Positions 1 to 56,062 of a stretch of 56,062 nucleotides of DNA are shown here, in pieces. The notes under the pieces are model-generated. The model was given only the letters and a program-made list of their open reading frames with translations, made no database searches and had not been told where the DNA came from. A program made the position numbers and the translations under genes. Origin of the DNA: Kordia jejudonensis (GTDB lineage Bacteria; Bacteroidota; Bacteroidia; Flavobacteriales; Flavobacteriaceae); NCBI RefSeq assembly GCF_001005315.1, contig NZ_LBMG01000043.1:1-56062 (forward strand), in the 5' to 3' direction. Numbering within the stretch: the first letter of the stretch is position 1; every line of letters begins with the position of its first letter.

Positions 1-231
1 AGTTGTGCTTGTTATGTTGAGTTCTTTTAGTTTTCTTAAAACTTCACAACCGTCCATTTGATTTTTCCCCAAATTGATATCAAGTAGAATTAAATCGAGT
101 TTACGAGCTTGTGCAATGTCAAGCGCTTCTTTGCCAGTTTCTGCGATTAAAATGTTATCCTGCGCCAACATTTTATCCATCACAATGGCATTTACCTTGT
201 TATCTTCTACATACAAAATGTTTAGTTGCAT
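1..231 (-). CDS. Response regulator receiver domain (3' end cut by window edge)
   Basis: Only the first 77 residues are inside the window. The start MQLNILYVEDNKVN carries the acidic Glu-Asp pair of a CheY-like receiver, and LILLDINLG holds the expected phospho-acceptor Asp at the end of beta-3. The ATG at 229-231 lies inside the end of the upstream histidine kinase gene, whose stop is at 222-224. The overlap is 10 bases and suggests translational coupling, so this is probably the partner regulator of that kinase. Any output domain lies beyond the window, so a single-domain receiver and a DNA-binding regulator are both possible. Confidence 0.85.
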   Translation of the reverse strand, partial: MQLNILYVEDNKVNAIVMDKMLAQDNILIAETGKEALDIAQARKLDLILLDINLGKNQMDGCEVLRKLKELNITSTT

Positions 232-2426
232 ACAGGAAGTTTTATGATAAATTCAGAACCTTGTACCGCTTCACTTGAAACGGTAATGCTACCATCGAGT
301 ATTTCAATGTAGCGTTTGGAAAGACTTAATCCAATGCCAGTACCTTCATATTTACGATTGAGTCCAATACTTTCTTGTATAAACGGATCGAATATTTTTG
401 TAATGTTTTCTGCTTCAATCCCAATTCCTGTATCTTTTACGGAAATAAACGCGTTTGTACGTTCGTCATCGGTGTATATATGCACTGTTATTTCGCCCGT
501 ATGCGTATATTTTATAGCATTGTGTATGATGTTGTTAAACGCTGTACGAAATAATTCTTCATCAATTTCAACTTGCGGCTTACTTTTATCTAAAATTAGC
601 TTATAGTTGAGTTGTTTGCTTTCTGCCAAATGATCAAATTCTCGGTACGAACTTTCAACTGTAAAGTTCAGATCGCACACTTTTACATTTATATTGGCTT
701 TGATGGTTTCTATTTCACTAAAGTTCGATAAGTTATTAATGGTTTTTAGCAAACGATCTTTACTTTCGTTGAGGTAATGCAGTAGTTTTTCGCGCTCACG
801 CTCATCTTCTTCAGTAATGAGCAAGTTACTAATTGCCATAATTCCATTGAGTGGCGTTCGTATTTCATGACTAAAGTTGGCAAGAATATTTGCTTTCAAG
901 TTGTTTAATTCTTGCTCTTTTATATGTGCTTCTTTAATGGCAAGTTCGGCTATCTTACGTTCTGTAATGTCTAAAATCCCTAATAAAACAGCGCTTACAT
1001 TTTTTTGTTCGTTAAAAATAGGTGTGTATTGTATTTCTAACCATTGCGAATTTCCATTATTGGTAACGCGTTCCAATTCTTTGCGCGTTGTATTTCCTTT
1101 TAGCGCTTCATTGAACGAATCGGCAAATGTATTTTTAAAATTTAATGGCAATACATCTATAAATCGGCATGTAGTTTCATTGGGATTTACATTAAAATCC
1201 TTCTCTATAATAGCTACAGAAGCTTTATCGGTAAGCAATATTTCTCCTTCTTTGTTTAATAAAAATGTGTAGAGAAATCCATTATTAACCATCGCTTGCA
1301 AATGGCGTTGATTTTTTAGAATTAGTTGCTCGTTCATTTTACGTTGATGAACATCGATCAAATTGCCAATCATGCGTGTTACTTTGCCAGTATCATCTTT
1401 TGTAAAATATCCGTATACTTCATAGTAGCGATATTCTCCATCTTTATGTCGAAGTCGATATTGATTAAAGTAATAGGTATTATCTTGTTTTAAATTGTGT
1501 AAATGTCGTGCATACGCTTCCTCTACATCATCTGGATGAATCATTTTTCGGAACGTTTCTTCAGGGACAAATTCATCTTTTAACGTAAGTCCTAACATTT
1601 TTCGAAACGACGGACTGTAGTACACCATATTCGTCTCAATATCATGATCAAACAAACCTGAACGAATTCCTTTTAGTGCCAATCTTTTCGTTTCTTCACT
1701 ATGTTTTAGTTGTTCTATAAAGGTTTGTACTTTGGTTACATCTACCACAATACCATTAACGAAAATTACTTCGCCATTGTGTATTACGGGTTCTGCCATC
1801 ATTCTAAAATACTTCGGATTGTCAGGATTTGTGGCATTCTGTCCAATAAAATCAAACGGTTGCTGCGTGGCTATCAGTTCGGCAATATGTTTTAGTACAA
1901 TATCTTTATGTTGCTTTTGGTAGGCACGGTGTCGTTTTGTTTCTCTATCAGGATCATCAGGGTCAATGCCATGCATCATGTAGGTTTCTCTGGACCAAAA
2001 AAAGATACCTGTTTTTGGGTTGTAGTACCATGTAGCAATATCGCCAAGCTTGGATGCTGTGATAAATACTTGATGTTCTTTTTCTTGTGTTGTAGTTTCG
2101 GTTCCTAAAACATATATATGTTCATCTTCGAGGATAAAATCGAGTTTTAAAGTCAATACTCCATCTTCGGAAAGAGTACAAAACTTTATGTATTGATGAT
2201 GAATTGCTGTTACTGTCGGTATCTTTTGAACAATATGTTCTAAAGTACTTTTACTGGTATCTAATACGTAGTTGAATATAGATTTTCCAACAAGCTGTTC
2301 ATTAGATACATTAAAACATTGTTCTGCATGCGTATTGATGTGCACAATAGTGCCTTTGTGATCGAGTATAAATACAAACAGACTCGATTTTTGGAGGATG
2401 CTAGGCTGTAGCTGATTGATATGCAT
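222..2426 (-). CDS. Multi-PAS sensor histidine kinase
   Basis: The 734-residue protein has no obvious signal peptide or membrane segments, so it is probably cytoplasmic. It carries about four PAS domains (roughly 10-115, 120-235, 245-370 and 375-495). The third is a PAS_3-like fold with HPDD and a PAC-like end. A HisKA dimerisation domain follows with the H-box NFSHEIRTPLNG (His520). The HATPase domain (about 615-734) has the N-box NNIIHNAIKYT, the G1 box DTGIGIE and the G2 box GTGIGLSLS. It should autophosphorylate and pass phosphate to the receiver encoded by the overlapping next gene. There is no fused receiver. The input signal cannot be told from the sequence. It lies beyond radC from the biosynthetic cluster, and nothing links it to cluster control. 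Confidence 0.93.
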   Translation of the reverse strand: MHINQLQPSILQKSSLFVFILDHKGTIVHINTHAEQCFNVSNEQLVGKSIFNYVLDTSKSTLEHIVQKIPTVTAIHHQYIKFCTLSEDGVLTLKLDFILEDEHIYVLGTETTTQEKEHQVFITASKLGDIATWYYNPKTGIFFWSRETYMMHGIDPDDPDRETKRHRAYQKQHKDIVLKHIAELIATQQPFDFIGQNATNPDNPKYFRMMAEPVIHNGEVIFVNGIVVDVTKVQTFIEQLKHSEETKRLALKGIRSGLFDHDIETNMVYYSPSFRKMLGLTLKDEFVPEETFRKMIHPDDVEEAYARHLHNLKQDNTYYFNQYRLRHKDGEYRYYEVYGYFTKDDTGKVTRMIGNLIDVHQRKMNEQLILKNQRHLQAMVNNGFLYTFLLNKEGEILLTDKASVAIIEKDFNVNPNETTCRFIDVLPLNFKNTFADSFNEALKGNTTRKELERVTNNGNSQWLEIQYTPIFNEQKNVSAVLLGILDITERKIAELAIKEAHIKEQELNNLKANILANFSHEIRTPLNGIMAISNLLITEEDEREREKLLHYLNESKDRLLKTINNLSNFSEIETIKANINVKVCDLNFTVESSYREFDHLAESKQLNYKLILDKSKPQVEIDEELFRTAFNNIIHNAIKYTHTGEITVHIYTDDERTNAFISVKDTGIGIEAENITKIFDPFIQESIGLNRKYEGTGIGLSLSKRYIEILDGSITVSSEAVQGSEFIIKLPVCN

Positions 2427-2537
2427 TGGTGTGTCGGTGGGTTTCGATTACTAAATGTATGAAAATCATTTGAATTGTTTTAGGATTTAACAATTTTAAT
2501 CGTTTTGTGCTTGGGCGCTTTGCTATTGGTTTGCCTC

Positions 2538-2867
2538 TTAATTTTCAATCTCTTCCTTCAATTTTTTAACACGCTTCATCCAAACGTTGTTGAGCCATAA
2601 AAAGTGAATTAGAAAAGTGAAGTTGGGCGCGCCATAGAAGTAATTGTCGATTAGAGTTCTGTCCTGAATCTTTGAAAATGTGTGTTCCATAGCAGCATTC
2701 CAAGCCATTGTGTATATTATACCAGCCATAACAATACCTACAAACACAAAAAAGGCAACTTTGTACCACTTAGGTTTTTTGTATGCCAACAGTATAAGTA
2801 CTGCCGTGTATACCAATACAAAAAGGAAAAACTGAATGTTAGTAATGCTGGCTAAAAACGTTCCCAT
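2538..2867 (-). CDS. Small integral membrane protein of unknown function
   Basis: The 109-residue protein has hydrophobic stretches at about 9-28 and 34-56 and a third aromatic-rich stretch at about 78-97, ending in a basic/acidic tail (KRVKKLKEEIEN). It probably has two or three membrane spans. I do not recognise the family. It starts two bases after the stop of the radC-like gene, so the two are almost certainly co-transcribed. No catalytic motif is visible. The reading frame is supported by clean hydrophobic periodicity and the tight spacing. Confidence 0.7.
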   Translation of the reverse strand: MGTFLASITNIQFFLFVLVYTAVLILLAYKKPKWYKVAFFVFVGIVMAGIIYTMAWNAAMEHTFSKIQDRTLIDNYFYGAPNFTFLIHFLWLNNVWMKRVKKLKEEIEN

Positions 2868-2869
2868 TG

Positions 2870-3490
2870 TTACGCCTTCTTAATATCTCTAATGTACAAA
2901 CCTGTTAACTCACGTATAGTTTGGTTTTCATAACCTTTGGCTTTCATTTTACGGGCAACTTCCATCGCTTTCTTTTTCTCAGCCTTATCCTTTTCAAACT
3001 TAAGCTCTAGCTCCTTCATAGCTTCGCTTTCACGTTCTTGTATTTCGTACAATCCGTTTTTGCGCAGTTTTTCTATAATGCCTTTGTTTTTAAAGCTTGT
3101 ATAGCCACTTTCGCTAATAATCAAATGATCTACTACATCAATATTGATGAGTTTCCCAATTTTTAGCAGTCTGTCGGTAATGTCTATGTCTTCGTTAGAC
3201 GGTTTTAGGTTGCCACTCGGATGGTTGTGTACCATAATCATTTTTACGGCAAGTTTGTAAATTCCCATACGGAAAACATCGGGCGGCGATACGTTAACGC
3301 GGTTTTGTGCACCAATGGCAATAAGCTCAATAAAAAGAATGGTATTGTCCGTAGCGAGTCCTACAACCCAAAAATGTTCTTGCGCTCTTCTAATTTTATG
3401 CTGTCGGAGCAAAATTTGTTGCATCACGCTGTATACATCATGCGCATTGAGTACTTGTATTTTTTGATCTGCGGTTAGTCGTACGTCCAT
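2870..3490 (-). CDS. radC: RadC-family JAB/MPN domain protein
   Basis: The 206-residue protein has the JAMM metal-binding motif: Glu55, then HNHPSGNLKPSNED with His88, His90, Ser98 and Asp101. This is the RadC/JAB signature. RadC was once called a DNA repair protein, but its cellular role is unsettled. The N-terminal helix-hairpin-helix seen in some RadC proteins is absent. Instead there is a lysine/glutamate-rich helical C-terminus (about 150-206) ending in a short helical segment. The chosen ATG gives the N-terminus MDVRLTADQKIQVLN, typical of flavobacterial members as I remember them. A TATATTTG box lies only four bases upstream of the ATG, so the mRNA may be nearly leaderless. RadC-like genes can travel on mobile elements, but nothing here indicates one. 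Confidence 0.85.
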   Translation of the reverse strand: MDVRLTADQKIQVLNAHDVYSVMQQILLRQHKIRRAQEHFWVVGLATDNTILFIELIAIGAQNRVNVSPPDVFRMGIYKLAVKMIMVHNHPSGNLKPSNEDIDITDRLLKIGKLINIDVVDHLIISESGYTSFKNKGIIEKLRKNGLYEIQERESEAMKELELKFEKDKAEKKKAMEVARKMKAKGYENQTIRELTGLYIRDIKKA

Positions 3491-3494
3491 ACTT

Positions 3495-3502
3495 CAAATA
3501 TA
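3495..3502 (-). promoter_or_regulatory. Candidate Bacteroidota -7 box upstream of radC-like gene
   Basis: The minus strand reads TATATTTG, a perfect fit to the Bacteroidota TAnnTTTG -7 consensus. I see no matching -33 TTTG at the usual distance. Transcription from it would begin at about the ATG itself, giving a leaderless or very short-leader mRNA. This is by eye only. Confidence 0.35.
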
Positions 3503-3617
3503 GGTAGAAATCTTAAATGTGTTACACGGAGCAAAGCACAAATGTAGCATTTTATATGTTAAACTGTCTTCAATATACGTTTTATAAAGCACAAAGTGAT
3601 TGCAATAATTGTACACG

Positions 3618-4733
3618 TTATTGTTGCGCCTGTTGTATAATTTTGTTGTACTTCCTGAAAAACCTGTAATAACTGAGCCATTTGACCGTATTGAACAATC
3701 GGAATTTGAAATAAATCGGATTGTTTTTTAGCAATACCAACGTATCGTACATGTTTTGATATGTGGTTTTTACTATAATTTCATCCGCTTGCATTGTGTC
3801 AATTTTACTTTTGACCAACGCGAGATTTTCATCAGTGATAAATTTATTTTTTACGTCTTTCATATACGTTCGTATTTCGTCATCGAGCAAACGACCTGGC
3901 ATGTCCATGTAGTCTAAAAAACTCCAATGTACACACTCAATGATAAAGCGGAGCATATAATCTTTTTCATAGGTTTTGTAGATGCCTTCTTTTTTTAAAA
4001 ACGTAGCAAGTAACTGATTGGCGTAATATAGATTTTTGATTTTCTTTTTTGAGAATGAAGACGTTATAGAACTTGGACGGCGTAGGTAACTATACAACGC
4101 TTGATCTTTATACACATCTATTCTTTTGGCTTTTAGAACCGCTGTACTTACAAACTGAATGTCTTCAAAAAAGATACCTTCTGTAAATTTTACATTGTGA
4201 CGTACGATGTGTTCTCTGGAAAAAATATAACTCCAAGCAGCAGACGAAAACCCTTTGCGGTTGCTGAGGTAATACGGAATAAAGTCTGTGGCACCATCTT
4301 GAAGCGTTGGCAATATAGGATAAGTGTTGGTAATGTTGCCTTTTTTATCGCACTTTACTTCAAAGTATCCAAAGAGTACAATTTCGCTTTGCTTTGTATG
4401 AGCTTCATTATATAGAATTTCTACAGCATTTGGTTCTAGCCAATCATCAGAATCTAAAAACATAATGTACGGAGCAACTGCTTTTTGTACCGCAGTATTT
4501 CTACCAAAACCGTTTCCTTTGTTTTCTTCTAATGCAATTACCGTAATCCGATGGTCTTTTTTCTGAAATTCTCGTATTATCTGAAGCGAGTTGTCTGTTG
4601 ATTTGTCATCGACAATAATGATGTCTAGCTCTTTTAAGGTTTGATTTATGGCAGAATGTAAACTTTTTTCCAAATACTTTTCAGTATTGTACACTGGAAT
4701 AATGATGGAAACTTTAGGCGTCATAATGTTCAT
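3618..4733 (-). CDS. GT2-family glycosyltransferase
   Basis: The 371-residue protein opens with the classic GT-A/GT2 fold: VSIIIPVYNTEKYLEKSL, then IIIVDDKSTDNSL (Asp42-Asp43) and the metal/nucleotide-sugar DXD motif LDSDDWL (Asp94-Asp96). An FEDIQFV segment follows, in the place of the ED acceptor-loop motif. It should transfer a sugar from a nucleotide-sugar donor. The acceptor is not evident. Its ATG overlaps the stop of the ANT(6)-like gene by four bases (ATGA), so they are translationally coupled at the 3' end of the biosynthetic operon. It could decorate the lipopeptide, but GT2 enzymes also make surface polysaccharide. A second Met, at residue 4, is an equally plausible start. Confidence 0.88.
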   Translation of the reverse strand: MNIMTPKVSIIIPVYNTEKYLEKSLHSAINQTLKELDIIIVDDKSTDNSLQIIREFQKKDHRITVIALEENKGNGFGRNTAVQKAVAPYIMFLDSDDWLEPNAVEILYNEAHTKQSEIVLFGYFEVKCDKKGNITNTYPILPTLQDGATDFIPYYLSNRKGFSSAAWSYIFSREHIVRHNVKFTEGIFFEDIQFVSTAVLKAKRIDVYKDQALYSYLRRPSSITSSFSKKKIKNLYYANQLLATFLKKEGIYKTYEKDYMLRFIIECVHWSFLDYMDMPGRLLDDEIRTYMKDVKNKFITDENLALVKSKIDTMQADEIIVKTTYQNMYDTLVLLKNNPIYFKFRLFNTVKWLSYYRFFRKYNKIIQQAQQ

Positions 4734-5656
4734 TTTTGAGGTTCGTTTGCGAAAGCGTTTATTTTTGCGACTATTTTTGTTTCTAATTCTGTTTGTCGTT
4801 GATATCCTTGCACATCGGCTACATTTTTACTAGCTTTTTGAAATAAATGCACATGTGTCAGTAAGGTTTCCATATTTTGTTTTTCATTGAAAGAAAATAT
4901 CGTTTTTTTCAATTTTTTATAGGTAGCTTCATCAGACCATTGGCTTATTTTTTTACCCAAGTAAAACAAATCTTCGTTGCTTTTGTAAAAATATCTGGTT
5001 TCCCATTCTATCATTTGCACCAGTCGTCTTTTAAATATATTATCGAGCAATACCAATGCGTAGTACATGTCGTTTCGCTTAATTTTTCCTAAAATTTTAT
5101 ATGCCGAATGCCAAAAATCAAGGTAACATTCGTTGAATTTTTTTGCGGTTACCAAACTGTCATCGTAGTCTGTAAATTCTTCTTCAATTTTGTGAATCAT
5201 TTGTTCCATATTCTTCGTATCATAAAGCATGGTATAACCTCTTATTAGGTAGGAATAAAAGGCTTTCAATTCGGCTTGAATGATGCTGAGATTGGGTATT
5301 ATTTTTTCTAGCCCGATTTTTTTTAGAAACAAATACTTTTTTACCAAACTAAATTTAGAATAACTCACAGGAATGTAATCTATACTGAAAAGATCATCGT
5401 ATATAATTCGTGTGATTCTCGTATTCTGAAAAGGATTTTCAATGACAATGACCGACATAGGCGTGCCGAAACAGGCTAACCATCCGATAGAATCTATTGA
5501 TAAAATTTCGTTTGGAGTCGTTGTAAAGACGAATATGTCTAAATCTGAAAACTCATCGTTGTAATTTTTTTCCGCATCACTAGAATGAAGCGAACCAAAA
5601 GAGATAATTCCTTTTACACTTTTTGGGATACTATTTTTGTCAATTTTTTCGACCAT
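4730..5656 (-). CDS. ANT(6)/AadE-like nucleotidyltransferase
   Basis: The 308-residue protein has the polymerase-beta-type nucleotidyltransferase signature Gly21-Ser22 followed by FSDLD (Asp38, Asp40), and a third acidic residue in IDYIPVS (Asp93). The spacing, the conserved Trp and Phe-Gly before the second block and the C-terminal helical region resemble the streptomycin 6-adenylyltransferase (AadE/AadK) family, though the match is distant. Known members transfer AMP to aminoglycosides. Here the gene sits in the NRPS-PKS operon between the exporter and a GT2 gene. It could be a self-protection or tailoring enzyme that adenylylates a hydroxyl or sugar on the product, a resistance gene carried along, or a member with another substrate. 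The fold is fairly certain and the substrate is not. Confidence 0.75.
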   Translation of the reverse strand: MVEKIDKNSIPKSVKGIISFGSLHSSDAEKNYNDEFSDLDIFVFTTTPNEILSIDSIGWLACFGTPMSVIVIENPFQNTRITRIIYDDLFSIDYIPVSYSKFSLVKKYLFLKKIGLEKIIPNLSIIQAELKAFYSYLIRGYTMLYDTKNMEQMIHKIEEEFTDYDDSLVTAKKFNECYLDFWHSAYKILGKIKRNDMYYALVLLDNIFKRRLVQMIEWETRYFYKSNEDLFYLGKKISQWSDEATYKKLKKTIFSFNEKQNMETLLTHVHLFQKASKNVADVQGYQRQTELETKIVAKINAFANEPQK

Positions 5657-5716
5657 ATGACATGCATTTTTTTGAAACAGGTTATTTTTAAATTCATAAT
5701 TTTTTGGGGTTTTTAA

Positions 5717-5750
5717 AACAGTTTTTTATTAAAAAGATAAAAGGACTGTT
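5717..5750 (-). terminator. Weak intergenic stem-loop between exporter and nucleotidyltransferase
   Basis: An inverted repeat of AACAGT and ACTGTT encloses a second pairing of TTTTAT with ATAAAA. This gives about 12 base pairs with small internal bulges, in the 124-base gap, which is the largest gap in the operon. The stem is AT-rich and the following T-run is poor, so it is at best a leaky terminator or mRNA-processing site that would lower expression of the last two genes. Confidence 0.3.
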
Positions 5751-5780
5751 CAATGCAAATCAGTATTATTTTATTTTTTT

Positions 5781-7697
5781 TTAGTGTGATGTACTCACGC
5801 TTCCATAATCTAGTTTTATAATTTTATCCGCCACATCATAATAATTGTCATCATGCGTAATGGCGATGATTATTTTTCCTTCGGCTTTCATTTTTTGAAG
5901 CAACGTACGGTAAAAGAATTTTCGAAATTCAGGATCTTGTTCGGCTGCCCATTCATCAAATAAGTAAATGGGAGAGTCCTCAATGAAACATTTTAGTAAT
6001 GCCAGCCTTTTTTTCTGTCCGCTGGAAAGCTTTATGGTGTCAAACTCTGAATTCATCAAACGTACTTTTTTGTCAAGTTTTAGCAAGCTTAAGTACGAGT
6101 CAATGCGTTCTTTTTCTTTGTCAACATCAATTCCGTACAATTTTTTAAACAGATACGAATCATTAAATACAATAGAAAATAATTCGCCCAAGCTCGCATT
6201 ATCTATTACTTCGCCATTAATTTTGATGGTGCCTTTGTCAGCTTTGTACAAACCTGTAATTACTTTGGCAAGTGTAGATTTTCCACTTCCATTACCGCCA
6301 ATAATGAACAAGATTTCTCCTTGTTGTAAGTTGAGATCAATAGGACCAATTTTGAACTTTTTTTCAGAAGCTTTGTTTTTGTAATTGAATTCAATGTCTT
6401 TGAGCGAAAAATTAGATACCGTTGGAATTTCTTGTAACGATTGTCGTTCTCCTTTGTCGAGTTCTAATTCTTTGAGAAAATCGTTGATACGATCCCACGA
6501 GATTTTAATTTCATTCAATGTCGGAACAATGGTAATCACATCCGATATAGGCGCAAAGAGATACAGAATTACCATTAAGAAACTCAGTAATACATTGCTT
6601 TGTAGCGAAGGAAAATAGAGTGGCACCACAAAACAAATAACGCCCAACACCATAATGATTGACGTGTCACTGAGAATTCGTGCATTTAAATATTGTACTT
6701 GCGCCGTAGAATTGGTGTCGCACAAATCTTTATTGAGGGCAAATATTTCTTCTTCATAAATTTGTTTTTTAGCAGTATTGATGCTCAATTCTGGATAACC
6801 TTCGACCAAACCTTCTAAAAGATGGTAATATTTATCGTTGATGCTTCGTGCTTTTTCAATATAAACGGTTGCTTTTTTGGCAACAAAATAATACAGCAAT
6901 ACCAAGAAAAACACAATGACAATCATAGACATAGTTGCCCATTGCGCAATAACCCATAAGTAAATAAACGCCACAATGATGGTTATAGAGCTGGTAATGA
7001 GTTTTAGTACTATTGCTACGGAGGAAGATATTTTGACCGTGTCGCCACTCAATGTGGCAAAGATTCTTCCTTTTTCCAATTGTTCAAAACGTTCGTAGGT
7101 GGTTTCTAAAATATTTTTGATAAGATTTGTTCTAATTTCTTGAATCAATTTGTTTGCCGTTCGGATCAGGTATGATTCTGTTATTTTTTTTGATACGACA
7201 AAAACAAAGAGCGTCACTAAAAAGAAATAACCGTACATGTTGTTTACGTCCGTGTCCAATGCTCTAATTAGTATGAAAATACAACCTGCGTTGGCAATTC
7301 CCGTAAGGATGGTAAGCAGTGCTATAATTAGCAGGTATTTATATTTACGTTCTTCCGCAGGAAATAACGTAGATAGTACAAATAATACACTTGTAAGCGC
7401 AAGACAGGCTAGCAGAAATATTTTAGAAATGTAGATGTATATAGAATCGCTAAATACAATTTCATTTAAAACGGTTTCATGTTCCAATACTTGTGGCAAT
7501 GAAAATATACCGTAGAGTAGCAACGCCAGAAATGCAACGAATAGCCCGTAATTTGAATAGGTTTTTTTGGTTGGTGATGCAAATATGCGTTGTTTCTTAA
7601 GTATTTGTACAATTGTTTTTCCTGTAAAGTACACAATGGCTAACAGGAGTATAGAAACGGAGGTTAGTAAAAGTAATTCTATGTTTGAATTGTTCAT
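5781..7697 (-). CDS. Cyclic-peptide/lipopeptide exporter, ABC transporter (membrane and ATPase fused)
   Basis: The 638-residue half-transporter has its ATPase at the C-terminus: Walker A GGNGSGKST (Lys473), signature LSSGQKKR and Walker B plus catalytic Glu in YLFDEWAAEQDPEF (Asp581, Glu582). The DEWAA-QDPEF form is a hallmark of the PvdE/SyrD group, which exports pyoverdine precursors and cyclic lipopeptides. The membrane part has about six helices (roughly 120-400). Before it lies an additional N-terminal region of about 115 residues with three more predicted helices (8-25, 50-66, 86-112), which I do not expect in the basic family form. It follows the terminal NRPS gene by 37 bases. The likely job is to carry the finished or immature lipopeptide to the periplasm. 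Confidence 0.9.
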   Translation of the reverse strand: MNNSNIELLLLTSVSILLLAIVYFTGKTIVQILKKQRIFASPTKKTYSNYGLFVAFLALLLYGIFSLPQVLEHETVLNEIVFSDSIYIYISKIFLLACLALTSVLFVLSTLFPAEERKYKYLLIIALLTILTGIANAGCIFILIRALDTDVNNMYGYFFLVTLFVFVVSKKITESYLIRTANKLIQEIRTNLIKNILETTYERFEQLEKGRIFATLSGDTVKISSSVAIVLKLITSSITIIVAFIYLWVIAQWATMSMIVIVFFLVLLYYFVAKKATVYIEKARSINDKYYHLLEGLVEGYPELSINTAKKQIYEEEIFALNKDLCDTNSTAQVQYLNARILSDTSIIMVLGVICFVVPLYFPSLQSNVLLSFLMVILYLFAPISDVITIVPTLNEIKISWDRINDFLKELELDKGERQSLQEIPTVSNFSLKDIEFNYKNKASEKKFKIGPIDLNLQQGEILFIIGGNGSGKSTLAKVITGLYKADKGTIKINGEVIDNASLGELFSIVFNDSYLFKKLYGIDVDKEKERIDSYLSLLKLDKKVRLMNSEFDTIKLSSGQKKRLALLKCFIEDSPIYLFDEWAAEQDPEFRKFFYRTLLQKMKAEGKIIIAITHDDNYYDVADKIIKLDYGSVSTSH

Positions 7698-7734
7698 AAG
7701 ATGATACGTAAGGTCTGTGAAAAACCGTATTTAT

Positions 7735-10700
7735 TTAATTGTTAAAAATAGCGTGCAACATACTTTTTAAGGTAGCGCTGTTATGCCTGAGTGCTTCCGT
7801 ATTGGGTAAAAATAATTCTTGATGCGTTCCCTGTAAATGATGTGTTTGTATTTCTTGCAACGTGAGCGAATTCCATCCTTCAATAGCTTCTTGTGATGTG
7901 TTTTCTGCTTTTAAAAATTGAATGGTACTTTTTAGCGTTCCTGAATGTATTTGAGTTAAAGCATACCTGAAATATACATCACTTTTGTTGAGTACCACGT
8001 CTTTAATAGTTTCCAACTCAGGATATTTTTCAATGTATTTTGGAATTTCTTTATGAAATTCATCTTTTTGCAAAATATCGTCAATCGCATCAATTTTGGT
8101 AAGCATTGGCAACGCATCCATAATTAATACGTCTGTTACGGAAATACCTTTAGCTTCTATGGCTTTGGCAACTTCAAACGCTAGATTTCCTCCTAACGAC
8201 CAGCCCGCTAATACGATGGCTTCGCCTGCAGTTACGGATATAATTTTTTCTACATATTGCTCTATTCGGTTTTCGGCTTCAATAAAATCAAAAGCATATA
8301 CAGCGGCAGTATCAATATGTTGCGCCAATGGTTTGTATGCAAAGCCATATCCAATTCGAGGCGGAAAGAAAAATACTTTATGTTGCTGTTCAGAGTTTAA
8401 TAAATGCAGCGAATTATATTCCGAATCTTTTTCAAAATAGGTAAGCAGATTTGCAATGGTAGGATCTTCAAAAAATGTCATGAGTTCAATATCGATTCCT
8501 ACGTTTTCTTTGAGTTTGGCAATCATGCTCAATGCCGTCATGGAGTTTCCACCAATTTCAAAGAAGTTGTCATCTTCTTCAATTTCTTTGGTATCTATCA
8601 TTAATAATTCTGACCACAATTTTTTAAGCACTTCGTTAGAACTCAATGCAGTTGCTGTATCGTCAGCAGTAGTTTTGTCAAAGCGTTGCAATAATACTTT
8701 ACGATCTACTTTCCCGTTGGTATTTAGCGGTATTTCGTCCAAACTAATCATATGTGTTGGCACCATATATTCAGGAAGTTTTTTGGCAATATCTTTCCGA
8801 AGTTGTTTTTCTGTTTTTTCTTCGTTTTGTACCACAAATGCTACCAAATGATTGATTCCCTGTTCGTCAAGTCGTTCCAAGACAGCCACTTCGGTAACGT
8901 ACGGTAGCGACAAAAATTTGCTTTCTACTTCTCCAATTTCAACTCTAAATCCTCTAATTTTTACTTGAAAATCTTTTCGCCCAACAATTTCTAACATTCC
9001 GTTTGGATGCCATTTTGCAATGTCGCCTGTATTGTACATGGTTTGTCCTTTGTGAAACGGATCGGGCATGTATTTGCTATCAGTCTTTACTTTATCATTA
9101 ATGTAACCGCGACCAACGCAGGCACCCGAAATGTACCAATCGCCTTCAACACCAATTGGTAAGAGTTCTTTTTTATCGTTCAACACGTATAAATCAGTGT
9201 CTGCAATTGGATATCCAATAGGCGGAATATCAGGCACATGACCTGTTGGCGACATATGATTGTATGCTGCGGAATGTGTTTCTGACGGACCGCAATGATT
9301 GTGCAACCACACATTGTTTTCGCGCATGTAGTTTCTGAAGTTGTCTGTAACAATTACATGTTCTCCAGCCGTTAAAATATGATGAATACATTTTGGCAAA
9401 CGTTCTAAATAGATGTTTGTGTTCAATACAAATTTTAAGAACGAAGCAGGGAAAAAGATACTTTCAATTTGTTCTTTTTCAATGATTTCAAATAATTCAA
9501 AGATGTTTTTGGTATGGCGTTCTTCAATTAAAATTAGGCTTCCACCTTCTAGCAATGCAGAGAAAATTTCTTGCGCTGATACATCAAAACTAATCGCGTG
9601 AAATTGCAATACATTTTTAAATGTTATATCAGTATGATGGGTTTGGTGTAAGAGTAAGTTGAGTAAGTTTCGTTGTTCTAACATGACACCTTTTGGCACG
9701 CCTGTAGAACCTGAAGTATGAATGATGTAGAGTAAATCTTCTACAGCATTTACAATTGGTAAATTCGATGCGTCTTCCTTTTGTAAGGCTTCGCTTCGTA
9801 CATCTGTTATGTCATAATTGCTCATATTTTCCAAGCCTGTGTCTAAGTTGGTCAATATGAATTTTGCATCAGCATTTTCGAGCATTTGTTGTTTTCGCTC
9901 GTTTGGCAAACTAATGTCAATTGGCATGTACACACCACCAGCTTTTAAGATGGCAATTACTGAAATGATAAGCTCAAAAGAACGCGTACACAACAGCGCA
10001 ACAGGAACATCTGCCGCAACGCCTTTTCTGCGCAATACATGTGCCAATTGATTAGCTTTGGCGTTCAAGCTTGCATAGGTCATTTTTTCGTTGCCGAATA
10101 TCAATGCAGGATGATTTGGCGTTTTTTCGGCTTGCTTTTCAAACAATTCATTAATGGTTGTTTTGTTTTCAAAAGCGGCTTCAGGACCTCTGGAAATTGC
10201 CATTACTTTTTGCTTTTCTTGTGCATCAAGAATAGAAATGTCATTTATTTTTATGGTTGGCGCTTGTATGACTTCTCTAACAATTTGTTGTATAAAGGTT
10301 GCAAAACGTTTAATGGTCTCTTTGGTGAATAGCGCACTGCAATAATCAAAGTGAAAACTGATTTCTTTGTGTAGTTTGATGACTGCGACATTTAAATCAA
10401 ACTTGGCATGTGTTTCTGTTGACAACTCCATATTCGATTGCATGTCTTCTTTTCCAGCATCTATGGAAATGGCGTTGAACAGTACATCAAAAATAGGCGA
10501 TCTGCTGAGTTCTCTTTTAATGTTGAGTGCGTTAACCAGTTCGTCAAACGGATATTCTTGATGATCAAATGCTGCCAGAATGGTTTCAGAAGATTCACGT
10601 AAAAATGCTTCGAAACTTTTCTCAGGAGTTGGAAAACTTCGCACTGCAAGTGTGTTGACAAACAACCCAATAATTTTTTCGAGTTCTGTATCTTTTCGTC

Positions 10701-13700
10701 CATTAATTGGAACGCCCACAATTATATCTTCCGCTTTTGTGATTTTGTGCAAAAAGATGTTGAAAATGGTCGTTAAAGTTGTGTTTAGTGACACTTTATA
10801 TCGATTGGATAGTGCTACCAACGCATTAGAATCAGCTTCGTCAATATTGAAAACATAACTGTCTCCTGCAAAACTTTTGATTGCGGGTCGTGTATGATCT
10901 ATCGGTAAGTCTAATATTGGCAATTCGCCTCCAAGTTGTTGCAACCAATAAGCTTTTTGGGCTTCTTTGCGTTGTTTTTCCTGTTCACTTTCTGACCATA
11001 CAACATAGTCTTTGTATTGTACGCGTAAAGGTGTTAATGGAGTTTCTTGATACAATGCCATGAAATCTTTTCGTAAAATTTCAGTAGAAGAAGCATCCGA
11101 AATGATATGATGAATGTCAACTAATAGAATTGAATTTGTGGGCGTTTCAATACATTCAATACGAAATAAAGGTCCTTTGTTGAGGTCAAAAGGTCTTTTG
11201 AAAGCAGTTACTTTTTTGTTGATTTCAACAGTGTCAAACGCATCTAGTTTGTGATATGTTACGCTAAAATCGATAGTGTCGAGGACTTTTTGAAAGATGT
11301 TTCCATTTTTCATAAAGAAAACAGTTCGTAAGCTTTCATGTCGTTCAATTAATTGCTGCGCCACCGTTTCGAGTCTTTCTTTTGCTAAAGGTTCCATTTC
11401 AATAACTTGCGTCATGTTGTACGCAATATTATTTTTTTCCAGCTCATATAAGAGATACATTCGCTTTTGTGCAGGCGACAATGGATATTCAGATTTTTTC
11501 TCTATTACAGGAATCTGTTTTGCTTTTTCAATAGAAAGAGTCGTCATGTATTTTGCAATTTCACGAATACTTTGCAGCTTAAAGATTTCTGAAACGGCTA
11601 CTTTGCTGTTGAGTTGTTTTTGAATTCGTGACGCGAGCATCATGGCTTTTACAGAATGTCCGCCCAATTCAAAGAACGAATCTGTAACGCTGATATTTTC
11701 TACAGGAATTTTTAGCAATTGACTCCATATGTTGACCAAAGTTTTTTCCGTTTCGGTTGAAGCGTTCTGAATTGCTTTGGCAGGAATGTTTTCGGTAGGA
11801 TTTGGAAATTTTGAAGCATCAATTTTTCCGTTTACGGTCATTGGAAATTTTTCCATTTTCATAAAGAAAGAAGGAATCATATAGGATGGCAATAGTGTTG
11901 CGAGTTCCGCTTTTAATGCATGTGCATCGTAGTTTTCCTTTTCAGGAATGATGTATGCGCATAATTGATAGTCATGCGTTTGTTTCCACGGAAGTACGTA
12001 TGCCGATTGGATTCCAGAAATTTTGGCAATTTGGGCAGTTACTTCCTGAATTTCTACACGGAAGCCACGTATTTTTATTTGATCGTCATTTCTTCCAATG
12101 AATTGTATATTTCCATCAGGCAACCAACGTCCGAAATCGCCCGAACAGTAGAGTTGTTGTGCAGCATTGAACGGATTTTGTATGAATCGTTTTGAAGCTG
12201 CAAGTTCTTTGTTGATGTAACCTTTGGAAAATCCTTTTCCTGCAATACAAATTTCGCCTTGCGCACCAATTGGCACATGATTTTTATGTGCATCCAAAAT
12301 GTATATTTCTGCATGTTTCATTGGTGTTCCGATAGGAGCGAAGTTCATTTCTTGAATATTCTCCGCGTGTATGTCAAACGCAATACTATCTACCGTGCAT
12401 TCTGCAGGTCCGTACAAGTTGATTGTTCTCGGAGCATTTGCACCATACCATTGATAAATCTTTTTTAAGGCAGGAAGGTCTAGTTGCTCGCCACCAATTA
12501 GCAAGTGTTTTAACGCGGGTATTTTTGGCAAGGTATCCAATACTTCTGCCATGATTCTTAGATGCGAAGGCGTTCCGTCTGTAATGTCAATTTCATGCGT
12601 TGTGAAATACTCCATGAGTTGGTAACCGTCTCTGCGTGTTTCTTCTGGGACAAGATATAATGAATGTCCTAAAACGAAACAGCCAAATAGTTGCTGAACA
12701 GACGGATCAAACGAGAAAGAAGCCAATAAGGCAATTTTTAAAGCTTCCGAAGTAGGATAGTGTGCATATACACTTTCAAATAAACTGTCTACTAAGTACA
12801 ATACATTTTCGTGTGAAACTTTAATGCCTTTTGGAACACCTGTAGAACCAGAAGTGTAAATGATATACGCAGCATCTTCCGCTTTTATGGTCGGCAATGT
12901 TACTTTTTCAAAGGAAGTTGTAAATGCATCTTCATAGGAAATAAGTTGCTTGTGATTTAGCGTTTGGCGTAATGGATTTTCGGTTGCAATAAGTGTACAT
13001 GTTGGTTTACTATCCGCCAACATATATTCAATTCTTCCCACAGGATACGAACTGTCAAGAATTACATAGGCGCCACCAGCTTTTAGAATTCCCCAAATGG
13101 AAACTATGGACATGGCAGTTCTATCGTCAATAATTCCGACAATATCGCCTTGTTGAACACCTTGATGAAGTAAATAATTGGCAACCGTATTGGAAGCTTC
13201 CTCCAATTGCTGATACGTCATGCTGTTGCCTTCAAAATACAATGCTGTACGATTTGGCGTGTGTTGTACATTTTTTGCAAATGCAGAAATGAGCGATTGT
13301 TTCGGTAACGTTTGTTGTTTTGGATGCGATTGAAATTGCGCTAACTGTTGCACCTCTGCTTCTGAAAGTTGAAAAAGCGTATCAACCGTTTGTGCTGTAT
13401 TTTTGATTGCTTGTAAAATGAGTCGTTTAAAATCATTTGCAATCAATTTAATAAAAGCCGAATCGTGTACATTTCCATTGAAAAGGAAGTCAATAATGAG
13501 TTTTTTTGTCGGTTGAATGAGCAAACTTAGATTGTAGTTTGTTTGCTCAAAAACGTCAATATTTTCAATAGTACAGTCAAGTTTTTCTTCCGCTTTATCT
13601 GCGTTTGAAAATGCTTCTAATTGATCTGCAATTGGAAAGTTTTCTAATACTAAGATGTGATCAAATAGGTTATTTTTTAACGGAGTTGCCGCTTGAATGT

Positions 13701-14739
13701 CCGCCAACGGATCATATTGATGCGCTTCTTGCAGTAATGCATTTGTTTGGACTTCTTTTAAAAGTGCCGCGATTGTTTTTTCTTTATCAACTTTGATACG
13801 GACGGGAATCGTATTGATAAAAAGTCCCACCATAGCTTCTATGTTTCTAATTTCTGGCGGTCTTCCCGAAGTTACCATTCCAAAAATGGTTTCTTCTTGT
13901 TGGGTATATTTTGATACGACAATTCCCCAAATCGTCTGAATGAAGTTATTCAACGTAAGTTGTTGCTCTTTGACAAAATAGTTGAGCTGATTGGTTTCTT
14001 CTTCCGAAAATGTTAAGATATTCCGTTGATTTTTATAGCCAGTATCACTTGCATATAGTTGTGTCGGCGGAATGTGTGATGGCGTGGTAATATTGTCCAA
14101 ATAGTTTTTCCAGAAATCCTCGGAAACTTTACTGTCTTTATTGGTAAGCCACGAAATGTAACGTTTGTACGGTTGCGGATCGGTTAAACGCGTTGGTCTA
14201 TTGTTGTGTAATGCATTGTAGATTTCGAAAAATTCTTCAATTAGGATTCCCATGCTCCAGCCATCAATAATGATGTGATGGTAACTCCAGATAAATTCAA
14301 ACGTAGTATCGTCTATCTGAAGCATCGACAAACGCATTAAACTTCCTCTTTTAAGATCAAATCCTTTTTTTCTATCTGCAATTTTAAACGCTGCAATTTT
14401 TGTATCAATAGCTTCTTTGTCTAGAGAAGTAGCTAGCTTTTCATGGAAAAAATCAGGTGTTCTATTTTTTAAAACAACTTGTACTGGTTTTTCTAAATGA
14501 TCTAAAAAAGAAGTTCTTAATACATCGTGCCTTTTAAATAAAGCGCTCACAGCTTCTTTGACAGTAGCAATTGTTAAAGCTGCTTTGATTCGATACGAAA
14601 TTTGCTCAAAGTACGCATTTGCTTCTGTATCGTGTAACGCATGAAATAACATTCCTTCCTGTAGCGGCGACAAGGTGTATACATCTTCTATATTTCCGTT
14701 TTTTTTCATTACTGTTTTCGTTGTTTTTTTATTCGTCAA
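7735..14739 (-). CDS. Terminal NRPS (F): C-A-PCP-C-A-PCP-TE
   Basis: This 2334-residue protein is the last enzyme of the line. Condensation domain 1 (about 20-440) has LSPLQEGMLFH and HHIIIDGWS (His155). That C1 form resembles D-acceptor (DCL) domains, and the preceding enzyme ends in an epimerase. A1 pocket code DPQDLGLVDK is closest to the Gln code (8/10). PCP1 carries Ser1029. C2 has HHIISDASS (His1211), with Ala1216 replacing the usual Gly. A2 pocket code DVQFLAHSAK is closest to Pro (about 6/10), supported by the proline-hydroxylase-like gene in the cluster. PCP2 has Ser2066 and the thioesterase has GWSLGGN (Ser2181) with a late GTH histidine. It should add Gln and Pro and release the chain by hydrolysis or macrocyclisation. 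The ATG at 14739 overlaps the previous stop by 11 bases; ATG 14709 (residue 11) is a possible alternative start. Confidence 0.95.
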   Translation of the reverse strand: MTNKKTTKTVMKKNGNIEDVYTLSPLQEGMLFHALHDTEANAYFEQISYRIKAALTIATVKEAVSALFKRHDVLRTSFLDHLEKPVQVVLKNRTPDFFHEKLATSLDKEAIDTKIAAFKIADRKKGFDLKRGSLMRLSMLQIDDTTFEFIWSYHHIIIDGWSMGILIEEFFEIYNALHNNRPTRLTDPQPYKRYISWLTNKDSKVSEDFWKNYLDNITTPSHIPPTQLYASDTGYKNQRNILTFSEEETNQLNYFVKEQQLTLNNFIQTIWGIVVSKYTQQEETIFGMVTSGRPPEIRNIEAMVGLFINTIPVRIKVDKEKTIAALLKEVQTNALLQEAHQYDPLADIQAATPLKNNLFDHILVLENFPIADQLEAFSNADKAEEKLDCTIENIDVFEQTNYNLSLLIQPTKKLIIDFLFNGNVHDSAFIKLIANDFKRLILQAIKNTAQTVDTLFQLSEAEVQQLAQFQSHPKQQTLPKQSLISAFAKNVQHTPNRTALYFEGNSMTYQQLEEASNTVANYLLHQGVQQGDIVGIIDDRTAMSIVSIWGILKAGGAYVILDSSYPVGRIEYMLADSKPTCTLIATENPLRQTLNHKQLISYEDAFTTSFEKVTLPTIKAEDAAYIIYTSGSTGVPKGIKVSHENVLYLVDSLFESVYAHYPTSEALKIALLASFSFDPSVQQLFGCFVLGHSLYLVPEETRRDGYQLMEYFTTHEIDITDGTPSHLRIMAEVLDTLPKIPALKHLLIGGEQLDLPALKKIYQWYGANAPRTINLYGPAECTVDSIAFDIHAENIQEMNFAPIGTPMKHAEIYILDAHKNHVPIGAQGEICIAGKGFSKGYINKELAASKRFIQNPFNAAQQLYCSGDFGRWLPDGNIQFIGRNDDQIKIRGFRVEIQEVTAQIAKISGIQSAYVLPWKQTHDYQLCAYIIPEKENYDAHALKAELATLLPSYMIPSFFMKMEKFPMTVNGKIDASKFPNPTENIPAKAIQNASTETEKTLVNIWSQLLKIPVENISVTDSFFELGGHSVKAMMLASRIQKQLNSKVAVSEIFKLQSIREIAKYMTTLSIEKAKQIPVIEKKSEYPLSPAQKRMYLLYELEKNNIAYNMTQVIEMEPLAKERLETVAQQLIERHESLRTVFFMKNGNIFQKVLDTIDFSVTYHKLDAFDTVEINKKVTAFKRPFDLNKGPLFRIECIETPTNSILLVDIHHIISDASSTEILRKDFMALYQETPLTPLRVQYKDYVVWSESEQEKQRKEAQKAYWLQQLGGELPILDLPIDHTRPAIKSFAGDSYVFNIDEADSNALVALSNRYKVSLNTTLTTIFNIFLHKITKAEDIIVGVPINGRKDTELEKIIGLFVNTLAVRSFPTPEKSFEAFLRESSETILAAFDHQEYPFDELVNALNIKRELSRSPIFDVLFNAISIDAGKEDMQSNMELSTETHAKFDLNVAVIKLHKEISFHFDYCSALFTKETIKRFATFIQQIVREVIQAPTIKINDISILDAQEKQKVMAISRGPEAAFENKTTINELFEKQAEKTPNHPALIFGNEKMTYASLNAKANQLAHVLRRKGVAADVPVALLCTRSFELIISVIAILKAGGVYMPIDISLPNERKQQMLENADAKFILTNLDTGLENMSNYDITDVRSEALQKEDASNLPIVNAVEDLLYIIHTSGSTGVPKGVMLEQRNLLNLLLHQTHHTDITFKNVLQFHAISFDVSAQEIFSALLEGGSLILIEERHTKNIFELFEIIEKEQIESIFFPASFLKFVLNTNIYLERLPKCIHHILTAGEHVIVTDNFRNYMRENNVWLHNHCGPSETHSAAYNHMSPTGHVPDIPPIGYPIADTDLYVLNDKKELLPIGVEGDWYISGACVGRGYINDKVKTDSKYMPDPFHKGQTMYNTGDIAKWHPNGMLEIVGRKDFQVKIRGFRVEIGEVESKFLSLPYVTEVAVLERLDEQGINHLVAFVVQNEEKTEKQLRKDIAKKLPEYMVPTHMISLDEIPLNTNGKVDRKVLLQRFDKTTADDTATALSSNEVLKKLWSELLMIDTKEIEEDDNFFEIGGNSMTALSMIAKLKENVGIDIELMTFFEDPTIANLLTYFEKDSEYNSLHLLNSEQQHKVFFFPPRIGYGFAYKPLAQHIDTAAVYAFDFIEAENRIEQYVEKIISVTAGEAIVLAGWSLGGNLAFEVAKAIEAKGISVTDVLIMDALPMLTKIDAIDDILQKDEFHKEIPKYIEKYPELETIKDVVLNKSDVYFRYALTQIHSGTLKSTIQFLKAENTSQEAIEGWNSLTLQEIQTHHLQGTHQELFLPNTEALRHNSATLKSMLHAIFNN

Positions 14740-17700
14740 AGAAGGATTCTAATGCGTCTAATTCTTCTAATGATATGTCTGTAAATGTGAGATCGCTAGG
14801 TGTAATTTCTGTTTCTTCACAGCTCAAGCAGAACGCAATGATGGCTTCTAAGTTTTGTTGTATTTTTTCTAAGAACGCCTGAATGGTGGCTTCTTCAAAT
14901 TTATTGGAACTGTACGATATACGAACCGATAATTGTCCGTTGATGACGACACTTGTGACTTCCATGTCGTATGCGCGTGTTCGTTGCGGATGTTCCATGT
15001 TTTCAAGTGAAATGTCTGTCGTTTCTAGTTCACTAATGTTGCTAATATCCGCATCAAAATGCCCTAAATAGTTGAATAGTAGTTGCGGATTGATATGATT
15101 TAGTTTTGTATTTTTTTCTTGAAGTACATAACGTCCAACGGCATATCCAAGTTTGTGTTCAGCAGCTTGGTGTACTTTTTCTTTTACATATTTTATGTGT
15201 TGTTTCAAGTCGTAATCAGTTGGTGCGCCCACAATTACAGGATATAGTGTTGTAAACCAACCGATGGTTCTATTGACATCTACAGTAGCATTAAACGGTT
15301 CTCTTCCGTGATGTTCCAATAGGATTGGAATTTCGTTTGTTATTGAAAATTCCTCACGAACAGCGCGTGTGATCGCAGCAATTAGCAAATCGTCCACTTT
15401 GGTATTGAATACCGTATTTGCTTCTTCAATTGCGTTTGTAGTCTGCGTTTTGTTGAGTGAAAATTCAGCGAAAGCGACTTCTTTTACCTGTGTATTTTCA
15501 TCCGTAAGCACTGGGATTTTTGAAAATTCTTGCGCTTGGTAGGATTGCCAAAAGGTAAGCTCTTTTTCAAATTTTGAACTTTCTACATAGTGTGTGTACA
15601 TTTCTTCCGACCATTCTTTTAAGGAAGATACTTTGCGCGGCAATTGGAATGTTTGTGCTTCTTTGGCTTGTAGTAAAAGTGTATTTAGGTCTTCAATAAG
15701 AATTCGCCATGAGAGTCCATCAATAAGTAAGTGATGACTTAAAAGGTATAAATAATCGCCTTTTGTACTTTGAAATACGGCAAATTTGATCAATGGACCT
15801 ACTTCGAGTGAAAAGTTTGAAGACATTGTTGCCATGATGTTTTTCATTGCGGTTTCAAAAGCGGCATCTTCTTTCAGATTGTATATGGTAAGATCTACGG
15901 GATGCTCAATGTCTTGTAATTTTTGAATATATTCTCCAGAAGTATTTTTATGAAAAACAGAACGAAGTCCATCATGATGTGTTTGCAATTCTTTGATGAC
16001 ATTTTCTAAAACCGTGAGATCAAATGGTTCTTTTTTGAACAGTAATACTGCTTGATGAAAATGATCTGCATATTGCAAATCGCTTTGAAAGAATGCTTTT
16101 TTGATTGGCGTCAGCGCAATTTCTCCCGTAACGGCAGATTGATCACGAACAATTTCATTTTTTGTCAAGACTTTGGCAAGTTTTTCAATGGTAGGATTTT
16201 CAAAGACATCTTTCATCTTTATGGTGTATCCTTTTGTATTCAGTCTTGAAACGATTTGAATAGATTTGATAGAATCGCCACCAATGTGGAAGAAATCGTC
16301 TTTTATGCTAATACGATCTCTGCCGATTACTTTTTGCCAAACTTCTAAGACTAAGTGTTCTAAGTCGGTTTCTGGTGCAGCGTACGCAGTTTCATGTACT
16401 CTTCTTTGCTGCAATGGATCGGGTAATTGTTTTCTGTTGATTTTACCATTGGCATGTGTTGGAATTTCATCCAAAATTACAATGGCGCTTTGTGCAGGAA
16501 TCATATAATCGGGTACTACGCTTTTTAGCTTGGTCGTAATTTCTTTGATGAGCTCATCATCAGATTTCCAGTACAGTTGTAGCGTTGCTGGCTTGTTATT
16601 GACATTATCAATAGTTGTTGCGCGTGTAGCATATAAATTGTAGATGTGTGTATCTGTAAAGTTTGCATCTTGCTCCGTAATAATCGTGAATCCGTGTGAT
16701 TCAATTTTTTGTTGAATTTGTTGTAAACGATTGTCAACATCATGTACTTCTATGACAATTTGTTGCACAATGTCCCAATCTTTTTCTTGCATTCCATTTA
16801 GTACTTCCCATTCACTTTTTTCAACGTCGATTTTTAATAAATCAATGTTTTGAATGTTTTCTTCGGCAATGATTTGAGAGATTGATTTTAGTTTGCAAGT
16901 ATATTCTTCTACATTTTTGAAACGTTCGTGAAGTATTGCAGCACGTTCTTCTTCGTTCATTGCATCGCCTGATAGTTGATTTTTCATGTAAGTAGCTACC
17001 AAACTTGCATCATCGTTTACATTACCATATTGTCCAGACATGATAGACGCATTTGGATAGTATTTGAAGGTCGCTTCACTTTCTGTATCCGATATTCCGA
17101 CGGCATGTGCTTTTATGTGTTGATTTCCGTAAAGTTGTCCATTTAACTGTAGTTTTTCAAATAATGGTGTGATAGGTTCAAAAGCATGAATGGTTACTTC
17201 ATGCAATAGCTGTGATAGAAAAACCGAAAACATACCAATGTTGGCACCAACATCAAGTACGCATGCGCCTTCTGCTAACTGAATTCCATTTTTTAGGTAT
17301 GCGTTTTCTTTGAAAATTTCGCCATACATAAAATCTGCTTCCCGCGTGTTTACATGAAACAGCGGCATTCCGTTGGCTAGTTTGTGCAAGTACTGCGATT
17401 GCAATTGCGCTTGTTGCAACAACTTTGAGGCGTTGTCGTAATATTTTATGCGTTGCGTACTTGTAATGTATGCAGCTAAGTACGTATCTTTTGTAGGCGT
17501 TGCAATATCATTTTGAGTGTTGGAAGCCGTTCGAGCCATGACAACAGCAGTTCCGACATCGGGAATGTTTAGGAGCTGATTTTCAATTTCTTGCAGTTCT
17601 ATACGATATCCGCGAATTTTTACTTGATGATCTATTCTACCTAAGAATTCTATTTCGCCAGAAGGCAACCATCTTCCAGCATCTCCCGTGAGATACATTT

Positions 17701-20700
17701 TTTGATGGTTTAAAAATGGAGCCGTGACAAATTTTTCTTTGGTAAGCGATTCTCTGTTTATATATCCGCGTGCTACACCAACACCACTGATACAGATTTG
17801 TCCTTCCAATCCAATTGGAATTAATTGTAAATTTTCATCAACGATGTGTAATTGAATGTTGTCAATTGGCGCTCCAATAGGCACGATTGTTTGTGCTTCT
17901 TCATCTTTACATTCATGATACGAAACATCAACTGTAGCTTCCGTTGGCCCGTATAAGTTAATGAGTTTTGTGTGTGTATGATTTTTAAAGAGTTTGTGAA
18001 ATCTGCGTATTTGATCGCGCCCTAAGGCTTCTCCGCTACAGAAAATGTATTTTAATGTTGTTAGTTTTTCGATGCTCTGATTCCATTCAACATAATCTAA
18101 GAAAGCTGTAAACATCGATGGTACAAAATGCAGTACGGTAACTTTGTTTTCCTGAATGTTGCCAATGATGTGATGCGGATCTTTTTCGGCGTCAATTGGC
18201 AATAGAGAAACGGAAGCGCCCGTAAATGCGCCCCAGAATAATTCCCAAATGGAAACATCAAATGTCAGTGTTGTTTTTTGTAGAATGACATCGTCAGCGT
18301 TTAACGGATATTTGCGTTGCATCCAATGAATTCTGTTAAGTAGCGATGCATGCTCAATCATAACTCCTTTAGGAATTCCTGTAGAACCAGATGTGTAAAT
18401 GATATACGCTAGATTGTTTGGTAGCGTTGTGTTGGGAACCGTTTTTGCGGCGTGTTTTTCTAAAATTGTACAATCAAATTGTTGCTTTTTCTTTTGAATT
18501 GTTTGTTGCGTTGTATTGCTTTTGTCAATTTCAATAAGTAGATCGTACCTGTATTTTGTCAATTCATTTTCAATGGTCTTTATTTTGTTTGAAAACTGCA
18601 ATGATTTCATCGCTGTGAGTTTGGTACTTACATCTGTAAACCAATCTTTGGCAACAAATAGTTCTTGTGACCAATCTACTTTTGTTCTGTACTTTGGGTT
18701 TTCATTTTTGAATTGATTAAAATCAGCAATCATGACATCTTTTAGCGCATGATCCATTATGTCTCCCACAAAAATGTATCCTTTGTCGTGTATTTTGTCA
18801 ATTGCTTTTTGCAACACATCTTGAAAGTAATTGTGTCCGTGAAAGAGATGAATTACACTATTGATAATGATGACATCAAAGTTTTCTTCAGCTATGGTAT
18901 CAATTTGATCCGCAGGAAGTGATTTTAGTTGTATGTTTTCAATTCCTTCGGAGTTAATTTTCGCTTTGTTTTTTTCAATAATTACTTCCGACAAGTCCGT
19001 TCCGTAATACAGCGCAACTTTTGGAGCAAGCGAATACATGGTAATTCCTGAAGCACAACCAATTTCTAAAACCTTACTGTTTTTATGTAAAACGGGCAGT
19101 ACTTTTTTGGTAACATTTTCAGCGTATTCTTGCATTTCTTCTTTAGAGAAGGCTTGTCCTGTATAACTACTTTGCCATCCACCACCTTCAATTTCGTTTT
19201 TACTGGTTTCCCCAACATGATCCCAAATTTGTTTGTTCATCAAGAGGTTTTCTTGTGTTTCTTTTTCGTTGAAAATGTTTGTACTGTCTATACAAACGTA
19301 ACTGCGAAATTTTGGACATTCCCATTGCAATCGGTTGAGTGTTTTTAATTCACTTTTGACACTTAGAATTGTTGCAATTTCTGCATCTTCAATTGTTTGT
19401 CTGAGTCTGTTTTCAGGCAATCCGACACCTAACGGAACGTATACGCCACCAGCTTTTAAGATTCCGTAGATGACAGGAAAAAGGTGTATACATCTTGACA
19501 TTAAAACGCCAACAGCTTGTTCTTGTGTGGTGTTTTCTTCGTGAATTAGATAGTTTGCAATGGCATCTGACTGTTCGTCTAATTCTTGAAATGTAAGTGT
19601 TTTATCTTCAAACGATAGTGCTACTGCATGTGGCGTTGCGACAACTTGTTTTTTAAAGATTTCCATCACATTATTATTGTGTGGATATTCAAAAGTTGTG
19701 GCGTTGAATTCTTCTAGGAGCTGTACTTTTTCAGCTTCTGATACGAGATGGATTTCTTGAATTTTTTGTTGCGGATTTGTGATGAATGCTTTTGTGATTT
19801 TTTCAAAGTAACCTGCAAATTTTTCAATTGTTTTTGCTGTGAATAATCCAGTTTTGTATTCGAAACTACATACAATTCCTTCTGGAGTTTCCACGATAAA
19901 AAGCGTTAAGTCGAATTTTGAAGTAGCTCCGTGAAAATCACGTTGTCGCACGGTGAGATTTGGAAATTCTATTTCAGGAATGTCCATGTTTTGCATTACC
20001 AAGCAAACATCAAATAGTGGATTTCTACTCATGTCTCTTTCTACAGAAAGTTTGTCTACTAAGCTTTCAAACGGATAGTCTTGTGCCGCTAATGCATCTA
20101 AGACTTCTGTTTTTACAGATTGCATGAATTCGTGTAGCGTTAACGAGTTGTCGGAAGCAATTCTAACCGCAAGTGTGTTTACAAACATTCCTATTAAATC
20201 TTGCAAACCTGCATGTGTACGTCCAAATACGGGAGTTCCGATAATCATGTCGTGTTGTCCCGTAATTTTGGTAAGGAAAACACTAAATACACTAAATAGC
20301 GTGCTGAAAAGTGTTGTTTTTTCGTCTTTGCAAAGTTCTTTTAGCTTGTTTGTAGTGTGTGCGTCTAGCAAGAATTCAAACGTACTTCCGTCGTATTCTT
20401 CAATGTTTTTCCGAGGATAATCTAGCGGAAGCTTTAGTACGGGCAATTCATTGGATAGTTTTTGTAACCAAAATTCTTCTTGTGGTTTTAGAAATTCTGT
20501 ATATGCATCACTTTGTTGCCAAGTAGCGTAGTCTTTGTATTGTATTGCTAAGTCGGCTATAGTTTCATTGTTGTATAGTTTTAAAAGGTCTTTGATGATG
20601 ATGCCGAGCGAAGTTCCATCGGAAATCATGTGATGTGTGTCAAATATTAAAATTCCCTTTTCTGGTGTTTGTTTGATGAAAAATACGCGGAGTAGTGGCA

Positions 20701-23569
20701 AAGTAGCCAATTGAAACGGCGTGATGAGTTTTCTAATTTGATCGTTTAGTTTTTCATGATTTCTTTCGATGATTTGAATGCTACAGTGCAATTCTTCATG
20801 TATTATTTGTACAGGAATTTCGTCTTTTACTTCAAATGAAGTTCTTAGTATTTCATGCCTCTTAATGAGATTGTTCAGCGCCATTTCCATGCGTGGAATG
20901 TCAACAGTTCCTTCGGTTTCTACAATTAGCGGTGTGTTGTACGTAATTCCTATTCCACCAAAGTGATTGACAAAGAAGAGTCTTTTTTGTGTAGAAGATA
21001 ATGGATAGTATTCTTGATTTTGTGCTAACGGAATTTTTGTGTCAACTACCGTTTTTTGTGCTAGCGAATCAATGTACGCCGCTTGTTGCGCAATGGAATT
21101 GTACTTAAAGATATCACTTAGCGTGAATGCCGTCTGAAATTCTTCATTGAGCAACGTGATGAGAATGGTTGCTTTTAACGAATGTCCGCCAATGTCAAAA
21201 AAGTTGTCTTCGGCACTTAGGTTTTCACTTGCTACATCTAAAAGATCTCCCCAAAGTTTTGCAATCGCGATCGCCGTTTTGCCTTCTGGCGCCACATAGT
21301 TTTGACTTTTGGTCTTTGTTACTTTTTGTTGTTGCAACGCTTTTTTGTCTACTTTTCCATTCACAGTTAGCGGCAAGGTTTCAAGCTGTACCATTTCTGT
21401 AGGAATCATATAATCAGGCAGTTCCTTCGCAAGTTCTTGTTTTAGTGCATGCATCGTTTCCGCATGTTGCGTCACACAGAACGCCGTTAGATAGACATGG
21501 TTGTCATCATCTGTTTTAGGAATAATTACAACTTCTGAAATGGTTGTATTTTTGAGAATTACATGCTCTATTTCTTTGATTTCGACCCGTTGTCCTCTTA
21601 TTTTGACTTGATCGTCTACACGACCTATGAATTCTATTTCTCCTTCATCATGCCAAATACCAATATCGCCAGTTTTGTATAAATAGTCATTTTCTTTGAA
21701 AGGATTTTTGATAAATTTTTCAGCCGTAAGTGCTTCATTTTTATAGTATCCTTTGGCAACTCCGATGCCGCCAATGCAGATTTCTCCTTTGGCTCCAATA
21801 GGTTGTAATTGTTGTGTGTTGGTCAGAATGTATACTGCATGATTTAGAATTGGTGCTCCGATAGAGTAGTACGGACGCATTGTTGCTGGCGTTAGTTTTT
21901 TCCAGGTAGTCCAAACTGTATCTTCGGTTGGTCCGTATAAGTTGTATATGTCAAAAGGAACTTCGGGTACTGTTTCTATTTGAAGTTTTTCTCCTGCTGA
22001 AATTAGCGCTCGTAGTGTTCCTTTTTGCCACGGAAGTTCCAAGAGTTTTTTTGCTAAAACGGTAGGTTGAAACGAAACCGTAATTTTGTTTTCTTCAAGC
22101 CATTTTTTTAATTGAATGGTGTCTAATCGAATGAATTCATCAATGATGTAGAGCGCACAACCGTTCAGCAGACTTGGCCATATTTCAAATCCCATGGCGT
22201 CAAATCCGGCACTGGCAACTTGCGTTAAGCGATCATCTACAGTGATATTAAATTGTTCTTTGTAGACATTGACGAGGTTTACCAATGAAGCATGTTTAAT
22301 TTCAACACCTTTTGGGCGACCTGTAGAACCTGAAGTGTATACGACATACACGGAGTCTTCCAGCGATATTTTTAGGTTTACATTTTCGGTTGCTGTGGTT
22401 AAATCTTCAAGTTGTAAGTCTAGCGCAAAAAATGTACCTGTGTAGAAATCTAAATCGAATAGAAAGTTAGAAGACGTGAATAAGAGTTTACTTTCTGTAT
22501 TTTCTAAAATGTATTGAATTCGATCTGTTGGATAATTTACATCAATTGGAACGTATGCGCCACCAGCTTTTAGAATTGCCAGCATGGCAACAATCATTTT
22601 TGGAGAACGTTCGTATAGTATTGCAATTACATCGCCTTTTTCTATTCCGTATTCATGAATTAAACTATGTGCTACTTGATTGGATAGTTCGTTTAATTGT
22701 TTGTAAGTAAGTGTTTCCTGTTCGCCTACAACTGCAATTTTATCAAGATGCTTTTCTGCTTGCAATTCAACTATTTCATGCACTGCTAACTTGACATCGT
22801 ATGCTTTGTTAGCGTTAAAATTGAAAAGTACTTCTTGCTCTTCTGTATCTACAATTGCAACATTTCCGATGGCTTCCTCAGGATTTGTCAATAATGCAGC
22901 TAGCATGTTTTGGTAGTTTTTTATTATACGTGCCACACTCACTTTTTTGTATGTAGCAGAATTATAAGTAACCTCACATTTTAAGAGATCATCAGTTTCG
23001 GTAAATGTGAAAAATAGGGCAGAAGCGGTTTTTGGTTGTATGGCTTGCAAGTTTGTCAATCGCAATCCAGTTTGAAGAAACGCATGTTTGCTTCCTTTGT
23101 GTTCCGCTTCTTGTGCATTGATCCAAAGGTCTAGCGGATAGTTTTGATGTTCAATGGAGTCTATTACCTCTTTTCGAACTACCATTAAGATGTCTTTAAA
23201 ATTATTTTCGGCAGTACATGCTGTTCTTAAAATTAAGCGTTCATTTAACAGATCCGTGTCTTCTGAATTGGAGAAAATCTGTGTTTCAAGAAGTGCATCT
23301 TCGTTTCCTGTGTATCTGTTCAATAGTGCCAAAAGTCCACTCGCAAGAATCATGTACAATTTGGAATGCGAACCTTCACTTAGTGCATTTATTTTTTCAT
23401 ATAACGCATGTTGCACTTGAAAAGCGATACTTTCTTGCGTAGGAGAAACAGTATGTTTCAATGGAAAATCTGAAGGAAATGAAGACGATTCAGGTACATC
23501 TGAAAGTTTTTGTTCCCAGTATTTTTTTTCTTCGGTTTGTATGTTTAACGCTAGTTTTCTATCATTCAT
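14729..23569 (-). CDS. NRPS (E): half-C-A-PCP-C-A[MT,MT]-PCP-E
   Basis: The 2946-residue protein starts with only the C-terminal lobe of a condensation domain (about 1-245). A1 has pocket code DAFFIALVWK, all nonpolar after the Asp; I cannot assign it. PCP1 has Ser797. The full C domain has HHMISDGTS (His980). A2, code DVWHFSLVDK, is close to the Ser code (8/10). It is split twice: one class I methyltransferase lies between its A2 and A3 motifs (about 1400-1715) and an FkbM-type methyltransferase between A8 and A9 (about 2035-2315). PCP2 has Ser2433 in GGDSIKS, the form usually paired with an epimerase. The last domain is an epimerisation domain (HHLLIDGLSW, His2613; NRTIGWFTT). It should add one nonpolar residue and a methylated D-Ser. 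The C-terminus, beginning TPSDL and ending in an acidic helix, resembles a COM donor. Confidence 0.95.
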   Translation of the reverse strand: MNDRKLALNIQTEEKKYWEQKLSDVPESSSFPSDFPLKHTVSPTQESIAFQVQHALYEKINALSEGSHSKLYMILASGLLALLNRYTGNEDALLETQIFSNSEDTDLLNERLILRTACTAENNFKDILMVVRKEVIDSIEHQNYPLDLWINAQEAEHKGSKHAFLQTGLRLTNLQAIQPKTASALFFTFTETDDLLKCEVTYNSATYKKVSVARIIKNYQNMLAALLTNPEEAIGNVAIVDTEEQEVLFNFNANKAYDVKLAVHEIVELQAEKHLDKIAVVGEQETLTYKQLNELSNQVAHSLIHEYGIEKGDVIAILYERSPKMIVAMLAILKAGGAYVPIDVNYPTDRIQYILENTESKLLFTSSNFLFDLDFYTGTFFALDLQLEDLTTATENVNLKISLEDSVYVVYTSGSTGRPKGVEIKHASLVNLVNVYKEQFNITVDDRLTQVASAGFDAMGFEIWPSLLNGCALYIIDEFIRLDTIQLKKWLEENKITVSFQPTVLAKKLLELPWQKGTLRALISAGEKLQIETVPEVPFDIYNLYGPTEDTVWTTWKKLTPATMRPYYSIGAPILNHAVYILTNTQQLQPIGAKGEICIGGIGVAKGYYKNEALTAEKFIKNPFKENDYLYKTGDIGIWHDEGEIEFIGRVDDQVKIRGQRVEIKEIEHVILKNTTISEVVIIPKTDDDNHVYLTAFCVTQHAETMHALKQELAKELPDYMIPTEMVQLETLPLTVNGKVDKKALQQQKVTKTKSQNYVAPEGKTAIAIAKLWGDLLDVASENLSAEDNFFDIGGHSLKATILITLLNEEFQTAFTLSDIFKYNSIAQQAAYIDSLAQKTVVDTKIPLAQNQEYYPLSSTQKRLFFVNHFGGIGITYNTPLIVETEGTVDIPRMEMALNNLIKRHEILRTSFEVKDEIPVQIIHEELHCSIQIIERNHEKLNDQIRKLITPFQLATLPLLRVFFIKQTPEKGILIFDTHHMISDGTSLGIIIKDLLKLYNNETIADLAIQYKDYATWQQSDAYTEFLKPQEEFWLQKLSNELPVLKLPLDYPRKNIEEYDGSTFEFLLDAHTTNKLKELCKDEKTTLFSTLFSVFSVFLTKITGQHDMIIGTPVFGRTHAGLQDLIGMFVNTLAVRIASDNSLTLHEFMQSVKTEVLDALAAQDYPFESLVDKLSVERDMSRNPLFDVCLVMQNMDIPEIEFPNLTVRQRDFHGATSKFDLTLFIVETPEGIVCSFEYKTGLFTAKTIEKFAGYFEKITKAFITNPQQKIQEIHLVSEAEKVQLLEEFNATTFEYPHNNNVMEIFKKQVVATPHAVALSFEDKTLTFQELDEQSDAIANYLIHEENTTQEQAVGVLMSRCIHLFPVIYGILKAGGVYVPLGVGLPENRLRQTIEDAEIATILSVKSELKTLNRLQWECPKFRSYVCIDSTNIFNEKETQENLLMNKQIWDHVGETSKNEIEGGGWQSSYTGQAFSKEEMQEYAENVTKKVLPVLHKNSKVLEIGCASGITMYSLAPKVALYYGTDLSEVIIEKNKAKINSEGIENIQLKSLPADQIDTIAEENFDVIIINSVIHLFHGHNYFQDVLQKAIDKIHDKGYIFVGDIMDHALKDVMIADFNQFKNENPKYRTKVDWSQELFVAKDWFTDVSTKLTAMKSLQFSNKIKTIENELTKYRYDLLIEIDKSNTTQQTIQKKKQQFDCTILEKHAAKTVPNTTLPNNLAYIIYTSGSTGIPKGVMIEHASLLNRIHWMQRKYPLNADDVILQKTTLTFDVSIWELFWGAFTGASVSLLPIDAEKDPHHIIGNIQENKVTVLHFVPSMFTAFLDYVEWNQSIEKLTTLKYIFCSGEALGRDQIRRFHKLFKNHTHTKLINLYGPTEATVDVSYHECKDEEAQTIVPIGAPIDNIQLHIVDENLQLIPIGLEGQICISGVGVARGYINRESLTKEKFVTAPFLNHQKMYLTGDAGRWLPSGEIEFLGRIDHQVKIRGYRIELQEIENQLLNIPDVGTAVVMARTASNTQNDIATPTKDTYLAAYITSTQRIKYYDNASKLLQQAQLQSQYLHKLANGMPLFHVNTREADFMYGEIFKENAYLKNGIQLAEGACVLDVGANIGMFSVFLSQLLHEVTIHAFEPITPLFEKLQLNGQLYGNQHIKAHAVGISDTESEATFKYYPNASIMSGQYGNVNDDASLVATYMKNQLSGDAMNEEERAAILHERFKNVEEYTCKLKSISQIIAEENIQNIDLLKIDVEKSEWEVLNGMQEKDWDIVQQIVIEVHDVDNRLQQIQQKIESHGFTIITEQDANFTDTHIYNLYATRATTIDNVNNKPATLQLYWKSDDELIKEITTKLKSVVPDYMIPAQSAIVILDEIPTHANGKINRKQLPDPLQQRRVHETAYAAPETDLEHLVLEVWQKVIGRDRISIKDDFFHIGGDSIKSIQIVSRLNTKGYTIKMKDVFENPTIEKLAKVLTKNEIVRDQSAVTGEIALTPIKKAFFQSDLQYADHFHQAVLLFKKEPFDLTVLENVIKELQTHHDGLRSVFHKNTSGEYIQKLQDIEHPVDLTIYNLKEDAAFETAMKNIMATMSSNFSLEVGPLIKFAVFQSTKGDYLYLLSHHLLIDGLSWRILIEDLNTLLLQAKEAQTFQLPRKVSSLKEWSEEMYTHYVESSKFEKELTFWQSYQAQEFSKIPVLTDENTQVKEVAFAEFSLNKTQTTNAIEEANTVFNTKVDDLLIAAITRAVREEFSITNEIPILLEHHGREPFNATVDVNRTIGWFTTLYPVIVGAPTDYDLKQHIKYVKEKVHQAAEHKLGYAVGRYVLQEKNTKLNHINPQLLFNYLGHFDADISNISELETTDISLENMEHPQRTRAYDMEVTSVVINGQLSVRISYSSNKFEEATIQAFLEKIQQNLEAIIAFCLSCEETEITPSDLTFTDISLEELDALESFFDE
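16625..17467 (-). other. FkbM-type methyltransferase domain inserted between A8 and A9 of the Ser adenylation domain
   Basis: Within protein E, residues about 2035-2315 interrupt the adenylation domain after the A8 motif (VKIRGYRIEL) and before A9 (PDYMIP) and the A10 NGKI lysine. The SAM-binding motif I reads LDVGANIGMFS (about 2100), followed by an acidic residue ending the next strand (HAFEP). FkbM motifs appear again in LLKIDVEKSEWEV. FkbM enzymes are commonly O-methyltransferases, whereas many other A8-A9 insertions act on the backbone nitrogen, so the target atom is open. The reading frame is continuous through both junctions. Confidence 0.88.
18425..19372 (-). other. Class I methyltransferase domain inserted between A2 and A3 of the Ser adenylation domain
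   Basis: Within protein E, residues about 1400-1715 separate the A2 motif (LKAGGVYVPL) from A3 (YIIYTSGSTG). The insert has a leader region with EGGGWQSSYTG, SAM motif I VLEIGCASGI (about 1500), and GTDLSEVII as the next acidic strand end. From recollection of interrupted A domains, A2-A3 inserts have been linked to side-chain methylation and A8-A9 inserts to N-methylation. If that holds, Ser could be methylated on oxygen here and on nitrogen at the other site, but the FkbM type of the second insert makes the assignment uncertain. Confidence 0.88.
22835..23569 (-). other. Half condensation domain (C-terminal lobe only) at the N-terminus of protein E
   Basis: Residues 1-245 begin with a short charged helix and KKYWEQKL, the position just after the HHxxxDG motif in a complete C domain, and continue through IEHQNYPLD to the linker before the adenylation domain. 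The N-terminal lobe and catalytic His are missing. The preceding enzyme D already supplies a complete C domain at its C-terminus for this step, so this lobe is not needed for catalysis and may serve in docking or as a structural support for the A domain. Confidence 0.8.
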
Positions 23570-23603
23570 TTATAATATTGTTAATGCTTTTTAGCAGGTT
23601 TTA

Positions 23604-26600
23604 TTAGAAATTAAAATCTTCTTTAAAGCTGTCAATTTTTGTTTTTTGTACTTCTTTTATTTTTATCGGAAGGTTTAGTTCCTGTATGCTTGTTTGATCG
23701 TTTGTAATAATGCTGTTTAAAACATGTTTGTAGTATTCAAAGAATTGTTTTATAGAACTTTCCTTGAATAGTTTCGTTTTGTAACCAATGGTAAATGCCA
23801 ATTGATCTCCATCTAAAATTGCGGTGAACACGAGATCGACTTTGGCAGTATTTTCGGTAAAAGCGAGTTGTGCTACTTTTTTTAGGGATAAACCATTTTT
23901 GTCAACGGTTCGTAGTTGTTCATCTGCAATATTTTGAAGCACAAAAGCAATGTCGAACAGTGGATTTCTAGCAGCTTCAGCAGTAATGTCGAGCTTTTCT
24001 ACAAGTTCTTCAAAAGGATATGTTTGATGCTCAAAAACGTTTGCGATTTTAGTTTTTAGTCTTTTAATATATTCCGCGACACTTTCAGTTGCTTCTACTT
24101 GACTTCGGATACAAACCGTGTTGACAAAATTTCCAACCGTATCTAATAATTGCATGTGTTCACGTCCTGTAACGGCGGTACCAATGATGATATCTTTTTG
24201 CGCTGTAACTTTTGACAGTAAAATTTTAAATGTGCTAAGTAGAAACACAAATAACGTGGTTTTGTGTGCCTTTGTAGCTTGTTGCACACGTTCAAATTCA
24301 GTACTATTTAAGGTAAAATGCAACGTGCTTCCTTCATAAGATGCACTATTTGGACGCTTGAAATCAGTAATTAGATTTACGGTAGGTATTGGTTTTTGAA
24401 GTTCTGTACGCCAAAATTTTTCCTGCGATTTTTTTCGTAATTGCTGTGGCGTTGCTTGTTCCCATTCCGAAAAATCACGGTATTGTATGGTTGGTTGTGA
24501 GAGTGTTTCTCCACCATACAGCGCTAGTAATTCATTTAGCAAGATAAGAATGGAAACACCATCGCAAATGATATGATGAATGTCAATAAATAGAAATGTT
24601 TGTGCATCATCACTGTGTATAATTTTTACGTTGCATAGTGTTCCAGTTTCCAGTTGAAATGGTTGTACACAATTTTGTAATGTAGTTTCTAGTGATGCCG
24701 CAGTTGTATGCAGCACATCAATTGTAAAATTGACGGTTTCATGAATGATTTGGACAGGTTCATTGATTTCAAACTGAAAAGAAGTGCGTAAAATTTCATG
24801 CCGTGCAATTAATTGTTGAAACGCTTTTTCTAGTTTTTCATGCGTATAATTTTTGAGTTCAAATACATTTGGAATGTTGTATATCGTACTTGTTGGATGC
24901 AATTGTTGATGAAAAAAGATTCGTTTTTGCGCAGAAGATACAGTGTATTTTGTTTTCGAAATTGCTTTCGGAATGGTTACCATAGTTGCTTTTTCTGCGG
25001 AAGCAATGTATACTGCCTGATTTTTTATGGTTACAATTTCAAACAACTTTTTTACAGATATGGCAACTGCATAGGCATCTTGAATGTTGGCTTTTAGCAG
25101 TGTAACACTTAACGAGTTTCCACCCAATTCTAAAAAGCTTTCTTCAGTGCTGATTGTTTCAATATCAATTTTTAAGATGCGACTCCAAATGTGTCTTAAT
25201 TTTTCTTCTATTTCATTGGTAGGCAGTACAATATCGTTTGTTTTTCGTTTCGGAAGTTGTAATACTTTTTTGTCAATTTTTCCATTCGTTGTCAAGGGAA
25301 GTTTTTCCAATTGTACAATGTGCGTAGGAATCATATATTCGGGCAAACTCTTTTTTAATTCTTGCTTAAGTTGTTTACTATCAAATTTTTGAGTTGTTTC
25401 AATAAATGCACAGATCACACTTTCGGATTCATTGATTGCTCGTTTGACAATTACACAGTGTGTTGCTTGTATTATTTTTAGAATTGCCGTTTCTATTTCT
25501 TGTGGTTCTATTCGAAAACCTCTTAAACTTATTTGTGTATCGACACGTCCTATAAATTCAAGATTTCCTTCGGAGTTCCAACGGACTAAATCGCCAGTTC
25601 TATAGGCAATTTCTCCATTATTGATCAAGTTTTTACAAAAACGTTGCTGCGTAAGTTCGTCATTAGATACGTATCCGCTTGCCAAACTTGCGCCTGAAAT
25701 GCACAATTCGCCACACATTCCCAATGGCAATAATTCGAGTGTTTTAGGTTGTATGACATATGCTTTTGTATTTGTGATTGGTTTCCCAATTGGAATTGTT
25801 TCATACGCAGTTTTGGAAATTTTATACGCTGTGGCAACAACTGCATTTTCAGACGGACCGTAAGCATTTGTAATTGTATACGAACGTTTTTTGACGCGTG
25901 CTAATTTTTCGCCACCAACTAATAAGTGTTGTAAAGAAGACGAATCATATCGTTGTATGTAGGCTTCTCCAAGTTTTGTTGGCAAGAAAGAATGTGTAAT
26001 GCTATTTTCTTCAAGAAACAGATGAAGTTCATGAATGTCATATTTTATCGTGTCAGAAGTTAAAAATAGTGTTCCACCTTGAATAATGTATGGCATTATT
26101 TCCCAAACGGAAGCATCGAAGCCAAAACCTGCAATTTTGGTCGCGCGCGCTGTCGCAGAAACTTCAAAGAAATCGTTATGCCATGCACACAAATTTGCCA
26201 ATGCACTATGCGAAACTTTTACACCATTAGGAACGCCTGTAGATCCTGAAGTATATACAACATAGCAGGTTTCAGAAGAATTGCCAGCATGCGATTTGAA
26301 TGCAGTATCGGTTGTGTTGAGAGTTTCACTATTGATGTGAATAAGCTCAACTTCGGAAGTGAAATTTTTAGTTTGATTCCCGTTGGTAAGTATATACCGA
26401 ACATTGCTATCGTTTGCAATGGATTGAATTCTTTCCGTAGGATTTGCAGGATCTACAGGAAGAAAGCATCCGCCAGCTTTTAACACGGCAAAGACGCTAA
26501 TTATCATTTCAAAAGAAGTTGATGTCATTATCGCAACTACTTCGCCTTTTTTGATTCCTTTATTTTGCAATATACCTGCTACAGCAGTTGCTTTTTTGTT

Positions 26601-27497
26601 GAGTTCTTGATAGGTTAATGTCTTGTTTTCAAACACAATCGCATCTTTATCAGGCGTTTTATCCACTTGAATTTCAAATAGTTTGTGTATGGTTTTGTCT
26701 AAAGAAATGGTATTTGTAGTGGCATTCCAACCGTTAGCCAATTGTTGCTTTTGTGCAGATGGCATTAACGAAATCTTAGCAACAGTAGTGTCTATTTTCG
26801 CTACAATTTGTTGTAATATATCCGCGAAATGTGTTGTAATTGCCGTAGCAATGTCTTTGGAAATGCGACCTTCTTGATAGCTAAGTTTTCCTTTTAATTG
26901 TGTTTGATCGTTATGAAATGAAAATAGCAATAGCGGTTGTAATGCGCCAGGGAAATTATTATCATGTATGTTTTCTAACACTAAAGCAGTATCAAAAAGT
27001 ACAGGATTTTCTGCTGTAGCTTCTGGATGAATGTGTTGTTTTAAAATTTCAAACGGATAATTTTGATGTGCTACTGCTTCCGTGACTACCGCGCGCGTGT
27101 CCAAAAGTATTTTTTTAATGGAATCTTCCGAAGAAATTTGCTGTTTTAATGGCAACACTGTATTGATCATTTTTTCTTGATCGCTTTTTTGTTTGTACAC
27201 CGTTGTGCCAATGGTTTGTGTGGTTGTGCCCGTATATTTGTATTGCAAAACCAAAAGCGCAGTGTGTAAAAATAGATGCAATGAATGATCTGAATTTTTA
27301 CAAATACGCATCAATTCTGTATAGGTTTCCTTGTTGATCGTAAATGGAATCGTCTCTACAGCAGCATTTGCTTTTGCAGTACGCGCGACCAATACTTCCA
27401 AAAGTGCCTCTTTTGTTGGCATATCTTCAAATTGAGATAACCAAAAGGCTTTTTCCTTTTTCTTTTGTGCTGCGATGATGTGTAATTGATCTTTCAT
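23604..27497 (-). CDS. NRPS (D): half-C-A(Leu)-PCP-C
   Basis: The 1297-residue protein begins, like protein E, with the C-terminal lobe of a condensation domain (1-245) and no HHxxxDG. The adenylation domain follows (about 260-750). Its pocket code, DAWFLGAVVK, differs from a known Leu code at one position. Its A3 core reads TSGSTGVPNG, with Asn in place of the usual Lys. The carrier domain has FLELGGNSL (Ser795). A complete condensation domain closes the protein, with HHIICDGVS (catalytic His975). It should load Leu, receive the chain through the C domain at the end of protein C and pass it on through its own C-terminal C domain. The final residues are SFKEDFNF, echoing the MDFDF end of protein C. 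It lies 24 bases after protein C and 34 before protein E. Confidence 0.94.
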   Translation of the reverse strand: MKDQLHIIAAQKKKEKAFWLSQFEDMPTKEALLEVLVARTAKANAAVETIPFTINKETYTELMRICKNSDHSLHLFLHTALLVLQYKYTGTTTQTIGTTVYKQKSDQEKMINTVLPLKQQISSEDSIKKILLDTRAVVTEAVAHQNYPFEILKQHIHPEATAENPVLFDTALVLENIHDNNFPGALQPLLLFSFHNDQTQLKGKLSYQEGRISKDIATAITTHFADILQQIVAKIDTTVAKISLMPSAQKQQLANGWNATTNTISLDKTIHKLFEIQVDKTPDKDAIVFENKTLTYQELNKKATAVAGILQNKGIKKGEVVAIMTSTSFEMIISVFAVLKAGGCFLPVDPANPTERIQSIANDSNVRYILTNGNQTKNFTSEVELIHINSETLNTTDTAFKSHAGNSSETCYVVYTSGSTGVPNGVKVSHSALANLCAWHNDFFEVSATARATKIAGFGFDASVWEIMPYIIQGGTLFLTSDTIKYDIHELHLFLEENSITHSFLPTKLGEAYIQRYDSSSLQHLLVGGEKLARVKKRSYTITNAYGPSENAVVATAYKISKTAYETIPIGKPITNTKAYVIQPKTLELLPLGMCGELCISGASLASGYVSNDELTQQRFCKNLINNGEIAYRTGDLVRWNSEGNLEFIGRVDTQISLRGFRIEPQEIETAILKIIQATHCVIVKRAINESESVICAFIETTQKFDSKQLKQELKKSLPEYMIPTHIVQLEKLPLTTNGKIDKKVLQLPKRKTNDIVLPTNEIEEKLRHIWSRILKIDIETISTEESFLELGGNSLSVTLLKANIQDAYAVAISVKKLFEIVTIKNQAVYIASAEKATMVTIPKAISKTKYTVSSAQKRIFFHQQLHPTSTIYNIPNVFELKNYTHEKLEKAFQQLIARHEILRTSFQFEINEPVQIIHETVNFTIDVLHTTAASLETTLQNCVQPFQLETGTLCNVKIIHSDDAQTFLFIDIHHIICDGVSILILLNELLALYGGETLSQPTIQYRDFSEWEQATPQQLRKKSQEKFWRTELQKPIPTVNLITDFKRPNSASYEGSTLHFTLNSTEFERVQQATKAHKTTLFVFLLSTFKILLSKVTAQKDIIIGTAVTGREHMQLLDTVGNFVNTVCIRSQVEATESVAEYIKRLKTKIANVFEHQTYPFEELVEKLDITAEAARNPLFDIAFVLQNIADEQLRTVDKNGLSLKKVAQLAFTENTAKVDLVFTAILDGDQLAFTIGYKTKLFKESSIKQFFEYYKHVLNSIITNDQTSIQELNLPIKIKEVQKTKIDSFKEDFNF
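26763..27497 (-). other. Half condensation domain (C-terminal lobe only) at the N-terminus of protein D
   Basis: Residues 1-245 start with a charged helix and KAFWLSQFED, then the second-lobe landmarks VAHQNYPFEIL and LFDTALVLENI. The first lobe with the HHxxxDG active site is absent and no frameshift is apparent upstream: the 24-base gap to protein C is too short to hold it, and protein C ends in its own complete C domain. The truncation is therefore a design feature rather than an artefact. Confidence 0.8.
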
Positions 27498-27521
27498 TTT
27501 CGTTGCTCGTGTCTTCGTTTG

Positions 27522-30500
27522 TTAAAAATCAAAGTCCATATTAGGTAATTCCGTATTCACTTCGTTTAATTGATTTTGAAGCTGAATGTCTTCTATTTTA
27601 GTTGCTTCAAACTTCGTAATTAGCTCAATGATTTCTTGATAATACGTCGCTAATCGGATAATAGTTTCTTTTAGAAAGAGTTCTTTTCTGTAAGCAATTT
27701 TTAGCTGAATTGTATCGTTTTGATCATCAATCATACAAATCAATTTAGATTTTACTTCATTAAAAATCGCTTCAATAGTTTGTGTTTCATCGTACAATCT
27801 ATTTTGTTGCAATGCCGTTACCAAACCTTCATTTTCTTGGTATGCGAATAAAATATCGTATAAGAAGTCATCATTAGGAATATTCAATGTGCCATCAACA
27901 GCTTGTTTTTGATGCTCCAGAATATTCCATACTTCAGTTTGTATTTCTTTAAAAAATTCCAGAATAGATTGCTCACTTTTTGGAAACATTCGTACAGGAA
28001 ATGTTTTGATAAATATTCCAACAACGTTTTTGGTTTCTTCTTGAAATCTCTCTGAAAATGGTGTTGCTACAATGATATCTTCTTGTCCACTAATTTTTGA
28101 CAGCAATATTCCAAAAGCGCCCAAAAGTACGGTGGCTTCTGTTAGTTTGTTACTCTTACATAAATGTCTGAGTTGTGCTGTTTTATCTATTGGTAAGACA
28201 AAATTTTCTTCGTTGCCAAGTAACGATTCTGATGCTTCTTTTGGATTTGTATCATACGGTAAGTTTACAGGTTTTGCATCGTTGCACTGCTGTTTCCAGA
28301 AATCGGAAATTGGTTGGTTTTCAATTTGAGAAGCTTCCCATTCCGCATAATCTTTATAGGAAATATCGGCAGTTTCTATTGGTTTTCCGTGATACAAATC
28401 AAGCAGATTGTGAATTAATAATTTTGCAGAAATAGCATCCGAAATAATATGATGAATGTCAAAATATAATACGCTTTTGTTTTCAGGCAATTGTACTAAT
28501 ACCATACGAACCAATTCAGGATTTTCTAACTGCAAAGGTTGTAGAAATGTAGTTTCCATTTGTTGCAGCGCGTCATACGAATCAAGACTTTTGACTTGAA
28601 ATGGAATGCTGCTTTTTTCATGAATTTTCTGCACTACTTCATTGTCAATGATATGAAAAGACGTGCGCAAAGCTTCCTGTTGTTCTACTAAACTGTTGAA
28701 TGCCGTTTCTAATTTTTTGGCATCAATGTTTTGTAAAGGAATTTTTAGTGCCGTATTGTACATCGTACTATTTTGATGCAACTGCAATTCTAAAAATATT
28801 CTTTTTTGTGCGTTGGACGTTGTGTAATAGTCTTTCGGCGCTACTTTTACAATTGGTTGTTTTTCAATAGTATGTTCCGCGTTGTCAACATGTGCCGCCA
28901 ATGCACGTACATTTGGTTGTTTAAAAATTTCGTGTAAACTGATGTCTACATTAAAAACTTCATAGATACGTGTACTGAGTGTGACTGCTTTTAGTGATTG
29001 TCCACCAAGATCAAAGAAATCGCTTGTTGCACCAATAGTTTCAGGATTTTGATCGAGAATATCGGCAAAAATTTTAGTCAGTTCTATTTCCGTTGTAGAG
29101 ATTGCTTGTTCATGTTGTTCCGCTTGTTTGTTGGAAGCATTTGGCAATTCACTGAATTTTACTTTTCCGTTACTCGTAATTGGAATTTCCGAAATGTGCA
29201 TGCAATGATTCGGAATCATATACGATGGAAGTCGTGCGGCTAATTTGTCGCGTATTTCTTTTTCTTTAATTTTTTCATCAGAAATGTAGTATGCGTATAA
29301 AACCTGATCGCCATGTGAATCTTCTTTTGCAACAACCAATACCGTTTGAAATTGTGGATACAGTGTACGGAGTTCTTTTTCTATTTCCGCCGTTTCAATT
29401 CGAAAACCACGAATTTTCACTTGTTCATCATTTCTTCCGAAATATATCAACTCGCCATCGGCAGAAAACTTAGCAATATCGCCCGTTTTATACATTGTTG
29501 TATTCGGCTCAAAAGGATTGTTTATGAATCGTTTTTGAGTTTCTTCTAGATTGTTGTAATATCCTAAACCAACACTGTTACCTGAAACATAGATTTCTCC
29601 AAAAACACCAAGTGGAACTTGCGTTAGTGTATCATTTAAGAGGTAAATTTTCGTATTGGCAACAGGTTTTCCAATCGGAACACTAACTCCTGTATGTGTC
29701 TGATTATTAAATTTTTGCACCGAACAACCAATGGTGGTTTCTGTAGGTCCGTATTCGTTGTACAGCGTAACATTTCCATTAAATAATGTATGTATTTTTG
29801 AAGCACTATCTGCTGAAAATGCTTCTCCACCGACAATCATACATTTCAAATTGGTGTTGGAAATTCCACGTTCTTGAAAATAGTTGCTTATAATTTTCAG
29901 ATGCGAAGGTGTAAGCTTTATCACATGCGCGCGATCGTCTTTGATAATTGTTGTCATCAATGCTGCTGGCGTTTCTTTGTCAGAATATACTTCAATAGTA
30001 TTTCCGCTAACCAATGGTACAAAAATGGACGTCATCGTTAAATCGAAAGCTATCGAAGTACAGAAAGCGAAACAAACATGTGTTTCATCCAAATAGGTTT
30101 CCTTTCCCCATAATGCGTAATTGCACAAGTTTTCATGCGAAATCATAACGCCTTTCGGAACGCCAGTTGTTCCTGAAGTGTGAATGATGTAGGCTAATTG
30201 GTTTGCTGTAATCTGAATTTCTGGCGACGTAATTGGTTGTGCGATATGATCTAATTCTGCATCTAATGCAAATACATGTTCGGCAGCAATGGCAATTTCA
30301 AAGAAATAGGATGTTTCCGTGAGCACTGTTTGTATGTTTGCATTTTGTAGGATGAGATTTATGCGTTCTTCCGGATATGTTGGATCTATTGGAACAAATG
30401 CAGCGCCAGCTTTTAGGATACCTAAAATACCTATGAGTAAATTGATGCTTCTATCGGCAACTGTTGCGACTACATCGCCCGTTTGTATCTGCAACTCATT

Positions 30501-33500
30501 TAGTAAATGATGCGCTAATTGGTTCGATTTTTCATCGAGTTCCTTGTAGCTTATGTTGGAGTTTCCATGTACAATAGCAATTTCGTTTGGTACGCGAAGT
30601 ACTTGTTTGTTGAATTCATCCAATACCGTTTTTCCTAAATATTCAGGTTTTTCAGTAGCATTGTAGGTTTGTAAAAATGCACTTTCTGTAGCATTGAGCT
30701 GAAATGCTGTTGCAATGTTTGAAGTTGGCGTTTCAATTAACAACGCAAGAATTTCATTGAAATAAGCCACATAGCGTTCTATTGATGTATCTAGAAAAAG
30801 ATCAGTTGCATATTCTAAATTGAATCGAATGCCTTTGTCGCTTTCAAAACCTGTGAGCGAAAGATCAAATTTAGACGTAGTTTGATGCGCTTCAAAGTCG
30901 GTAATTCGTTCAATAACTAATCCACTCGAATCGCTTTTAAGGATATTTGATTGTTTTTTGAAATCAAACATGACATCAAATAGTGGATTTCGATCTGCCG
31001 TCCATGAATGGGATATGTCGGCCACCAATTCTTCAAATGGAAGTTCTTGGTTTTCGAAACAAGTATCTGCTTCTAGCTTTACATTTTTAATAAAATCAAT
31101 ATAAGTCGTTGTCGCTGTTATCGTTGCTTTTAACGGAATTGTATTTGCAAACAATCCAACTAATTTTTCCATGTCAGGATGCGATCTTCCTACAACAGAA
31201 GTTCCAACTATGATTTCTTTTTGATTCGATAATTTAGACAGTAACAAGTAAAAAGTACTTAGCAATACATTGAAATTTGTGAACGCGTGTTTCTTTGTAA
31301 ATTCTTGTAATTTTTGTTGCTGCGCTTTCGAAAGTTCAAATTGGAAAATTTTACCGTTAGTACTTTTCTTTTTTCGTGCTTTGTCAATTGGTAATTGCAA
31401 CGGAGCAATGGTTTCCAGTTTCTTTTCTTTCCAGAAATTTCGTTGTGCATCTAAACTTTCGAGATATTCTTTTTGCAATTGCCAAGCCGTAATATCTTTA
31501 TACTGAATCGTTAATGGTTGCAGCGTTTCATCTTCATACAACGCCATGACATCACGTATTAAAATGTTTAGCGAAACACCATCCGAAATGATATGATGCA
31601 TGTCTACCAACAAGATGGTTTCTTGCTCATTTTGAAGCATTCCCACACGAATCAGCGAAGGTGAGTTTAACTCAAATGGACGTACAAATTTTTGTATGAT
31701 TGTTGCTAAATTTCCTGAATCATGTGAATATTCTTCGATGGCAAACGGTACCGTATCTTGTATTTTCATCACAGGAATTCCTTGATCTAATACAAAGTAG
31801 GCACGAAGAATTTCATGGCGTTCTAGTAATTTTTGAAACGCGTTTTGCAAGCGATCAATTTTCATATGACTAGCGCGGACTACTTGCAACATGTTGTAGG
31901 AAACGTTTGTTCGATCTAATTCTTGCAGGACATAAATTCTTTTTTGAGCAGACGAAACCGTGTATTGTGTACTTTTTTCAACGGAAGGAATTTCACTTGA
32001 TCTAAAGGAATCTTGCGCCGTCATAATGCGTGTTGTGATGGCTTCCACTGTCGAATTTGCCATGAATACTTCCAAGGAAAGTTCCGTTTTGTATTGTTTT
32101 TGAATCATGGAAAGCAATCGCAATGCATTTAGCGAATCGCCTCCTAATTCGAAGAAGTTTTCATTAAGTTGTGGACGTTCGCCAAGTATTTTTTCAAAAA
32201 TATCACTAACTCCTTGTTGTACTTGCGTTTGCGATAGTTTTTCGCTAATTTCTTCCTTGCTGGTTTCGCCTAAAAATGATTGCAAACGTTCAGCTTCCGA
32301 ACTAATTCGTGTTTCTAAATCTGTTACAGATACGGCAATCGTAGGAATGTTGAGAGAAAGAACTTCTTTAAAAGCTGCAACACCTTCAGTTGCCGTCACA
32401 CCAATTAAATCCGTGGAAGTTTCTTCTTCGTAGATAGCTGCTGTTTTTTGAGCCATTCCTGTTTGTAACCAACGATCCCACAGAATTGAAATAATTCGCG
32501 TTGTTTTTGTATGCTGTCTTGATTGTGCATAATGATTCATGAACGCATTTGCGGCAACGTAAGCAGCTTGCCCAATTTCGCCCAGTAACGAACTTAGTGA
32601 CGAACATAAGATGACAAAATCTAGATTTTCTTTCTGTATGAGTTTGTCAATAACCAGTGTTCCTTGCACTTTGGCTTCAAGCACATTTAGTACTTGTTCC
32701 GTTTCTTTGAATCGTATGAGACTTCCGTCAGCAATTCCAGCTGCATGAATGATTCCGTTAATTGCAGAAAATTTTTCTTTGACAGTATCAAAAAGTTGAC
32801 GCATGTTTTCTTCGTCCGCAATATTTACGGTACTAATCATGATTTCTGCTCCCAAACGTTCAATTTCCAAGAGTTTGGCGATTGTTTCTTTTTGCTTGGT
32901 AGGCGTATTTTCATTGTGTATTTCTTTTTCCCAATTCTTCTTATCAGGAAAAGCACTTCGAGTGGTCAATACGAGCGTACATTTACTTTCTTTAGCTAAA
33001 AAAGAAGCCAGTGCAAGTCCAACACCACCTAATCCGCCAGTAATGATGTAGGCTCCTTTTTCTTTAATTTTGATAGCAGTTTCCTTCGTGCTTTCTAAGT
33101 TTAGTTTGCTCGTTTTTTGAATCCAACGATGTTTTCCACGATACGCAATTAGCGCGTCTGTAGCTGTACTGTTGATTTCTGAAAGGATCTTTTCAGCGTA
33201 CGCGTTAGCATCATTCAGCGTCTCAATATGTTCAACTAAAGCGATATCAATATGTTTGGCTTGTAGTGATGCAAATTCGTTGTTGATGACTTTCGCCAAA
33301 CCGCTATAGGTACTTTTTATTGGCGCTATATTCGTTTCTATTCCGATGACATCAAAAGCATTGTTGGAAAGTGAACTGACCACGGCATTTTCTGCAAAAG
33401 CGTCTTTGTTTGTCACGGTTTTGAGAAGTTCTATATAGTTTACAAATGCATTTGTTTCATGTTCGAAATCATTCCATAAATATAGAATAGTATCAATTTT

Positions 33501-35567
33501 ATGTCCGTCAGATAAGATGTCTGTCACCAAACGATCGTGTTCAGGAGTTGTACTAGAAATTGTATAGTTGTGTGCGTCAGATTTTGTGTATGCAGTTCCT
33601 TTTTTGACAAGAAGTACCGTCGTATTTTTTTCTTTTATTTTTTGAATTAGAACAGCGTTGAACGAACTTTCTTCATAGTATATTAACCATTTTTGTGTGC
33701 GATCATTTTCAAGCTTCGTTTTTAGTGGAGCAGTAGCACGTGTCCATTCGGTAGTATAAAACCAATCGTTAATTTCCTGAGATTTTGTACTTTTTTCGAC
33801 GGTTTTTTCAGCATCAGACGACTGTTTAATTTTTAATGGAAATTTAGTTTTCGCAAACGGATATGATGGTAACTCACATAGTTTGTAGTGTTGATTAAGA
33901 TCTATGGTTTTTCGATCTAAATCATTTCCTTGACACCATACTAAAGCATGCGTTTTTAGCTTATTATTTTCTTCAGATACATCACGTAAAGTATCTTGAT
34001 TGGTATCATTCGTTATCCAGTTTTCGGCTTCTAGTTGTGCAATAGCATCCGAAATATTGTTTGCGATAATGACAGCTCTGTGTTTAAATTGTGGTTTTTT
34101 GGAAAGTGTATAAGCAACATTTCCAAGATGTACTGTTGGATGTTTTTTGAAAAACTCGGTATGTATGTTCAGTTGTGCTTGTAATGCTTCTTTTGTTTTG
34201 GCAGAAAACGTAAGCAGTTGTGTTTTATCAGTTGTATTATTTTTTTCTTCTTGTAAATTTTCTTCTAGAATGATATGCACATTTGTACCGCCAATACCAA
34301 AACTACTAACTCCAGCTCTTAATGGAAACTTTTCATTTTTCCAGTGTATCAACGTATCATTGATGAAAAAAGGACTGTTTTTGAAGTGTATTTCAGGATT
34401 TAAATTTTTAAAATTTGGATGTGGAGGAATCGATTTGTGTTTCAAACACAGTATTGTTTTGATCATTCCAGCTATTCCTGCTGCGGCATCCAAATGTCCA
34501 ATGTTTGCTTTTACAAAACCTAATGCACACGTTTTTTCTTGTTGATCTTTGAAAACAGTTGTTAACGCTTTTGCTTCGATAGGATCGCCTAAAAATGTTC
34601 CTGTTCCATGCGTTTCAATGTAACTGATAGATTCAGGCGCAACTCTAGACATATGAAGCGCTGATTTTATGACCTCTTTTTGACCTTGATAGCTTGGTGC
34701 TGTATATCCAACTTTTTGATGTCCGTCATTATTGATCGCAGAGCCTTTTATGACTGCATGAATGGTATCGTTATTCGCAATGGCATCGTTTAAGCGTTTT
34801 AAAACAACCACACCAACACCATCACTAAATACCGTTCCGCTTGCAGCATTATCAAACGGTCTGCAATGTCCATCTGGCGAAAGAATCATGCCTTCTTCAT
34901 GAATGTATCCGCCTTCGTTTAGTAAATTGACAGAAATACCACCAGCCAAAGCCGATTTGCATTCGCCCATAAGTAACGATCGGCAAGCTAAGTGAATAGC
35001 GACTAAAGAGGTAGAGCAAGCCGTTTGAACAGCTATTGCAGGACCTTTTAAGTTGAGTTTGTGTGCAACTCGTGAAATCATTAAATCTTTATCACTTAGC
35101 AATGCGTTTGCATATTCGTCAAAAGGTGTCGCGCTTGCTTTTGCCAGTTCTTTTCTCCATTCATAACTGGAAGAGCTTCCACCAAACAATCCAACTTTTT
35201 CTTTTAAATTTTCAGGATTCATGCCTGCATTTTCCAAGGCAGCCCAACAGCATTCATGAAATAATCGCGTTTGCGGATGCATCACTTTAGCTTCTGCTGC
35301 AGCGTATCCAAAAAAACGCGCATCAAAACAGTCAACATCTTCGATTTCGCCTTTAGCTTTCACATGATTTTCTGCTGTAGTGATGCCTTTGTGAAACGTT
35401 TTTTGCTTCGCTTCTTCTTCAGAAAAGAATGTAATGTTTTCTGTTCCTTGGCAAAGATTTTCCCAAAATTCTGCTATATTTTTTGCGCCTGGAAATTTAC
35501 CGTGCATGCCTACGACGGCAATTTCCATTCCTGTTAGTGCTGTTTTCTTACTCATTTTCTTGCTCAT
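27522..35567 (-). CDS. Hybrid PKS-NRPS (C): KS-KR-ACP-C-A(Asn)-PCP-C, no AT
   Basis: The 2681-residue protein has a ketosynthase (about 15-440, TACSTS with Cys184, HGTGT). The region up to about 600 holds only a short linker ending in LPSYPFAKTKF, where an acyltransferase would be expected. A ketoreductase follows (TGGLGGVGLA about 840; catalytic Ser and YVAAN about 990-1010), with no dehydratase or enoylreductase. ACP has Ser1145. The C domain has HHIISDGVS (His1325). A domain code DLTKIGEIGK is close to Asn (8/10). PCP has Ser2191. The final complete C domain has HHIISDAIS (His2373), with Ala2378 for Gly. It adds a second hydroxylated two-carbon unit, then Asn, and its last C domain passes the chain to Leu. 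Malonyl must be loaded by another AT. The end is TELPNMDFDF. The start overlaps gene B by 20 bases; Met5 (35555) is an alternative. Confidence 0.94.
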   Translation of the reverse strand: MSKKMSKKTALTGMEIAVVGMHGKFPGAKNIAEFWENLCQGTENITFFSEEEAKQKTFHKGITTAENHVKAKGEIEDVDCFDARFFGYAAAEAKVMHPQTRLFHECCWAALENAGMNPENLKEKVGLFGGSSSSYEWRKELAKASATPFDEYANALLSDKDLMISRVAHKLNLKGPAIAVQTACSTSLVAIHLACRSLLMGECKSALAGGISVNLLNEGGYIHEEGMILSPDGHCRPFDNAASGTVFSDGVGVVVLKRLNDAIANNDTIHAVIKGSAINNDGHQKVGYTAPSYQGQKEVIKSALHMSRVAPESISYIETHGTGTFLGDPIEAKALTTVFKDQQEKTCALGFVKANIGHLDAAAGIAGMIKTILCLKHKSIPPHPNFKNLNPEIHFKNSPFFINDTLIHWKNEKFPLRAGVSSFGIGGTNVHIILEENLQEEKNNTTDKTQLLTFSAKTKEALQAQLNIHTEFFKKHPTVHLGNVAYTLSKKPQFKHRAVIIANNISDAIAQLEAENWITNDTNQDTLRDVSEENNKLKTHALVWCQGNDLDRKTIDLNQHYKLCELPSYPFAKTKFPLKIKQSSDAEKTVEKSTKSQEINDWFYTTEWTRATAPLKTKLENDRTQKWLIYYEESSFNAVLIQKIKEKNTTVLLVKKGTAYTKSDAHNYTISSTTPEHDRLVTDILSDGHKIDTILYLWNDFEHETNAFVNYIELLKTVTNKDAFAENAVVSSLSNNAFDVIGIETNIAPIKSTYSGLAKVINNEFASLQAKHIDIALVEHIETLNDANAYAEKILSEINSTATDALIAYRGKHRWIQKTSKLNLESTKETAIKIKEKGAYIITGGLGGVGLALASFLAKESKCTLVLTTRSAFPDKKNWEKEIHNENTPTKQKETIAKLLEIERLGAEIMISTVNIADEENMRQLFDTVKEKFSAINGIIHAAGIADGSLIRFKETEQVLNVLEAKVQGTLVIDKLIQKENLDFVILCSSLSSLLGEIGQAAYVAANAFMNHYAQSRQHTKTTRIISILWDRWLQTGMAQKTAAIYEEETSTDLIGVTATEGVAAFKEVLSLNIPTIAVSVTDLETRISSEAERLQSFLGETSKEEISEKLSQTQVQQGVSDIFEKILGERPQLNENFFELGGDSLNALRLLSMIQKQYKTELSLEVFMANSTVEAITTRIMTAQDSFRSSEIPSVEKSTQYTVSSAQKRIYVLQELDRTNVSYNMLQVVRASHMKIDRLQNAFQKLLERHEILRAYFVLDQGIPVMKIQDTVPFAIEEYSHDSGNLATIIQKFVRPFELNSPSLIRVGMLQNEQETILLVDMHHIISDGVSLNILIRDVMALYEDETLQPLTIQYKDITAWQLQKEYLESLDAQRNFWKEKKLETIAPLQLPIDKARKKKSTNGKIFQFELSKAQQQKLQEFTKKHAFTNFNVLLSTFYLLLSKLSNQKEIIVGTSVVGRSHPDMEKLVGLFANTIPLKATITATTTYIDFIKNVKLEADTCFENQELPFEELVADISHSWTADRNPLFDVMFDFKKQSNILKSDSSGLVIERITDFEAHQTTSKFDLSLTGFESDKGIRFNLEYATDLFLDTSIERYVAYFNEILALLIETPTSNIATAFQLNATESAFLQTYNATEKPEYLGKTVLDEFNKQVLRVPNEIAIVHGNSNISYKELDEKSNQLAHHLLNELQIQTGDVVATVADRSINLLIGILGILKAGAAFVPIDPTYPEERINLILQNANIQTVLTETSYFFEIAIAAEHVFALDAELDHIAQPITSPEIQITANQLAYIIHTSGTTGVPKGVMISHENLCNYALWGKETYLDETHVCFAFCTSIAFDLTMTSIFVPLVSGNTIEVYSDKETPAALMTTIIKDDRAHVIKLTPSHLKIISNYFQERGISNTNLKCMIVGGEAFSADSASKIHTLFNGNVTLYNEYGPTETTIGCSVQKFNNQTHTGVSVPIGKPVANTKIYLLNDTLTQVPLGVFGEIYVSGNSVGLGYYNNLEETQKRFINNPFEPNTTMYKTGDIAKFSADGELIYFGRNDEQVKIRGFRIETAEIEKELRTLYPQFQTVLVVAKEDSHGDQVLYAYYISDEKIKEKEIRDKLAARLPSYMIPNHCMHISEIPITSNGKVKFSELPNASNKQAEQHEQAISTTEIELTKIFADILDQNPETIGATSDFFDLGGQSLKAVTLSTRIYEVFNVDISLHEIFKQPNVRALAAHVDNAEHTIEKQPIVKVAPKDYYTTSNAQKRIFLELQLHQNSTMYNTALKIPLQNIDAKKLETAFNSLVEQQEALRTSFHIIDNEVVQKIHEKSSIPFQVKSLDSYDALQQMETTFLQPLQLENPELVRMVLVQLPENKSVLYFDIHHIISDAISAKLLIHNLLDLYHGKPIETADISYKDYAEWEASQIENQPISDFWKQQCNDAKPVNLPYDTNPKEASESLLGNEENFVLPIDKTAQLRHLCKSNKLTEATVLLGAFGILLSKISGQEDIIVATPFSERFQEETKNVVGIFIKTFPVRMFPKSEQSILEFFKEIQTEVWNILEHQKQAVDGTLNIPNDDFLYDILFAYQENEGLVTALQQNRLYDETQTIEAIFNEVKSKLICMIDDQNDTIQLKIAYRKELFLKETIIRLATYYQEIIELITKFEATKIEDIQLQNQLNEVNTELPNMDFDF

Positions 35568-38500
35568 TATTCAGGTTAAAAAAAGATAATGATCGGTTTA
35601 AGATGTCTAAACTATCTTCTTGTTCAACAATCTCTTCTTCAGGAATGTTTCCTGCTATATGCGTTGCCAATTCACGGATGGTTGGATGATTGAAGAAATC
35701 TGTAATTGTAATTATTTCATCTGTAATTTCTTTTACTTTTCCATTCAACTCTGTAATGTCTAACGAAGTCAATCCCAATTCGAAAAAGTTGTCTTGTACA
35801 CCAATTTCTGAGATACCAACTTGCGCTGCTACCAACTTTGCTAGTTGCAATTCTAGTTTTCCTTCAGGCGCTATAAACGTGCCATCTAGACCTAATGCAG
35901 TTCTCGTTAGTTGTTCTGTTTTTACCGTATTTTCATTTTTATGAAGTCTATGTTGAAAGAAGTTTTTACTTTCTTCTTGTAGTTGTTTCAGGGTTCTATC
36001 GAGGACAATAATTTGTGATTCTTGCAATGATAGAATGGTTTGTAATGCTGTTACACCTTGTTCTTTTGTGATGCTGATTTCGTCAATTGATTGATTCGTT
36101 CTTTTTTTTGGAGCTGCCATTCCCATGTGCTTCCAAGTTGTCCAATTGACACTCGTAACCAATTTGCAATTTGGTAGATAGTTGGTGTTTTTTGCAAATG
36201 TGTCCAAGAAGTTATTTGCGGCAACATACGCAGCTTGTCCGTAAGCTCCAAACACAGATGCAAGCGACGAGAATAGTATGAAAAAGTCTAATTTTTCATC
36301 TTTTACGGCTTCTGCTATATGCAACGTTCCTTCTATTTTTGGAGCCAATACTTGTTGTATTGATTCTTCAGTTCGGTGCAGTAAGAAACCTCCATAATCG
36401 GCAATTCCAGCGGCATGAAATATACCATTGATGTTATTGTAGGTCTGTTTTATCGTTGCAAAAGCAGTTGCAATACTTTCTTTTTCTGTAATGTCTGCAA
36501 TTACTAATTCTGTAGTTGCGCCCAATGCTTCTATAGCGATTAGTTGTTGTAGTAACTGTTTTGTTTCTTCTGTAGAAGCATTTTCATATTGTGCTGTCCA
36601 ACTTTCATTTGAATCAATACCTTTTGTGCTTCTATTGATCAGTATAATGTTAGCCGTAGCTTGCTTAGCAATATGCAATGCAACTGCTAAGCCAATAGCG
36701 CCCAATCCACCAGTAATGATGTACGTATTACCATTTTTCGCAGTAGTGATTTTTGTATTGGAAACATCATATTCTTCATAGCTTTGAATCCAGCGATGTC
36801 CATTTCTGTAAGCCGTGGCTGTTTTTTTCTGATTCGATTTAAATTCTTTCACAAGTTCAGCAGCAGTACTTTCATCAATGATTTTAGTTGTGAGTTGAAT
36901 GTCTATTGTACTTGTGCTAATGTGTTCAAATTCTTTGTGAATAGCCATCAACATACCTTGTATGATAGATTGCAAAGCGTTTGTACTATCGTTTCCAAGT
37001 ATCGTGTAAAGCGAATCGGTTATTAGGCGTATATGAATTTGTGTCGCTTTGTGTATGGATTGACTCGCTTTTACCAATCGATGTAGGTTGTAAAATGACG
37101 CGTACATTTGATCATTTATAGGAATGTCGTCTACCGTTTCAAGATTCCATGCGTAAACGATTTCTAATGATTTCGTGTTTACTTGATCGAAAATGAGTTG
37201 ATAATGTGATTCGTCAGTTGGATCAATACGTAGTTCCGTATCACTAAGTTGTTTGTAAGTTTCTGCTCGCTGAACAATGCGTACTTTTTTATTCTGAAAG
37301 AATTCATTTTCTAGCAATGCTTTACTGAGCAATGTTTTATCTGTAAAAAGCAACCATGTTGTATCTGATTCATGCTCTTCACTACTAATTGGCAATTTTC
37401 TGCGAATCCAAGTTGGAGTATAATACCTAAGTTCTTTCGTTGTTGTGCGATACGTTTGTGTTTTCTTTTCAAACTTTGTTTTTGCAAACGGATAGGCAGG
37501 CAATGTGATGACTGATCTTGTTTCGTTTGGAGTCTGCCACGGAATTGTTGCTATAAAATCTTTTTCCCAAAGCATTCCCATTCGTTGCAAAAGCAGTTCG
37601 TTGTCATTGATCGTTTCGGTAGCTTTTTTGGTTGTATTCCAAGCAATGTCTTTGTAATTTCTTCCTAAGTGCGATTTTACAATACTAGTTAGTGTGTTTC
37701 CTGGACCAATTTCTAAAAATAAGGTGGTTCCTTCTTCTTTTAGCGTGTCGATACCTTTCGCAAAATGTACCGTATTTCGTAAATGATTTGTCCAATAAGC
37801 AGGATCAGCAATCATTTTTTGAGTGATGAATTCTCCAGTAGTATTAGCGATGTATGGTATTTGAATATTTCCTTTGGAAACGGTTTTTAGCTTTAGTAAA
37901 TAGGCATCTAACATATTTTCCATCATGTGCGAATGGAATGCGTGCGATGTTTTTAATGGAATGGAAATGATGCCTTTTTCCTTGAAAACAGTTTGTAATT
38001 TCTGGATGGCTTCATGAGTTCCAGAAAGTACACAACTTTTATGCGTATTGATGACAGCTATAGAAACGTGATCGTTTGTGTATTGTTCCGCCTCAGCAGC
38101 AGAAAGCATGACACTAATCATTGTTCCCGCTTCCATGGATTGCATTAGTTTTGCTCTATCTACAATAAGTTTTAGCGCATCATCACGTTTTAAAACGCCC
38201 GAAATACTTGCAGCGACATATTCTCCTAAACTATGTCCAATCATATAATCGGGTTGCAAACCTACATGTAGTAAGTATTGTGTTAGCGCATATTCAAAAG
38301 AAAATAAAAGCGGTTGTGTGTATACCGTTTCGTTTATTTGAGATGTTGCATTTTCAGGATTTTCAGGATATAAAATTTCCTTATAATCAATTCCTGTATA
38401 GTTTTGTAATGTTTGCAAACATGCATCTAATTGTTGTTTGAAGAAAGCATTGTTTTCATACAGATTTTTTCCCATATGAAGAAATTGTGAACCTTGTCCT

Positions 38501-40062
38501 GAGAACATAAATACCAATTTCTTTTTTTGTGACGGAATGCTGGCAGTCACTACTTTTTGTAAGTGATTTTGTAATTCTTCAATAGTTTTACAACGATAAC
38601 TTTCACGGATTGGAAGTGAAGCACGTTTGTTGAGTGTATAAGCAATAGCTCCAAGTGCAACATCAGGATGTGTAGTTATATACGTTGATAGTTCTTGCTT
38701 TATAGTTTGTAAGGATTCTAACGATTTTGCGGAAAGCTGAATGGCATACGCTTCTTCTGTATTGGTTGGTTTTTCCTGTTTAGGCGCTTCTTCAAGTATG
38801 ATGTGCGCATTGGTACCACCAATTCCAAAAGCACTAATTCCTGCGCGTAAGGGTGTTTCTTGTGAAGTCCAATCAATAGCTTTTGTGTTGATTTGGAACG
38901 GTGTTTTTTCAAATTGAATTTTCTTGTTTGGCGTTTGAAAATGTAAGGTAGGAGGAATGCTTTTGTGGTGTAATGCCATAACCGTTTTGATGAAACCTGC
39001 CATTCCTGCGGCAACATCTAAATGTCCTAAGTTCGTTTTTGATGCGCCTAAGTAGCATTCTGTACGATTGGACATTCCATATATTGTTTTTAGTGCTTCT
39101 ATTTCGATAGGATCGCCAATGTTTGTTCCTGTACCATGCGTTTCAATAAACGAAACACTTTCGGGTTCAATTTCCGAAACTTGAATAGCAGATTGAATTA
39201 CTTGTATTTGTCCTTCAATACTTGGAGCAGTATAGCCAACTTTTCGATTTCCATCATTGTTGACAGCGCCACCTTTGATAACTGCATAAATACGATCGCC
39301 ATCTTCTACAGCTTCTTCATAGCGCTTTAATAGTACCGTTCCTGCGCCATCACCTGGAACCGTTCCTGTGGCAGTTTCATCAAAAGCTTTGCAATGTCCG
39401 TCGACAGACATAATCATGCCTTCTTGGTATTCGTATCCTGGAGCGATTGATTTGTGTACTGAAACAGCGCCGGCAATCGCCATATCACATTCTCCAATAA
39501 GTAAACTTTTACAAGCTTCTTGGATGGCAACTAACGAAGTAGAACAAGCTGTATTTAGTAAAGAAACTGGTCCTTTGAGGTTCATTTTGTAAGCCAAACG
39601 CGATGCCATAAATTGTGGCGAATGAATGTATGTTTGGTATTTTTCGGTATCACTGGTTGCGTTTTGAAAAGCATCAAAGTTCCAATCTATACTTTGCGAA
39701 CTTCCCGCGTACATGCCAATTAGCCCTTTGTAGGTAAACGGATCGTAGCCAGCATCTTCGAGTACGTGCCACACACATTCGTGAAATATTCGCGTACTAG
39801 GATGCATTCTGAGCGCTTCTTTTGGTGTGTAATCGAAAAAATTAGCGTCAAAACAATCGACATCGTTCAATACACCAGAAGCTTTTACAAACTTGGCGTC
39901 TTGTATACGCGATTCATCAATTCCAAGATTGCGCAATTCTTCATCGGAGAAAAATGAAATCAGTTCTTTTCCGTCGATAAGATTTTTCCAATACGTGCTT
40001 AGGTTGGTAGATTTTGGAAATCTACAACTTACTCCAATCACTGCTATTTCTAATCCATTCAT
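35548..40062 (-). CDS. Type I PKS module (B): KS-AT-KR-ACP
   Basis: The 1504-residue single module has a ketosynthase (1-430; TACSTS with Cys173, HGTGT), an acyltransferase with GHSLGEY (Ser611) and HAFHSH at about 702-708, the form associated with malonyl-CoA, a ketoreductase (TGGLGAIGLA about 1115; Ser and YVAAN about 1265-1290) and an ACP (LGLTSLD, Ser1433). The KR lacks the LDD motif of B-type reductases, so an A-type alcohol is more likely. There is no DH or ER. Acting on the acyl-Thr made by protein A, it would give a statine-like N-acyl 4-amino-3,5-dihydroxyhexanoyl unit. It starts directly at the KS. Its C-terminal 30 residues are very acidic, while protein C opens MSKKMSKK, which suggests electrostatic docking. 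Confidence 0.94.
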   Translation of the reverse strand: MNGLEIAVIGVSCRFPKSTNLSTYWKNLIDGKELISFFSDEELRNLGIDESRIQDAKFVKASGVLNDVDCFDANFFDYTPKEALRMHPSTRIFHECVWHVLEDAGYDPFTYKGLIGMYAGSSQSIDWNFDAFQNATSDTEKYQTYIHSPQFMASRLAYKMNLKGPVSLLNTACSTSLVAIQEACKSLLIGECDMAIAGAVSVHKSIAPGYEYQEGMIMSVDGHCKAFDETATGTVPGDGAGTVLLKRYEEAVEDGDRIYAVIKGGAVNNDGNRKVGYTAPSIEGQIQVIQSAIQVSEIEPESVSFIETHGTGTNIGDPIEIEALKTIYGMSNRTECYLGASKTNLGHLDVAAGMAGFIKTVMALHHKSIPPTLHFQTPNKKIQFEKTPFQINTKAIDWTSQETPLRAGISAFGIGGTNAHIILEEAPKQEKPTNTEEAYAIQLSAKSLESLQTIKQELSTYITTHPDVALGAIAYTLNKRASLPIRESYRCKTIEELQNHLQKVVTASIPSQKKKLVFMFSGQGSQFLHMGKNLYENNAFFKQQLDACLQTLQNYTGIDYKEILYPENPENATSQINETVYTQPLLFSFEYALTQYLLHVGLQPDYMIGHSLGEYVAASISGVLKRDDALKLIVDRAKLMQSMEAGTMISVMLSAAEAEQYTNDHVSIAVINTHKSCVLSGTHEAIQKLQTVFKEKGIISIPLKTSHAFHSHMMENMLDAYLLKLKTVSKGNIQIPYIANTTGEFITQKMIADPAYWTNHLRNTVHFAKGIDTLKEEGTTLFLEIGPGNTLTSIVKSHLGRNYKDIAWNTTKKATETINDNELLLQRMGMLWEKDFIATIPWQTPNETRSVITLPAYPFAKTKFEKKTQTYRTTTKELRYYTPTWIRRKLPISSEEHESDTTWLLFTDKTLLSKALLENEFFQNKKVRIVQRAETYKQLSDTELRIDPTDESHYQLIFDQVNTKSLEIVYAWNLETVDDIPINDQMYASFYNLHRLVKASQSIHKATQIHIRLITDSLYTILGNDSTNALQSIIQGMLMAIHKEFEHISTSTIDIQLTTKIIDESTAAELVKEFKSNQKKTATAYRNGHRWIQSYEEYDVSNTKITTAKNGNTYIITGGLGAIGLAVALHIAKQATANIILINRSTKGIDSNESWTAQYENASTEETKQLLQQLIAIEALGATTELVIADITEKESIATAFATIKQTYNNINGIFHAAGIADYGGFLLHRTEESIQQVLAPKIEGTLHIAEAVKDEKLDFFILFSSLASVFGAYGQAAYVAANNFLDTFAKNTNYLPNCKLVTSVNWTTWKHMGMAAPKKRTNQSIDEISITKEQGVTALQTILSLQESQIIVLDRTLKQLQEESKNFFQHRLHKNENTVKTEQLTRTALGLDGTFIAPEGKLELQLAKLVAAQVGISEIGVQDNFFELGLTSLDITELNGKVKEITDEIITITDFFNHPTIRELATHIAGNIPEEEIVEQEDSLDILNRSLSFFNLNNEQENE

Positions 40063-40108
40063 AAGTTATGCTCCCTTTTTTATTGTTTTGTTTGATTGGA
40101 TTTATTTT

Positions 40109-43100
40109 TTATACTTTTTTCGCTCTTTTGAACCGTTGTTTTAATCGTTCTTTTCCTTTGGCAATAATTTTATCATCTCGTTTTAAATCTTCGGAAGATT
40201 GCTTTCCTTTGGTTAAGTGTGCTGCCAACATTTTGATGGTTGGATATTTAAAAGCATCTACGACCGAAATTTCCCCAAGATTGGCTTCAGACACTTGCTT
40301 AACGACATTGACAATTTTGATAGAACTTCCGCCCAATTCAAAGAAATTTTTATCGGTGCTGATGTATTGCTTTTCCAGACCAAGCACGTTGAACCATATG
40401 TTTTCCAATGCCGCTTCAACTTCATTTGCAGGTTTTATGGTTTTTTCTTCTTGCAGAAAGGTTTCAGGTTTTTCAAAGCTCTTTTTATCTATTTTACCAT
40501 TGCTTGTTAATGGCATTGCATCGAGTTTGTTAAAGAAGGCAGGAATCATGTAATTTGGCAATACCGTAGCTGCCCAAGTTCTAAAATCACGCTCGTCAAT
40601 TGGAGTTTTGGCGGTGTAATACGCACTGAGTACTTGTTCATTGCCCAACTCAAAAGCGATTACGGTCACATTGGTTATTTCTGCATATTGCTGCAAGCAT
40701 TCTTCAATTTCCTTGAGTTCTACACGGTGACCACGTATTTGTATTTGTGCATCTAATCGTCCAAAATATTCTAGTTCGTTAGCAGCGTTTATTCGAGCTA
40801 CATCGCCAGAACGATATAGTTTTTCTCCTTCCTGAAAAGGATTGTTGATAAACTTTTCTTTCGTAAGTTCTGGGTTGTTTATGTAGTTGTTACTCAAACC
40901 TTTTCCACCAATAAAGAGTTCACCTTTTACTCCTTTGGGAACAATATTTAAATTGGCATCTAAAATCATGGCTTTTAACGTAGGAATCGGTTTTCCAATG
41001 CTTTTAGAATTGTTTGCTATTTCCGCTTTTCCAATTTCTTTGTACGTCACATGCACTGTAGTTTCCGTAATTCCATACATGTTTATCAGCTTTGTATCAG
41101 GATATTGCTCATCCCAAGTTGTTAATCGTTTTGGCATAAGTTCTTCTCCACCAAAAATGACATATCGTATGGAAAGTGTTTCTTCAGGTTTTGTATTGGC
41201 AACCGTAGCAAGGTTGTAAAAAGAAGAAGGAGTTTGATTTAACACGGTGACTTTTTGTATTGCCAATAGTTCATGAAATTTGAAAGCATCTTTTCGAATG
41301 TCTTCTGGAACAATTACCAAACTTCCACCAAAGAGTAATGCGCCAAAGAGTTCCCAAACCGAGAAATCGAAGTTGTATGCATGAAATAGTGACCAAACAT
41401 CTGTATCGTTAAAGTCAAATTTGTTTTTATCCGTAAAGAATAATCGAACTACATTTTCATGAGAAATAGCGACTCCTTTTGGCGTTCCTGAAGTTCCTGA
41501 GGTGTAAATTATATACGCTTGATCTGTAGGTTGTATGGCCACTTTTTTGACCTCTGCGACTGCTTCTTTTTCAATAGTTTCTATACATATGGTTTTGATA
41601 GCACTGTCAATAGCAGTAAGATTTTCACTTGTTAATAGCACAGCTGAGTTGCTGTCGTTTAGCATAAATTCTTTCCGCTTTTCAGGAAGTGAAGGTGCAA
41701 TTGGCACATATGAGCAACCATGTTTTAAGACGCCAATGATGGAAACAATCATTTCAATAGAAGGTTCAAAGTAGAGTGCAATAGGTTGATGTGTTGCAAT
41801 ATTTTCTTTTGACAAATACGCTGCTACTTGATCAGATTTTTCAGCTAACTCTTGATACGATATTTTTGTGTTGTTGTACACAATTGCCGTTTTATCTGCT
41901 TTGGTAACTGCAATGGTTTCAAAAATGTCACAGATTGTTTTTTTAGGAAATTGTACGTCTGTATTGTTTAGTAGTGTTGTTAATGCTGTTTTTTCTTCCT
42001 CTTGAAGACATTCTATATTTGATAGTAATTGTGTGGGTTTTTGTACTATATTTTTTAACAATGTATTGAAATGCGTTGCAAATTGCGCAATGGTTTCTTT
42101 TGAAAATATATCCGTAGCATATTCAAAACTTCCTTGTAAGGTTTCTTGTAGATCTACAATTTCTAGCCAGAGATCAAATTTGCTAAAACCTGTATGCAAT
42201 GGCTGTAACGCGACTTCCCAATTGAGCGTGTCGAAGTGTGGAAGTTTCATGTCTTGAAACGTAAATACGACATCAAAAACTGGTTGCCGATTTAGAATTC
42301 GTTGTTTTACAACCGTATCGACCAAATCTTCAAAAAGATATTCTTTGTTTTTGTAAGCTCCAGCAATGTGCTCGCCAACTTCATGTACATAAGTGCTAAA
42401 TTTCTTCTGCGCTGTTGGTTGCGTTCGTATTGCTAACATGTTAGTCATCATTCCAAAACCATGTAGCGATGCTTGTGTATTTCGTACAGAAGCGGGCACA
42501 CCGACTACAATATCTTCTTGCTGACTGTATTTTGAAAGAAGAAGGTAATAAACGCTCAACATGAACGTATGCACAGTTACATTGTGTTCTTTGGCAACCG
42601 TTCGTATCTGTTGCGTTAGCGTTGCATCAAGTTGAAACGGAATTCGATCGCCTTTTTCACTTTTTTCTGTAGGACGATCATGGTCTAAAGGTAATTCTAG
42701 CAACGGAATAGAATCCTGAAATTGTTCTTTCCAATACAATCCTTGAGTTTTGTAGGTTTCCGTATGTCTAAATTTATCTTCGTTGGCAATGTATTCTTGA
42801 ATGCTAAAGTCTATGGTTGATACTTCGCCGTTATGATACAGTTGTACAAATTCTCTATATAAAACACTCATGGACAATCCGTCAGCAATGATATGCGGAA
42901 TGTCAATAATCCACGTATATTTTTTAGTGTCATGTTGAAAAATACCAGATCTGATTAATGGCGTGGTTTGCAAATCAAATGGTTGTACAAATGCTTTTAT
43001 ATGTTCGTTGGCATCTTTTTCGTCTATTTTTTGAAAGGAAAGTGAAAATGATACGTTTTCATGAATTTTTTGTGTTGGAATCATGCCGTTTTCTACAAAA

Positions 43101-45310
43101 GATGTACGAAGTGAAGCATGTCTTTGAATGATGGTTTGTAAGGTATTTTCAACCTTTTCAATATCTATTTCTCCAGAAATGGAAAGCGCAATAGCGATGT
43201 TGTACGCTAATGAAGTTGGATTGTTTTTATATAGATAATACAATCTTTTTTGCGAAGATGATAACGGGAAAAATTCGTCATATGTTGGCGTTTCGTTTGG
43301 CGTATCTGTAATTGGTGCTTCGTGAATACGTCGATTGATTTCTGTTGTCAAATCTGAAATCAACGGATATTCAAACACAATTTCTACAGGCAAATGAACA
43401 CCAAATGCGTCTGAAAGTGTAATGGCTAATTCCGCAGCTTTTAGGGAAGAACCACCACTTTCAAAGAATGTTTTGGACGTGTCTACTTCTTGTAGTCCAA
43501 TAATTTTTTGCCAACTATTTTTTACGATGTCTAGTTGCCGCCGACTGGGACTTTCGGATTCGTCAGCGTCTTCCGTAGCAGTTTCTTTGGGATGCGCTCT
43601 AGGTATTGCGCCATCGAGTTGCACGATTTGATCTGTAAATTCATGATTCAAAAATTGCTTTTCTAAGACGAAGCGTTGTACTTTTCCACTGGTTGTTTTT
43701 GGAATTTTCTTTACAGGAATAAGCTTTGAAATATTAATTCCAAATATGGAAGAAATTGTTTCGTTAGCAACAGTTGCCAATTCTAACAAAGCAGCTTCTT
43801 TTTTTCGTGTTTGAATGAAAACACCTAGTTTTTGTGTCTTTTCAATTTCGTCATAAAATCCGAAGGCGATGACTTTTCCAAGTTCCAATTCATCACTTTT
43901 TGTGGCAAGTTTAAATTCAATATCATGTCCATAAAAGTTCATTCCGTTGATGAATATAACATCTTTGACTCTTCCTGTTAAGACAAGTTCTCCATTATCA
44001 ATATATCCTAAATCGCCTGTATCAACCCAACCATCAGGTCTAATTAATTTTGTAGACACTTCAGGATCGTTGTAATATAATTTTGTTACGTTTTTTCCTT
44101 TTATTTCTATTTTTCCAACCGTTCTGTCAGCCACTACATTTCCATTACTATCAACAGCTCTCATTTCACAATCATTGACTACTTTTCCAAGTTTTACCAA
44201 TTTAATAGCATTTTGCTGATCAACATTGAGCGATACTTTTCCTCCAATATGCAATGATGTTCTGTCTACATATTCACATTCCATCGGCGTTGCCAAGTCT
44301 GATATGGTAACACATAAACTCGCTTCGGCTAATCCGTAAACAGGCGTAATTGTATGTTCTTTGAATCCATAAGGAGCAAAAACGGTGGTAAATTTTTTGC
44401 TGAGATCATACGAAATAGGTTCTGCACCGTTAAAAATGTAGCGCAAACATGATAGGTCTAAAGTGTTGGCATCTTCAGGTTTAAAGTATTTTAGCACATA
44501 ACTATATCCAAAGTTAGGAGATACAGCTGTTGAGATGTTGTGTTCCGATATTTTATCGAGCCATATATTTGGTCTTCTCGTGAACACTTCTGTTTGCATT
44601 AGGTATTGATTCCAACCTGCAATAAAAGGTCCTAGATGAAAACCAATGATTCCCATATCATGCGTAAGCGGCAACCAACTTAAAAAGCGTTCGCCAGTTG
44701 CTCTTGGCTGAATACCATCGCGCATTGCGTATATATTGACAACTAAGTTTTCATGGGTAAGTACAACACCTTTTGCTTTTCCTGTAGAACCTGAGGAAAA
44801 TTGTATAAACGCAATGTCATTTTCATCAGCATGGTAAATTTCTCCTTCTCCTGTGTGTTCATATATTGTGGCTTCATCTACATATTGACTGACTACTTCG
44901 CCATATTTTTTATGCTCTTTTTCACTGTGTAAATGATCTAAGAGTTTTTCTTTTGTTTTTTCAGAAGCGATTAAAAAAGGTTTGTTTAGTTTTTCCCAAA
45001 CATTGATAAATTTTTGCTTTAGGTTTTCATTGTTGGCGTTTGCTAATGGAACAGGAATAATTCCGCCAAGAATACATGCCCAAAATACAGGTACAAATGT
45101 TTCGTTGGAAGTCAACTGAAATAAAAGTTCGTCTCCTTTTTTTATACCTTGTGATTGTAAATTGAATAATACATTTTTTGCTTGTTTGAATAGTTCAGGA
45201 TAGGAAACATAGGTTTCTTTTCCACCTGCACCAATGTAAGTGATTCCTATATTTGCTTCAAGATTGTTGCCTCTATCAATTAGTGCATTTACCAAATTTG
45301 TATATTTCAT
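40109..45310 (-). CDS. Loading and first NRPS module (A): FAAL-ACP-C-A(Thr)-PCP
   Basis: The 1733-residue protein starts with a fatty acyl-AMP ligase-like domain (1-560; FSSGSTGKAKG at 171 and LSWLPLTHDMG, typical of FAAL). An ACP follows (GGSSL, Ser622). The condensation domain has PHIIADG instead of HHxxxDG: Pro805 replaces the first His while the catalytic His806 and the Asp are kept. The adenylation domain (about 1140-1630) has pocket code DFWNIGMVHK, an exact match to the Thr signature I know. The PCP has Ser1663. The enzyme should activate a free fatty acid, load its own ACP and N-acylate Thr, which makes this a lipopeptide system. The C-terminus is a strongly basic helix (KGKERLKQRFKRAKK), possibly a docking tail for the PKS protein B. 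Confidence 0.94.
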   Translation of the reverse strand: MKYTNLVNALIDRGNNLEANIGITYIGAGGKETYVSYPELFKQAKNVLFNLQSQGIKKGDELLFQLTSNETFVPVFWACILGGIIPVPLANANNENLKQKFINVWEKLNKPFLIASEKTKEKLLDHLHSEKEHKKYGEVVSQYVDEATIYEHTGEGEIYHADENDIAFIQFSSGSTGKAKGVVLTHENLVVNIYAMRDGIQPRATGERFLSWLPLTHDMGIIGFHLGPFIAGWNQYLMQTEVFTRRPNIWLDKISEHNISTAVSPNFGYSYVLKYFKPEDANTLDLSCLRYIFNGAEPISYDLSKKFTTVFAPYGFKEHTITPVYGLAEASLCVTISDLATPMECEYVDRTSLHIGGKVSLNVDQQNAIKLVKLGKVVNDCEMRAVDSNGNVVADRTVGKIEIKGKNVTKLYYNDPEVSTKLIRPDGWVDTGDLGYIDNGELVLTGRVKDVIFINGMNFYGHDIEFKLATKSDELELGKVIAFGFYDEIEKTQKLGVFIQTRKKEAALLELATVANETISSIFGINISKLIPVKKIPKTTSGKVQRFVLEKQFLNHEFTDQIVQLDGAIPRAHPKETATEDADESESPSRRQLDIVKNSWQKIIGLQEVDTSKTFFESGGSSLKAAELAITLSDAFGVHLPVEIVFEYPLISDLTTEINRRIHEAPITDTPNETPTYDEFFPLSSSQKRLYYLYKNNPTSLAYNIAIALSISGEIDIEKVENTLQTIIQRHASLRTSFVENGMIPTQKIHENVSFSLSFQKIDEKDANEHIKAFVQPFDLQTTPLIRSGIFQHDTKKYTWIIDIPHIIADGLSMSVLYREFVQLYHNGEVSTIDFSIQEYIANEDKFRHTETYKTQGLYWKEQFQDSIPLLELPLDHDRPTEKSEKGDRIPFQLDATLTQQIRTVAKEHNVTVHTFMLSVYYLLLSKYSQQEDIVVGVPASVRNTQASLHGFGMMTNMLAIRTQPTAQKKFSTYVHEVGEHIAGAYKNKEYLFEDLVDTVVKQRILNRQPVFDVVFTFQDMKLPHFDTLNWEVALQPLHTGFSKFDLWLEIVDLQETLQGSFEYATDIFSKETIAQFATHFNTLLKNIVQKPTQLLSNIECLQEEEKTALTTLLNNTDVQFPKKTICDIFETIAVTKADKTAIVYNNTKISYQELAEKSDQVAAYLSKENIATHQPIALYFEPSIEMIVSIIGVLKHGCSYVPIAPSLPEKRKEFMLNDSNSAVLLTSENLTAIDSAIKTICIETIEKEAVAEVKKVAIQPTDQAYIIYTSGTSGTPKGVAISHENVVRLFFTDKNKFDFNDTDVWSLFHAYNFDFSVWELFGALLFGGSLVIVPEDIRKDAFKFHELLAIQKVTVLNQTPSSFYNLATVANTKPEETLSIRYVIFGGEELMPKRLTTWDEQYPDTKLINMYGITETTVHVTYKEIGKAEIANNSKSIGKPIPTLKAMILDANLNIVPKGVKGELFIGGKGLSNNYINNPELTKEKFINNPFQEGEKLYRSGDVARINAANELEYFGRLDAQIQIRGHRVELKEIEECLQQYAEITNVTVIAFELGNEQVLSAYYTAKTPIDERDFRTWAATVLPNYMIPAFFNKLDAMPLTSNGKIDKKSFEKPETFLQEEKTIKPANEVEAALENIWFNVLGLEKQYISTDKNFFELGGSSIKIVNVVKQVSEANLGEISVVDAFKYPTIKMLAAHLTKGKQSSEDLKRDDKIIAKGKERLKQRFKRAKKV

Positions 45311-45342
45311 TGTACCCTTTTTTACTTAGTTATCATTAATTT

Positions 45343-47220
45343 TTACGCCCAAAGTTTTCCATCAACTGGCTTTAAAATTCCGTTATACGCCATGTCTACC
45401 GTGATTTTGGTCAACGCTTTTTTGAATCCTGCTTCAAAATCCTCATCATCATGCATAAATAGTGTTCTGCGTACTCCTTGAATAATGTGTGGATTTTGAT
45501 GACTTAAAAATTGAATGAGTTCGTCGCCAACTTTTTGTATTGTATTTTTTTTCATGAAACTCGCATAGACAAGTTTTATCATTTGTAAAGATGTTCTGTG
45601 AATGGTTCCTTTGTCTGTAATTTGTAGCATAAACGAATCGATACCATAACTGATAAATGCTTCCAACGGATGCTCGCGATAATCCGTAATATCAATGTCT
45701 TCAATATTAGAAATTTTCACAATACTCATGGTATCAGTATTTAACATCAGTTCTCTGTTGAAAACTGCGGCTTCATTTTTTGCATATGCTTCAGAGAAAT
45801 AGTGTTGCATGACAATTTTTTCAATCCAGTTGAATACGTTATTTCTATGTGGTGTAAACATTTCAAATTGTTCTTTTTCCAACAGAATTTCCATTTGAAA
45901 GGAAGTATCTTCAAGTGTCGCTATTTCTCCATAGGAACTGTATAACAGCATTGTAAAGTCTGCGATATTTTTGCCTTCGTGTAGAAATTTTTTAAATGCT
46001 TCGGGCGCTACTTTTTCTAGGAATTCTAAACTTTTTGGAAATGTTCTGGCTAACAATAGTTTTTTTATTGTTGCTTCATCGAATTCAAATGATTGTTTTA
46101 CAGTGTTTTGATTTGAAATAAATGGACAATGTAGCGACGCTTGTAAGTCGTCATTGTGTATTTCAAAACATAGCAATGCTAGTGAAGTTTCATCTTTTAT
46201 ATTTTTTAGTTGATCGCATAGTAGCGAACGTGCTTTTTCTTTGTAATTGTTGTTTTTTAAATGATTTCCCGCATAGAACAACGTGCGTACGATTCCGAAA
46301 AATTGCTCGTCATTTTCGTAGTGATGGTTTTCTTGTGCTATTTTTTCAGCTAGTTCAGCAATGTGCGAAGTTTGTTGTGCATTGGATGATTTTGTTGCGC
46401 CAAGTATGATGCCGCTACATCCATGTTTCCATGAGAAATCATTAAAGTTTGGCGAAAATGTTTCCATTTTACCATGTTTGTACGCTTCTATATATGTATC
46501 CAGTTCTTCTTTTGAGCTTATTTGCTTTTTGTAATTTGCCCAATTTTTGTGTGCTGAATTCCATTGCGAATTTTCGTATGTAGTTGCCCAATCTGCAACC
46601 AAACCGAATGCTGGATTGTTAAAATACGAAGCCAATTCTCTAAAGACAAAGGCAATTCCGGCGGTTCCTTCGGCAAAATCACACGATCCTTTTATAGTTC
46701 TGTTGTTATAATCCCAATAGGCACCTTTAGGTGTTATGATTGTGTCTTGAATTATTTTTTCAGCATATGTTTTTATGTATGCTAAAATCCATTTTTGTGG
46801 ACTTGCATCGTATAAGTGCAACAAGGTAAGTAAGGCTCCTGCTTTTCCTGCGTAGAGTCCGTTTGCAATTTCGGAAGAATGTAAAAACTCAGCATTGCAA
46901 CCTTTTGCAATTTCTAACGCTTTTTCCAAATAGGTTGCGTTGTCGGCAATTTTTGCAACTTGTATAAGTAGGTATACGGTTTCCATATTGCCTTGATATA
47001 GACTGTAGTTTTTACTCACAGTTTTGTGTTGAGAAGCTGCTAATTTGTCTGCTAAAGCGTATAAGATTGGCAAGTACTTTTCGCGACCAGCAAATTCAAG
47101 AGCGCTGATGAGTAATGTAAGATTTTTTTTGATTGCATCTGTATTGGTCGCAGTTGTATTGACCATATTTGCAATAGCAATGGCTTTATTTTGTAATTTT
47201 TTTTGAGCGATAGTATTCAT
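45343..47220 (-). CDS. LanC-like alpha/alpha-toroid protein, probable tailoring enzyme of unknown activity
   Basis: The 625-residue protein has LanC-type glycine motifs in its N-terminal half: GLYAGKAGALLTLL (121-134), DFAEGTAGIAF (181-191) and SWKHGCSGIILG (263-274). In LanC cyclases the third motif reads WCxG and supplies a zinc-binding Cys, with a later Cys-His-Gly pair. Here Trp264 is followed by Lys265 and I find no CHG, so the usual zinc site appears to be missing. The C-terminal 200 residues (about 420-625) match nothing I recognise. No lanthipeptide precursor or LanB/LanM is present. It is tightly placed, 32 bases ahead of the FAAL-NRPS gene and 37 after the glycosyltransferase-like gene, so it most likely acts in this pathway, perhaps as a modified cyclase or a scaffold. 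Its function is unknown. Confidence 0.7.
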   Translation of the reverse strand: MNTIAQKKLQNKAIAIANMVNTTATNTDAIKKNLTLLISALEFAGREKYLPILYALADKLAASQHKTVSKNYSLYQGNMETVYLLIQVAKIADNATYLEKALEIAKGCNAEFLHSSEIANGLYAGKAGALLTLLHLYDASPQKWILAYIKTYAEKIIQDTIITPKGAYWDYNNRTIKGSCDFAEGTAGIAFVFRELASYFNNPAFGLVADWATTYENSQWNSAHKNWANYKKQISSKEELDTYIEAYKHGKMETFSPNFNDFSWKHGCSGIILGATKSSNAQQTSHIAELAEKIAQENHHYENDEQFFGIVRTLFYAGNHLKNNNYKEKARSLLCDQLKNIKDETSLALLCFEIHNDDLQASLHCPFISNQNTVKQSFEFDEATIKKLLLARTFPKSLEFLEKVAPEAFKKFLHEGKNIADFTMLLYSSYGEIATLEDTSFQMEILLEKEQFEMFTPHRNNVFNWIEKIVMQHYFSEAYAKNEAAVFNRELMLNTDTMSIVKISNIEDIDITDYREHPLEAFISYGIDSFMLQITDKGTIHRTSLQMIKLVYASFMKKNTIQKVGDELIQFLSHQNPHIIQGVRRTLFMHDDEDFEAGFKKALTKITVDMAYNGILKPVDGKLWA

Positions 47221-47257
47221 TACGAACGAGTGCTTTTTTTGTTTTAGAGAATAGGGT

Positions 47258-48139
47258 TTAGATCGCTAATTTTTTTAGTAATCCGTCAATTCGGAAATAG
47301 GCTTCAGGATGTTCTGTTAGCAATCTGTTGGCTACATTTTCATTGACTTCTAAGGATTTTTTGAAGATTCCGATAGCGTGAATGTATTTCATTTTGCTCG
47401 GCACACTACTAAATTGTACCAAGTCAAAATTATTGGGTTTATCAAAGTAGGATTGGATTTGAATTCCTTTTTGTTGCGCCATGTAGAAATACAGTAATTG
47501 TTCGTATATCATGTTGAATGGTCCTTTGGTAATTTTATCCATATGATGCAGATTTTCATCAACAAATTTGAAGGCAGCCTTTGTATATTCTTGAATAAAA
47601 TCTAAATCGTTTCCTCCAAATAGTCCTGCATTGATTGCTGATAGCGAATCTTCATTCGGTTTTAAATCTTTTAGTACTTCAGGAATGTATTCAAAAGCAT
47701 TTTTTACTTCTGCAAAATGTGTATGATACACGGGCATGTCTATTTCTAAACTTTGTACATACAGCGGCGTATTTTTTACTTTATCTTCGATGCTTTCCCA
47801 CATAAAAACATCGCCATCTGCATGAATGAATGGTTCTTTTTGAATGCTGTATGCATATATTTTTCCAAGTGCCCAAAGGTCTTGCGGATATTTATCCAAT
47901 TCATCTAATACAACCGTAACTTTCGTGTAGGGTAATTTTAAAACATCTATGAGGATTTCTTTTCCGTACGCATCAGTAACCAATTCTACATTGTCATAAT
48001 ATTTTCGAAATTGCAAGCAACTTAGTGCCCAACTCATGTATAGATATTTTTTGTCCAACCAGCCACCGCTGAATCGACCTTCAATATCACTGCTTTGTGT
48101 TCGCATGGGTTTAGACCAAAAACTTTGAACTATTTTCAT
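47258..48139 (-). CDS. Glycosyltransferase-like protein with DGD motif, uncharacterised family
   Basis: The 293-residue soluble protein begins MKIVQSFWSKPM and has FIHADGDVFMWE, where Asp108-Gly-Asp110 sits after a hydrophobic strand as in the DXD motif of GT-A glycosyltransferases. Later, INAGLFGGNDLDF resembles the acceptor-side glycine-rich segment of such enzymes. I think it belongs to a Bacteroidota family without a known role, but cannot name it safely. It follows the GT1 gene by four bases and precedes the LanC-like gene, so it is probably translated with both. A role in adding a sugar to the lipopeptide is an inference from fold hints and position. Confidence 0.6.
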   Translation of the reverse strand: MKIVQSFWSKPMRTQSSDIEGRFSGGWLDKKYLYMSWALSCLQFRKYYDNVELVTDAYGKEILIDVLKLPYTKVTVVLDELDKYPQDLWALGKIYAYSIQKEPFIHADGDVFMWESIEDKVKNTPLYVQSLEIDMPVYHTHFAEVKNAFEYIPEVLKDLKPNEDSLSAINAGLFGGNDLDFIQEYTKAAFKFVDENLHHMDKITKGPFNMIYEQLLYFYMAQQKGIQIQSYFDKPNNFDLVQFSSVPSKMKYIHAIGIFKKSLEVNENVANRLLTEHPEAYFRIDGLLKKLAI

Positions 48140-48143
48140 ATTG

Positions 48144-49538
48144 TTATCCGTTAGTATGTGTGTTTTCTAAAAATGTTTCTACAATGGCAGCGTGCTTTGT
48201 GGCATCTTGCGCATTTTTGTATATTTTTTGCATTTTTAGAATGTTTTCTTTGAATGTTGATTTGTTTAAAATTTGTTGAATTTTTTCTGTTACATCTGCC
48301 GTAGCTTCTTTTCTAATATTTGCACGCAATCCCATACCGTGATAGGCAACTCTTGCAGCATTTCCATTTTGATCATATGGCAATCCTAATGTATCAACCA
48401 GCATTGGAACAGCATTAAAAATACATTCGTTTACAGAGTTGAGTCCTCCATGTGTTACCATAAGATCTGTTCTTTTGAGGATTTCCAATTGCGGCACTCT
48501 TTCATAGATATGTACATGTGAAGGAAGTGTTTTCAATGAGTTTTGATCGAAGTTTTTTCCAACAGAAAGAATTAAGATACAGTTGTCAATAGTTCTAACT
48601 GCATCAATTAGTTTGTTGAAAAATGTAGTTCTATCATGAAACCATAATGACGCAGAACTTCCAAGCGAAGCATAAATTACGTGTTGTGAATGTTCTAATG
48701 CGTCCAATATAGCAGCCGAATTTTTTTCATCTATGTGTGTAGTTGCAGCCACTTTTGTAAAATCGCCAGTTCTTTGTTGATCTATAATTGGACATAAATG
48801 ATATTGTTCTGGAATGTTTCTATCAGGAAAATCGAATGCTTTTTCACACAAAACGAGTTCTTTTACACCTTTAATTCCGACATAAAAAGCTCTAGACCGA
48901 TCAATTTTGTTTTTAGGAAATCCTGTTTTTTTAATCAATAAATTGATAAATGAACTAGGATCGTATCCTCGAAAGAGAATTTTGTACCATGTATTTAGCA
49001 GCCATCTTTTAACATAGTATCGCTTCCAACTCAGCGAAATTTTAAAGTTCCCAAACATTGAATCTTCTGGCATGAGCGTGGAAAAAACACCAGGATATTT
49101 TGGAGTTCGCACACTACTTACCGTCGTTTCTAACATGACGATAGGAATATTAAATTTTTGCAAACCAAAATAATATTGAACGTATGAATAGTCAATAATA
49201 AACAAGTCTGGTTTCTCACGATTGATGAGTTCTTGTATTTCGATTCCTTCCAAAAAAGTATGTTTTAATTTTTTGGTTTGTGCAATGAGTTCTTTTAAAA
49301 TTTTCAGTGGTCTTTTGTAATCATTTTCATCGGCTACTGTTTGACCTTCATGTTTGTAATAACAATCTGTAAAGATTCGCTTTAAAGGAAAACCTTGCTT
49401 TTCTACATATGCTTTTTGCGATTCGTTGTGACTTAGATACGTAATTGTATGACCTCGTTTCGCTAGTGCGCGCGCAATAGCAAAGGTGGCATTGTAGTGG
49501 CTTGGTTGGTTGAATATGATGAAACAGATGTTTGCCAT
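48144..49538 (-). CDS. GT1-family (UGT/MGT-like) glycosyltransferase
   Basis: The 464-residue protein starts MANICFIIFNQPSHYNATFAIARAL, the N-terminal Rossmann half of a GT-B enzyme. Near residues 359-395 it has VTHGGLNSVNECIFNAVPML and PYDQNGNAARV, the nucleotide-sugar-binding signature of GT1 enzymes that glycosylate small molecules such as macrolides and lipids. It lacks a signal peptide and should act in the cytoplasm. In this operon it is the most plausible enzyme for O-glycosylating the lipopeptide at Thr, Ser, a polyketide hydroxyl or a hydroxylated residue. The sugar donor cannot be told; no deoxysugar genes are in the window. Confidence 0.88.
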   Translation of the reverse strand: MANICFIIFNQPSHYNATFAIARALAKRGHTITYLSHNESQKAYVEKQGFPLKRIFTDCYYKHEGQTVADENDYKRPLKILKELIAQTKKLKHTFLEGIEIQELINREKPDLFIIDYSYVQYYFGLQKFNIPIVMLETTVSSVRTPKYPGVFSTLMPEDSMFGNFKISLSWKRYYVKRWLLNTWYKILFRGYDPSSFINLLIKKTGFPKNKIDRSRAFYVGIKGVKELVLCEKAFDFPDRNIPEQYHLCPIIDQQRTGDFTKVAATTHIDEKNSAAILDALEHSQHVIYASLGSSASLWFHDRTTFFNKLIDAVRTIDNCILILSVGKNFDQNSLKTLPSHVHIYERVPQLEILKRTDLMVTHGGLNSVNECIFNAVPMLVDTLGLPYDQNGNAARVAYHGMGLRANIRKEATADVTEKIQQILNKSTFKENILKMQKIYKNAQDATKHAAIVETFLENTHTNG

Positions 49539-49564
49539 TTGTTGGATTGGAAGCTGGTTAAGTT

Positions 49565-50221
49565 TTATTTACCAAAAAGTCTTTTTAGACGTAGGTTGAC
49601 GATTTTGAGTCCTTTTTTTGAAAGTTGTAGTATCGATTTTGGTTTCCCTAATTGTTTTCTTCCGTCGTACTTAGCTTCTTTGGCAAAAGGTCCATCTGCA
49701 TCAGTATAAAACATGAATACTTGTATTTGAAATTCTCCTGTAAACGGTTCACGCCAGTGTGTCATTTCGTTTCCTCTAAAGACTAAAAAGTCTCCTCGTC
49801 CCATTACAGCTTCTTTGGTCACACCTTTATCATCTAGTAATATGTTCCATCCAGTTTCAGGATTGCAACCGAGCGTTAAGGTGGCACTAATTGTAGAACT
49901 TTCAGAATCTTTGTGTTTCCCTAATTCGGCACCTTTTCTGTACACGCAAGACAGTGAAAACATTGGATGTAGGTTGTATCCTGTAATTTCTTCCACAATG
50001 GGTTTTAAAGAAAGTAAAATACTGTCTCCTAGTTCGTTACCATATTTTATTTTTCGTGCATTTAGGTTGTAAAAACGACTGTCTAACGTTTGCCTATTTT
50101 CACTCATTAAAAAATATTCAGAGAATGCTTTTATGGATTCATCATTGAAAACTTTTTCAACAATGGCATATCCATTTTCTTTAAAAAATGCGGCTTTTTC
50201 TTCGTGGTTTATGTTTGGCAT
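49565..50221 (-). CDS. 2-oxoglutarate/Fe(II) oxygenase-like protein (unassigned substrate)
   Basis: With the start at ATG 50221 the protein has 218 residues. A double-stranded beta-helix metal site is visible: HKD (His103, Asp105) and the distal His155 in EMTHWREPF, followed by Gln/Arg positions for 2-oxoglutarate. LVFRGNEMTHWRE is typical of non-haem 2OG oxygenases. It is the third oxygenase gene in a row, 14 bases after the Asp/Asn-hydroxylase-like gene with this start. A longer reading starting at 50260 would overlap that gene by 25 bases and add 13 residues. I prefer the shorter start because the recognisable fold begins there and A is found at -3. It probably hydroxylates the peptide or a building block. 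Confidence 0.82.
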   Translation of the reverse strand: MPNINHEEKAAFFKENGYAIVEKVFNDESIKAFSEYFLMSENRQTLDSRFYNLNARKIKYGNELGDSILLSLKPIVEEITGYNLHPMFSLSCVYRKGAELGKHKDSESSTISATLTLGCNPETGWNILLDDKGVTKEAVMGRGDFLVFRGNEMTHWREPFTGEFQIQVFMFYTDADGPFAKEAKYDGRKQLGKPKSILQLSKKGLKIVNLRLKRLFGK

Positions 50222-50235
50222 ATTGTTCAGATTGG

Positions 50236-50946
50236 CTATTTCAGTTCTTTTTCTTCCCAAGCTTCGTATAGTTTTTTAGGAATTTTTATTTGACTTGATT
50301 CTTTAATTTCTTTTACAACACTTTTATTGAGTTGATCAATATCTTCAGGAAGTGGTCGCAAGAATTCAACCAATAGCACAACTCGCGTTTCATCGGTGTT
50401 GTTATGTACTTCATGAATGTAACTGTCGTCAAATATTAGCGCTTCGTCCATTTTCCATTGGTACTTATCTCCATCAACTTTTAGCCAATAATCATCCCCA
50501 TTTTGTGGAAGAATAATAGGCAAGTGACATTTAATAACGCCGCCATACGGACCTCTATGTGGTTTGATGTGTTTTCCTGGCGATAGAATAGAGAAGAAGC
50601 AGGTAATTACATCAGGAATTTTAGAAACAATTTCGAATGTTTTGGGCATTCTTTCGATCGTTTTTTTATTGGTTTCCCCATACGCCATTAATCCTATAAT
50701 TCTCCAATCGTCATGTCCTTCGGTTTTGTCTTCCGATAAGTCTCTCAGTGTAGGTAACTTTTCTATAGCCAGTTCTTTGATGAAGTTTTTATATTCTTCA
50801 GTAATCACGGCGGTATTTTTTTCCAATTCTTTTGCCCACGCAAAGGCATCATTATTAAATACAGGATGATCTCCTACTAACGAGTTTGCTTTTACTATTT
50901 TTTCGGCCTTTAGGAGTTTGTTGTATTCACTCTGAACGTTTTCCAT
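50236..50946 (-). CDS. Aspartyl/asparaginyl beta-hydroxylase-like 2OG oxygenase
   Basis: The 236-residue protein matches the Asp/Asn beta-hydroxylase family: SPGKHIKPHRGPYGG (His130, with Gly132 where many 2OG enzymes have Asp), then ALIFDDSYIHEVHNNTDETRVVLL with distal His178 and Arg188 for 2-oxoglutarate. The HxG form and the FDDSxxHE block are family hallmarks. Members hydroxylate the beta-carbon of Asp or Asn, including carrier-bound or free residues in NRPS pathways. Protein C is predicted to activate Asn, so beta-hydroxyasparagine in the product is a reasonable prediction. It starts 15 bases after the proline-hydroxylase-like gene. Confidence 0.87.
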   Translation of the reverse strand: MENVQSEYNKLLKAEKIVKANSLVGDHPVFNNDAFAWAKELEKNTAVITEEYKNFIKELAIEKLPTLRDLSEDKTEGHDDWRIIGLMAYGETNKKTIERMPKTFEIVSKIPDVITCFFSILSPGKHIKPHRGPYGGVIKCHLPIILPQNGDDYWLKVDGDKYQWKMDEALIFDDSYIHEVHNNTDETRVVLLVEFLRPLPEDIDQLNKSVVKEIKESSQIKIPKKLYEAWEEKELK

Positions 50947-50961
50947 AATTTTTGGTTAGTT

Positions 50962-51792
50962 TTAATTATTTATTGGTCCTTTTCTTATTAATAAATCGGT
51001 CACTTCTTGTGCTTTTCGTTGAATGTTATAATTGTTAGAAGCAGTTGCAATTTCATCTAACCAACCGAAAACCAGTTCGCTAGACACATTTCTATAAAAA
51101 TGTATTTTGGAGAGTATTGATAAAATATCGTCAAAGTTCATTTCATTAATGATCTTAGATAATCCTTTTATATAGCCTAATTCTTCTTCTTTTAGCTGTG
51201 TTCGTTGGCTAATTTTTGGAATCAAATTTGGTTGGTAATTTTCCGAGTTTAGAAATAATTCTTCAAACGGAATATCAGGAGCAAAGTCAATCACTAAATT
51301 GATCCGCTTTACTTTTGAAAAGTTGGCGGCACTGTGAATTTTTCTTCCTTCTATAAACCATATTTCGCCTTTTTGCATATTGTACACAACATCTTCTTCG
51401 GAAGTAAGCGCATGTTCGTTAATTTTAAGCGGAATGTGAATTCGTGTAAATCCTTTTTTAAATTCTAAATAGTCTTTATGTGGAATAATTAATCCGTTAA
51501 TACACATAAAAAGTCGAACCGTTTTTATATGCTCTTTTTTGAAAGTATTTGCTATAATTTCATTGACATATGCAAGTTGTTTACCATATTCTGTCGGTTT
51601 TACATACGTATCATGTTCTATAGATAAATGATCATCTTTCTGTCCGGAGCGATTCCAAAGCATGCATGTTTTCCAAATTCCTGATGCATATTCACTGTAC
51701 GAATCATTGAATTCGAAAGTATCTATCAATTTCAGCTCTTTGTCCAGTAAGTGTTCTTCAAAATTTACTTTGCCTATTATTTTTGATTCCAT
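50962..51792 (-). CDS. Proline-hydroxylase-like 2OG oxygenase
   Basis: The 276-residue protein resembles bacterial free L-proline hydroxylases of the cis-3/cis-4 type along its whole length, as far as I remember those sequences: an N-terminal SxIIGK start, IPHKDYLEF (His105, Asp107), MQKGEIWFIEGRKIHSAANFS (His153), KRINLVIDF with Arg163 for 2-oxoglutarate, and a helical C-terminal extension including DDILSILSKIHFYRNV. These enzymes hydroxylate the proline ring before NRPS loading. The last A domain of protein F has a Pro-like pocket, so the two predictions support each other. Position 3 versus 4 cannot be decided by eye. It follows the thioesterase gene by 15 bases. Confidence 0.83.
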   Translation of the reverse strand: MESKIIGKVNFEEHLLDKELKLIDTFEFNDSYSEYASGIWKTCMLWNRSGQKDDHLSIEHDTYVKPTEYGKQLAYVNEIIANTFKKEHIKTVRLFMCINGLIIPHKDYLEFKKGFTRIHIPLKINEHALTSEEDVVYNMQKGEIWFIEGRKIHSAANFSKVKRINLVIDFAPDIPFEELFLNSENYQPNLIPKISQRTQLKEEELGYIKGLSKIINEMNFDDILSILSKIHFYRNVSSELVFGWLDEIATASNNYNIQRKAQEVTDLLIRKGPINN

Positions 51793-51807
51793 TTTTATAA
51801 ACCTGTG

Positions 51808-52509
51808 TTAAGTTGTAAGGGCTTCTAATGTTTGATTGATATAGTTGAGTACGTCCTCTTTTTTTTCATTGATAAAAAAATGACCACCATCAAAGTTTTT
51901 AACGGTACATTTTTTATTAGTTATGGTTGCCCAATTTTGCATTTCTTCCTTTGTAAATTCATCAGTAATTCCATTTAAAACACTGATATCCGTATGTACA
52001 CTTTGCGACATATTTTGTTTTGGAATGTAGCATTCATCGAGTTTATAATCGCTTCTGATGATGGGCAAGAAAATTTTAGATAATTCTTCATTTTGAAAAA
52101 CTTCTTTTGGAGTTCCTTCTAAATGTAGCAAGGTGTTTTTGAACTCTTCGTCAGGAAGATCATGCACAAAATCATCTTTTTTAGTTGAAGGAAAACCTCT
52201 TCCCGAAAGGAAAAGATGCTCAGGAATTCGTCCTTTTTCAGTATAACATTTTACCGCCAATTCATAAGTAAGTAAAGCTCCCAAACTATGTCCGAAAAAT
52301 GCAAAACGTTCACCTAAATCATTGCTAATTTTTGAGTACAAATCGTCAATAGCTTCCTCCATTGATTTGTATAGCGGTTCTCCAATTCGCGTACCTCTTC
52401 CTGCGAGTTCCGTAAATTTTAAATTGACATTTTTAGGTAAGTCTTTTTTCCAAGATGCAAACGCATAAGCAGATCCACCAGCAAAAGGAAAACAAAATAG
52501 GTTAATCAT
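51808..52509 (-). CDS. Type II (external) thioesterase of the NRPS-PKS system
   Basis: The 233-residue alpha/beta hydrolase starts INLFCFPFAGGSAYAF, the usual opening of NRPS type II thioesterases, with the nucleophile in FFGHSLGA (Ser75), ELAGRGTR at 34-41 and the catalytic histidine in FDGGHFF (His210). It is free-standing and would remove stalled or wrong acyl groups from carrier domains. It is the first gene of the operon, next to the divergent gap that must hold the promoter. Length and motifs are normal for the family. Confidence 0.93.
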   Translation of the reverse strand: MINLFCFPFAGGSAYAFASWKKDLPKNVNLKFTELAGRGTRIGEPLYKSMEEAIDDLYSKISNDLGERFAFFGHSLGALLTYELAVKCYTEKGRIPEHLFLSGRGFPSTKKDDFVHDLPDEEFKNTLLHLEGTPKEVFQNEELSKIFLPIIRSDYKLDECYIPKQNMSQSVHTDISVLNGITDEFTKEEMQNWATITNKKCTVKNFDGGHFFINEKKEDVLNYINQTLEALTT

Positions 52510-52912
52510 AATTTGGTTGTAAAGTTTTGGTTATAAAAGCGTCAATAATTTGTCATTTTAGATGCGAGTTTTATAAATAAATTTTTCATCAAAAAATAGC
52601 TCAATAAATAAAAATTTACTGTGGTTAATTATGGTGTAAAAAGCTTTAAAAAGTCTATTTCTAGATATTGCCAAAGAGAAATTTACTGTTGTAATTAACT
52701 TTAATACAGCAATAGAAATATGAAAAATGGATGTAAGAAATAAGCGGAAGACTTTCTTCTTCTTATCATGGTAAAAAGCATAAAACATATCAATAGCCTA
52801 AATTATATTTAATGATTAAATTAAATTTTTAATACATAGCTAGAGTGACATCCTAGGTTAGGGGTTGTCCTTCTGCGCGTTAAATAAAAAAGGGGATATA
52901 TTTTTTTAAAAA

Positions 52913-52938
52913 AGCTGGAGTGAAAGATCCACTCAGCT
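52913..52938 (-). terminator. Terminator- or attenuator-like hairpin in the operon leader
   Basis: On the minus strand the stem AGCTGAGTG pairs with CACTCCAGCT (nine pairs and one bulged base) around a seven-base loop, and is followed at once by a run of T (six, then A-rich). This is the form of an intrinsic terminator, but no gene lies upstream on that strand within the gap. It is therefore either an attenuator for transcripts coming from farther upstream or a 5' stabilising hairpin for transcripts starting beside it. Confidence 0.55.
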
Positions 52939-52941
52939 ACA

Positions 52942-52949
52942 CAAATATA
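52942..52949 (-). promoter_or_regulatory. Candidate -7 promoter box for the biosynthetic operon
   Basis: The minus strand reads TATATTTG, matching the Bacteroidota TAnnTTTG -7 consensus. No TTTG -33 element is found at the usual spacing; the upstream stretch is A/T-rich. Initiation would be near 52936, inside the adjacent hairpin, leaving a leader of about 425 bases before the thioesterase. Confidence 0.35.
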
Positions 52950-53368
52950 CTTTTTTTTTAAATTAAGAAAAAGATTAAGTTTAATTATTTTGATTTATTC
53001 CACGATCTTAATTTTTTGATATTGCTAAGTAAGAAAAGTGTAAATAAATAGTGATTTTTGTGTAAAATTATACGAAATATGAAAATCAATATCTAAAATA
53101 AAACCCTTACATCTAAACTTCAAAGACTTAGCGGTACATGGATTAAGAAACAGTATTGAGAAGTTTAAAAGGAACAACTTCACAAATGTATAAATGAACA
53201 GCAAGTCATGAATTTACAAAAGACAAATATCAAGCCTAAAGCGTGACATATCTAAGACCTCAACAAAAAGTCGTATTTTTATAGAAGGTTTTTGCGTTCA
53301 TTTTAAAACGTATTGAGTCATCAAAAAAGGAATAAAACGCGCAACTTGTCAACTAAAAATAGCTTGCT

Positions 53369-54385
53369 TTGAAAATCATAAAATTTACAAACAAAGGAAT
53401 CTACTGCATTCCTGGAAAATTCTATCTCGATCCTTGGTTGCCTGTTGACTATGCGGTAATTTCACATGGACACGCCGATCACATGCGTTGGGGCATGAAA
53501 CACTATTTATGTCACACGCACACGAAAAACATCATGAAACATCGTATTGGCGAAGATGTATCTGTTGAAACGCTAGATTATAACGAACCGAAAACCATCA
53601 ACGGTGTAAAAGTGAGTTTTCATCCTGCGGGACACATTATCGGTTCGGCACAAATTCGATTGGAATACAAAGGAAAAGTAGTCGTCTTTACAGGAGATTA
53701 CAAAGTAAAACACGACAATCTTACCATTCCGTTTGAATCGGTAAAATGTCACGAATTCATCACGGAAAGCACTTTCGGATTGCCAATCTACAAATGGTTG
53801 CCCGAAGAAATATTACAAGAACAACTCCACAATTGGATTCTTCAAAACCAAGCCAACAATCGTACAAGTGTCTTATTTGGATATTCCTTAGGGAAATCAC
53901 AGCGCATCATGAAATTGGTGGAAGGTTTGGATGATATTTACGTACATAACGCCATTTATCATACCAACAATGCCATAGAAGCTTCAGGAATCATTTTGCC
54001 AAAAACACAACGCTTGGATGGAAATTTTAACAAAGCAGACATTCAAAATAAAATCATCATTATGCCACCAGCTTTATTAGGTAGTAAAATGCTGAAACGT
54101 GTGCCCAATGCAGCAACCGCCATATGTTCTGGCTGGATGCAAATTAGAGGAAACCGACGCTGGCGTGGCGTTGATGCAGGTTTTGCCGTAAGCGATCATG
54201 CAGATTGGGAAGGATTATTGCAAGCCGTTAAAGCTTCAGAAGCCGAAAAAGTATATGTTACACACGGATCACAAGCTACGTTTGCAAAATATCTCAATGA
54301 AATCGGAATTGAAGCGGCTGAAGTTGTAACAGAATACGGAGAAAACGAATTGGAAACTGAAACCAAAACGGAAGCAACGCTATGA
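53369..54385 (+). CDS. Ligase-associated DNA exonuclease (metallo-beta-lactamase/beta-CASP)
   Basis: The 338-residue protein has the metallo-beta-lactamase motif SHGHADH (His33, His35, Asp37, His38), further metal-site regions HPAGHIIGS and FTGDYK, and the late beta-CASP-type segments SGW and SDHADW. The N-terminus KIIKFTNKGIYC matches the ligase-associated exonuclease subfamily. The start codon is TTG at 53369: an in-frame TAG lies three codons upstream and the first internal ATG would remove the metal site. It overlaps the DNA ligase gene by four bases (ATGA), so both products are made together, presumably for DNA end processing and joining. Confidence 0.9.
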   Translation: MKIIKFTNKGIYCIPGKFYLDPWLPVDYAVISHGHADHMRWGMKHYLCHTHTKNIMKHRIGEDVSVETLDYNEPKTINGVKVSFHPAGHIIGSAQIRLEYKGKVVVFTGDYKVKHDNLTIPFESVKCHEFITESTFGLPIYKWLPEEILQEQLHNWILQNQANNRTSVLFGYSLGKSQRIMKLVEGLDDIYVHNAIYHTNNAIEASGIILPKTQRLDGNFNKADIQNKIIIMPPALLGSKMLKRVPNAATAICSGWMQIRGNRRWRGVDAGFAVSDHADWEGLLQAVKASEAEKVYVTHGSQATFAKYLNEIGIEAAEVVTEYGENELETETKTEATL

Positions 54386-55971
54386 AACAATTCTCCGAAC
54401 TCATTAGCGCCATCGAAATAACAAACAAAACCAATGCTAAAATTGCTGCGTTGGTGCAATATTTCACTGTTGCCGAAGACAAAGACAAACTTTGGATGAT
54501 AGCGCTCTTTACAGGAAAACGTCCGCCACGACCTGTAAAATCAGCACTCATGAAACAATGGTGCGCGGAAATTACCGAATTGCCCGAATGGCTATTTTTA
54601 GAAAGTTATAGCACAGTAGGTGATTTGGGTGAAACTTTAGCGCTACTCTTGCCACCACCAACACATCATATTGAAAAATCATTGGATGATTGGATGCAAG
54701 AACTCATCGCACTAAAATCGAAAACAGAAGAAGAAAAAAAATCTTATGTATTGCATGCTTGGAATGGATTAGAAGCACAAGAACGCCTCATATTTAACAA
54801 ACTTATTGGTGGAAGCTTTCGCATTGGTGTTTCTAAAAAAACCTTGGTCAATGCACTGTCAAAACTGACAAACATTGATGCCAATCAACTCATGCATAGT
54901 ATCATCGGAAATTGGGACATCAACTCCATTACATTTGATGAATTATTATCAGGAAGTCACATCAACTACGACAATTCTAAGCCATATCCGTTTTGTTTGG
55001 CATATGCATTGGAAAAAGAATTGAACGAATTAGGCGATATCAACGATTGGCAAGCAGAATACAAATGGGACGGCATTCGTGGACAAATAGTAAAACGAAA
55101 TGGCGAATTGTTCATTTGGAGTAGAGGCGAAGAACTGGTCACACAACAATTCCCAGAACTCACAGAAGTTTTTGCCAATTGGAAATATGATTTTGTAATT
55201 GATGGCGAAATATTAGCCATAAAAGATAGTAGTGTATTGCTATTTAATGATTTGCAAAAACGATTGAATCGTAAAAATGTTTCCAAAAAACTACTAGAAG
55301 AAGTTCCTGTTGGATTTTATGCGTATGATATATTAGAGTTTGAAAATGAAGACATTCGAAAAGAACCGTTAGCAGAAAGACGAGAGAAACTAGAATTAAT
55401 ATTCAAGCAAAATACAGCAGACAATATACAACTATCAGAAATAGTCAAAGTGCCACAATGGGAAGATTTACATGCAATACGAGAAAACTCACGAAATGTA
55501 AACTCAGAAGGTTTGATGCTAAAGCAGAAGCAATCGCCGTATCATACAGGACGAAAAAAAGGCGATTGGTGGAAATGGAAAGTTGATCCATTAACAATTG
55601 ATGTCGTGATGATTTATGCCCAAAAAGGAAGTGGACGTAGAAGTTCAAAATATACCGACTACACGTTTGCCGTTAAAAAAGACGACGGTTTAGTTACGGT
55701 TGCAAAAGCATATTCAGGATTGACGGATGTTGAAATTACAGAAATAAGTAAATGGGTAAACAAAAATGCAATTGAAAAATTTGGACCTGTACGAACGGTA
55801 AAGCCTGAACTTGTTTTTGAAATTGCTTTCGAAGGTATCGCACTGAGCAAACGACACAAATCGGGTGTGGCATTGCGTTTTCCAAGAATAAAACGCTGGC
55901 GAAAAGATAAAACGGTTGCAGAAATTGACACACTAGAAAGTGTGAAGGAGTTGATATTTGTTAATTCATAG
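54382..55971 (+). CDS. ATP-dependent DNA ligase
   Basis: The 529-residue ligase has an N-terminal helical DNA-binding domain (about 1-200), the adenylation motif AEYKWDGIRGQ with the AMP-acceptor Lys228, DGEI, EGLMLKQKQSPY (motif IV, about 376) and WWKWKVDPLTID (motif V). The C-terminal OB-fold ends with RFPRIKRWRKDK, the motif VI region. It seals nicks using ATP and is paired with the exonuclease encoded just upstream. In many bacteria this pair also travels with a helicase and a phosphoesterase, which may lie beyond the window. It is unrelated to the biosynthetic cluster and marks its chromosomal flank. Confidence 0.95.
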   Translation: MKQFSELISAIEITNKTNAKIAALVQYFTVAEDKDKLWMIALFTGKRPPRPVKSALMKQWCAEITELPEWLFLESYSTVGDLGETLALLLPPPTHHIEKSLDDWMQELIALKSKTEEEKKSYVLHAWNGLEAQERLIFNKLIGGSFRIGVSKKTLVNALSKLTNIDANQLMHSIIGNWDINSITFDELLSGSHINYDNSKPYPFCLAYALEKELNELGDINDWQAEYKWDGIRGQIVKRNGELFIWSRGEELVTQQFPELTEVFANWKYDFVIDGEILAIKDSSVLLFNDLQKRLNRKNVSKKLLEEVPVGFYAYDILEFENEDIRKEPLAERREKLELIFKQNTADNIQLSEIVKVPQWEDLHAIRENSRNVNSEGLMLKQKQSPYHTGRKKGDWWKWKVDPLTIDVVMIYAQKGSGRRSSKYTDYTFAVKKDDGLVTVAKAYSGLTDVEITEISKWVNKNAIEKFGPVRTVKPELVFEIAFEGIALSKRHKSGVALRFPRIKRWRKDKTVAEIDTLESVKELIFVNS

Positions 55972-56062
55972 TGGTTAGTAGTGAGAAGTTAGTATTGAGT
56001 AATGAGACGTGAGAATTGAGAAGTCCAAAACCGTCATTTCTGTAAAGGTTAAGTAATTCGTT
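55972..56062. other. Window-end intergenic sequence with short degenerate repeats
   Basis: The 91 bases after the ligase stop contain near-repeats of GTGAGAA(G/T)T and TATTGAGTAATGAG-like units. No terminator or coding frame can be supported before the window ends. Confidence 0.3.

Follow-up and report, generated by a model that had tools for sequence, protein, structure and literature searches.

The window, a stretch of 56,062 nucleotides of Kordia jejudonensis DNA, carries an intact, collinear FAAL-PKS-NRPS cluster of 49 kb (3618-52509), which raises the question of what this assembly line makes and how far its route resembles those already described. An initial annotation had proposed six collinear megasynthases on one strand with a FAAL start and a probably undescribed lipopeptide as the product.

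The cluster and its conservation in Kordia

ORF and Pfam annotation of the window places six megasynthase ORFs in order on the minus strand (Table 1). They read as acyl-Thr-(mal, KR)-(C2, KR)-Asn-Leu-X-D-Ser(Me)-Gln-Pro-TE, and a motif search found the active-site motifs of both KSs, the AT, both KRs, the C domains and the TE. The proposed megasynthases are confirmed by their Pfam domains, their motifs and their conservation in a second Kordia genome, and the proposed module order is borne out by the domain order. This second genome (G008) belongs to a different species and carries the cluster gene for gene, with 72-85% identity over the four megasynthases compared; its motifs and domain order agree, a missing AT included, as do the specificity codes where comparable. 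The same genes (GT2 and TEII; read by eye in G008) close off the cluster in both species, and the genes beyond both ends differ. The presence of the cluster in a second genome is far beyond chance, and at the level of sequence it is confirmed as real. A match to the FAAL protein on a named Kordia contig is 83% identical.

Passages of the literature on Kordia biosynthetic gene clusters name no Kordia lipopeptide; MIBiG and BiG-FAM lay outside the comparison. As far as searched within this literature, the product is unmatched to a known compound, in keeping with the earlier judgement that it is probably undescribed. The relatives contain large orphan clusters, namely a 225-kb hybrid cluster in K. 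antarctica and the NRPS families of Aquimarina (PMC7477175, PMC12677607); the likeness is by description in passages of these papers and no shared product is known. It seems improbable that the product belongs to a described lipopeptide family whose cluster lay outside the comparison: besides the literature passages, FAAL matches at E = 1e-60 or better occur in eight of 397 Flavobacteriaceae genomes (sampled evenly, with no more than three candidates per genome scored), and among the matches listed, which do not include G008, the best outside the window's own genome is 44% identical. Two of 11 Kordia genomes have a proline hydroxylase of the cluster type at full length; the remaining nine give only partial matches of 33% or less.

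Table 1. Positions of the genes and domains discussed, in the order of the minus strand.
Feature	Position	Strand	Basis
Type II thioesterase	51808..52509	-	PF00975, E 1.1e-36; one end of conserved cluster
Proline hydroxylase-type 2OG oxygenase	50962..51792	-	Family and PDB matches; 87% identical in G008
Asp/Asn beta-hydroxylase / OlsC-LpxO-like 2OG oxygenase	50236..50946	-	PF05118
Third 2OG-Fe(II) oxygenase-like protein	49565..50260	-	PF13532, E 0.009, below cut-off; ORF conserved in G008
UDP-glycosyltransferase, GT1/MGT-like	48144..49538	-	Family profile matches
DUF6734 protein, predicted GT-A glycosyltransferase	47258..48139	-	PF20508, E 4.5e-105
LanC-like protein, 625 aa	45343..47220	-	PF05147, E 1.9e-14
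FAAL-T-C-A(Thr)-T	40109..45310	-	Pfam, PDB match, motifs
PKS1: KS-AT-KR-ACP	35548..40062	-	Pfam; AT motifs GHSLGE, HAFH
PKS2/NRPS: KS-(no AT)-KR-ACP-C-A(Asn)-T-C	27522..35567	-	Pfam, motifs; tail ...NMDFDF
Full C domain, C-terminus of PKS2	27573..28832	-	HHIISDA; Pfam, own profile
N3: half-C-A(Leu)-T-C	23604..27497	-	Pfam, own profile, code; tail ...KEDFNF
Half C (C-lobe only), N-terminus of N3	26739..27470	-	Positions 189-455 of 456 (Pfam), 174-438 of 438 (own C profile)
N4: half-C-A(X)-T-C-A(Ser; doubly interrupted)-T-E	14729..23569	-	Pfam, profile, alignment, code
Half C, N-terminus of N4	22826..23536	-	Positions 192-455 of 456 (Pfam); own C profile
Methyltransferase between a2 and a3, Ser A domain	18683..19141	-	PF13489/PF08242 region, residues 1477-1629
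FkbM methyltransferase between a8 and a9, Ser A domain	16688..17254	-	PF05050, E 3.4e-16
Epimerization domain, end of N4	14792..16126	-	C-superfamily match, motif HHLLIDG, COM-donor-like tail ISLEELDALESFFDE
N5: C-A(Gln)-T-C-A(Pro)-T-TE	7735..14739	-	Pfam, code
Cyclic peptide export ABC transporter	5781..7697	-	TIGR01194, 320 bits (cut-off 286)
Aminoglycoside 6-adenylyltransferase-like protein	4730..5656	-	PF04439, E 1.6e-20
Family 2 glycosyltransferase	3618..4733	-	Profile matches; other end of conserved cluster

From the acyl start to the peptide

FAAL-initiated lipopeptide NRPS/PKS hybrids have FAAL loading, acylation of the first residue by a C domain, release by a TE and an exporter. The Kordia line is like these systems in its FAAL loading, NRPS modules, TE and exporter, but differs in combining Thr, two KR-only PKS modules and Asn-Leu-X-Ser-Gln-Pro, in the lack of an AT in its second PKS module and in junctions at which a protein ending in C is followed by one starting with half-C-A. 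Residues 34-554 of the FAAL protein match PDB entry 3pbk ('Fatty Acyl-Adenylate Ligase'; E = 3e-70) and are followed by a T and a C domain, the latter with PHxxxDG instead of HHxxxDG in both species. Going by the motifs and their order, the FAAL would adenylate a fatty acid and load it on the first carrier, and the C domain would join the acyl chain to Thr. The two PKS modules would then supply two C2 units, with both ketones reduced to alcohols. No DH domain was found in these modules, so that Thr, two C2 units and two KRs would give the N-acyl 6-amino-3,5,7-trihydroxyoctanoyl unit suggested at the outset.

Of the two malonate-KR steps originally claimed, the KR is present in both modules, but the second module has no AT: Pfam places none in PKS2 and a motif search found no AT motifs there in either Kordia species. 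This lack of an AT within the module, as in trans-AT PKSs, is confined to PKS2. A search of the whole genome gave just two AT matches, one in PKS1 and one in a frame of 308 aa on a different contig (C112), and found no dedicated stand-alone trans-AT inside the cluster. Both the missing domain and the single further AT match would fit a PKS2 that is inactive or skipped, so that one C2 unit is added; we consider this unlikely, as PKS2 keeps its KS, KR and carrier motifs in both species and trans-AT PKSs commonly have modules that lack an AT and are charged in trans. An active PKS2 would probably be charged by the AT of PKS1 or by a stand-alone FabD-like protein.

The nine-letter codes of the A domains agree with the substrates predicted earlier. 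We take DFWNIGMVH (A1) to specify Thr, DLTKIGEIG (A2) Asn, DAWFLGAVV (A3) Leu, DVWHFSLVD (A5) Ser, DPQDLGLVD (A6) Gln and DVQFLAHSA (A7; first two letters read by eye) Pro; for DAFFIALVW (A4, residue X) we know of no matching specificity. In the carrier that follows A(Asn) the motif, read by eye, is GGQSL, a variant that the motif pattern used did not cover. Asn, Leu, X, D-Ser, Gln and Pro would be added in turn and the TE would free the chain. The seven amino acids of a heptapeptide-type chain claimed previously thus become six residues after the Thr-derived amino-polyol.

The interrupted Ser domain and the split junctions

In both Kordia species Pfam and alignment show A5 to be interrupted twice, by a methyltransferase at a2-a3 and by an FkbM methyltransferase at a8-a9. 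The first (queried with its flanks, 18410-19252) matches PDB entry 5wmm with E = 5e-23, an entry that the PDB labels as an NRPS and that we take to be the TioS A-M-A structure; the second gave no match in the PDB search, and a similar FkbM insertion occurs in two NRPSs from another genus of the family. TioN and MarQ (a2-a3), KtzH and TioS (a8-a9) and ColG (two at a8-a9) likewise have methyltransferases within an A domain at one or other of these sites, and KtzH, interrupted at a8-a9, also acts on Ser. Kordia A5 differs in being a single natural A domain with both sites filled, the a8-a9 site by an FkbM-type enzyme; passages of a review (PMC11355689) give the combined a2-a3 and a8-a9 interruption as engineered only. 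The two built-in enzymes would methylate Ser, perhaps twice. Two insertions in one A domain could be redundant, and it is possible, although we doubt it, that one of them is dead and Ser is methylated once or not at all; against this, both species carry the same SAM-binding stretches, VLEIGCASG and VLDVGANIG, in almost identical surroundings.

PKS2 and N3 each close with a complete C domain and a DF(D/N)F tail, and the proteins that come next, N3 and N4 respectively, open with a half C ahead of the A domain. The N4-N5 junction is of another kind: N4 ends in E with a COM-donor-like tail and N5 starts directly with C, resembling an ordinary E-COM to C junction, and these sequence features fit N4-N5 only. 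Most other Kordia junctions have a T domain, then a leader of some 65 residues and a C domain. The leader is TubC_N-like in length; the TubC_N Pfam model was matched a single time, by a protein from a different genus and below the cut-off.

In a survey of 97 gene pairs from 11 Kordia genomes, every pair whose second protein has a recognised half-C start has a first protein that ends in C (10/10). Two of the 12 half-C starts recognised lie outside these pairs: one (contig C1b of the window's own genome) has no NRPS gene upstream within the stretch examined, and the other (C177, same genome) has an NRPS 6.7 kb upstream in which 284 residues come after the last C. The half-C of N3 and N4 probably serves either to keep the C:A platform in one piece or to dock the C domain of the preceding protein. 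The main rival is that it is the leftover of a lost C domain without a docking role, the terminal C serving the next A-T in trans, and we give this substantial weight, if somewhat short of calling it probable. Half-C-like starts are also seen where no neighbouring protein ends in C, including on first proteins of their stretch; half-C sequences from unrelated clusters are about 16-31% identical; and in six of 20 C-ending cases, some perhaps cut genes, the next protein starts directly in A. Other proteins, among them some that come first in their stretch, show a long unrecognised region before A, one of which (G003 132571) aligns with half-C behind a T-ending protein, and three lone proteins end in the DFNF tail as well. 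On the other hand, the half-C is recognised at seven unrelated junctions once orthologues are collapsed, its frames are open and it is 71% identical between the two species in N3 (A 73%, C 73%) and 67% in N4 (A 79%, C 85%).

Published parallels are partial. The ThdA loading module of the thermoactinoamide synthetase (PMC7253712) starts, as in Kordia, with a truncated C before A, which passages of that paper call probably inactive, a point in favour of a leftover, while allowing that it may influence the A domain; it sits on a starter module, whereas the Kordia half-C follows a protein ending in a full C. In SyrE/SyrB1 of syringomycin (PMC8949500), C and A of one module are also on separate proteins, but SyrE ends C-T-TE, the A-T protein loads via a shuttle and the passages describe no half-C. 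Term searches of PMC9113145 and PMC12402864 found no split C/A junction with a C-lobe start. On the most far-reaching reading, Kordia NRPSs would use an undescribed junction comprising the C/A cut, the short tail and a docking C-lobe: the terminal C of the upstream chain would work, and the downstream C-lobe would rebuild the C:A platform and dock that C; a natural three-reaction Ser A domain would adenylate and methylate twice through its two insertions. That both of these hold together is a tentative proposal, and on balance unlikely.

Tailoring, export and significance

The suggested Pro hydroxylation is well supported by the closest solved relatives of the free-standing hydroxylase, an L-proline cis-4-hydroxylase (E = 1e-49) and a proline 3-hydroxylase (the 'proline oxidase' entry; E = 1e-45), and by alignment the Fe ligands HxD and distal H are present; the enzyme would hydroxylate Pro. 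Asn hydroxylation, also proposed, is one option for the PF05118 protein, which matches AspH in the PDB (E = 7.5e-16), but the lipid acyl 2-hydroxylases OlsC (171 bits; cut-off 450) and LpxO (105 bits; cut-off 500) score too, well short of these thresholds. The three oxygenases claimed read as 2OG types, the third, with no match in the PDB search, lying at the edge of detection.

The neighbouring glycosyltransferases expected from the initial annotation appear as three proteins of this type (GT1-like, DUF6734 and GT2), up to three of which would attach sugars. The DUF6734 protein is predicted to have a GT-A fold with a DxD: HxDGDVFxW is invariant in an alignment of ten sequences including it, and the best PDB matches of its model (pLDDT 87.6) are GT-A enzymes (E = 9e-6, TM below 0.6). 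Its gene is paired with that of a 625-aa protein that is LanC-like by Pfam and by a low-confidence model (pLDDT 57.7) matching LanCL1/CuvL (E = 4e-4). Read by eye, this protein has SWKHG where WCxG is expected; the absent Cys is presumably a zinc ligand of the Cys, Cys-His set of LanC cyclases. The gene has no step in the proposed scheme. The initial annotation had noted neither its LanC-like nature nor the half-C junctions, the pair of methyltransferases inserted in one A domain or the lack of an AT in PKS2. The 6-adenylyltransferase-like protein, for which ANT(6) models score far below their cut-offs, may possibly serve self-protection or tailoring, and the ABC exporter would secrete the finished product.

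Judged from its genes, this intact Kordia assembly line quite probably makes a glycosylated, hydroxylated lipopeptide, cyclic or linear. Lipopeptides from Bacteroidota have been little explored, and nothing in what was compared matches the predicted scaffold, in which an acylated amino-triol is joined to a peptide bearing hydroxyl groups and sugars. If the Ser A domain does methylate twice, it would be a native counterpart of laboratory designs; a natural C/A split with a conserved C-lobe would, if real, offer NRPS engineering a ready cut site and a means of probing the requirements of the C:A platform.

Cluster layout, predicted chain and conservation

The six megasynthases of the cluster (the FAAL protein, PKS1, PKS2, N3, N4 and N5) are collinear, as the initial annotation had read them, with their domains called by Pfam and their biosynthetic order running along the minus strand. 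The specificity codes, read off an alignment against a GrsA fragment, agree with those read by eye; both give the order already proposed for the seven adenylation (A) domains A1–A7, namely Thr, Asn, Leu, X, Ser, Gln and Pro. The assignment of code letters to residues follows general code tables and presumably holds. PKS1 has an acyltransferase (AT) domain with the motifs GHSLGE and HAFH, which by general motif rules we take to be malonyl-type. D-Ser is likely, given the E domain at the end of N4. For Leu, a passage of PMC12283262 also gives the code DAWFLGNVVK; a term search of that paper did not find the A4 code (residue X).

Both of the PKS modules with a ketoreductase (KR) that had been described are present, and both KRs show an HAAGxxD stretch together with the Y/N motif; as no DH domain was found, the chain should carry two hydroxyl groups from these modules. 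The second module departs from the description in having no AT. In the PKS part of PKS2, Pfam recognises KS, linker, KR and ACP, without a match to PF00698, and the AT motifs are absent from it both in the window and in G008, a second Kordia genome with the cluster. It keeps the post-KS linker and a YPFAKTKF stretch resembling that after the PKS1 AT. Beyond PKS1, the window's own genome (5.36 Mb in 217 contigs, of which the window is C156, with 44 condensation-domain matches) has one AT match, a 308-residue frame on contig C112. PKS2 is presumably charged in trans; trans-AT clusters occur in Kordia, according to the part of the survey PMC10734526 that we consulted.

G008 holds the whole cluster in the same order, from GT2 through TEII. 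Small genes were paired between the two by size, position and sequence start. Identities are 77.1% for the FAAL protein, 72.4% for N3, 81.0% for N4 and 85.1% for N5, and 83%, 61% and 87% for the DUF6734, LanC-like and proline hydroxylase proteins, respectively. Six of the seven specificity codes are the same at all nine positions, and A7 matches at each of the six positions that could be aligned for the two. The genes outside differ at both ends: in the window, a PAS histidine kinase and RadC on one side and a DNA ligase on the other; in G008, both by eye, a glycosidase-like gene and a radical-SAM-like gene. This confirms the borders originally drawn, and the block has been moved or lost as a unit.

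Named genomes were scanned with two FAAL regions, that of the window and that of the nearest relative. One close match was obtained, at 83% identity (NZ_CANMEZ010000005.1, 'Uncultured Kordia sp. isolate 396'), which places the window in Kordia, family Flavobacteriaceae; the remaining two are distant (24% and 36%). In an even sample of 397 Flavobacteriaceae genomes, each scored for up to three candidates, no other FAAL exceeds 44% identity. The finding first reported is real and was well read, and on these limited searches the cluster product is probably undescribed.

Coordinates of individual features
Feature	Sequence	Position	Strand
Aminoglycoside 6-adenylyltransferase-like gene, inside the cluster and conserved in both species	window	4730–5656	
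Metallo-beta-lactamase-fold protein, then ATP-dependent DNA ligase, just beyond the cluster	window	53369–55971	plus
NRPS of G474 with two insertions in one A domain	L079	3006–8447	
NRPS of G512 (genus g147)	L151	2769–13790	
Lone C-A-T-C protein 156077 of G003	G003 C1	about 3421–3425 kb	

Tailoring and accessory genes

Three oxygenases had been counted in the pathway. The first groups with proline hydroxylases, which upholds the suggested hydroxylation of Pro and makes a hydroxy-Pro, at the 3- or 4-position, likely in the predicted product. For the second, Asn and the acyl chain are both possible targets; the third is only weakly recognised. In the PDB the proline hydroxylase also matches unrelated chains, a thermonuclease and a toxin light chain (E = 0.001 over 70 residues), which were dismissed as weak chance hits. 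The enzyme has matches in all 11 Kordia genomes, full-length only in the window's genome and G008 and otherwise partial (≤33%); on plasmids it matches 11 records, at under 60% identity. The adenylyltransferase-like gene (see table) may serve in self-protection or in tailoring of the cluster product.

The DUF6734 protein has an HxDGDVFxW stretch that is invariant in ten sequences; its model is confident (pLDDT 87.6) and its top PDB matches are GT-A glycosyltransferases. The neighbouring LanC-like protein gives a low-confidence model with LanC-fold matches; its zinc motif is changed, with one zinc Cys missing, which speaks to some degree against a role as lanthionine cyclase. This pair directly precedes the first NRPS gene both in the window cluster and in another NRPS cluster of the same genome (contig C146), where the LanC-like protein (about 650 residues) is 23% identical to that of the window (E = 7e-18). 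Pairs of the C146 type also precede an NRPS gene in G003 and in G006. Repeated in this way before NRPS genes, the pair looks like a two-gene cassette accompanying some Kordia NRPSs. Next in the C146 cluster come a flavoprotein that by eye resembles halogenases and an NRPS with a half-C (the C-lobe alone of a condensation domain, preceding an A domain). In G009 and G005, relatives of DUF6734 lie near what by eye are ribosomal-peptide-like genes (ATP-grasp-like, peptidase-type ABC transporter), so that members of this glycosyltransferase-like family may be used with peptides of more than one class.

The doubly interrupted Ser A domain

The proposed methyl-Ser step stands in so far as a methyltransferase lies within the Ser A domain (A5); there are, however, two insertions, a class I methyltransferase between core motifs a2 and a3 and an FkbM methyltransferase between a8 and a9. 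The former matches an interrupted A domain in the PDB (5wmm, E = 5e-23), and the FkbM insertion has no match there.

Some match to the FkbM query occurs in 104 of 395 Bacteroidota genomes. Among eight long-ORF hits examined (the window and seven others), three are NRPSs with the insertion (the window, G556 and G474), which is a lower bound, as the similarly sized long ORFs of G529, G456 and G553 were left out and at most six candidates were scored per genome; the long ORFs of G378, G421, G492, G517 and G365 show no NRPS motifs. The insertion is not unique to Kordia: two NRPSs of g147, a genus of the family and probably Flavobacterium, have one at a8–a9. Nor is the a2–a3 methyltransferase unique, since G512 and G584 carry a like domain just before motif A3, as read from coordinates and motifs; among 12 matching genomes these are the two hits so placed, and both are without the FkbM motif. 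The two enzymes occur together only in the window and G008 among the sequences examined. An A domain of G474 is also double, with a luciferase-like monooxygenase after motifs A3/A4 and before motif A5, and an FkbM methyltransferase at a8–a9.

A 2024 review (PMC11355689), in the part consulted, describes natural single insertions, ColG with two at a8–a9, and an a2–a3 plus a8–a9 double as engineered. Natural doubles of the latter kind may already be in print beyond the literature covered here.

Full and half condensation domains at subunit junctions

A complete C domain with HHxxxD closes both PKS2 and N3, followed by the tails NMDFDF and KEDFNF, respectively, and N3 and N4 each begin with the C-lobe of a C domain only. 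Covering part of the NRPS loci of 11 Kordia genomes, we surveyed 97 adjacent megasynthase pairs (<6 kb apart), using profiles made from the window's own domains, which diverged domains may escape. All ten recognised half-C starts follow a C-ending protein. The 20 C-ending proteins are followed by a half-C (10), an unrecognised stretch before A (three), A directly (six, some of which may be cut genes) or a leader plus C (one). A recognised half-C follows none of the 69 T-ending proteins, two of which have trailing domains; one T-ending protein, with 427 trailing residues, precedes G003 132571, in which 261 residues before A align with the half-C. C comes immediately next in five of six E-ending cases, and the two A-ending rows are fragment-like. 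The upstream partners of the half-C carry an F-x-F-type tail in eight of ten cases and end in LEENF in the other two. Collapsing orthologues leaves seven independent junctions. Because orthologous pairs do not count as independent, and a Fisher test of 10/10 against 0/68 omitted one T-ending row, we attach no p value to this contrast.

A strict docking pair of half-C and DFxF tail was rejected, as each occurs without its partner. Lone C-A-T-C proteins with a DFNF tail and no half-C neighbour are found in the window's genome (C1a, on contig C1, and C183) and in G003 (156077), and look like one family; the C1a and C183 copies adjoin a similar gene, secreted-hydrolase-like by eye. Conversely, two of 12 recognised half-C proteins, C1b and C177 of the window's genome, have no adjacent C-ending partner: the stretch examined upstream of the former holds no NRPS gene, and the nearest upstream of the latter is 6.7 kb away and not C-ending. 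Other proteins, G002 1519 and G010 1730 among them, open with some 240 unrecognised residues ahead of A, and the stretches examined hold no upstream partner for them. The half-C is also not one clade by its own profile, which scores C177 at 24 bits and C1b at 21 bits versus up to 119 bits for ordinary C-lobes. The G512 NRPS appears to start with a half-C before its first A domain, whose A3 motif is at residue 417, so that such starts may exist outside Kordia.

Thermoactinoamide synthetase has a truncated C domain, there before a starter A domain (PMC7253712), and in syringomycin synthetase one module has its C on one protein and its A on another (PMC8949500). The literature searched, which included term searches of PMC9113145, PMC12402864, PMC8097286 and PMC8949500, yielded no account of a half-C protein placed after a C-ending one. 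All these observations are explained most simply if an A domain that lacks a C of its own retains the C-lobe against which it packs; a docking role is something that we infer beyond this.

That the cluster combines an undescribed subunit junction of this kind with a Ser A domain acting as a natural three-reaction enzyme seems to us rather unlikely as a joint reading, its odds being lowered by the unpartnered C1b and C177 proteins and by the half-C-like first proteins. Specialists would most likely take an interest in these junctions and in the Ser A domain with its two insertions.
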